This document shows, one piece after another, positions 1 to 36,033 of a stretch of DNA of 36,033 bases. Below the pieces are notes generated by a model, which was not told where the DNA came from, ran no database searches, and was given only the letters and a program-made list of their open reading frames with translations. The first letter of the stretch is position 1; the number at the start of each line of letters is the position of its first letter. The translations under genes and the position numbers were made by a program. The DNA is from Gammaproteobacteria bacterium (GTDB lineage: Bacteria; Pseudomonadota; Gammaproteobacteria; Xanthomonadales; Rhodanobacteraceae), in assembly GCA_021325195.1 (NCBI GenBank), contig JAJPHQ010000074.1, positions 1 to 36,033 of the forward strand, given 5' to 3'.

Positions 1-37
1 CAAAGGTTGGAGCCTCCGGGAAAGCCGGGGCGGTTCA
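1..37. mobile_element. Probable terminal end of an insertion sequence (IS3-like), rest outside window
   Basis: Read on the minus strand, the sequence from base 37 outward begins TGAACCGCCCCGG and continues with a CCGGAGGCTCC block. This resembles the terminal inverted repeats I remember for some IS3-family elements, which begin with TG. Exactly here the RHS-type reading frame stops resembling its family. No transposase is visible because only 37 bases of the element would be in the window. The assignment is from memory of the family and is uncertain. Confidence 0.4.
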
Positions 38-726
38 AACCCTTCGCCACCGTCGCTTGCGGTCACGCCGCAAGCAATCATCCAGTCGCGCTTGGTAACG
101 ATCTGAAAGCTGCCGCTTGCTGGCGTGTGCGTGTTGGCGGTGCCACGCGCCAGCAGAATCTGGTCGCCCCAACCTGGGACGATCAGGTGGTAGCCGTACC
201 ACCATTCGTTTGGGCTCCAGGTGTCCCCACCTTGCGATGAAGCCACTGGCGGCGGCGTGTTGAAATCGGTACAGCGTGACACATTCCCGCTGTTTCCAAC
301 TTGCCAGCCCGTGACATTTGCCTGGTCAGCCGCATAGGTCTCGATGCGCGGGATATCGAGATCCCAGTCGCCGAACGGCAGTTGCCGGTTCAAGTTGGTA
401 TAAAGCCCGCTGCTGCCGACTTCGAAGGAACGGCTGAGTTGCAGCGTCGGGCCGGTGCCCGGAACGCGGATGTCGGTGACATCGAACGACAAGTTGCCAT
501 CGTACGGATTGATGCGCTCACCGAACGGATGCGTGCCCAGCGCCGCCATATTCCGGGCAGCCGTGATCAGCTTTGAATATTCGTCAGTCGGCGAGACCTG
601 GGCGTAACACTGCACCGGCAGCCACAGCAGCGACCCCGCCACACCGCACGCGACAAGCCGTCGCGACCGCTTCCGGACAATCGTCCCCACGACGGCCCCC
701 TTTCCCTGAACCCGCTCCACGGGCAT
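1..726 (-). CDS. RHS-repeat-type secreted protein, N-terminal part only (probably interrupted)
   Basis: The minus-strand frame is open from an ATG at 726 to the window edge (242 codons). It starts with a basic n-region (RKRSRR), a hydrophobic core (LVACGVAGSLLWLPV) and a likely signal peptidase I site after YAQ, so the product is exported. The mature part carries INPYDGNLSFDVTDIRVPG and PTLQLSRSFEV, the pattern at the start of RHS/YD-repeat proteins, which are usually well over 1000 residues. After GEGF, near base 38, the sequence becomes Pro/Arg-rich and unlike the family, at the point where an IS end seems to begin. The gene is probably disrupted. AAGGAAG about 12 bases upstream could serve as ribosome binding site. 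A second ATG four bases upstream is out of frame. Family assignment is good; the biological role (toxin, adhesin or other) cannot be told from this fragment. Confidence 0.7.
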   Translation of the reverse strand, partial: MPVERVQGKGAVVGTIVRKRSRRLVACGVAGSLLWLPVQCYAQVSPTDEYSKLITAARNMAALGTHPFGERINPYDGNLSFDVTDIRVPGTGPTLQLSRSFEVGSSGLYTNLNRQLPFGDWDLDIPRIETYAADQANVTGWQVGNSGNVSRCTDFNTPPPVASSQGGDTWSPNEWWYGYHLIVPGWGDQILLARGTANTHTPASGSFQIVTKRDWMIACGVTASDGGEGFEPPRLSRRLQPL

Positions 727-783
727 CCATTCGGAGCTGCTTCCTTACTGCGAAGCACACCGCCTTGCACGGCGAGCGCGCGA

Positions 784-812
784 ATTCCGCGCCCCACTTA
801 TGGAAAAGTCAA
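784..812 (-). promoter_or_regulatory. Weak candidate promoter of the RHS-type gene
   Basis: On the minus strand TTGACT (812-807) is followed after 17 bases by CGGAAT (789-784). The -35 is good and the -10 is poor. It lies about 60 bases upstream of the RHS-type start. Nothing else was recognised in the 278-base gap 727-1004. Confidence 0.25.
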
Positions 813-1004
813 GCGGCAGTGCACAAACGCCGGGGTGGGTGCGCTTCTTGGGCTGAGCGAACAACCCCGATCGAACTGCTGCACCGTATGCCGGACAACG
901 CTGGTTGCGCACCGGCGATGGCGGATTGCACGCTTCCCGAGTGCGGTGCGGACATTTGCGGCCGGATGTGCAGTTGGCCCGGCGGGAGAACGGAAGCCTC
1001 GCCA

Positions 1005-1970
1005 TCAGGCGTGGCGGAAACCATCCGTGGCCCGCACCAGCGCATCGGTGATGCCGGGCTCGAACGCGGAGTGTCCGGCATCGGGGACGATTTCCAGCTT
1101 CGCCTGCGGCCAGGCGCGATGCAGATCCCAGGCGCTGCGCAACGGGCAGACCACGTCGTAGCGGCCCTGCACGATCACGCCCGGAATGTCGCGCAGCCTG
1201 TGCGCATCGCGCAGCAACTGATCGTCGTGCTCGAAGAAACCGCGGTTCACGAAATAGTGGTTCTCGATGCCGGCGAAGGCCAGCGCGAATTCGTCGCCCG
1301 CGCTGGACGCGATGTAATCCTGGTTCTGCAGCAGGAAGCTGGTCGAGGCTTCCCACACCGACCAGGCGCGCGCGGCGGCCAGCCGCACCGCGGGATCGTG
1401 CGAGGTCAGGCGGCGGTGGTACGCGGCCATCATGTCGCCGCGCTCGGCTTCCGGGATCATCGCCAGATACGGTTCCCAGGCGTCGGGAAACAGCATGCTG
1501 CAGCCGTCCTGGTAGAACCATTCCAGTTCCGCGCGGCGCAGCAGGAAGATGCCGCGCAAGACCAGTTCGGTCACGCGGTCGGGATGCGTTTCCGCGTAGG
1601 CCAGCGCCAGGGTCGAGCCCCACGAGCCGCCGAACACCTGCCAGCGCTCGATGCGCAGGTGCCGGCGCAGACGCTCGATGTCGGCGACCAGGTCCCAGGT
1701 GGTGTTCTCGCGCAGTTCCGCATGCGGCGTGGAACGCCCGCAGCCGCGCTGGTCGAACAGCACGATCCGGTACGCGGCGGGGTCGAAGAAGCGGCGGCAT
1801 TTCGGGTTGCATCCGGCACCGGGACCGCCGTGCAGGAACACCACCGGCTTGCCGTGCGGATTGCCGCATTGTTCGTAGTACAGCGTGTGCAGGTCCGAGA
1901 CTGGCAGCATGCCGCTGTCCCAGGGCTTGGTTTCGGGGTAAAGGGTGCGGCGTTGCGGCGACATATCCAT
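1005..1970 (-). CDS. pip: Proline iminopeptidase
   Basis: This 321-residue alpha/beta-hydrolase removes N-terminal proline from peptides (EC 3.4.11.5, peptidase family S33), probably in the cytoplasm because no signal peptide is seen. The oxyanion region is HGGPGAG (residues 47-53), the nucleophile elbow is GGSWGS with Ser116, and the remaining triad members are Asp272 (GRYDVV) and His300 (AGHS). The motifs DQRGCGRS, NTTWDLVADIERLR and ENHYF are typical of the Xanthomonas-type enzyme. The ATG at 1970 (MDMSPQRR) matches the usual family length. ATGs at 1982 and 1964 are in frame and possible, and no strong ribosome binding site decides between them. It is transcribed divergently from serA. Function is secure. 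Confidence 0.95.
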   Translation of the reverse strand: MDMSPQRRTLYPETKPWDSGMLPVSDLHTLYYEQCGNPHGKPVVFLHGGPGAGCNPKCRRFFDPAAYRIVLFDQRGCGRSTPHAELRENTTWDLVADIERLRRHLRIERWQVFGGSWGSTLALAYAETHPDRVTELVLRGIFLLRRAELEWFYQDGCSMLFPDAWEPYLAMIPEAERGDMMAAYHRRLTSHDPAVRLAAARAWSVWEASTSFLLQNQDYIASSAGDEFALAFAGIENHYFVNRGFFEHDDQLLRDAHRLRDIPGVIVQGRYDVVCPLRSAWDLHRAWPQAKLEIVPDAGHSAFEPGITDALVRATDGFRHA

Positions 1971-2069
1971 GGACGTGCCCATTCCGGACATTTCGGACAG
2001 CCCGGCAAGCCTAGCATTTCCGGGCGCGCTGCCCCACCATGACGGCCTTGCGGACGGCGCCGGATCGCC

Positions 2070-3302
2070 ATGAAGACTTCGTTTCCGAAGAAGGACATCA
2101 AGGTGCTGCTGCTGGAAGGCATCCACGCCAGCGCGGTGGAGGTGCTGGATGCCGCCGGTTACTGCAACGTGCAGCGTCACGACAAGGCGCTGCCGCGCGG
2201 GCAATTGCTGGAAGCGATCGCCGATGCGCACATCGTGGGCATCCGTTCGCGCACGCAGCTCGATGCCGAGGCGATCGCGCATGCGCGCCGCCTGCTGGCG
2301 ATCGGCTGTTTCTGCATCGGTACCAACCAGGTCGATCTCGCCGCCGCGCGCGAACGCGGCGTGCCGGTCTTCAACGCGCCGTATTCCAACACCCGCAGCG
2401 TGGCGGAGCTGGTGATCGCCGAAGCGATCCTGCTGATGCGTCGGGTGCCCGAACGCAACGCCTCGTGCCACCGCGGCGGCTGGATCAAGTCGGCCGAGGG
2501 CAGTTACGAGGTGCGCGGCAAGACGATCGGCATCGTCGGCTACGGCCACATCGGCACGCAGGTCGGCGTGCTGGCCGAAGCGCTGGGCATGCACGTGCTG
2601 TTCCACGACATCGAGGCCAAGCTGGCGCTGGGCAACGCGGCACCGGCGAAGGATCTGGACGACCTTCTGACGCGCTCGGACATCGTGACCCTGCACGTGC
2701 CGCAGACACCGGCCACCGCCAACCTGATCGGCGCCGCGCAGCTCGCGCGCATGCGCCGTGGCGCGGTACTGCTGAATGCCTCGCGCGGCAACGTGGTGGA
2801 CATCGATGCGCTGGCCTCGGCGTTGCGCGAAGGGCGGCTCGCCGGCGCCGCGGTGGACGTGTTTCCGGTGGAACCCCGGAGCAGCGAGGAGACCTTCCAG
2901 TCGCCGCTGCGCGAATTCGACAACGTGCTGCTGACGCCGCACGTGGGCGGCAGCACCCAGGAAGCGCAACTCAACATCGGCACCGAGGTCGCGGCCAAGC
3001 TGGTGCGTTACAGCGACAACGGCTCCACCCTTTCCGCCGTCAACTTCCCGGAAGTGTCGCTGCCCGGACACAAGGGCAGCCGGCGGCTGCTGCACATCCA
3101 CCGCAACGTGCCGGGCATGCTGTCGCGGATCAACGAGGCCTTCTCGGAAAGCGGCATCAACATCGACGGCCAATACCTGCAGACCGACGGCGACATCGGC
3201 TACGTGGTGATCGACGTGTCGGCGCCGGAAGCGCAATCGGAAGGCTTGCGCGAACGGCTCGCGGCGATTCCGGGAACCGTCAGGACGCGGTTGCTGTATT
3301 GA
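2070..3302 (+). CDS. serA: D-3-phosphoglycerate dehydrogenase (ACT-domain, E. coli type)
   Basis: This is the first enzyme of serine synthesis, oxidising 3-phosphoglycerate to 3-phosphohydroxypyruvate with NAD. The product has 410 residues, the length of the E. coli enzyme. The Rossmann motif GYGHIG is at 157-162. Catalytic residues are Arg239 (NASRGNVVD), Glu268 and His291 (TPHVGGS). The C-terminal ACT domain (about 338-410) keeps His344, Asn346 and Asn364, which bind L-serine in the E. coli enzyme, so feedback inhibition by serine is expected. The substrate-loop signature IGCFCIGTNQVDL is intact. The ATG at 2070 has only GGAT as ribosome binding site, but the N-terminus aligns with E. coli. 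The 87-base gap to pip must hold both promoters; I could not assign them. A REP-like palindrome follows the stop. Confidence 0.97.
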   Translation: MKTSFPKKDIKVLLLEGIHASAVEVLDAAGYCNVQRHDKALPRGQLLEAIADAHIVGIRSRTQLDAEAIAHARRLLAIGCFCIGTNQVDLAAARERGVPVFNAPYSNTRSVAELVIAEAILLMRRVPERNASCHRGGWIKSAEGSYEVRGKTIGIVGYGHIGTQVGVLAEALGMHVLFHDIEAKLALGNAAPAKDLDDLLTRSDIVTLHVPQTPATANLIGAAQLARMRRGAVLLNASRGNVVDIDALASALREGRLAGAAVDVFPVEPRSSEETFQSPLREFDNVLLTPHVGGSTQEAQLNIGTEVAAKLVRYSDNGSTLSAVNFPEVSLPGHKGSRRLLHIHRNVPGMLSRINEAFSESGINIDGQYLQTDGDIGYVVIDVSAPEAQSEGLRERLAAIPGTVRTRLLY

Positions 3303-3307
3303 GTTGC

Positions 3308-3383
3308 GCAGGAGCGCGCCATGCGCGCGACCGGAATCGCCGGGATGCTCGAGGGTCGGTTCGCGGTCGAGGGCCGCTCCTGC
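3308..3383. repeat. REP-like palindromic element between convergent genes
   Basis: GCAGGAGCG (3308-3316) is perfectly inverted at 3375-3383. Inside it lies a smaller hairpin GCGCGC (3314-3319) with GCGCGC (3323-3328). Palindromes starting with a GGAGCG-type arm are common dispersed intergenic elements in Xanthomonadales. It sits between serA and the convergent VOC gene and could end transcription from both sides. It has no T-tract. Confidence 0.6.
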
Positions 3384-3441
3384 CAAAACACGCCCGAGGC
3401 GCGGGAAACGTCGCGCGTCCGGCACCGAAGTGCAACATCAA

Positions 3442-3795
3442 TCAGTGGCGCACCACATGCGGCCTGGGATGCCGCGGTTGGTAAACGCCCAGTTTGCCGC
3501 CTGCCGGCAGCGCGAGTTCTGTAAGCAGACCCCACCCCTGATCTTGCACGGGCGTGCAGGCAACGCCCTGCTGTTTCATTTCGGCGACGAAGGCATCCAC
3601 GTCGTCGCACATCAGGTACAGCTCGTGCTTGCCGTTCGTTTTCGATTCGTGCACCGCGGCTTCCGCCTGAGGAAGCCCGAATATCAGGTATCCGCCGCGT
3701 GCATCGACATGCGGAAACTTGAGCACGTCGCGCAGAAACGCCCTGTCAGCTACGGGATCGGTGCTGTAGAGGATTGCATGGGCACCAATGATCAT
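3442..3795 (-). CDS. VOC-fold (glyoxalase/bleomycin resistance-like) protein
   Basis: This 117-residue protein has the two-module beta-alpha-beta pattern of the vicinal oxygen chelate superfamily: [20 protein letters not shown] at the start, YLIFGLP and AEAAVHES in the first module, then [21 protein letters not shown] and GVYQPRHP. His5, Glu49 and Glu58 are possible metal ligands, but the set is not complete enough to name an enzyme. Without a clear substrate motif it could be a dioxygenase-like enzyme or a ligand-binding protein. The ATG at 3795 is chosen because GGAGG precedes it by 7 bases; a longer frame reaching into the tRNA side lacks such a site. It lies just downstream of tRNA-Pro on the same strand, a position often used by mobile DNA, although its base composition is not strikingly different. 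Confidence 0.8.
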
Positions 3796-3824
3796 GGCGT
3801 ACCTCCGAAAAGGTCTCGAACCAG

Positions 3825-3846
3825 TTCTCATCAGGGAAGATGAGAA
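3825..3846 (-). terminator. Hairpin just downstream of tRNA-Pro
   Basis: TTCTCATC and GATGAGAA form a perfect 8-base-pair stem with a 6-base loop, 5 bases after the encoded CCA of tRNA-Pro. There is no T-run on the minus strand, so it may be a processing or rho-linked end rather than a classical intrinsic terminator. Confidence 0.4.
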
Positions 3847-3851
3847 AACGT

Positions 3852-3928
3852 TGGTCGGGGCGGCGGGATTCGAACCCACGACCTCCTGCCCCCCAGGCAG
3901 ATGCGCTACCAGGCTGCGCTACGCCCCG
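3852..3928 (-). tRNA. tRNA-Pro (anticodon GGG)
   Basis: The minus strand folds as a tRNA of 77 bases including an encoded CCA. The acceptor stem is CGGGGCG with CGCCCCG, the D-arm contains GCGCAGCCTGGTAGCGC, the T-arm contains GGTTCGAATCC, and the anticodon loop is CTGGGGG with anticodon GGG. It reads CCC/CCU proline codons. It follows the merR gene by 69 bases on the same strand, an order I recall from other gammaproteobacteria (ihfA-merR-tRNA-Pro). Confidence 0.97.
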
Positions 3929-3997
3929 ACCGTTTGGTGACCATGCATGATAGCCGATCGGCGCCGGCCACGCCGGTGGCCGGAAAATCGCTGGGAT

Positions 3998-4369
3998 TCA
4001 GGCCCTGCGGATCGGTTCGCGCAGGATCTGCAGCAGCTGTTCCAGTTCCAGCCGCATCTGGCGCACGATCTGGTGCGAGATGGATGCCTCCATCTTGCCC
4101 TGCTGGCCTTCCAGCCGCGCGCGCGCGCCGGTGATGGTGAAACCCTGGTCGTAAAGCAGCGCGCGGATCTGCCGGATCATCAGCACGTCGTGACGCTGGT
4201 AGTAGCGCCGGTTGCCGCGCCGCTTCACGGGCTTCAGCGCCGGGAACTCCTGTTCCCAGTAACGCAGCACGTGCGGCTTGACCGCGCACAGTTCGCTCAC
4301 CTCGCCGATGGTGAAGTAGCGCTTGGCGGGGATCGCGGGAAGTTCGTTATTGCTGCCCTGGTCCAGCAT
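3998..4369 (-). CDS. MerR-family transcriptional regulator (ihfA-linked)
   Basis: This 123-residue DNA-binding protein has an N-terminal winged helix-turn-helix (about 17-60: [20 protein letters not shown], then [20 protein letters not shown]), followed by an alpha-helical region likely to dimerise as a coiled coil (about 85-118). It lacks the C-terminal cysteines of metal-sensing MerR proteins, so a metal ligand is not indicated; the effector is unknown. The ATG at 4369 overlaps the end of ihfA by 23 bases, suggesting translational coupling. This small regulator is a conserved neighbour of ihfA in many gammaproteobacteria. Its targets cannot be told from the sequence. Confidence 0.9.
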
Positions 4370-4649
4370 TGCTCTCGACCCTGAGTTTCAGCTTCTGTCC
4401 CGGACGGAACGTGACCACGCGGCGTGCGGAGATCGGAATCTCCTCGCCGGTCTTGGGATTGCGCCCGGGCCGCTGGTTCTTGTCGCGCAGGTCGAAGTTG
4501 CCGAACCCCGACAGCTTCACCTGCTCCCCCCGTTCCAGCGCCTCGCGCAGCACCTCGAAGAAGGCGTCCACGCATTCCTTGGCCTCGCGCTTGTTGAGCC
4601 CGACGTCGAGGAACAGGCGCTCGGCCATTTCCGCTTTAGTGAGCGTCAT
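4347..4649 (-). CDS. ihfA: Integration host factor subunit alpha
   Basis: IHF-alpha pairs with IHF-beta to bind and sharply bend DNA in recombination, replication and transcription. The 100-residue product matches the family length, starts [13 protein letters not shown], and has the HU/IHF arm [14 protein letters not shown] with the intercalating proline at position 65. The ATG at 4649 lies one base after the stop of pheT, so translation is probably coupled to pheT. Placement after pheST is standard in gammaproteobacteria. Confidence 0.97.
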
Positions 4650-4650
4650 C

Positions 4651-7038
4651 TCAGCCTCTCAACCTTGCCCCGAAATCGCGTGCCAGAAGCGCCAGGGCTT
4701 CCGCTACGCAGCGGTCCGCGTCCTCGTCCGTAAGCGTGCGGGAACCGTCCTGCAAAATCAACCCCATAGCGACACTCTTTCGATCTTTTGTCAAGCCCGG
4801 ACCGTGAAAACAGTCGAAAATCACGACATCCGTCAAGATTGCGCCCAATCCCGAACGCACCGCCGCCTCGATTTGCGCCCATTCCACGGCTTCGGGCAAC
4901 TCCACCGCGAGATCGCGGCGGATGGCCGGAAAACGCGGCAACTCCGCCGCCGCCGGGATCACGCGCCGGCGCAACGGTTCCAGCTCGACCTCGAACGCAT
5001 ACACCTCGACGCCGAGATCGAGGCGTTTCTGCAACGCCGGATGCAGCGCGCCGATCGCGCCCGCCACGATGCCGTTGCACAGCACCCGCGCGCCGCGGCC
5101 GGGATGAACCCAGGGCGGCAATGCGTCATGGTCGAAGGTCCACGAGCGCGGCGACCCGGACAAATCCAGCAATGACTGCAGGTCGCCCTTCAGGTCGAAG
5201 AAATCCAGCGTCCGCGCCGGTTCGCCCCATTGCTCGGCGTGCGCACTGCCGCAAGCGACCGCCGCGAGCATCGCCGTTTCGATCGGCGCGGCGTTCTCCC
5301 GGTCCCGCCTCGCGAACACCACGCCACTCTCGAACAGCCGCACCCTGGCCTGCTGGCGGTTGCGGTTGCGGCGGAGGGCCTCGACCAGCCCCGGCAGCAG
5401 CGAGGGGCGCATCACCGCCATTTCCGCGGACAGCGGATTGGCCAGCGGCACCGCATGTCCGTCGAGCTGCCAGTCCTTCAACAACCGCGGATCGACGAAG
5501 GCGTAGCAGATCGCTTCGTGAAAATCGCGCGCGGCGAGTTGCGCAGCCAATGCGTCCCCCGCCAGCAGCGTTTCGTCGTCGCGCGGGGCCGGCGGCGCGC
5601 CCCCGGGCAGGCGGGCGGGGATCGCGTCGTAGCCGTGGATGCGCGCGACCTCCTCGATCAAGTCCTCCTCATGCTCGATGTCGAAGCGCCTCGATGGCGG
5701 AATCACGCGCCAGCCATCACCCGCCGCATCGACCTGCATGCCCAGCGCGGTCAGGATTTTTTCGACCCGGGCGTCGTCGATGGTGATGCCCAGCACACGC
5801 GCGATCCGCGCACGGCGCAGGACCACCGGATCGCGGCGCGGCAGGTGCGCGGGCAGCACGGCCTCGATGACTTCGCCCGCCCCGCCGCCGCAGATGTCCA
5901 GCAACAGCGCGGTCGCACGCTCGATTGCCGCGCGCGGCAGCCCGGGATCGACGCCGCGCTCGAAGCGATGCGCGGCGTCGGTGGCGAGACCGAGCCTGCG
6001 CGCACGGCCCATGATCGCGGCCGGACTGAAATGCGCGGCTTCCAGGAACACGTCGCGGGTAGCCTCGGTGACACGCGAATCGAAACCGCCCATCACGCCG
6101 GCCAGCGCCAGCGGCCTGCGCTCGTCCGCGATCAGGAGAAAGTCGGGATCCACCCTCACTTCGCTGCCGTCGAGCAGCCTCAGCGTTTCGCCCGCACGCG
6201 CCCGGCGCACCACGATCGCGCCGTCCAGCCTCGCCTCGTCGAAGGCGTGCAGCGGCTGGCCGGTTTCCAGCATCACGTAGTTGGCGACATCGACCACCGC
6301 GTTGATCGGCTTGACGCCTGCGGCGCGCAGGCGCTGGGCCAGCCACGCGGGCGTCGGCGCTAACATGTCGATGTCGCGCACGGCGCGGCCGAGGTAACGC
6401 GGGCAGTCGGCGCCGGCTTCGAGACGAATCGTGCGTGGTGCGGCGATCCTTGCTGCAACCGGCGCTGCTTCGAACGGGGTGGCCCGCGTGCCGAATTCCG
6501 CCGCGACTTCGTCGGCCAGTCCCAGCATCCCGAGGCAATCGCCGCGGTTGGGGGTCAATTCCACCTCGATGGAAGCGTCCGGCAGGCCGAGATAGTCGGC
6601 CAGCGGCTTGCCGATCGGCGCATCGTTCGGCAGTTCCATCAGGCCCGACGCGTCGGCGTCGATGCCGAGTTCCTTCGCCGAGCACAGCATGCCCTGCGAT
6701 TCGAGGCCGCGCAGCCTCGCAGCCTTGATCGTGACGCCGTTCGGCAGCGTCGCGCCGGGCATGGCCAGCGGCGCGACCAGACCGGCACGCGCATTGGGCG
6801 CGCCGCACACGATCTGCACCTCGCCCTTGCCGCCATCCACCCGGCACACGCGCAGCCTGTCGGCATCGGGATGCGGTTCGCAGGCGAGGATGCGCGCCAC
6901 GATCACGCCCTCCAGCGGTCCACCGATCGGCTCGGTGCCCGCCACTTCCAGCCCGCACATGGTCAGGCGCTTCGTCAGCGCCGCGCGATCGGCGGGGATC
7001 TCGACCAGGGCACGCAGCCAGTTTTCCGAAAATTTCAT
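4651..7038 (-). CDS. pheT: Phenylalanyl-tRNA synthetase beta subunit
   Basis: PheT is the large subunit of the (alpha-beta)2 enzyme that charges tRNA-Phe and carries the editing site. The product has 795 residues, as in E. coli. Domains in order: the EMAP/OB-like tRNA-binding domain (about 39-150), the B3/B4 editing domain (about 210-370), the B5 domain (about 400-470), the catalytic-like core, and the C-terminal ferredoxin-fold anticodon-binding domain (about 700-795, with [18 protein letters not shown] near its start). The ATG at 7038 ([14 protein letters not shown]) is chosen by family N-terminus. The frame is open further upstream, but that part runs into a tandem repeat and is not family sequence. 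Cotranscribed with pheS and ihfA. Confidence 0.97.
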
Positions 7039-7046
7039 AGTGAAGC

Positions 7047-7189
7047 CGGGACTCGGGACTCGGGACTCGGGACTCGCGCTAAAGCAAAAGACAAGTAACA
7101 CATGCAACACCATCCAGATTGACTGTTGACAGACACCCGAAAAAACACCGATTCACGTTGCCCTGCCGAATCCCGAGTCCCGAGTCCCG
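7047..7189. repeat. Inverted arrays of a 7-base repeat between pheS and pheT
   Basis: Four perfect tandem copies of CGGGACT occupy 7047-7074. Three inverted copies occupy 7169-7189: AATCCCG, then AGTCCCG twice. The 94 bases between the arrays are richer in A and T than the surroundings. Transcribed with the operon, the arrays could pair into a stem of about 21 base pairs just upstream of the pheT start. Tandem heptamers of this kind are a known feature of Xanthomonadales intergenic DNA. Confidence 0.8.
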
Positions 7190-7203
7190 AAATTCGACTT
7201 TCA

Positions 7204-8259
<1,056 letters not shown>

Positions 8260-8295
8260 TCATAACGCCGGGCACCCCGTGCCGGAACGGTTGTT

Positions 8296-8655
8296 TCAAG
8301 CAGCCAGGCTGGCCTTGGCCTTCTCGGCGACCGCGCCGAACGCGGCAATGTCGTGCACGGCCAGGTCGGCCAGCACCTTGCGGTCGATCGCGATGCCGGC
8401 CTTGTCGAGTCCCGCGATCAGGCGGCTGTACGACAGCCCGAATTGGCGCGCGGCCGCGTTGATGCGCACGATCCACAGCGCGCGGAACTGGCGCTTCTTC
8501 TGCTTGCGTCCGATGTAGGCGTACTGCCGGGCCTTGGTGACCGCCTGCTTGGCGACGCGATAGACCTTGCGGCGGGCGTTGTAGTAGCCCTTGGCGGCCT
8601 TGAGGGTTTTCTTGTGACGCGCACGCGCGGTGACGCCACGCTTGACTCGTGCCAT
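8296..8655 (-). CDS. rplT: 50S ribosomal protein L20
   Basis: L20 binds 23S rRNA early in assembly of the large subunit, and in several bacteria it represses its own operon. The 119-residue product has the typical start [16 protein letters not shown], the conserved [18 protein letters not shown] and the core [16 protein letters not shown], then [14 protein letters not shown]. The ATG at 8655 is preceded by GGAGAG. It follows rpmI by 12 bases and is surely cotranscribed with it. Confidence 0.98.
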
Positions 8656-8667
8656 GGTCGTCTCTCC

Positions 8668-8865
8668 TTACGAGTAGGGCAGCATGCGCGCGACGCGGCC
8701 TGCGTCGCACTTGCGCACGTGGTTGGTGGCGCGCAGGTTGCGCTTCCGCTTGGTCGCCTTCTTGGTCAGGATGTGCGACTTGAAGGCGTGGCCGGCCTTG
8801 AACTTGCCGGTGGCGGTCTTGCGGAACCGCTTGGCAGCGGCCCGGTTGGTCTTGATCTTGGGCAT
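8668..8865 (-). CDS. rpmI: 50S ribosomal protein L35
   Basis: The 65-residue basic protein starts [14 protein letters not shown] and has [17 protein letters not shown] and KRKRNLR, the L35 family pattern and length. The ATG at 8865 is the family start; the frame stays open upstream into the leader but is not coding there. Its leader holds a long hairpin that may serve in autogenous control. Neighbours are infC upstream and rplT downstream. Confidence 0.97.
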
Positions 8866-8906
8866 GACGACAACTCCGTTTCGGTTTTGGTGACTGACCG
8901 GGGCGC

Positions 8907-8972
8907 CCGACCACTTGCATACACAATGCTGTTTCGCGTTTCGCGAAGCGCCTCGCGTATTCAAGTGGTCGG
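8907..8972 (-). promoter_or_regulatory. Long hairpin in the rpmI-rplT leader, candidate L20 autoregulatory site
   Basis: CCGACCACTTG (8907-8917) is perfectly inverted at 8962-8972, an 11-base-pair stem that continues after one mismatch with ATAC/GTAT. The apex holds another 6-base-pair hairpin, TTCGCG-TTT-CGCGAA (8933-8947). The structure ends about 40 bases before the rpmI start. L20 represses rpmI-rplT through structured leaders in E. coli and Bacillus; that this hairpin does so here is an inference from position. Confidence 0.55.
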
Positions 8973-9100
8973 AGCTTTCCGTCCCTGCCCTGGTCGGCTT
9001 GTTGCGGCGCCGTGGCTGCCGCGTTTCCGCCGGATGTTCCCCATCCGGCCAGTGCGCTCCAATGAAACGGAGGCGCGTATTACTTGCCCCGCATCCCTTC

Positions 9101-9147
9101 CCCTCTCCGGGCCCGGCTTCCTGCCTCGCCAGGAGACCCGGACTTGA
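9101..9147. repeat. Dispersed intergenic repeat, copy A
   Basis: This pyrimidine-rich segment in the infC-rpmI gap shares about 40 of 47 positions with 12016-12062, including the 20-base identity GCCCGGCTTCCTGCCTCGCC. Both copies lie in non-coding DNA of the same cluster and in the same orientation. Confidence 0.6.
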
Positions 9148-9152
9148 TCAAC

Positions 9153-9674
9153 TCATTTTTTCTTCGGGGCGATCAGCATGGACATCTGCCGCCCCTCCAT
9201 GCGCGGGAACTGCTCCACCACGCCGTCCGCGGCGATGTCCGCCTCGATCCGCCGCGCCAGCGCGATGCCCAGTTCCTGATGCGACAGCTCGCGTCCGCGG
9301 AAGCGGATGTTGACCTTGACCTTGTCGCCTTCGGCAAGGAACCGCTGCATGTTGCGCAGCTTGATGTTGTAGTCGCCGACGTCGGTGGTCGGCCGGAACT
9401 TCATCTCCTTGATCTCGATCTGGCGGCTGCGGCGGCGGGCGGCGTGCGCCTTCTTCTGCTGCTCGAACTTGAACTTGCCGAAATCCATCACCCGGCATAC
9501 CGGCGGATCGGCGTTCGGCTGGATTTCGACCAGATCCAGACCCGCGTCCTCGGCCAGCGCCAGCGCTTCGTCGCGGTCGAGAATGCCGACCTGCTCCCCA
9601 TCGGCGCCGATCACCCGCACGCGCGGTACGCGGATCTCGTGGTTGCGCCGATTGCTCTTGTTTTCGGTGACGAT
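9153..9674 (-). CDS. infC: Translation initiation factor IF-3, with AUC start codon
   Basis: IF-3 keeps 30S subunits free and checks the start codon and initiator tRNA. The frame gives 173 residues with the N-domain ([40 protein letters not shown]), the lysine-rich linker and the C-domain ([29 protein letters not shown], ending APKKK). No ATG or GTG suits the N-terminus. AGGAGA is followed after 6 bases by ATC at 9674, giving (M)[10 protein letters not shown], which fits related proteins. A TTG at 9704 is also in frame but has no ribosome binding site at the right place. Rare start codons of infC (AUU in E. coli) are the basis of autogenous control, so AUC fits the family. It follows thrS by 47 bases. 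Confidence 0.95.
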
Positions 9675-9721
9675 ACCGTCTCTCCTGCTCTGTCCTGCCA
9701 GCAATGCCTGGCCGCACTCCG

Positions 9722-11626
9722 TCAGCGCGGGCCGGTTTCGGCCTCGAGGCGTTCCGCGAAACCGGACAACGCCATGCTGCCCAGATCTTCACCGGAACGT
9801 GCGCGCACGGAAACGGTGCCCTTCTCCCTCTCGCGGTCGCCAACCACGAGCAGATAGGGCACCTTCTGCAACGTATGCTCGCGGATTTTATAGCCTATTT
9901 TCTCGTTGCGCAAATCGGCGCGGACCCGGAGGCCCCGCCGGGCCAAGGCATCGGCCGCCTGCGCGGCGTAATCGGCCTGGGCGTCGGTGATGTTCAGCAC
10001 CACCGCCTGCACCGGCGCCAGCCACGCCGGGAAGTTGCCGGCGTGGTGCTCGATCAGGATGCCCAGGAAGCGCTCCATGGAGCCGACGATGGCCCGGTGC
10101 AGCATCACCGGATGCCGTTTCTGGCTCTGCTCGTCCACGTACTCGGCGCCCAGCCGCTCGGGCATCATGAAGTCCACCTGCATGGTGCCGAGCTGCCAGG
10201 TGCGGCCGATGGCGTCCTTCAGGTGATACTCGATCTTCGGGCCGTAGAACGCGCCCTCGCCCGGCAGCTCCTCCCACTGCGCGCCGCAGGCGCGCAGCGC
10301 ATCGCGCAGCGCGTTCTCGGCCTTGTCCCAGACCTGGTCCGAACCCAGCCGCGGCTCGGGCCGCAGCGCCAGCTTGATCGCGATATCGGTGAAACCGAAA
10401 TCGCGGTAAACCGCCAGCGCCTGCGCGTGGAAAGCCGTCACTTCGGATTCGATCTGCTCCTCGGTGCAGAAGATGTGGCCGTCGTCCTGGGTGAACGCGC
10501 GCACGCGCATCAGGCCGTGCAGCGCGCCGGAGGGTTCGTTGCGCGTGCAGGAGCCGAACTCGCCGTAGTGGATCGGCAGATCGCGGTAGCTGTGCAGGCC
10601 GTCGTTGTAGACCTGCACGTGCCCCGGGCAGTTCATCGGCTTCACCGCGTAGGTGCGCTTCTCCGACTCGGTGAAGAACATGTTGTCCTTGTAGTTGTCC
10701 CAGTGGCCGGACTTCTTCCACAGCGAGACATCCAGGATGGAGGGGCAACGCACTTCCTGATAACCCGACTCGCGATAGACGCGGCGCATGTACTGCTCGA
10801 CCTGCTGCCACAGCGTCCAGCCGTTGGGATGCCAGAACACCACGCCAGGCGCTTCCTCCTGCTGGTGAAACAGGTCGAGCTGCCTGCCTATCTTGCGGTG
10901 GTCGCGCTTCTCGGCTTCCTCCAGTTGCGTGAGGTAGGCCTTGAGATCCTTGTCGTTCAACCAGGCCGTGCCGTAGATGCGCGAGAGCATTTCGTTGTGG
11001 CTGTCGCCGCGCCAGTAGGCGCCGGCGGTTTTCATCAGCTTGAACGCCTTCAGCCTGCCGGTGTCGGGCACGTGCGGGCCGCGGCACAGGTCGGTGAACT
11101 CGCCCTGCGTGTAGAGCGAAAGTTCCTCGTTCGCCGGAATCGACTCGATGATCTGCGCCTTGTATTCCTCGCCCAGATCGCGGAAGAACCTGATCGCCTC
11201 GTCGCGCGACTTCACGCTGCGCGTGACCGGTAACGCTTCGGCCGCGATCTTCTTCATTTCGGCTTCGATCGCCGGCAGGTCCTCGGGCTTGAACGGTTCC
11301 TTGCGCGCGAAGGCGTAGTAGAAGCCGTTCTCGATCACCGGGCCGATCGTCACCTGCGTGCCCGGATGCAGCCGCTGCACCGCCTGCGCCAACAGGTGCG
11401 CGGTGGAGTGGCGGATGATGTCCAGCGCCTCGGGCGATTTCTCGGTGACGATCTCCACGCGCGCGTCGTGATCGATGATGCGCGAGAGATCCACCAGCTT
11501 GCCGTCCACCTTGCCGGCCAGCGCCGCTTTCGCCAAACCGGTGCCGATCGAGGCGGCGACTTCGCGCACCGTCGGCGGCGAATCGAAAGTTTTCCGGCTG
11601 TTGTCGGGGAGCGTGATCGTGATCAT
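9722..11626 (-). CDS. thrS: Threonyl-tRNA synthetase
   Basis: The enzyme charges tRNA-Thr and edits mischarged serine. The 634-residue product (E. coli 642) has the N-terminal TGS domain ([14 protein letters not shown] onward, about 1-60), the editing domain with [12 protein letters not shown], the class II core and the C-terminal anticodon-binding domain. The zinc ligands expected in the family are present: Cys in NCPGH, His in DDGHIFC and His in [11 protein letters not shown]. The ATG at 11626 gives the family N-terminus; its ribosome binding site is weak. The frame continues upstream into the leader but is not coding there. A leader with a short threonine-containing ORF and a terminator precedes it, so attenuation is likely. 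Confidence 0.97.
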
Positions 11627-11789
11627 GGGATTCTGATGCGCTTGAATGAAGCGTGCCGTTGTCGGGAAGCGCGGCCAGAGCCGCCAGCCATGGCCCAGAG
11701 CTCCGTGACCGCATTGGATCTGCATGGTTGACGGAAGGTCTTCCCTTGCAGCGTCGTCGCCAAACGCAGTCGCCCGGACGGCGGGCAAC

Positions 11790-11812
11790 AAAAAAGGACG
11801 CGAGGCGTCCTT
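11790..11812 (-). terminator. Intrinsic terminator in the thrS leader
   Basis: On the minus strand AAGGACGC-CTC-GCGTCCTT forms an 8-base-pair stem followed by six T. It lies 28 bases after the stop of the short leader ORF and about 160 bases before the thrS start. Its position between promoter and gene fits an attenuator. Confidence 0.8.
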
Positions 11813-11839
11813 CCGGCCAGCCGCGCGAATGGGCCCGAA

Positions 11840-11860
11840 TTAGAAGTGCGTAGTCTCCAT
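11840..11860 (-). CDS. Putative thrS leader peptide METTHF
   Basis: ATG GAG ACT ACG CAC TTC TAA encodes six residues with two adjacent threonine codons. It lies between a promoter-like pair (11950-11922) and an intrinsic terminator (11812-11790). A ribosome slowed at the threonine codons when charged tRNA-Thr is scarce could favour read-through into thrS. No clear ribosome binding site precedes it, and only two threonine codons are present, so the assignment rests on position. Confidence is moderate. Confidence 0.5.
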   Translation of the reverse strand: METTHF

Positions 11861-11921
11861 GTCGCACACTGAACCGGCGTTTCCGCGGGTCACCTTGCTC
11901 GGATCGGTAACGATGCGTGCA

Positions 11922-11950
11922 ACGCTAGCGCGGGCGCTTCGCGTCGTCAA
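11922..11950 (-). promoter_or_regulatory. Candidate promoter of the thrS-infC-rpmI-rplT operon
   Basis: On the minus strand TTGACG (11950-11945), a spacer of 17 bases and TAGCGT (11927-11922) form a sigma-70-like pair with a good -35 and a modest -10. Transcription would start near 11915 and include the leader ORF and the terminator. Confidence 0.5.
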
Positions 11951-12015
11951 CGCGGCGACGATCGAGCCTCCTCCCCCGATCACGTCACGACCGGGGCCCG
12001 CTCCCCTCGCCCTTG

Positions 12016-12062
12016 TCCTCTCCAAGCCCGGCTTCCTGCCTCGCCGAGAGATCCCGCCTTGA
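12016..12062. repeat. Dispersed intergenic repeat, copy B
   Basis: This is the second copy of the pyrimidine-rich repeat at 9101-9147, about 65 bases upstream of the thrS promoter. The rest of the gene-free stretch 11861-12304 holds the thrS promoter, a strong palindrome and the tRNA-Val promoter region; no protein-coding gene is supported there. Confidence 0.55.
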
Positions 12063-12085
12063 GCATCCATGCTCGAGGCGCCCGC

Positions 12086-12112
12086 GGGCGCGAGCTGCGA
12101 TGGCTCGCGCCC
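12086..12112. repeat. Perfect 10-base-pair palindrome (REP-like)
   Basis: GGGCGCGAGC (12086-12095) is perfectly inverted at 12103-12112 with a 7-base loop. A second short palindrome, GAGCAT-CC-ATGCTC, lies just before it at 12061-12074. These look like dispersed intergenic palindromes. No T-tract is present. Confidence 0.5.
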
Positions 12113-12186
12113 TCCACGGCGCCCGTCCTTCGGGCCGGCCACGCTGGCCGCGCGTACCTTGACGCGCGCGGTCAGCGCATCTCGCG

Positions 12187-12279
12187 TAGAATGCCCGCTC
12201 ACCCCGCAACCCGGAGGGGGTGATCGTCGTGCTCCGCACGATGGATCCTTGAAAAACGCGGGCAGAGATGGCCCGCTTT
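12187..12279 (+). promoter_or_regulatory. tRNA-Val upstream region: -10 box and two hairpins, possible small RNA
   Basis: TAGAAT (12187-12192) is followed by the GC-rich GCCCGCTC, as in stringently controlled stable-RNA promoters. A TTGACG lies upstream but at 22 bases, too far for a standard -35. Downstream are a hairpin at 12224-12244 (9 pairs, two G-T) and a second, GCGGGC/GCCCGC at 12258-12276, followed by TTT. This may be the leader of the tRNA transcript, or a short RNA of about 80 bases ending at the second hairpin. Confidence 0.3.
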
Positions 12280-12304
12280 GGCGCGCCAGGGATGCGCACG
12301 ATTC

Positions 12305-12379
12305 GGGCGCGTAGCTCAGCGGTAGAGCACTACCTTGACATGGTAGGGGTCACAGGTTCGATCCCTGTCGCGCCCACCA
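12305..12379 (+). tRNA. tRNA-Val (anticodon GAC)
   Basis: The 75-base sequence includes an encoded CCA. The acceptor stem GGGCGCG pairs with CGCGCCC, the D-arm is GCTCAGCGGTAGAGC, the anticodon stem CTACC/GGTAG encloses TTGACAT with anticodon GAC, and the T-arm is ACAGGTTCGATCCCTGT. It reads GUC/GUU valine codons. It stands alone, convergent with the last gene of the polysaccharide operon. Confidence 0.97.
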
Positions 12380-12415
12380 GATCCGCCATGATCCGGCCCT
12401 CCTGCGGCCGGCCCG

Positions 12416-13651
12416 TCATTCGCCCGGACGTTCCCGACCGGGAAGCGCGGCCATCCGGCGCATCTTCCGCGCCGGCGCCAGCAACCGCCGATACACCGCC
12501 AGCGTGCGGGCGATCACGATGCGCTCGTCGAACTCCGCCAGCGCCTTGGCGCGCGCCGCCTGCCCCAGCCGCGCGGCCAGACCGGGATCGTCCAGCAGAC
12601 GCGCGATCGCGCGCGCCAGCGCACCGGCATCGCGAGGCGGTACCAGCAGGCCGTCCACGCCGTCGGTGACGACTTCGCGGCAACCCGGCATGTCGGTGGT
12701 GACCAGCGGCAACGCGCAGGCAGCCGCCTCGATCAGTGATTTCGGGACGCCCTCGCGGTAGTAGCTGGGCAGCACCATGAGATCCACCGATTCGTAGAGC
12801 GCGCGCATGTCCTCGACGTGGCCTAGCCACTCCAGCACGCCCTGCTCCGCCCACTCGCGCAAGCTCGCTTCCTGTACCGCGGCCGGGTTGCCGGGATCGG
12901 GGGTTCCGGCCAGCAGAAAGCGCACCTTGCGTCCCTCCGCGCGCAGCAGACGCGCGGCCTCGGCGTATTCCGCCACGCCCTTGTCCCACAGCAGACGCGC
13001 CGCCAGCAGCACGCGTGGCGTCGAAGGCGGTGCAGCGGAAGGCGGACGCGGGGCGAATCGCGAGCAATCCACGCCCGAGCCGGGTATCAGATCGATGCAG
13101 CCGGCCTCGACCAGTCCGGACCGTTCGAACAGGTCGCGATCGTCCGGGTTCTGCAGGATCAACCGTGCGCCCCGTCCGCGCAGGGCGAGGCGCAGCAGCG
13201 CGCGGACCACCGGACGCAGCAGCCGCGCCTTGGCATCTCGACTGGCAAACACGTAGCCCAGCCCCGCCACCGCGTTGATCCGTGCCGGCACCCGCGCCAG
13301 CCGGGCCGCGAGCGAGCCGTACACCGCGCACTTGATGGTAAAACCGTGCACCAGCGCGGGCCGTTCGCGCCGGAACAGGACGAACAGGCTCCAGAGCAGG
13401 CGTGCCTCGCGGAAGGGATTGAGGCTGCGCCGGTCCAGCGGCACCGGCTGCCAGCGGAGGCCCAGTCCGCGCAGCCGCGGCCCGTATTCGCCGGGCGGCG
13501 ACAGCAGCAGCACGTCATGACCCGCCGCCTGCAGCGCGAGCGCCAGCGAACGGCGGAAGTTGTAGAGATACCAGTCGGTGTTCGCGAACAGCGCCACTTT
13601 CGCGCCGCCGTGGTGCGGGGTGCCGGGAGACGCGGGAACGTCGCGTGGCAA
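12416..13651 (-). CDS. GT4-family glycosyltransferase, last gene of the polysaccharide operon
   Basis: This 411-residue GT-B enzyme probably adds a sugar from a nucleotide donor to the lipid-linked repeat unit at the inner membrane. The N-terminal domain (KVALFANTDWYLYNFRRSLA, then HGFTIKCAVYG and INAVAGLGYVFAS) resembles the PglA/CapM-like branch. The C-terminal donor domain has RLLWDKGVAEYAEAARLL, LPSYYREGVPKSLIEAAACA and TTDMPGCREVVTDGVDG, the E-x7-E type motif of GT4. Sugar specificity cannot be read. The start is a TTG at 13651, supported by GGGAG seven bases upstream; a GTG at 13597 would remove a non-conserved N-terminus. It follows the secreted-protein gene by 18 bases and converges on tRNA-Val. 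Confidence 0.85.
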   Translation of the reverse strand: MPRDVPASPGTPHHGGAKVALFANTDWYLYNFRRSLALALQAAGHDVLLLSPPGEYGPRLRGLGLRWQPVPLDRRSLNPFREARLLWSLFVLFRRERPALVHGFTIKCAVYGSLAARLARVPARINAVAGLGYVFASRDAKARLLRPVVRALLRLALRGRGARLILQNPDDRDLFERSGLVEAGCIDLIPGSGVDCSRFAPRPPSAAPPSTPRVLLAARLLWDKGVAEYAEAARLLRAEGRKVRFLLAGTPDPGNPAAVQEASLREWAEQGVLEWLGHVEDMRALYESVDLMVLPSYYREGVPKSLIEAAACALPLVTTDMPGCREVVTDGVDGLLVPPRDAGALARAIARLLDDPGLAARLGQAARAKALAEFDERIVIARTLAVYRRLLAPARKMRRMAALPGRERPGE

Positions 13652-13669
13652 GGCCGTGCTCCCGCTGCG

Positions 13670-14776
13670 TCACGGCAGTCCGTTCGCGGCGCAGGCCATG
13701 CGCACGCGGTGGATCGCATCGACGTATTGCCGGAAATCGGCGGCGACGGGTCCCTTGCCGTAAGGTCCGTCGGTCTGCCACGCGCTGCCCTTTCCGTAGA
13801 TCCACACGTAGCGCTCCGCCAGCCCGAACGCCTCCCGCAGGCGGCGTTCGAACTCGTCCGGATTCTTGCGGCCGGACTTGTCGCCGTAGGAAAGTCCCAG
13901 CGGCCACAACCCCGGCGCCACGCTGAAATCCTCCGGCTTCACCGGAACCGCATCCAGCAGCGCCGCGTACTGCTGCTCCGCCTGCCGCATCGAAGGAATG
14001 ATGTGCCCGTTGTAGGTCTGTTCGGTCGCCAGCACGACGTGCTTCCACGGCACGGACAGCAGCCCCCGCACGACCGGCACGGCCAGCCCGTAACCGCCGT
14101 TGCTCAGCCGGTTCGGCCTGCCCGCCAGCCACTGCATGCCGGCCTCGAGTTTCTGCTCGAACATCCGGTCGCGCTGCGCTTCCAGCAACACGTCCGGAAG
14201 CACGATGAGCGTCATGTCGGGATAGGCCTGATGCATGGCCTCGCCGATCGCGCGGCCCGTCTGCTCCACCGTGGCCGCGAGTTCGGGGCCGCCCGCGCCA
14301 GCACCCCACGCCGGCTGGTGCGGCTCCAGATCCAGCGCGATGCCTTTCAACCCCGCGTAACGGGCCAGCGCGGCGGCGTGCGCGAAGTGCTCGACCACGG
14401 CCGCGTTCTGATCGGCGTCGTGCCAGTCGTGCCCCTTGTAGAGCGCGACCTTGATGAAATTGTCGGTGACCCCGTACTGCGCGTAGAGGGTCTGGAACCG
14501 CCGCAAGGCCTGCCACAACGCACTGCCGGGGTCGGTTCCCACATCGACCTGCCAGTAGGCCATCGCGTTGTTCACGAAGAATCCCTGCACGCCGACGGTG
14601 CGGCCCCAGTAGGCCGCCTGCTCCGGATTGATCTGGGTGCGGTAATCGACGCCATCGAACATCAGGAGCCTGGGGCAATCCGCCCCGGCCGGGGCGCAAC
14701 AGGCGCACAGGAACAGGGCGAGCCAAGCCATCCACCGGGTCTTGTTGCTTCGCCGACGATTCGCGAACCCGTTCAT
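13670..14776 (-). CDS. Secreted protein of unknown function, possibly TIM-barrel glycoside-hydrolase-like
   Basis: The 368-residue product has a basic start (NRRRSNKTR), a hydrophobic core (WMAWLALFLCACCAPAGA) and a probable cleavage near Ala33, so it is exported. I do not recognise the family. Features that suggest a carbohydrate-active barrel are the strand-end acidic motif GIALDLEPH (Asp149, Glu151), TLIVLPDVLLEA, VVLATEQTYNGH (Glu252) and YVWIYGKGSAW near the end. In a polysaccharide operon such a protein might cut or trim the polymer in the periplasm. That is an inference only. The ATG overlaps the stop of the preceding methyltransferase (ATGA), so translation is coupled. Confidence 0.75.
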   Translation of the reverse strand: MNGFANRRRSNKTRWMAWLALFLCACCAPAGADCPRLLMFDGVDYRTQINPEQAAYWGRTVGVQGFFVNNAMAYWQVDVGTDPGSALWQALRRFQTLYAQYGVTDNFIKVALYKGHDWHDADQNAAVVEHFAHAAALARYAGLKGIALDLEPHQPAWGAGAGGPELAATVEQTGRAIGEAMHQAYPDMTLIVLPDVLLEAQRDRMFEQKLEAGMQWLAGRPNRLSNGGYGLAVPVVRGLLSVPWKHVVLATEQTYNGHIIPSMRQAEQQYAALLDAVPVKPEDFSVAPGLWPLGLSYGDKSGRKNPDEFERRLREAFGLAERYVWIYGKGSAWQTDGPYGKGPVAADFRQYVDAIHRVRMACAANGLP

Positions 14777-15471
14777 GCCGCCTCCGCATGCACGGACGCC
14801 GTTTTCGATTTCAGCAGGAAAACCATTTCCTGCGAGATCGCGGGCGCGATCCAGACCCGATCGACGATCTCGAATGCCGGTTCGAGTTCAGCGCACGCCT
14901 GTTGCTTGCTGCAGAAGCACAGCGAGCCGTGCAGGCCGCCGAAGACCGCGGCCCGCGCGGCACGGCGCAGCTTGTGGAAGCGGTTCTCGATGCCGAACGA
15001 AACGATCGCGCAGCGTGCCACGCGCGCGAATTCGTCCAGCATCTTCCGGCGCAGCGCCGCGGGCACCCGGTGCATCAGCCGCAGGCACACGACCACCTCG
15101 AATTCGCCGTCGCCGAAGCCGGACAGATCGCCTGCGTCCTCGACCCGGAAGGCGACGCGCCCGTAGCCGATCCGCGCGTATTCGGCCTCGGCCACCTTCA
15201 GCATGCTCGCGGAAACATCGGCGGCGACCACCCGGGTTCCCAGCGCGGCGAAAGTCTCCGCGAGCTTTCCCGTGCCCGCCGGGATGTCCAGCGCGGTACG
15301 GTGCGGAACCCGCGCCAGCAACGATTCGATCGTGCGCCGCTCCCGCCGCGCCACCAGCCGCGAGGGCAGATTCCGCCAGCCGCTCGGCGCCGCGAACATC
15401 CGGTGATAGCGCTGCGCGATGGTGTCGTCCTGGTAGAACTTCCTGGTATCGCGCTCGTAATCAAAATTCAT
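14773..15471 (-). CDS. Class I SAM-dependent methyltransferase
   Basis: The 232-residue product has a Rossmann-type methyltransferase core: motif I ALDIPAGTGKLAETF, motif II VVAADVSASMLKVAE, and DAGDLSGFGDGEFEVVVCLRLMHRV for motifs III-IV. It probably methylates a sugar or a lipid-linked glycan, judging by the operon; nothing in the sequence fixes the acceptor. The ATG at 15471 overlaps the end of the upstream kinase-fold gene by 11 bases. It ends in an ATGA overlap with the secreted-protein gene. Confidence 0.85.
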   Translation of the reverse strand: MNFDYERDTRKFYQDDTIAQRYHRMFAAPSGWRNLPSRLVARRERRTIESLLARVPHRTALDIPAGTGKLAETFAALGTRVVAADVSASMLKVAEAEYARIGYGRVAFRVEDAGDLSGFGDGEFEVVVCLRLMHRVPAALRRKMLDEFARVARCAIVSFGIENRFHKLRRAARAAVFGGLHGSLCFCSKQQACAELEPAFEIVDRVWIAPAISQEMVFLLKSKTASVHAEAA

Positions 15472-16363
15472 GGTTCGCCACCCATTTTTCGAGTTGCCGG
15501 AAATACAGCCCGAGGTAAGGCCGGCCCAGGACCCGTTTCGCGCCGGGCATGCCGCGCAGCGCCTTTTCCGCGAAATGCCTTCGCATCGCCACGGTTTCGT
15601 GCAGGAAGTAATTGAGCAGGGTCCGGTCGAGCCTGCGGCCGGAAGCCGTCTCGTAACCCGACAGCAGTTGCGCGGCGTCGAAGCGCTGCCACACCTTCAG
15701 CGAACCGCCGCTGCCCCAGTTGATCATCAGCAGGGAAATCACGAACCGGGCCACGTCGTCCTCCGGCATGCCCAGATACACGTGCTGCGGATCGAAAAAG
15801 CACCAGCCGCCGCGATCGCGATCGAACCGGAAATTCCTGGCCTCGAAGCCGCCGATGAAGAGCGTCCGCTCACGGCCGGCGATGCGCCGGACCACGTCCC
15901 GGCCGGGGACCAGATATCCGTCGTGGAGGTAATCCTTGAGCGGATAATCCAGCGCTTCGCCCGGCGCGGCGTGCAGCGCGGCCAGCAGCGTCATGGCTTC
16001 CCGCAGCGCGGCGGTCCGTTGCGCGTAGGAGGTGCCGCGCCGCCGCAGCAGCTCGCGCATGTCCGGGCCCGCGAGGTACGGGTACACGACGCAGGCGTGA
16101 TCCCGCCGCAGCGGGCAGCACACGCGCCGGCACAGGCGGTGCAGCAGCAGCATGTCGGCGAACTCGCGGCGGGCCTTGTCGATGCACAAGGAGTCCAGCC
16201 AATCCTGCGCCGGATCGTCGCTGCGGCGAAAGATCTTGTAGAACCTTCCCTCCGACGACGCGATCCACGATTCCTTGCGCGCCGTGAAGCTCAGCGCGGC
16301 GATTTCGCCCGCAGCGGCCATCGGGGACGCGTCCTTGCGGGCGTGGACGGCCGTGTCGATCAT
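15461..16363 (-). CDS. Kinase-fold protein with degenerate catalytic loop
   Basis: The 300-residue product looks like a small protein-kinase/APH-fold domain. Lys43 (RFYKIFRR) may be the nucleotide-binding lysine, Glu67 (ARREFADM) the helix-C glutamate, and VYPYLAGPDMREL the hinge. The catalytic loop expected as HGDxxxxN reads IGGFEARN (170-177): the asparagine Asn177 is kept, but the aspartate five residues before it is glycine, with Glu174 nearby. A metal-binding aspartate (Asp191, FFDPQH) is present. It may be a lipopolysaccharide-kinase relative with altered chemistry or a pseudokinase with a binding role. The ATG at 16363 overlaps the upstream methyltransferase stop (ATGA). Confidence 0.7.
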   Translation of the reverse strand: MIDTAVHARKDASPMAAAGEIAALSFTARKESWIASSEGRFYKIFRRSDDPAQDWLDSLCIDKARREFADMLLLHRLCRRVCCPLRRDHACVVYPYLAGPDMRELLRRRGTSYAQRTAALREAMTLLAALHAAPGEALDYPLKDYLHDGYLVPGRDVVRRIAGRERTLFIGGFEARNFRFDRDRGGWCFFDPQHVYLGMPEDDVARFVISLLMINWGSGGSLKVWQRFDAAQLLSGYETASGRRLDRTLLNYFLHETVAMRRHFAEKALRGMPGAKRVLGRPYLGLYFRQLEKWVANHEF

Positions 16364-17259
16364 GCCTGCGCCTCCCGGCCGGCCGCGGCGCGGCTTGACC
16401 CGGGCGCTGCCGAAACCCCCGGCTCCCTGCGGAACGCGTACTGATCGCAGCTGGTCCCCATGAGGCCCCTGAGCGGATTTCCGCGCCGGTGGAGAAACTC
16501 GCGTTCCACCGCGAAGCCCAGCCTCGCCAGCAAGGCATGGCATTCGTCCGGGCTGATCGACTGGTAGGGATAGCCGCCCAGCCAGTCGTGGACGTCGTTG
16601 TAGAAATCCATGCCGCGGTGTCCGTAATTCCGGACGTAGGCATCGAAATCCTTGCTCCGCAATGCGAAATCCAGCCTGCGCAGGAAGATGAATGCAGCCA
16701 TCGCGCGCCGCTGGGAGGCGGGAGACGCCTTCGAATACCAGCGCTTGAGCACGCGCCACATCCCGCAAAACGGCGTCTTCCGGTACAGCGCCAGATAAAA
16801 CTCGCCGCCCGGTCCGACCAGGGCCGCGGCGGTTTCGACGGCCCTGACCATGTCGCCGGTGTGGTGCAGCACGCCCCACGAATGGACGATGTCGAAGCTG
16901 CCGAACTCGACCGGCTGCATGTCGAACACGCTGCACACCCGGAAATCCGCCGGAAAGTCCGGCGCGAAACGCGCGAACACCTCCCTCGCCGCCCGCACGG
17001 AATCGGGATCCAGATCGACACCCGCGACCCGGCTTGCGCCCAGCCGCGCCGCCGCCAGCGCGGACAACCCCGAGCCGCAACCGATGTCCAGGAAGCTCCG
17101 TCCATCCAGCCGCTGCCGCCCGCTCAGGCTGCGCAATCCCTCCACGGCCCGGGCTATCTTCGCCTCGTCGATCTTGCTTGCGTAATCCAGCCAGTTCCGG
17201 CCGAAGGCGAAATGGGATCGCTGCTCGAGCAGGTTTTCCCGCTTCAGCATGATGCTCAT
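16360..17259 (-). CDS. Class I SAM-dependent methyltransferase
   Basis: The 299-residue product has motif I FLDIGCGSGLSALAAARLGA, then VAGVDLDPDSVRAARE and FDIVHSWGVLHHTGDM, the UbiE/Coq-like pattern of small-molecule methyltransferases. A long C-terminal part (about 170-299) with YNYGHRGMDFYNDVHDWLGG-like residues (NYGHRGMDFYNDVHDW) and GYPYQSISPDECHALL is seen in methyltransferases of polysaccharide clusters. The likely acceptor is a sugar of the repeat unit. The ATG at 17259 has a strong ribosome binding site (GAGGAGGTG) and overlaps the asparagine-synthase stop. It ends in an ATGA overlap with the kinase-fold gene. Confidence 0.85.
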   Translation of the reverse strand: MSIMLKRENLLEQRSHFAFGRNWLDYASKIDEAKIARAVEGLRSLSGRQRLDGRSFLDIGCGSGLSALAAARLGASRVAGVDLDPDSVRAAREVFARFAPDFPADFRVCSVFDMQPVEFGSFDIVHSWGVLHHTGDMVRAVETAAALVGPGGEFYLALYRKTPFCGMWRVLKRWYSKASPASQRRAMAAFIFLRRLDFALRSKDFDAYVRNYGHRGMDFYNDVHDWLGGYPYQSISPDECHALLARLGFAVEREFLHRRGNPLRGLMGTSCDQYAFRREPGVSAAPGSSRAAAGREAQA

Positions 17260-19265
17260 GCCGTCACCTCCTCGTGCAGGGATGTCCGGTTGCGCGCGTT
17301 CTCCGACAGCCACGCCTGGAACATCAGCACGTCCCACAGGCGGCCGCCTTCGTTCACCCTGCCCGCCACGTGGTCGGCCAGCATGTTCCTGACGTAACCG
17401 GGATCGAAATAGCCTTCCTCGCGCAGGCGCCGCGCATCCAGCAGCGCTTCCGCCCAGTCCCGCAGCGGTCCGCGCAACCACGCGCCGATCGGCACTCCGA
17501 AGCCCTGCTTGGGACGATCGATCAGGTGCCGCGGCACGTGCCGGTACAGCACCTGCCGCAGCAGCCACTTGCCCTGTCCGTGCCGGACCTTCTGCCGCAT
17601 CGGCACGCGCCAGGCGAATTCCACGACCCGGTGATCGAGCAGCGGCACGCGCGCTTCCAGGCTCACCCTCATGCTGGCGCGATCGACCTTGGTCAGGATG
17701 TCGCCGGGGAGATAGGTCACCAGATCGCTGTACATCATCCGCTCGATGATGTCGTTCACGCACGGACCCAGTTGCGGATCGTCGAGCTCGGTCGCGGGTT
17801 CGCGCGCGTGCAGCACCACCGCGGCCGGGTTCCGGATGTGCGACATCAGCAGGCGGTAACGCTGTTCCTGTTCGCCCGCCTCGAGCATCCCGGCCAGCAC
17901 GCCCACCTTGGACTTGGGACGCTTCAGCCGCATCCGCGCGGGCAGGCAGCGGTTGGCGCCCTCCAGCAGCGATTCGTAGAAACCCGCGTGCCGCCTCAGC
18001 GAGCCGGCCGCGCGGCCGCGCAGAGTGCCCGGCATCCAGTGCAGGCAGCGTTCGATGTCGCGGGCCTTGAAGTAGCGGAGATACCCGCCGAACAGCTCGT
18101 CGCCGCCGTCGCCCGACAGGCTCACCGTGACTTCGCCGCGGGTAAGCCGCGACAGCAGGAAGGTCGGCACCTGCGAGGAATCGGAAAACGGCTCGTCGAA
18201 GATCTCCGGCAGCTTCGGCACCACGTCCAGCGCGTCCTGTGCGGTGACGTACAGTTCGTGGTGCTCGGTGCCGAGATGCCGCGCGACCGCACCGGCATGC
18301 ACGGCCTCGTCGTAACCCTTCTCGTGGAATCCGATCGAGAAGGTCTTCACCGGCCGCGCCGACTGCGCCTGCATCAGCGCGACCACCGTCGAGGAATCCA
18401 CGCCTCCCGAGAGGAACGCGCCCAGCGGCACGTCCGCCTCCATCCGCAGGCCCACCGCGTCGCGCAGCAGCCGCTCGAGTTCGTCGACGGCCTCGGCGTC
18501 GGACAGGCGCAGGCGATGGGTCACGCCCGATTCGGCCGCTTCGCGGGCGGACCAGTAGGTGCGCGTCATCGCGGCGAGCACCGCTTCGCCGGGCCGCGTC
18601 TTCACCAGCTCGCTGCCCAGCGTGAGCATCGTCCCCGGCGCGAGCTTGTGAATGTCCTGATAAATGGAGTGAGGCGCGTTGATGTAGTTGTGGCGCAGCA
18701 GCAGGCACAGCGCGCCGCGATCGACGGGATTGGCGAAGCCGGGCATCCGAGTGATCGCCTTCAACTCGGACGCGAACACCAACAGCGGACCGACCCAGCC
18801 GTAGTACAGCGGCTTGATGCCCAGGCGGTCGCGAACCAGCGACAGCGAACGCTCGCGGCGGTCCCACAGCGCGAACGCGAACATGCCGATGAAGCGCTTC
18901 ACGGCCACCTCGAGGCCCCACTGTTCGATCGCGGCCAGCATCACCTCGGTGTCGGAATGTCCCCGGAACGTCGCGCCCAGCGCGGCGAGTTCCCGGCGCA
19001 ACTGCCGGTGGTTGTACACCTCGCCGTTGTAGATCATCACGAACCGGCCGCTGGCCGACGGCATCGGCTGGTGTCCTTCCGGCGACAGGTCGATCACCGC
19101 GAGGCGCCGGTGCCCCAGCGCGATGCCGGCGGACGCATCCTGGAAGAACCCTTCGTCGTCGGGGCCGCGATGGCGCAGCGCGGCGGTCATGCCGCGCACG
19201 ACGGCGCGCGCTTCCTCCGCGCTGAAGCGGTGGCCCGCGTCCCAGAATCCGGCGATCCCGCACAT
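17256..19265 (-). CDS. asnB: Asparagine synthase-like glutamine amidotransferase
   Basis: The 669-residue product has the AsnB architecture. The N-terminal Ntn glutaminase domain has nucleophile Cys2 (MCGIAGFWD), RHRGPDDEG, and YNGEVYNHRQLR. The C-terminal ATP-binding synthetase domain has the pyrophosphatase loop LSGGVDSST (285-293), SGDGGDELFGGY and DILTKVDRASM. Such enzymes hydrolyse glutamine and use the ammonia to amidate an adenylated carboxylate. Within polysaccharide clusters, relatives such as WbpS are thought to amidate uronic acids, so the acceptor here may be a glycan carboxylate rather than aspartate. The sequence alone does not separate these options. The ATG at 19265 is fixed by Cys2. 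It follows the GT4 stop by 2 bases. Confidence 0.9.
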   Translation of the reverse strand: MCGIAGFWDAGHRFSAEEARAVVRGMTAALRHRGPDDEGFFQDASAGIALGHRRLAVIDLSPEGHQPMPSASGRFVMIYNGEVYNHRQLRRELAALGATFRGHSDTEVMLAAIEQWGLEVAVKRFIGMFAFALWDRRERSLSLVRDRLGIKPLYYGWVGPLLVFASELKAITRMPGFANPVDRGALCLLLRHNYINAPHSIYQDIHKLAPGTMLTLGSELVKTRPGEAVLAAMTRTYWSAREAAESGVTHRLRLSDAEAVDELERLLRDAVGLRMEADVPLGAFLSGGVDSSTVVALMQAQSARPVKTFSIGFHEKGYDEAVHAGAVARHLGTEHHELYVTAQDALDVVPKLPEIFDEPFSDSSQVPTFLLSRLTRGEVTVSLSGDGGDELFGGYLRYFKARDIERCLHWMPGTLRGRAAGSLRRHAGFYESLLEGANRCLPARMRLKRPKSKVGVLAGMLEAGEQEQRYRLLMSHIRNPAAVVLHAREPATELDDPQLGPCVNDIIERMMYSDLVTYLPGDILTKVDRASMRVSLEARVPLLDHRVVEFAWRVPMRQKVRHGQGKWLLRQVLYRHVPRHLIDRPKQGFGVPIGAWLRGPLRDWAEALLDARRLREEGYFDPGYVRNMLADHVAGRVNEGGRLWDVLMFQAWLSENARNRTSLHEEVTA

Positions 19266-19267
19266 GG

Positions 19268-20392
19268 TCAATGCTCCTGTGCCACGGTGGAATACAGGCT
19301 GGCGTAGCGGCGCGCGCGGAGGCTGTTGGTGTAGCGGTCGATCACGCGCCGGCGCGCGCGCAGGCCCAGCGCGCGCCGTCCCTCGGCGCCGAGCGCGGCC
19401 AGCCTCGCCCAGCCCGCGCTCAGCGCTGCGGCGTCGCGCGGCGGCACCACCTCGCCGGTGTCGCCCACGATCACGGACACGTCGCCCACGTTGGTGGCCA
19501 CACACGGCACGCCGCAGGCCATCGCTTCCGCCACCGCGTTGGGAAACGCCTCGCCGCGCGAGGACAGGGTGGCGATGTCGAACGCCGCGTTGAGCGCGGG
19601 GATGTCGGTCCTGCGCCCCAGCAGGCGCAGGTGCGTGCGCAACCGCGCGTCGCCGATCAGGGCGTCCAGGCCGGGGTTGTCAGGCGAGGCGCCCTCGCCC
19701 ACCAGCACGAAAAAGGCGTCCGGATGGTCGCCGAAGAAGTGCGCGGCCGCGCGCAGGAAATTGCCGTGATCCTTGGTCGGATGCACGCGCGCCACCATGC
19801 CGATCACCAGCGCGTCGTCCGGCAGCTCCAGCTCCGCGCGGATCCGCGCGCGCGCGTCCGGATCGGGGGCGAAGATCCGGGTGTCGTAGCCGTTGGGAAT
19901 CACCGCCGTGCGCGCCTTGCAGAAGCCGTAGGTCTCGTGCTGCGAAGCGCTGACGTGCGAGGCGTACAGGATCCGACGCGGCCGCGAGGACAGCAGCGCG
20001 TTCAGCCGGATCACCGCGCGCGTCCTGCGCTTGTCGGTGGCGATGTCGGTGAGGGAATGGTGCACGCTCCACAGGTGCGGCACGCGCTCCGTCCACACCG
20101 CCAGCGTGGTCATCAGGTGCGCGTGGTACATCCAGGCGTGCACCAGGTCCGCGGCCTCGTGCCGCAGCACCTGGCGCAGCCGCGCCACGTCGCCCGGCCC
20201 GGCCCGGCCCGGCCGCATGCCGAGGTGGTGGGTGGCGGCGGATTCGGACACCCGCGCGCTCAGCGCCGCCTCGCCGCCCAGCACCACCACCGCGTGCTCG
20301 AACTGCGGCGGCCGCAGCGATTCGAGCAGGCGGCACAGTGCGATTTCCGCGCCGCCCGAACCCAGCCCGGTGATGACATGGCAGATCTTCAT
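19268..20392 (-). CDS. GT4-family glycosyltransferase
   Basis: The 374-residue GT-B enzyme starts MKICHVITGLGSGGAEIALC, the nucleotide-sugar transferase pattern with the GGAE loop. It continues with LVHAWMYHAHLMTTLA, a donor domain VIGMVARVHPTKDHGNFLRA, and the signature SSRGEAFPNAVAEAMACGVP followed by VATNVGDVSVIVGDTG. It lacks membrane segments and probably works on the cytoplasmic face. Specificity is unknown. The ATG at 20392 gives the family start; the frame is open upstream without family sequence. It lies 19 bases after the methyltransferase gene. Confidence 0.9.
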   Translation of the reverse strand: MKICHVITGLGSGGAEIALCRLLESLRPPQFEHAVVVLGGEAALSARVSESAATHHLGMRPGRAGPGDVARLRQVLRHEAADLVHAWMYHAHLMTTLAVWTERVPHLWSVHHSLTDIATDKRRTRAVIRLNALLSSRPRRILYASHVSASQHETYGFCKARTAVIPNGYDTRIFAPDPDARARIRAELELPDDALVIGMVARVHPTKDHGNFLRAAAHFFGDHPDAFFVLVGEGASPDNPGLDALIGDARLRTHLRLLGRRTDIPALNAAFDIATLSSRGEAFPNAVAEAMACGVPCVATNVGDVSVIVGDTGEVVPPRDAAALSAGWARLAALGAEGRRALGLRARRRVIDRYTNSLRARRYASLYSTVAQEH

Positions 20393-20411
20393 GCGGAGGG
20401 AATCCCGAATC

Positions 20412-21110
20412 TCATCGTGCCGCCCTGCGCACCGCCTCGAAATAAAGGTTTTCCCCGGCACCGCGTGCGCCCAGAAGCTGCAGCGATTTCTTGACCAGCC
20501 ACTTCGCGCGTCCCTTCCAGTTCAGCGTGTGCCAGCTCCCGAAATAGACGCGCCGGACGATCACCCCGTCGAAGTCGCGCTGGAGAAGCTGCGCAAGCCG
20601 CTCGCGGCTGAACGACTGCACGTGGCCCCAGCGATGGAACACCTCGCCGCACCTGGGACAGGCAACCTGGTTGTTTTCCAGCTTCTCGTCGGCAGGCACG
20701 GTGCCGAGCAGGCGTCCGCGCTCTCGCAGCACGCGCGAAACTTCCCCGAACGTCGCGGCGATCACGGCGTCGTCCAGGTGCTCGATGACTTCCGACATGA
20801 TCACCACGTCGAAGTACCCGTCGGGAAACGGCATCGCCTGCGCATACCCGACCTTGGCGTGGTCGGCGTCCATCCCGGCGGTGGAACGAAGGCGCCGGAT
20901 CGCGACCTCGCTGGGGTCGAGCGCATACACCTCGGCGCGGTGTCCGGCGCGGATCGTCCGTTCGAGATGGCCGTTGCCCACGCCCACGTTCAGCACGCGC
21001 CTGTCCGCGGGCGCCAGCCGGCGTGCAAGAAAATTCAGCCGCGTCGCGTTGCCCTCGAACGAATCGACGCGCTCGCCCTGGAAGTAATCCCAGATCTTTT
21101 CCTGCTGCAT
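20412..21110 (-). CDS. SAM-dependent methyltransferase with Cys/His insertion
   Basis: The 232-residue product has motif I VLNVGVGNGHLERTI, acidic motif II EVYALDPSEVAIRRL and FPDGYFDVVIMSEVIEHLDD. After the core comes ACPRCGEVFHRWGHVQSF, a CxxC pair with two histidines that could bind zinc; a similar CxxCG segment occurs in many methyltransferases of glycan clusters. The likely acceptor is a sugar on the repeat unit. The ATG at 21110 starts two bases after the membrane-protein stop. The longer open frame upstream overlaps that gene and is not used. Confidence 0.87.
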   Translation of the reverse strand: MQQEKIWDYFQGERVDSFEGNATRLNFLARRLAPADRRVLNVGVGNGHLERTIRAGHRAEVYALDPSEVAIRRLRSTAGMDADHAKVGYAQAMPFPDGYFDVVIMSEVIEHLDDAVIAATFGEVSRVLRERGRLLGTVPADEKLENNQVACPRCGEVFHRWGHVQSFSRERLAQLLQRDFDGVIVRRVYFGSWHTLNWKGRAKWLVKKSLQLLGARGAGENLYFEAVRRAAR

Positions 21111-21112
21111 CG

Positions 21113-22333
21113 TCAGGTTCCCTTCCCGAGTTGTCCCGCCAGGGGCGCGCCGTGCATGCCGCCGGCGAGCGGCGGTCCGGCCGACATGACCGGCGGCTTC
21201 AGCCGGTAGCGGCTCCGCACCAGCGCGAGAAGCCCGTAGTACTCGAAAATCACGATCAGGCCGTCGATCTGGATCCGGTGCCGCGGACCCTGCAGCGTGG
21301 TGGTCACGCCGTAGAGGACGGTCATCACCAGGAAATAGATGACGATGAAACGCCCGGTCATGGTCCTGGTTTTCCAGACCGCGGTGATGCCGTAAACCTG
21401 CAGGGGCAGCAGCAGCCAGTAGATCAATTGCGGCAAGTCCAGGAACGCATATTCGGGTTCGGTGTGGAACGGAATGGGCGTGACGATGAACCGCACGATG
21501 CCGGTCAACGGATTGCCCGCGCTGCCGCGCAGCTTGTGCAGCGCACCGCTCATGCTGCTGTGGCCGAGCACGTGGAACACGCCGACCAGGGCCACGGCCG
21601 CCAGCAGCCACAGCCACGGGCTGCGCCTGCCTCGCCGCGAGCAGAACAGCGTCATCCCGAACGCCGCGCCCAGCGTCAGCGGCACGTAGAAGCGCGTGAC
21701 CATCAGCACGCTGCCGCCCGCGGCCGCGACCAGCACCGCGCGCCGGGTCCTGCCGCTGTCCGCCAGCGCCACGGCGTACACCACCGCCGCGGTGCCGGTG
21801 GCGACCAGGATGTCCTTCAGGTTGGCGACGGTGGACCAGGCGAGGATCGCCGGACTGAGCGCGAGAAACACGAACAGGCCGACGCTGGTGCGCGCGCTCA
21901 TGCCCAGCCCGATCCGCGCGGCCTTCATCAACAGCCCGGCGGCGATGAAGGTCAGCAGGATGTTGGCGGCGACGGGGGCGTAATAGCCACGCCCAAAAAG
22001 GTCGATCGCGGAAGCGTTGTAGACGAAGTACGAAAGATTCTGGCTGCCGACGGTGCTCAGCACGTGGTGGTAATTGCGCGCGAAATTGGAAATCCCGATG
22101 CCCTGGCCGGCCAGCAATTCGCCGATGTGCAGGTAGCGCCAGTCGTCGAGAAAGGTGTAGGTGCCGTCGAACAGCAGGCCGAAATACAGCACGAACAATC
22201 CCGCCTTCAGCGCCGCGATCCAGCAGCTCAGCGCCGGCCTCTGCGTGAAGCCGACCGACAGCGCGAATCCCGCGAACAGGATGGCGAGCGCGGGGCAGAT
22301 CAGGTCGCCGAGCGGGAACGGAGGCAGGTGCAT
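21113..22333 (-). CDS. Polytopic membrane protein, candidate Wzy-type polymerase
   Basis: The 406-residue product has about 10 hydrophobic segments spread along its length (for example ICPALAILFAGFALSVGF, LFVLYFGLLF, NILLTFIAAGLLM, VGLFVFLALSPAILAW, LWLLAAVALVGVFHVL, FIVIYFLVMTVLY). A larger extramembrane stretch near 55-115 holds TYTFLDDWRYLHIGELLAG and NYHHVLSTVGSQNLSYF. Wzy polymerases diverge so strongly that they are mainly identified by topology and place; here it is the only unassigned polytopic protein in a locus that otherwise has Wzx, Wzc, Wza and WecA. A GT-C-like transferase is the main alternative, given the DD in the first loop. The ATG at 22333 is 4 bases after the preceding stop. 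Confidence 0.7.
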   Translation of the reverse strand: MHLPPFPLGDLICPALAILFAGFALSVGFTQRPALSCWIAALKAGLFVLYFGLLFDGTYTFLDDWRYLHIGELLAGQGIGISNFARNYHHVLSTVGSQNLSYFVYNASAIDLFGRGYYAPVAANILLTFIAAGLLMKAARIGLGMSARTSVGLFVFLALSPAILAWSTVANLKDILVATGTAAVVYAVALADSGRTRRAVLVAAAGGSVLMVTRFYVPLTLGAAFGMTLFCSRRGRRSPWLWLLAAVALVGVFHVLGHSSMSGALHKLRGSAGNPLTGIVRFIVTPIPFHTEPEYAFLDLPQLIYWLLLPLQVYGITAVWKTRTMTGRFIVIYFLVMTVLYGVTTTLQGPRHRIQIDGLIVIFEYYGLLALVRSRYRLKPPVMSAGPPLAGGMHGAPLAGQLGKGT

Positions 22334-22337
22334 GGCG

Positions 22338-23564
22338 TTAGCTCGGCTCCCGGCTCGCGCAGACCGCCCGGAACGCCGCCTCGGAATTCCGCAGCAGCGA
22401 TTCCAGCGCGAAGTTTTCCACGATGCGCGCCCGCGCCATCGCGTGCAGCCGGCCGTCCGTGTTTTCCACCGCATGCAGCGTCCGCTCGACGCCTTCCGCG
22501 AACGCCGCCGGATTGCGCGGCTCGACCACCGCGCCGCAGGCGCCGACGATGCGGGCGGAATCGCCCACGTCGGTCACCACGCACGGACGGCCGCACGCCA
22601 TCGCCTCGGCCACGGTGTTCGGAAAACCCTCGCCGTAGGACGTCGAGGCGGCGATGTCCAGCGCGCTGTAAACCGCCGGCATGTCGTCCTGCGGTCCCGC
22701 CCACACCAGCCGGTCATGCAGGCCGAGTTCCGCGGCGCGCGCCGCGAGGGTTCCTGCGTACGCCGATCCGCCGCCGCCGCCCACGCAGACGAATCGCCAG
22801 CGCGGATCGCGCGCGGCAAGCATGGCGGCCGCTTCCAGGAACACGGGATGATCCTTCATCGCATCCAGACGGCCGACCAGGCCGACCAGCACCGCGTGGT
22901 CGGGGATGTTCCAGGCCTTGCGCAGGCGCGCACGGCCCGCGGCGTCGAAACGGAAGCGTTGCGTGTCGATGCCGTTGGGCACCACCCGGATGCGTTCGCG
23001 CGGATAACCCAGGGCCGCGTGATGCGCCGCGCCGGCTTCGGAATTGAAGACGATCAGGTCCGCGAAACGCGCGAGCCTGCAACTCAGCCGGAAGGTCAAC
23101 CGCGACAGCCAGTCGTAGCGGTCGCGGTCGATGTAGGACGAGCGCACGCCCCACGCGATCCGGGTGTGCCGGCTGGCGAAGCGCGCCAGCAGCGACAGCA
23201 GGTTGCCGACCGTCAGATAGCCGTGGACGAGGTCCGGATCGTGTTCGCGCAGCGTGCGCCACAACCGCCGCAGGAAGCCCGCGGTGTCCCAGCGACCGCG
23301 CTTGCCCAGGTCGATCACCGCCACGTCCGCCTGCCGCAGGTCGCGCTGGAAGGCGCCGCCGCCGTAGAAGCACGCGACCGCGACGTCCCAGCCCGCCCGC
23401 CGCAGGCCCGTCGCGAGCGCGACCAGTTGCCGCTCCGCACCGCCGCGTCCCAGCGAACGGATCAGGAACAGGATGCGCGGCCTGGCGCGATCTGCCGTGG
23501 CGGCGTCCGCCGTCGCGCTGCGCGCGCGCATCGCGACAGCGGAAGTCCCGGAGGCGCGCATCAT
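22338..23564 (-). CDS. GT4-family glycosyltransferase
   Basis: The 408-residue GT-B enzyme has an N-terminal acceptor domain ILFLIRSLGRGGAERQLVAL, a middle LVHGYLTVGNLLSLL, then RIRVVPNGIDTQRF, the donor loop VGLVGRLDAMKDHPVFLEAA, and the signature SYGEGFPNTVAEAMACGRP with VVTDVGDSARIVG. It has no membrane segment. Specificity is unknown. The ATG at 23564 is preceded by GGGAGGTG and overlaps the upstream stop; a longer open frame upstream overlaps the neighbour and lacks family sequence. The N-terminal 35 residues are alanine/arginine-rich and not conserved. Confidence 0.9.
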   Translation of the reverse strand: MMRASGTSAVAMRARSATADAATADRARPRILFLIRSLGRGGAERQLVALATGLRRAGWDVAVACFYGGGAFQRDLRQADVAVIDLGKRGRWDTAGFLRRLWRTLREHDPDLVHGYLTVGNLLSLLARFASRHTRIAWGVRSSYIDRDRYDWLSRLTFRLSCRLARFADLIVFNSEAGAAHHAALGYPRERIRVVPNGIDTQRFRFDAAGRARLRKAWNIPDHAVLVGLVGRLDAMKDHPVFLEAAAMLAARDPRWRFVCVGGGGGSAYAGTLAARAAELGLHDRLVWAGPQDDMPAVYSALDIAASTSYGEGFPNTVAEAMACGRPCVVTDVGDSARIVGACGAVVEPRNPAAFAEGVERTLHAVENTDGRLHAMARARIVENFALESLLRNSEAAFRAVCASREPS

Positions 23565-24703
23565 GCACCTCCCGCCGCGGCGGTCATGTCGCCCGCGGGC
23601 GCGCTGACCGCGGCCAGCAATGCGTTCCACTGGCCCAGCACCGACGGCAGCGAATAGAGCTTGCGCACCTCGCGCGCCCGTGCGCCCAGGCGCGCGCGCA
23701 GAGCGGCGTCGCGCATCAGGGCGTCGAGCGCCGCGACCAGCGCCTGCCTGTTACCCGCCGGCACCAGCCAGCCGTTTTCGCCGTGTTCGATCAGTTCGCG
23801 CGGGCCGGCGTCGCAATCGAAACTCACGCACGCCATGCCTTCCGCCATGGCTTCCAGCAGGGCGTTGGGAAATCCCTCGAAGCTGGACGACAGCACGAAC
23901 AGGTCCGAGCGCCGCATCGTTTCGTGGACACGGCTGTCGAAGCCGGGCAGCGCGATGCGGCCGGCGAGACCGCGCGCAGCGATCCGCCGCGTCAGGTCGT
24001 CGCGCAGCATGCCTTCGCCCACGATCCGCAGGTCCCAGCCGGGATGGCGTCCGGCCAGTTGCGCGAACGCGTCGATCAGCAGGCCGAAGCCCTTTTCCGG
24101 CGACAGCCGCCCGACCGCGAGCAGTGTCCTGCGACCCTCGCCGCTGCGCGTCGCCGCCCCGCCCGAAGCGTCGGCGGGAATCACGGCGAGCGGATTGGGG
24201 ATCACCGCGACCGGACGGTGCAGCACCGCTTCCATTTCGCAGGCGCTGCGGCGGGTCTGCACCACCACCGCGGCCGCGCGGCGGTACAGCGGTCCGTGCA
24301 GCACGCGCCAGAGACCATGCACCCAGCGCGCGCCGGGCAGGAAGGTGCGTTCGGAAACGATCACCGGCACGCGCAAGCCGGCGGCGGCGGCGAGCACCAG
24401 CACGTTGGTCCGGGTGATGAAACTGATCACGGCGTCGGGACGGCAGCGCCGGAGCGCGCGGCGCAGGGCGCGCACCCGCGCCACGTTGTTGCCGACCGCT
24501 GCCAGCCAATGTTCCGAGCCGCCCGCCAGATCCAGCGCGACGCGCTGGACCGCGGCGTCCAGCGGATACCGGTCGTGGCGCCGCGAGGCCAGCGTGATCA
24601 GCGTGACCTCGTTGCCTTCCGCGGCCCAGGCGTTGGCCAGCGCGGTCATCACGCGTTCCGCGCCGCCGCCGCCCAGCGAGGAGATGACCAGTGCCAGTTT
24701 CAT
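23561..24703 (-). CDS. GT4-family glycosyltransferase
   Basis: The 380-residue GT-B enzyme starts MKLALVISSLGGGGAERVMT with the GGAE loop. It has ISFITRTNVLVLAAA, a donor loop LLAVGRLSPEKGFGLLIDAF and the signature SSFEGFPNALLEAMAEGMA, then VSFDCDAGPRELIEHGENGWL. The closing CDAGPRELI region is typical of GT4 enzymes acting on N-acetylated sugars such as PglJ/PglH-like proteins, but that is only a hint. The ATG at 24703 overlaps the wzx stop (ATGA), and the stop overlaps the next start, so translation is coupled on both sides. Confidence 0.9.
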   Translation of the reverse strand: MKLALVISSLGGGGAERVMTALANAWAAEGNEVTLITLASRRHDRYPLDAAVQRVALDLAGGSEHWLAAVGNNVARVRALRRALRRCRPDAVISFITRTNVLVLAAAAGLRVPVIVSERTFLPGARWVHGLWRVLHGPLYRRAAAVVVQTRRSACEMEAVLHRPVAVIPNPLAVIPADASGGAATRSGEGRRTLLAVGRLSPEKGFGLLIDAFAQLAGRHPGWDLRIVGEGMLRDDLTRRIAARGLAGRIALPGFDSRVHETMRRSDLFVLSSSFEGFPNALLEAMAEGMACVSFDCDAGPRELIEHGENGWLVPAGNRQALVAALDALMRDAALRARLGARAREVRKLYSLPSVLGQWNALLAAVSAPAGDMTAAAGGA

Positions 24704-26082
24704 GCGGCTCCACCCCTCATCGCGGTGCTGCCGAACACGGACGGCTCGACGCCCAGGCGCCTGGCGACGAAGCGCCACGCCATGGCGCGCCACACCGCCA
24801 GCGACAGCACGCTGCCGACCGCCGCGCCGGTGGCGCCCAGGTGCGGCACCAGCATCACGGTCACCGCCAGATTGACGGCGACGCCGACCAGGACGAACAG
24901 CGAGGCCTGCTTCTGGTATTTCGTCATGGACAGCATGAAGCCCACTTCGCCGAACGCCGTGGTCACGCAGTAGCCGGCCAGCAGCACCAGCAGCGGCACG
25001 TACGCGACCTCGAAACCGCGGCCGAACAATTCCAGGATCCATTTGCCCGTGACGGCGAAGAATCCGGCCACGGCCAGCGCGCCCGCGAAGCTGAGCCGCG
25101 CCGCGCGGGTGGCGACGACCTGCAGGCCGGCGACATCGCCCGCGTCGTGGCGCTCGGCGATCATGGGCGCCAGCACCACGTTGACGGCCTGCTGCCCGAA
25201 CAGCGCGAAGGCGGCCATCCGCATCGCCGCATAGTAGGGACCCACGTCGCCCGTGCCCAGCAGCGCGCCGAGGATCAGCACGCTCAGCCAGTTGCCGGCC
25301 ACCACGATGATCGACAGCAGCGAGAGCTGCGACCCCACGATCGCCCAGCGGCGCAGTTCGTAGCGCGGCGCGGCGCCGCGCGCCGGCGCGGGCCACGCGC
25401 GCGACATGTGCCAGGCCGAGGCGAGCAGTGCGATCAGCGCGGCCAGCGCGCTGACCGCGGCCGCCAGCGGCGCGTCGGGGCGGCGCACGGCCAGCGCCGC
25501 GAGCGGCATCAGCGGAATCAGGATCAGCGGACGCAACACGGTCGAATACAGGTTCGTCACCGTCGCGCGCTTGAATGCGCGGTGCAGGGCGCCGCTCTGT
25601 TGCAGCTGCGTCAGGATCGGCAGCGTGGCGAAGCCGATGTAGAACGTGTCGCGCCACGCCGCGGTGTGTTTCGTGCCGAGCACGTACACCACCGCGCATC
25701 CGGCAATCGCCACGCACACGCTGGTGGCGAACACCAGCAGGCCCACGCCCAGTCGCAGGCCCAGCACCTCGCCCCAGGCGTGCTCGCGGATGTAGCCCGG
25801 CATGAAGCGCACGATGCTGATGTCCTGCCCCGCCTGCGCCACCACCGCGAGCAGGCTGACCCAGCTCAGCATCAGCGCATAGATGCCGTAATCGGCGCGC
25901 CCGGTCAGGCGCGCGATCACCAGGTTGGAAACAAAACCGAGACCGGTGCCGGCCACCGACACGAGAAACGCGCCGGAGGCCCCGCGCCGCAGCAGCCGCA
26001 GGCTGGCGGCGAGATCGTGCGCGTGCCGCGTTTCGGCGTGCACGTCCCGCGATTCCCCGAGGGCTTCCGGTGAGGAATTCAC
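24700..26082 (-). CDS. wzx: Wzx-type polysaccharide flippase (MOP superfamily)
   Basis: The 460-residue polytopic protein has 12-14 predicted membrane segments and the N-terminal pattern of polysaccharide flippases, GASGAFLVSVAGTGLGFVSNLVIARLTGRADYG broken here as FLVSVAGTGLGF and NLVIARLTGRADYGIY. Later segments include SLLSIIVVAGNWLSVLILGAL, GQQAVNVVLAPMI and VNLAVTVMLVPHLGATGAAVGS. It should move the undecaprenyl-linked repeat unit across the inner membrane. The start is a GTG at 26082, in a GTGA overlap with the upstream kinase gene and with GGAGGGG about 8 bases before it. It sits with four GT4 genes and the Wzy candidate, as expected for a Wzx/Wzy pathway. Confidence 0.9.
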   Translation of the reverse strand: MNSSPEALGESRDVHAETRHAHDLAASLRLLRRGASGAFLVSVAGTGLGFVSNLVIARLTGRADYGIYALMLSWVSLLAVVAQAGQDISIVRFMPGYIREHAWGEVLGLRLGVGLLVFATSVCVAIAGCAVVYVLGTKHTAAWRDTFYIGFATLPILTQLQQSGALHRAFKRATVTNLYSTVLRPLILIPLMPLAALAVRRPDAPLAAAVSALAALIALLASAWHMSRAWPAPARGAAPRYELRRWAIVGSQLSLLSIIVVAGNWLSVLILGALLGTGDVGPYYAAMRMAAFALFGQQAVNVVLAPMIAERHDAGDVAGLQVVATRAARLSFAGALAVAGFFAVTGKWILELFGRGFEVAYVPLLVLLAGYCVTTAFGEVGFMLSMTKYQKQASLFVLVGVAVNLAVTVMLVPHLGATGAAVGSVLSLAVWRAMAWRFVARRLGVEPSVFGSTAMRGGAA

Positions 26083-27302
26083 GGCGAGGCCCCTCCGGCT
26101 GCGTGCCCGCGCCTCGATTCCGCAAGCAGTGCGTCGAGCAGCAAGGCATCGTCGCGGCCGCCCGTCCATTTCAGCGCGGTGCCGGGAAACGCCGGCTGGC
26201 GGCAGGCGCCGCGCAACGCATACACGCACGCGTATGCGATCAGCCGCAGACGCGCTTCGCGTTCCTCGCGGTCGAATTCGCGGGTGAGCGCGTCCAGCAC
26301 GGCGGTGGCCAGTTGCGCGGGCTGCGGGCTTTCGAGCCGCATCACGGCCACCAGGTAGCGGATCAGGTCGAAATCGGCGGGGTAATCGCCGCCCGCGTAT
26401 TCCCAGTCGAACACGTACAGACGGTCCCGGTGGCGAAACGTGTTCACGGGCGTGAAGTCGCCGTGCGCGAGCCCGCGCGAGGCGATCGCTCCGGGCTGCT
26501 GCGAAAGCACGTGCAGGACGCGCCGGAAACGTTCCCGCCAGCCGTCCGACAGACGACCCGCCACGCCTTGCACCTGCGCGTGCCAAGTCTGCAGCAGGGG
26601 GTCGCCGTCTCTCGACCAGGTCGGCGCGGTCCGTTGCGCCAGCTCGTCCAGAAACGCCCGATGCAGCGCATCCGGAAGGAACGCGCGCGGCACGCGGGGC
26701 GGTGTCCCGATCGCGTCGGTGGCGAGCACCGCAGTGCCGTCGCGCACCTCGTGCAGCAGCACGCGCGGAATCAGCGCGGATTGCAGATCCAGCGCGTGGA
26801 GCGCGCGCAGGGTGGCGGCCTCGTTGGCGAGCAGGGCATGCACGTCGGGCGTGCGCGAGACCTTGGCATAGCCCCTGACGGAACCGTCTCCGTCCATGCA
26901 CTGCATCACCAGCTTGCGGTGCGGACCGGCGGTGCCGGTCATGAACGCGGCGTGCACGGCGCCGGACCCGAACACCGCCGCGATCCGGTTGATGCCCGAA
27001 ACGTACGCCCGGCCCCGCAGCCACAGTCCGGACAGGCCGAACCGGATGCTGGCCGAGGCGAGGCGCTTGAACAGGCGCGGCGTGAAGCGCAACGGCTGGA
27101 TCAGCGCCAGCGAACTCGCACACACCGCGCGCGGCCGCAGCGGCATCAGGAACCAGCGCGCATTCGCGCGTCCGGCCAGCACGCCGCAGGGTTCGCAGCC
27201 GGGGCGCGCACGTTCGGAGACATGCAGCCCCAGCGCTTCCATTTCCCGCACCGCGGCGCGCACGTGCGGATCGGAGAAGAATCCGCGCGGTCCCGCCGCC
27301 AC
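26079..27302 (-). CDS. APH/choline-kinase-type phosphotransferase
   Basis: The 407-residue product has an aminoglycoside-phosphotransferase-like fold. The catalytic loop LAHGDFTPVNTF is intact (HGD and N), followed by the metal-binding VFDWEYAGGDYPADFDLIRYL. An N-terminal lobe with GYAKVSRTPDVHALLANEAATLRAL supplies the likely nucleotide lysine and helix-C glutamate. It therefore probably phosphorylates a small molecule or a sugar of the repeat unit; substrate unknown. The exact start is unsure: a GTG at 27302 is used here, 55 bases after the wzc stop; the first 90 residues lack recognised motifs, so a later start is possible. It contrasts with the degenerate kinase-fold gene in the same operon. 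Confidence 0.75.
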   Translation of the reverse strand: MAAGPRGFFSDPHVRAAVREMEALGLHVSERARPGCEPCGVLAGRANARWFLMPLRPRAVCASSLALIQPLRFTPRLFKRLASASIRFGLSGLWLRGRAYVSGINRIAAVFGSGAVHAAFMTGTAGPHRKLVMQCMDGDGSVRGYAKVSRTPDVHALLANEAATLRALHALDLQSALIPRVLLHEVRDGTAVLATDAIGTPPRVPRAFLPDALHRAFLDELAQRTAPTWSRDGDPLLQTWHAQVQGVAGRLSDGWRERFRRVLHVLSQQPGAIASRGLAHGDFTPVNTFRHRDRLYVFDWEYAGGDYPADFDLIRYLVAVMRLESPQPAQLATAVLDALTREFDREEREARLRLIAYACVYALRGACRQPAFPGTALKWTGGRDDALLLDALLAESRRGHAAGGASP

Positions 27303-27357
27303 CGACTGCCGCCACGCCGCCCCGGCACGCGTCGCGTGTCCGTGTTGGCTGCCCGAC

Positions 27358-29574
27358 TCACTCGATGGCGGCGTATCCGTAATAGCCGTATGCGGAGTAT
27401 GTGCCGCTGCGTTTTTCCATGCCATTGAACACGACGCCCTTGATGTTGACTCCGCTCTGCCTGAAACGCTGCAAGGCCGTCTCGACCTCGCGCGACTGGT
27501 TGAGGCCGAAACGCACCACCAGCAGGCTGGTGCCGACGTGGTGGCCGATGATCGCCGCATCGGTGACCGCGAGAATCGGCGGACTGTCGATCACGACCAG
27601 GTCGTACTGCGGCGAGATCTCGCGCAGCAGCATTCCGAAACGGGGGCTCATCAGCAGTTCGGACGGATTGGGCGGCCGCCGGCCGCTGGCGATGAAGTGC
27701 AGGTTCTCGATGCCCTCCACCGGGCGGATCGCGGTCTCGAGGTCGAGGGCGCCGGCGATCAGTTCCGACAGCCCTTCTTCCGCCCGGCCGCCCAGGATCG
27801 TGTGCAGCTTGCCGTCGCGCATGTTGGCGTCGATCAGCAGCACCTTCTCGCCGGCCTGCGCGTTCAGCGCCGCGAGGTTGGCGGAGACGAAGGTCTTGCC
27901 GGCCCGTGCGGACGAACCGCAGATCATCACGCGGTTGTCCTTCGCATCGAGCTGGCCGAAGCGCAGGCTGGTGCGCAGGCTGCGCAGGGCCTCGGTGGCC
28001 AGATCCTCCGGCGCCGCCAGCGCCAGCAGGCGTTGCCGGCGCCGGGCGAACAGGCGCTGGGTCTGCTGCGAAAGCTCGAACTGCTGTTCGCTCAGCGGAA
28101 TCGCGGTATAGACCGGCAGGCCCAGGCGCTCGATCTCGGCCGGATCCTCCACGCCGCGGCGCAGCATCTGGCGCAGGAAGACGAATGCGCACGCCAGGAA
28201 CGCGCCCACGAACGTGCCGCCCAGCACGGTCACCAGTTTCCTCGGCTTGGCCGGCCTGGTGATGTCAACCGAGGGCGGATCGACGATGCGCGCGGTGCCC
28301 ACCGTGCCGGCCTGCGCGATTTCCAGTTGCTGGGCCTCGTTGAGCAGGCCGTTGTACGTGGTGTCGAGCACCTGCACGTCGCCGTTGAGGCGCAGCAGCT
28401 CCCGCTGGGTGTCGGGCAGCGTGTTCAGGCGGCTGTCGATCGCGGCCTTCTGCGCCTTCAATTGCGCGATCTGCGCCACGATGGCCTTGTAGGCCGGATG
28501 GTCGGGGGTGTAGAGACGCGCCGCCTCGATCCTCTGCGTCTCGAGCTGCTGGAGGTTGGTGCTGAGGTTGTCGAGCTGGGTGAGCAGGCTCTGGGTCTGC
28601 ATCGGCACATCCACGGAATGCGCCTTCAGCTGGAATGCGTTGAGCGCGGCCTGTGCGGCTTCCAGCTTCTTCTTCACCACCGGCAGTTGCTGCCGGACGA
28701 ACTTCAGGCTGTTGGAGGCCTGCGCCGAGTTGCGGCCCACGTTCTGTTCCAGATAGGCCTTGGTGATCTGGTCGAGCACGTCCACCGCGAGCTGCGGGGT
28801 CACGCTGTCGTAGCTCAACTGGATGACGTTGGAATCCTGCTCCGTCTGCTTGGCGACCACCGCCTTCTGCAGTTCGCTGATGGTGGTCACCTCGTAATTG
28901 CGCACGACGTGGAAGCGCATGCCCGGATTGGCGTGCATGCTCGTCACCAGCATCGTGACGCCCGAGCCCTGCGCGGGCCGGCCGACCTGTCCGTGCAGCA
29001 GCAGCCGTCCCGGCGTCAGCCGCAGAAAGCCGTCCTCCCACAGCGAGTAGCCGCCGTCGGGGCCGGCGACCAGGGTCAGTTTTCTTCCCAGCAGGTCGTG
29101 CGGCACGTCGAGCGTGGCTATGCTCAGCTGCGAACCGCCCCAGTCGTAATGACTGAGCCCCAGCCAGGGCGACGCGACATCGCCCGGCGCGGCGGCCTTG
29201 TATTGCCGGGCGATCAGGCTGCCCAGCACCGGAATCCGGTACGGGCTGACCACGATGTTCAGGTTGAGGTTGTCGACCGCCTTCTTGAGCACCGATTGCG
29301 AGGTGAGAATCGAGACCGCATCGGTGGCTTCGGGATTGGAGGCGCCCACCGCCTGCGCGACGGCCGTGAGGCCCGGCAGCGTCGGCGCCTGCTCGACCTG
29401 CACCATCGCATCGGCTTCGTACACAGGCGTGGCGACGAGGACATAGGCCAGACTCGCCACGAAGAAGATCGCGGTCACCGCGATGATCAAGCGCCTGTGG
29501 TCGAGCAGCGTCCCCAGCAGGGCGCGCAGGTCGATTTCGTCTTCGAGTTGATCGGGTTTGCTTGCAGCAGCCAT
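27358..29574 (-). CDS. wzc: Wzc-type polysaccharide co-polymerase and BY-kinase
   Basis: This 738-residue inner-membrane protein should control polymer length and export together with the Wza-type lipoprotein. It has an N-terminal membrane segment (about 29-49), a long periplasmic coiled-coil region (about 260-420), a proline motif and second membrane segment (RPAKPRKLVTVLGGTFVGAF, about 440-466), and a cytoplasmic tyrosine kinase domain. The Walker A is GSSARAGKT (553-561) and the Walker B is LVVIDSPP (Asp663). The Walker A' reads LLIDANMR: Asp582 is kept, but residue 584 is Asn where Asp is common. The C-terminal tail holds five tyrosines (726, 729, 731, 732, 734), the usual autophosphorylation cluster. 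It is the first gene of the operon and divergent from wza. Confidence 0.95.
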   Translation of the reverse strand: MAAASKPDQLEDEIDLRALLGTLLDHRRLIIAVTAIFFVASLAYVLVATPVYEADAMVQVEQAPTLPGLTAVAQAVGASNPEATDAVSILTSQSVLKKAVDNLNLNIVVSPYRIPVLGSLIARQYKAAAPGDVASPWLGLSHYDWGGSQLSIATLDVPHDLLGRKLTLVAGPDGGYSLWEDGFLRLTPGRLLLHGQVGRPAQGSGVTMLVTSMHANPGMRFHVVRNYEVTTISELQKAVVAKQTEQDSNVIQLSYDSVTPQLAVDVLDQITKAYLEQNVGRNSAQASNSLKFVRQQLPVVKKKLEAAQAALNAFQLKAHSVDVPMQTQSLLTQLDNLSTNLQQLETQRIEAARLYTPDHPAYKAIVAQIAQLKAQKAAIDSRLNTLPDTQRELLRLNGDVQVLDTTYNGLLNEAQQLEIAQAGTVGTARIVDPPSVDITRPAKPRKLVTVLGGTFVGAFLACAFVFLRQMLRRGVEDPAEIERLGLPVYTAIPLSEQQFELSQQTQRLFARRRQRLLALAAPEDLATEALRSLRTSLRFGQLDAKDNRVMICGSSARAGKTFVSANLAALNAQAGEKVLLIDANMRDGKLHTILGGRAEEGLSELIAGALDLETAIRPVEGIENLHFIASGRRPPNPSELLMSPRFGMLLREISPQYDLVVIDSPPILAVTDAAIIGHHVGTSLLVVRFGLNQSREVETALQRFRQSGVNIKGVVFNGMEKRSGTYSAYGYYGYAAIE

Positions 29575-29960
29575 GACTCACGCATTCCCGTGGAAGCGGA
29601 TGGCGCCCTGAATCCGGAGGAAAGATTCAGCGATGGCCATCCGTCCGGAGACCGAAGTCCGGCGCTGGATGCCTTCGTCGCTGGAGCGAGCCTTCCAGGA
29701 CTTCCACTGATTGTTCGGAGGGGATCGTTTGCCGGCGGTCGTTCAGGCAATGGTGGCGTGACCGGCGGCAAACATCATTTCCATCACCTTCAACTGCCCG
29801 TCATTACACCTCCACGCCCGGCGGCACGATCCCGCAGGGGGATTCACCATACATCGGCAGATTCATTGGTTCTTAATTTTCATTTCACGCAAATTCAGGC
29901 ACGTGAATATGAATTAAATTGTTTTGTGAATAGGTTATAAATAAGCAGGGCAATTACAGC
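29575..29960. promoter_or_regulatory. Divergent control region of the polysaccharide genes
   Basis: This gene-free stretch separates wzc from wza. Its core at about 29860-29960 is far richer in A and T than the rest of the window, as expected for a promoter and binding region. GTGAATA occurs at 29903 and 29926, 23 bases apart, and the inverted TTCAC occurs at 29884, so a dimeric regulator could bind here. No convincing -35/-10 pair for wzc was found. I see no gene in it. Confidence 0.5.
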
Positions 29961-29961
29961 A

Positions 29962-29992
29962 TGGACAAACGCGGCAAACCGTGACTTATACT
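29962..29992 (+). promoter_or_regulatory. Candidate promoter of the wza-wecA side
   Basis: TGGACA (29962-29967) and TATACT (29987-29992) both differ from consensus at one base. The spacer is 19 bases, which is long. It lies about 60 bases before the short upstream ORF. Confidence 0.4.
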
Positions 29993-30052
29993 TCGCTCCC
30001 CGCACGGAGACAAGTGATTCACTGCTTGTCGTGACGATAGGAGCGACGCGAA

Positions 30053-30127
30053 ATGAAGTGGCGCACTGCCTGGCACGTCGCAATCCCGGCGAAGCAGACG
30101 ACCGGCCGGAAGGCGTTCATCGCGTGA
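30053..30127 (+). CDS. Short upstream ORF of 24 residues before wza
   Basis: ATG at 30053 has the best ribosome binding site in the leader (TAGGAG, spacing about 9). It encodes MKWRTAWHVAIPAKQTTGRK plus four residues and ends TGA at 30125-30127. The stop overlaps a GTG (30124) that is in frame with wza. It could be a real leader cistron that couples translation to wza, or the remnant of a former N-terminus. No similarity to a known peptide is claimed. Confidence 0.35.
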   Translation: MKWRTAWHVAIPAKQTTGRKAFIA

Positions 30128-30180
30128 ACCGGTCCATGCCACGTCCCGGCCCCACCGGCGCCGCGGCCCCCGGGCCGGGA

Positions 30181-31371
30181 ATGGATCACGCTTGCAGCGG
30201 AACCCGCGCACGCCCACGGATTGCGGACACTCCGGCGGATGAACGGCGCGCACGGCAGCGCCTGTCCGTGGCGGGATGGATGCGCATCGCGGCATGCACG
30301 GCCATCGTTGCATCGCTGGCCGGTTGCGTGTGGGCGCCGGGCCAGAGCATGTCCGGTACCGTGCGCAGCAGCAACGGCTACGTGCAGCTGGTTCCGATCA
30401 CGCCGCAACTGGTGGCTTCCGAACAGAACGCGGCAGCGGCTGCCGCCGGCGCGGCGATTCCCGCCGCCTTGCTGGATTACCAGCCGCAACCGTACCGGAT
30501 CGGTCCCGGCGACACGCTGTACATCACGGTCTGGGATCATCCCGAATTGACCTCGCCCGCCGGTTCGCAGCAGCAGACCGAGGCCAACGGCCGTCTGGTG
30601 CGGCCCGACGGCACGCTGTTCTATCCGTACGTCGGCGTGCTGAAGGTCTCGGGCCTGACCATCGAGGAGGCTCGTCAGGCCATCGCGTCAGGGCTCGCCC
30701 ACTGGATCAGGAATCCGCAGGTCGATGTCAGCGTGGTGAACTACGCGAGCCAGTACGTGCTGCTGGAAGGTGCGTTCGTGAAGGCCGGCCCGCAGCCGAT
30801 CACCGCAGTGCCGTTGACGCTGGGCCAGGCCATCGGCGTCGCGGGCATCGACGTGCAGAATGCCAATCTCTCCGGCGTGATCCTGACGCGCGACGGACAG
30901 GATTACCACCTCGACCTCAGCGCCATCGACGGCAACGCGGCCCCCGCGAAACGGATCTACCTGAAGGCCGGCGATCGCGTGCTGCTGCCCTTCAACGACC
31001 GCCAGGAAGTGTACGTGATGGGCGAAGTGGTGCGTCCGGCGGCGCTGCGCTTCAAGACGGCGGACCTCACCCTCACGCAGGCACTGGGCCAGGCGGGCGG
31101 ACTCAACGAGGTCACCTCCAAGGGCATGATCTATGTCGTGCGCGGGATGACGAACAACCCGTCGCAACGCCCGACGGTTTACGAGCTCGATGCGAAATCG
31201 CCGGCGGCATTCGCGCTGGCCGACGATTTCAGGGTGAAACCGGGCGACGTGGTATTCGCCAGCGCCGCCGGCATTACCCGCTGGAACCGTTTTCTGAGCC
31301 AGCTGCTGCCGTTGACCAGCGCCCTGAGCGCCGCGGCATCCAGCCAGTACTACATCAACAACACCAAATAA
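30181..31371 (+). CDS. wza: Wza/GumB-type polysaccharide export lipoprotein
   Basis: The product forms the outer-membrane channel or periplasmic connector for exopolysaccharide. A lipobox SLAGC follows a hydrophobic stretch (MRIAACTAIVASLAGC; Cys49 with the start used). The Poly_export domain begins YRIGPGDTLYITVWDHPEL, and two SLBB-like domains follow (QYVLLEGAFVKAGPQPI, EVYVMGEVVRPAALRF). It is closer in length to Wza/GumB-like proteins than to short forms. The start is uncertain: ATG 30181 puts the basic RRARQR before the hydrophobic core; ATG 30280 gives a very short signal peptide; GTG 30124 is coupled to the upstream ORF. It is divergent from wzc and followed by the WecA-type gene. Confidence 0.92.
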   Translation: MDHACSGTRARPRIADTPADERRARQRLSVAGWMRIAACTAIVASLAGCVWAPGQSMSGTVRSSNGYVQLVPITPQLVASEQNAAAAAAGAAIPAALLDYQPQPYRIGPGDTLYITVWDHPELTSPAGSQQQTEANGRLVRPDGTLFYPYVGVLKVSGLTIEEARQAIASGLAHWIRNPQVDVSVVNYASQYVLLEGAFVKAGPQPITAVPLTLGQAIGVAGIDVQNANLSGVILTRDGQDYHLDLSAIDGNAAPAKRIYLKAGDRVLLPFNDRQEVYVMGEVVRPAALRFKTADLTLTQALGQAGGLNEVTSKGMIYVVRGMTNNPSQRPTVYELDAKSPAAFALADDFRVKPGDVVFASAAGITRWNRFLSQLLPLTSALSAAASSQYYINNTK

Positions 31372-31377
31372 ACGGCA

Positions 31378-31445
31378 CCGGATCGTCCCGGGAAATACCC
31401 GGACCCGATCCGGCTTGCCGCCGGGACCGTCTCCCCCGGAGACGG
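31378..31445 (+). terminator. Two tandem strong hairpins after wza
   Basis: The first stem pairs CCGGATCG (31378-31385) with CGATCCGG (31406-31413), with an inner CCGGG/CCCGG. The second pairs CCGTCTCC (31427-31434) with GGAGACGG (31438-31445). No T-tract follows, so they may stabilise the wza mRNA end or reduce transcription into the next gene. The rest of the gap to 31630 holds no gene that I can support. Confidence 0.45.
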
Positions 31446-31630
31446 CAGATACAGGGGCTTGCATTATCCGTAAACGACGCGGAGGGATGGTTTTGTCTTT
31501 CAAATTCCCGCGGCCTGCCAGGCAAAAATCCCCAGTCATCGAAACCGTGAACCAGGGCCTGATTCAGCATTTATTTCGACGCTTGAATTTAGTTTGCCGA
31601 TTCGTTTTCCGACCGGCGTGCAGGTGATTT

Positions 31631-32857
31631 ATGTTGCACGATCCAAGGATGCTCCGCGCATGTGCGCTGGTCGTGGGAGTGTCGGCCGTCGCGCTAGTAC
31701 TGCTGCTGCCGATCGGCAGCCGGCTGGGCCTGGTTGATCGCCCCGATCACATACGCAAGCGGCACGCATTCGACACGCCGCTGGTCGGCGGCCTGGCCGT
31801 CACCGCGGGCATCCTCGCCGGATGGTGGTATCTCGGCAGGTTCCATGCATTCGAGGACGCCGTGATCGGCACCTCGCTGGGCCTGGTGCTGGTCGGCGTG
31901 ATCGACGACCTGTGCGACCTCAAGGTGCGGGTGCGGCTGGTCGCGCAGCTTTTCGCGATCGCGGTGGTGATCCTCGCCACTGGCGTGTATGTCCATTCGC
32001 TGGGCATCCTGCACGGCCACGACATCGAACTCGGCTGGCTGGGCATTCCCTTCACCGTCGTGGCCGTGATCGGATTGCTGAATGCCTTCAACCTGATTGA
32101 CGGCATCGACGGTCTGGCCGGATGCATGGCGCTGGTGGCCGCGGGAGCGATCTGCCTGCTCGGCAACCCCGGAACCGGCAACCCTGCGATCACGCTGGTG
32201 GTGATGGCCGCTGCCGCGGTGCTGCCTTTCCTGGCCTTCAATCTCGGCCTGTTCGGGCGCCAGGGCAAGGTGTTCCTGGGCGACTCGGGCAGCATCGTGC
32301 TCGGTTACCTGTTCGCCTGGACCCTGATCGGCATGAGCCAGAGCGAACCGCGGCAGATCTCGCCGGGGCTGGTGCTGTGGTGTGTCGCGCTGCCGGTGTT
32401 CGACACGCTGACCGTGATGTTCCGCCGCCTGTGCCGGGGCAAGTCGCCGTTCACCGCGGGTCGCGGACACATCCATCACCTGCTGCTGGATGCCGGCCTC
32501 AGTCCGCGCACCGCCCTGCTGTGCCTGGTCGCGTTCGCCGCCGTGCTGCCGTTCCTCGGGCTCGAGGTTCACCGCCGCGCGGGGCCCGCCGCCAACCTTG
32601 CGGCCTTCGTGCTGCTGCTGGTGCTCTACGCGGCCGGGACCACGTATCTCTGGCAACGGCGAGAGCAGAAACTGCGCGCCGCACCCCGGCATGCCGCTGC
32701 CGCGGACGGGAATTTCCATCCCGGTCTGCCGGCCGCGCATTGGCACCGCCCGGCCGTGGAGGGCCTGCAGCGCGATTTCTCGATGCAAGGACCGATCGAC
32801 GGCGCACTGGAACGTCCCGAACCCGAAACGCGGCGCAGCCTGAGCGAAAGCTCCTGA
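31631..32857 (+). CDS. WecA/MraY-type undecaprenyl-phosphate sugar-1-phosphate transferase
   Basis: This polytopic membrane enzyme starts repeat-unit synthesis by moving a sugar-1-phosphate (HexNAc-1-P in most relatives) from a UDP donor to undecaprenyl phosphate. The 408-residue product has all family motifs: DRPDHIRKRHAFDTPLVGG (36-54), VIDDLCD (Asp92, Asp93, Asp96), NAFNLIDGIDGLAG (151-164), FLGDSGS, and the cytoplasmic HIHH (280-283). About 11 membrane segments are visible. A C-terminal tail of about 65 hydrophilic residues extends beyond the core. The ATG at 31631 has AGGTGAT upstream. Its link with wza supports a role in the exopolysaccharide locus; the exact sugar is unknown. Confidence 0.92.
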   Translation: MLHDPRMLRACALVVGVSAVALVLLLPIGSRLGLVDRPDHIRKRHAFDTPLVGGLAVTAGILAGWWYLGRFHAFEDAVIGTSLGLVLVGVIDDLCDLKVRVRLVAQLFAIAVVILATGVYVHSLGILHGHDIELGWLGIPFTVVAVIGLLNAFNLIDGIDGLAGCMALVAAGAICLLGNPGTGNPAITLVVMAAAAVLPFLAFNLGLFGRQGKVFLGDSGSIVLGYLFAWTLIGMSQSEPRQISPGLVLWCVALPVFDTLTVMFRRLCRGKSPFTAGRGHIHHLLLDAGLSPRTALLCLVAFAAVLPFLGLEVHRRAGPAANLAAFVLLLVLYAAGTTYLWQRREQKLRAAPRHAAAADGNFHPGLPAAHWHRPAVEGLQRDFSMQGPIDGALERPEPETRRSLSESS

Positions 32858-32887
32858 TGCCATCCCTTCCCGACAGCGTCACGTGAG

Positions 32888-32911
32888 CGATCGCCCGGCG
32901 TCTGGCGATCG
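32888..32911 (+). terminator. Hairpin between the WecA-type gene and glk
   Basis: CGATCGCC (32888-32895) is perfectly inverted at 32904-32911 with an 8-base loop. It lies 30 bases after the stop of the WecA-type gene. No T-tract follows directly, so termination is possible but not shown. Confidence 0.35.
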
Positions 32912-32958
32912 GCCCGGATGTTCCCTATCCTGCCGCTTTTGGGCGGGAGGATGGGGTC

Positions 32959-33990
32959 ATGCAGGCATTCGCCCTGATCGGGGACATCGGCGGCACCAAT
33001 GCGCGTTTCGCGCTCACCGATCCGGCCGCGCCGGCGCCGCAGATCCTGCATGAACAGACCGAGACCGACGCGGATTTCCCGAGCCTGGGCGAGGCCGCGC
33101 TGCATTACCTCGACACGACGGGCGCGAAGCCGAAACGCGCGGTGCTGGCGGTGGCCTCGCCGATCGAGGGTGACGAGATCAAGCTGACCAACCGCGCGTG
33201 GTCGTTCAGGCGCAGCGAACTGCAACGCAGGCTGGGGCTCGACGACCTGCGGCTCATCAACGATTTTGCCGCCATCGCGTGGGCGGCGCCGCACCTCGAC
33301 GCCGCGGTGCGGATGCCGGTGCACGGCGACGTCGTGACGCCGCCCGCGGGGCCGGTCACCCTGATCGGCGCCGGCACCGGCCTGGGCGTCGCGCTGCTGA
33401 TCGGTTCGCACGCGCACGGCTGGCACGTGGTGCCCACCGAAGGCGGCCACGCCAGCTTCGCACCCACCGACGACGAGGAGCGCCGGATCGCCGCGTGGCT
33501 GGCCGTGCGTCACGGCCGGGTTTCCAACGAACGCCTGCTGAGCGGCCACGGCCTGTCGAACATCGACGCCTGCCTGCGCGGCATCGCGCCGGTCGCCGCG
33601 CCCGCGCCGCAGCCGGGCTCGCGCAGGTCGAAGGATGTGGTCGATGCAGCGCTGGCGGGCAGCGATCCCGAGGCCGGACACGCGCTGCGCCGCTTCTGCC
33701 GGATCTACGGCGCGGTGGCCGGCGACGCCGCGCTGCTGCACGGGGCGAACACCGTGCTGATCGCCGGCGGCGTGGTGCTGCACTTCCTGGATTTCTTCCA
33801 CACCAGCGAATTCATGGATGCCTTCACCGCCAAGGGCCGCCACACCGATTACATGAAACGCATGGCGGTGCAGGTGATCACCCATCCCAACCCGGGCCTG
33901 CTCGGCGCAGCGGTGGCGGCACGGCAACCGCCCGCGGATACCCTGGACGACGTGCGCGTCGCGCGGAAGGACGCCGCACCGGCCGATTGA
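32959..33990 (+). CDS. glk: Glucokinase
   Basis: The enzyme phosphorylates glucose to glucose-6-phosphate with ATP. The 343-residue product belongs to the bacterial Glk family (hexokinase fold, not ROK): phosphate-1 motif LIGDIGGTNARFAL at the start, catalytic LINDFAA with the aspartate base, GAGTGLGVALL and PTEGGHASF for sugar and phosphate binding, and the adenosine region TVLIAGGVVLH. It has no signal peptide. The ATG at 32959 is preceded by GGGAGGATGG. It may feed sugar nucleotides into the neighbouring polysaccharide pathway, although it is probably a separate unit. It converges on uvrB. Confidence 0.96.
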   Translation: MQAFALIGDIGGTNARFALTDPAAPAPQILHEQTETDADFPSLGEAALHYLDTTGAKPKRAVLAVASPIEGDEIKLTNRAWSFRRSELQRRLGLDDLRLINDFAAIAWAAPHLDAAVRMPVHGDVVTPPAGPVTLIGAGTGLGVALLIGSHAHGWHVVPTEGGHASFAPTDDEERRIAAWLAVRHGRVSNERLLSGHGLSNIDACLRGIAPVAAPAPQPGSRRSKDVVDAALAGSDPEAGHALRRFCRIYGAVAGDAALLHGANTVLIAGGVVLHFLDFFHTSEFMDAFTAKGRHTDYMKRMAVQVITHPNPGLLGAAVAARQPPADTLDDVRVARKDAAPAD

Positions 33991-34028
33991 TCCGGACAGT
34001 CGCTGCCCCGGACCCGGGTCGGGCGCTC

Positions 34029-36033
<2,005 letters not shown>

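Follow-up and report, generated by a model that had tools for sequence, protein, structure and literature searches.

What does a member of the Rhodanobacteraceae assemble with a tightly packed run of genes in which a polymer-assembly core stands beside an amidotransferase, three methyltransferases, two kinase-type proteins and a secreted protein? We addressed this question in a 36,033-nucleotide stretch of DNA, hereafter the window, in which a sequence-only reading had described a fourteen-gene polysaccharide operon. Our preferred answer, to which we assign a probability of roughly 0.75, is that the genes, which sit as an insertion between tRNA-Val and glk, direct Wzx/Wzy-dependent synthesis of an exopolysaccharide or capsule whose tailoring varies.

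Gene arrangement and boundaries of the locus

The fourteen genes, g1 to g14, run on the minus strand from 29574 to 12416, and all 14 reading frames are uninterrupted. The dense packing claimed for the operon was borne out: at 12 of the 13 junctions the genes either overlap or lie no more than 19 nt apart. Six are 4-nt ATGA/GTGA overlaps (g2/g3, g3/g4, g4/g5, g9/g10, g10/g11 and g12/g13), g11/g12 is the single 11-nt overlap of the operon, and the short gaps measure 4, 2, 19, 2 and 18 nt, where the 18-nt gap before g14 presumes a start at TTG 13651 (GTG 13597 would give 72 nt). Wzc (g1) is separated from the kinase g2 by 55 nt if g2 starts at GTG 27302, which is uncertain. The fourteen genes are not the whole set, however: Wza and a WecA-like enzyme, encoded on the plus strand, had been missed, and by synteny we assign both to what becomes a 16-gene locus. 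We regard this as a real gene set rather than a chance one, since other genomes show the same gene order and the version-A relatives described below have preserved the 11-nt g11/g12 overlap. Packing, conserved order and family content likewise suggest that the genes serve as one unit for a tailored polysaccharide.

The locus is bounded on the left by tRNA-Val(GAC) (12305..12379, plus strand) and on the right by the glucokinase gene glk (32959..33990, plus strand); these are adjacent in the relatives G003 and G005, and here the 16 genes sit between them. An integrase-type island is unsupported, because no attachment repeat of more than 9 bases was found between tRNA-Val and positions 29501-33000. 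A terminator-like hairpin with a T run lies downstream of the operon (12258..12276, minus strand), and is only suggestive given that 13 such sites were found against 9.7 expected in shuffles. Sigma-70-like promoters in 12200-30200 numbered 0 against 1.3 expected in shuffles, a result of little weight where the genome is GC-rich.

Initiation, polymerization and export

Pfam and NCBIfam searches confirmed the families named by the sequence-only reading for Wzc, Wzx, the four GT4 glycosyltransferases, the AsnB-type protein and the three SAM methyltransferases. Wzc (g1, 27358..29574, minus strand, as for all of g1 to g14) is a polysaccharide co-polymerase with a tyrosine autokinase domain (Pfam WZC_N, GNVR, Wzz and AAA_31), scores 168 bits against TIGR01007 (cut-off 108) and, by direct reading, ends in a Tyr-rich C-terminus, YSAYGYYGYAAIE. 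Its partner in export, also found by Pfam/NCBIfam, is the outer-membrane protein Wza (30031..31371, plus strand; Poly_export 3.8e-26, SLBB), which diverges from the operon. The WecA-like polyprenyl-phosphate sugar-1-phosphate transferase (31631..32857, plus strand), the presumed initiating enzyme, passes the cut-off of PF00953 (1e-33) and scores 245 bits against TIGR02380, under the cut-off of 326. The core was described as Wzx/Wzy-Wzc. Its flippase, g3 (24700..26082), matches Polysacc_synt over cut-off (1.9e-15) and has 9 hydrophobic windows; the Wzy part stands as a candidate, g6 (21113..22333), which shows 9 hydrophobic windows and a sub-threshold PMT_2 match, with no significant match to a Wzy family model in Pfam.

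The presence of Wza, together with a Wzc carrying a Tyr-rich tail, argues for export rather than for an O-antigen. If the locus instead made an LPS O-antigen, its units would be polymerised and ligated to lipid A-core, and Wza and Wzc would serve a capsule form. The WecA-like initiating enzyme would suit this alternative, as would the WbpS-type amidotransferases known from O-antigen clusters (PMC7468200). We nevertheless consider it unlikely: the locus includes Wza and Wzc in all 7 relatives that cover that end (G015, G014, G001, G007, G161, G159 and G152), the exception being the partial G031 (40 kb), which matches neither, and neither an O-antigen ligase nor a separate Wzz was found among the window proteins scanned.

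The four GT4 glycosyltransferases are g4 (23561..24703; Glycos_transf_1, 9.3e-40), g5 (22338..23564; Glyco_trans_1_4, 3.1e-31), g8 (19268..20392; Glycos_transf_1, 6.1e-25) and g14 (12416..13651, with the start at TTG 13651 or GTG 13597; Glyco_trans_1_4, 3.3e-33). No sugar can be named, since the Pfam/NCBIfam scan of the 16 locus proteins returned no nucleotide-sugar synthesis gene. Two UDP-sugar dehydrogenase-family genes are located elsewhere in the genome and could supply uronate.

Tailoring enzymes

The AsnB-type glutamine amidotransferase g9 (17256..19265; Asn_synthase 4.5e-122, GATase) belongs to the WbpS/XrtA-amidotransferase superfamily and carries both domains, an N-terminal Cys glutaminase (GATase_7, with an MCGIAG start) and Asn_synthase; the N-terminal Cys and the SGGVDSS loop were present on direct reading. 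Its relatives in the PDB are 7ylz and AsnB (1ct9). It passes the cut-off of the general asparagine synthase model TIGR01536 and scores 592.2 bits against TIGR03108, below the curated cut-off of 816.9. PMC7468200 assigns WbpS and WbqG to this TIGR03108 family and links the formation of uronamides to genes of the wbpS type. As its superfamily includes these proteins, linked to uronamide sugars, amidation of a uronic acid by g9 is plausible. The substrate might be another carboxyl, such as that of free aspartate or of a glycan substituent of amino acid or acyl type, and passage of TIGR01536 and the absence of a uronic acid gene from the locus fit this option. We hold it to be the lesser possibility, perhaps one in a handful, as glycan genes are linked to g9 in 12/12 family loci compared and a GT4 homolog occurs in the available DNA of 61 of the 80 related loci retained.

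All three SAM methyltransferases are of generic type and may place methyl groups on the glycan. The accessory g7 (20412..21110; Methyltransf_23, 4.5e-18) was matched at E 1e-20 in one of 11 relatives, G001; g10 (16360..17259; Methyltransf_11, 4.9e-17) was matched in 3/11. The third, g12 (14773..15471; Methyltransf_25, 9.9e-16), was matched in 5/11, and its 11-nt overlap with g11 is kept in all five.

Kinase-type proteins and the secreted protein

The operon was said to hold one intact kinase and one degenerate kinase-fold protein, and the aligned motifs fit an intact g2 and a degenerate g11. The putative APH-fold kinase g2 (26079..27302; start at GTG 27302 or ATG 27425, uncertain) has intact HGD and DxE motifs (HGDFTPVN...FDWEYAG), the positions of which are invariant in 8/8 aligned sequences. 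Pfam APH matches 5 of these 8 family members (best 2.1e-10), and the window's own g2 is unmatched. A profile of g2 found nothing significant among PDB sequences; the best entry was a phosphotransferase, the corramycin kinase 8agy (E 0.14), with the alignment at that E value falling at the HGD motif. Homologs of g2 occur on six plasmid records, and both of the two inspected lie in polysaccharide-type clusters.

The second protein, g11 (15461..16363), represents a conserved, lineage-restricted family. Reading of the motifs shows [IV][GTS]G in place of HGD in 7/7 aligned sequences, so that the catalytic Asp of HGD is absent. The match of g11 to Pfam APH is weak (E 0.094, under cut-off), APH matches 2/7 family members (best 0.0052), and a profile search of PDB sequences gave nothing significant. 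Comparison of the g11 and g2 profiles was insignificant (probability 0.5 %, E 0.12), with the aligned stretch in register at the second Asp. We therefore call g11 kinase-fold-like, from the weak APH matches and the motif reading. Because g11 lacks HGD, phosphate on the glycan is weakly supported.

The secreted protein of the sequence-only reading is g13 (13670..14776), recognised by its single hydrophobic window, at the N-terminus. Its family is lineage-restricted, and it had no match in Pfam or NCBIfam and no significant match in the PDB, profile search of PDB sequences included. Residues D149, E151, E252, W291, W325 and W333 are invariant in 13/13 aligned sequences, and their spacing suggests that g13 is probably a barrel-fold hydrolase. 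Four GHL15 proteins of a single genome gave no match when compared with g13 by profile. That g13 instead has a structural or polymer-binding role outside the cell is a serious competitor, with somewhat less than an even chance: the lack of an enzyme-family match favors it, while six invariant acidic or aromatic positions, apparently spaced like the strand ends of barrel enzymes, favor the hydrolase.

Related loci in the Rhodanobacteraceae

A gene set unique to this genome was rejected, as g13 occurs in 12/233 Rhodanobacteraceae genomes and the order recurs. These 12 genomes carry related loci, located outside the tRNA-Val/glk site, and all 16 genes were matched in G001 and most genes in the others, as far as the contigs reach. 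Within the same limit, the relatives' loci (L005 = FW021_bin.3, L008 = Centralia_MAG_536, G001, G014, G015, G161 and others) share the exporter, the GT4 set, the AsnB-type gene, g11, g13, g14 and the WecA-like gene.

Two versions can be distinguished. Version A, to which the window's locus belongs, has methyltransferases, and the g11/g12 overlap is found in 6/6 of its loci; in version B, g7, g10 and g12 are unmatched, genes of the sulfotransferase family are present and the AsnB-type gene is inverted. The polymerase is exchanged too: of the loci in which g6 was unmatched, that of G014 contains an EpsG-family protein and those of G161, G159 and G152 contain a Wzy_C-type protein. Surface-glycan loci show such exchange of their tailoring and polymerase genes, which supports the exopolysaccharide or capsule reading. 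The nearest relative differs from gene to gene within the locus, and those of Wza, the WecA-like gene and g14 also depart from the housekeeping-gene pattern. The idea that the genes are inherited as one unit is accordingly right only in part.

If our reading is right, the Rhodanobacteraceae possess a family of related loci for surface polysaccharides in which exporter and most glycosyltransferases stay constant and methyl decoration alternates with sulfate, so that nature itself offers a test of the role of decoration. The g13 and g11 families would be two conserved, apparently unstudied protein families that track the locus.

Proposed assembly pathway

In the exopolysaccharide or capsule reading, the WecA-like enzyme would load HexNAc-1-phosphate onto undecaprenyl phosphate, and the four GT4 enzymes would extend it to a repeat of about five sugars. 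Still in the cytoplasm, g9 would convert a uronic acid carboxyl to the amide and the methyltransferases would add O-methyl groups. Wzx would then flip the repeat unit, g6 would polymerise it, and Wzc and Wza would provide length control and export. The secreted g13, probably a barrel-fold hydrolase, could trim or release the polymer, g2 may phosphorylate a sugar or intermediate, and g11 may be a non-catalytic partner, perhaps of g12.

A more elaborate proposal, which we treat as a long shot, combines one backbone and export machine alternating between methyl- and sulfate-decorated polymer in close relatives through a cassette swap, a dedicated secreted enzyme of a new hydrolase family (g13), and the joint action of g11 and g12, a kinase-fold/methyltransferase pair split over two genes, in capping the chain or setting its length. 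WbdD is a fused kinase-methyltransferase; the g11-g12 pair would resemble it in function but act in a Wzy-type system with a non-catalytic kinase half.

Comparison with described systems

This kind of locus is already well known. The sequence-only reading did not recognise the combination from described systems, and no characterised match was found among the matches listed from the open-licence PMC literature, which is weak evidence of absence; related loci do occur in other genomes of the family. XrtA/PEP-CTERM exopolysaccharide clusters of floc-forming Zoogloea and Aquincola share AsnB-type genes, related GT4s and EPS secretion, as drawn from the NCBIfam models and PMC9012009. The locus could be an outpost of such an exosortase system, making a glycan for exosortase-sorted proteins. 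The best NCBIfam models, TIGR03108 for g9 and TIGR03088 for g5 and g8, are both XrtA-linked, and the genome has an exosortase. However, all three proteins score below these curated cut-offs, and the genome's one exosortase match lies outside the locus on contig C57, together with another AsnB-type gene. We rejected XrtA membership on these grounds, and an outpost appears very improbable; the two loci of this genome are distinct.

The uronamide O-antigen clusters of P. aeruginosa O6 and E. coli O121 (WbpS, WbqG) share an amidotransferase of the eps_aminotran_1 superfamily, as described in PMC7468200; these are O-antigen clusters, and the likeness to g9 is at superfamily level. With group 1 capsule or colanic-acid type export the locus shares Wza and the Wzc autokinase, whereas its initiation is WecA-like; no Wzb was found among the proteins scanned. 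Group 1 loci have other glycosyltransferases.

The xanthan (gum) cluster of Xanthomonas is likewise of Wzx/Wzy type for an exopolysaccharide, and includes an initiating glucosyl-1-phosphate transferase and pyruvyl and acetyl transferases. The locus was said to differ from it, and rightly: when scanned with Pfam/NCBIfam, none of the 16 proteins matched a gum-type initiating enzyme or a transferase for ketal or acetyl groups, and the set includes four GT4s, AsnB and methyltransferases instead. Outside the locus, the window's left flank holds pheS, pheT, an HU/IHF-type gene, MerR and tRNA-Pro, an arrangement that we take to resemble the gum neighbourhood.

Organization of the locus and its proposed pathway

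The polysaccharide locus of the window is real and conserved. It belongs to a known kind of surface-polysaccharide locus, relocates and varies in its tailoring. Fourteen consecutive uninterrupted frames, all on the minus strand, span 29574-12416 and encode in the order of transcription Wzc, an APH-fold kinase (g2), Wzx, two GT4 enzymes, a Wzy candidate (g6), a methyltransferase (g7), a third GT4 enzyme, an AsnB-type amidotransferase (g9), a methyltransferase (g10), a degenerate kinase-fold-like protein (g11), a methyltransferase (g12), a secreted protein (g13) and a fourth GT4 enzyme. With the starts of g2 and g14 uncertain, the 13 junctions comprise six 4-nt ATGA/GTGA overlaps, one 11-nt overlap, five gaps of 2-19 nt and one of 55 nt. 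The uninterrupted frames and tight junctions bear out the fourteen-gene operon proposed in the sequence-only reading. A terminator-like hairpin lies downstream at 12276-12258, from a scan that yielded 13 such sites against 9.7 expected.

That reading overlooked two plus-strand genes divergent from the operon: one at 30031-31371 for Wza, the other at 31631-32857 for a WecA-like initiating enzyme. The WecA-like gene adjoins Wza in four loci (the window, G161, G159 and G152) and g14 in six others (G014, G001, G015, G007, G003 and G011). Since both genes remain with the locus in relatives, the functional unit is 16 genes.

Based on the protein families, the WecA-like enzyme would load undecaprenyl phosphate and the four GT4 enzymes would then add sugars, with amidation and methylation probably taking place in the cytoplasm. 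Wzx would flip the unit, g6 would polymerise it, and Wzc and Wza would export the product. The glycan with amidated uronic acid, methyl groups and perhaps phosphate that had been suggested earlier is partly supported. In its favour, one report describes loss of a uronamide in P. gingivalis on deletion of the wbpS-type gene PGN_1234, and places WbpS and WbqG in eps_aminotran_1 (TIGR03108) (PMC7468200); against it, g9 scores under the TIGR03108 cut-off. Support from H. pullorum, where a wbpS mutant has a truncated glycan, is mixed, because that paper names the second sugar HexNAcAN in the results text and HexNAcA in the discussion (PMC6025236). The genome of the window carries two UDP-sugar dehydrogenase-family genes outside the locus.

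Distribution and two versions of the locus

The possibility that the locus is a single-genome curiosity was rejected, as g13 is present in 12 of 233 Rhodanobacteraceae genomes; within the genus it occurs in 8 of the 16 genomes listed, its own included. Among samples of 369 class and 398 phylum genomes, only its own genome has it, and no match was seen in plasmid or phage records at the limits used. Strong g11 matches (E below 1e-120) were found in 11 of the 233 family genomes, all 11 also with g13; seven further matches were short and weak. Among 80 AsnB-related loci listed, some on short contigs, g13 was matched only in Rhodanobacteraceae FW021_bin.3 (L005) and Centralia_MAG_536 (L008), and g11 and g2 only in the latter. 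A partial locus from a third genus (G031, L121-L122) holds g8, an AsnB-type g9, g14 and a 38 % WecA-like protein; its g13 match is split into two pieces. Among the open-licence papers listed, we found no described match to the gene set. The locus is not gum, and it is separate from the exosortase locus of the same genome. On contig C57 of that genome (L001, L143), an exosortase lies close to another AsnB-type gene; this region is a separate XrtA-type locus.

The loci fall into two versions. In version A (the window, G014, G001, G161, G159 and G152), g12 adjoins g11, in some cases also with g10 and g7, and the 11-nt g11/g12 overlap is conserved in all five relatives. In version B (G015, G007, G006, G003 and G011), g7, g10 and g12 were unmatched, and all five loci carry sulfotransferase-family genes, two in G015, G006 and G011 and a single one seen in each of G007 and G003. 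G015, G003 and G011 have another methyltransferase, which is weakly matched, and G007 has a different one. The AsnB-type gene is inverted relative to g13 and g14 in every version B locus. G001, of version A, additionally encodes a second Wzx and carries a single sulfotransferase-family gene. The g6 polymerase was matched in G001 and all five version B loci. An EpsG-family protein is encoded in G014, and a Wzy_C protein in G161, with counterparts of 78 % identity in G159 and G152. Between the AsnB-type gene and g11, G007 has a methyltransferase and a family 2 glycosyltransferase (L008, 8417-10438), whereas G015 has a sulfotransferase-family gene.

Mosaic history and chromosomal site

We compared identities to the window proteins, which are not trees and come in some cases from partial matches, with those of the references thrS/uvrB (81-84/86-88 % in the genus; 78-79/80-81 % in another genus, g22). 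Wzc (71-75 % in genus, 66-67 % in g22) and g4 (62-66 % with a G006 fragment left out, 57-58 %) track the reference order. Against it, g8, g9 and g11 are 60-64, 63-68 and 49-51 % identical to same-genus version B but 71-72, 77-78 and 65 % to g22. Wza (67-72 % versus 63-66 % in genus) and the WecA-like gene (62-65 % versus 52-60 %) are also closer to g22, and g14 shows 68-74 % in genus and 74-75 % in g22. Judged by these identities, the history of the locus is a mosaic pattern; a simple split between middle and ends is contradicted by Wza, the WecA-like gene and g14.

The whole locus sits between tRNA-Val and glk, in the interval 12379-32959 of the window. Eight intervals of relatives were compared. 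In G003, thrS, tRNA-Val, glk and uvrB follow in that order inside 2.8 kb, and in G008 they lie inside 3.0 kb with ~0.5 kb from tRNA-Val to glk; both thrS-uvrB intervals lack all 16 genes. In G005, tRNA-Val adjoins glk as well, and ~18 kb of other DNA, a TonB receptor included, extends from glk to uvrB (L182-L183). In G014, G001, G015 and G007, the tRNA-Val/glk interval measures 18-24 kb and matched none of the 16 genes; these four have the polysaccharide locus at other sites. The G014 interval carries a TonB-dependent receptor, a tryptophan halogenase, GH31 and an MFS transporter (L176-L177). G159 differs, with neither tRNA-Val nor glk seen in its thrS-uvrB interval of 39.5 kb. Attachment repeats longer than 9 bases were not found at the site. 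The stretch from thrS through tRNA-Val and glk to uvrB appears to be a cargo hotspot, and the polysaccharide locus has moved between sites. The left flank of the window (3852-9704) holds infC, rplT, pheS, pheT, an HU/IHF-type gene, MerR and tRNA-Pro, and is reminiscent of the genes that surround the gum cluster in Xanthomonas.

The proteins g2, g11 and g13

The catalytic motifs of g2 are retained in all eight aligned sequences. Its homologs (30-36 %) occur on six plasmid records, and both of those inspected place them in polysaccharide-type clusters. In g11, HGD is gone in 7/7 aligned sequences and a later Asp is retained; we call it a conserved pseudokinase-like family with a putative kinase fold.

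The g13 protein has a single hydrophobic window at its N-terminus, and D149, E151, E252 and several Trp are invariant in 13/13 sequences. Strand-like motifs suggest that it may be a barrel hydrolase, an assignment for which database comparisons were negative. Extra g13 copies exist in G015, G007 and G011, with a fragment in G006; around those of G015 and G007 no other locus gene was matched except a partial methyltransferase (33 %) in G015. These two paralogs, situated outside the locus at 14067-15245 of the joined stretch L136-L137 (G015) and 9658-10752 of L138 (G007), have third-position GC below that of most neighbouring frames.
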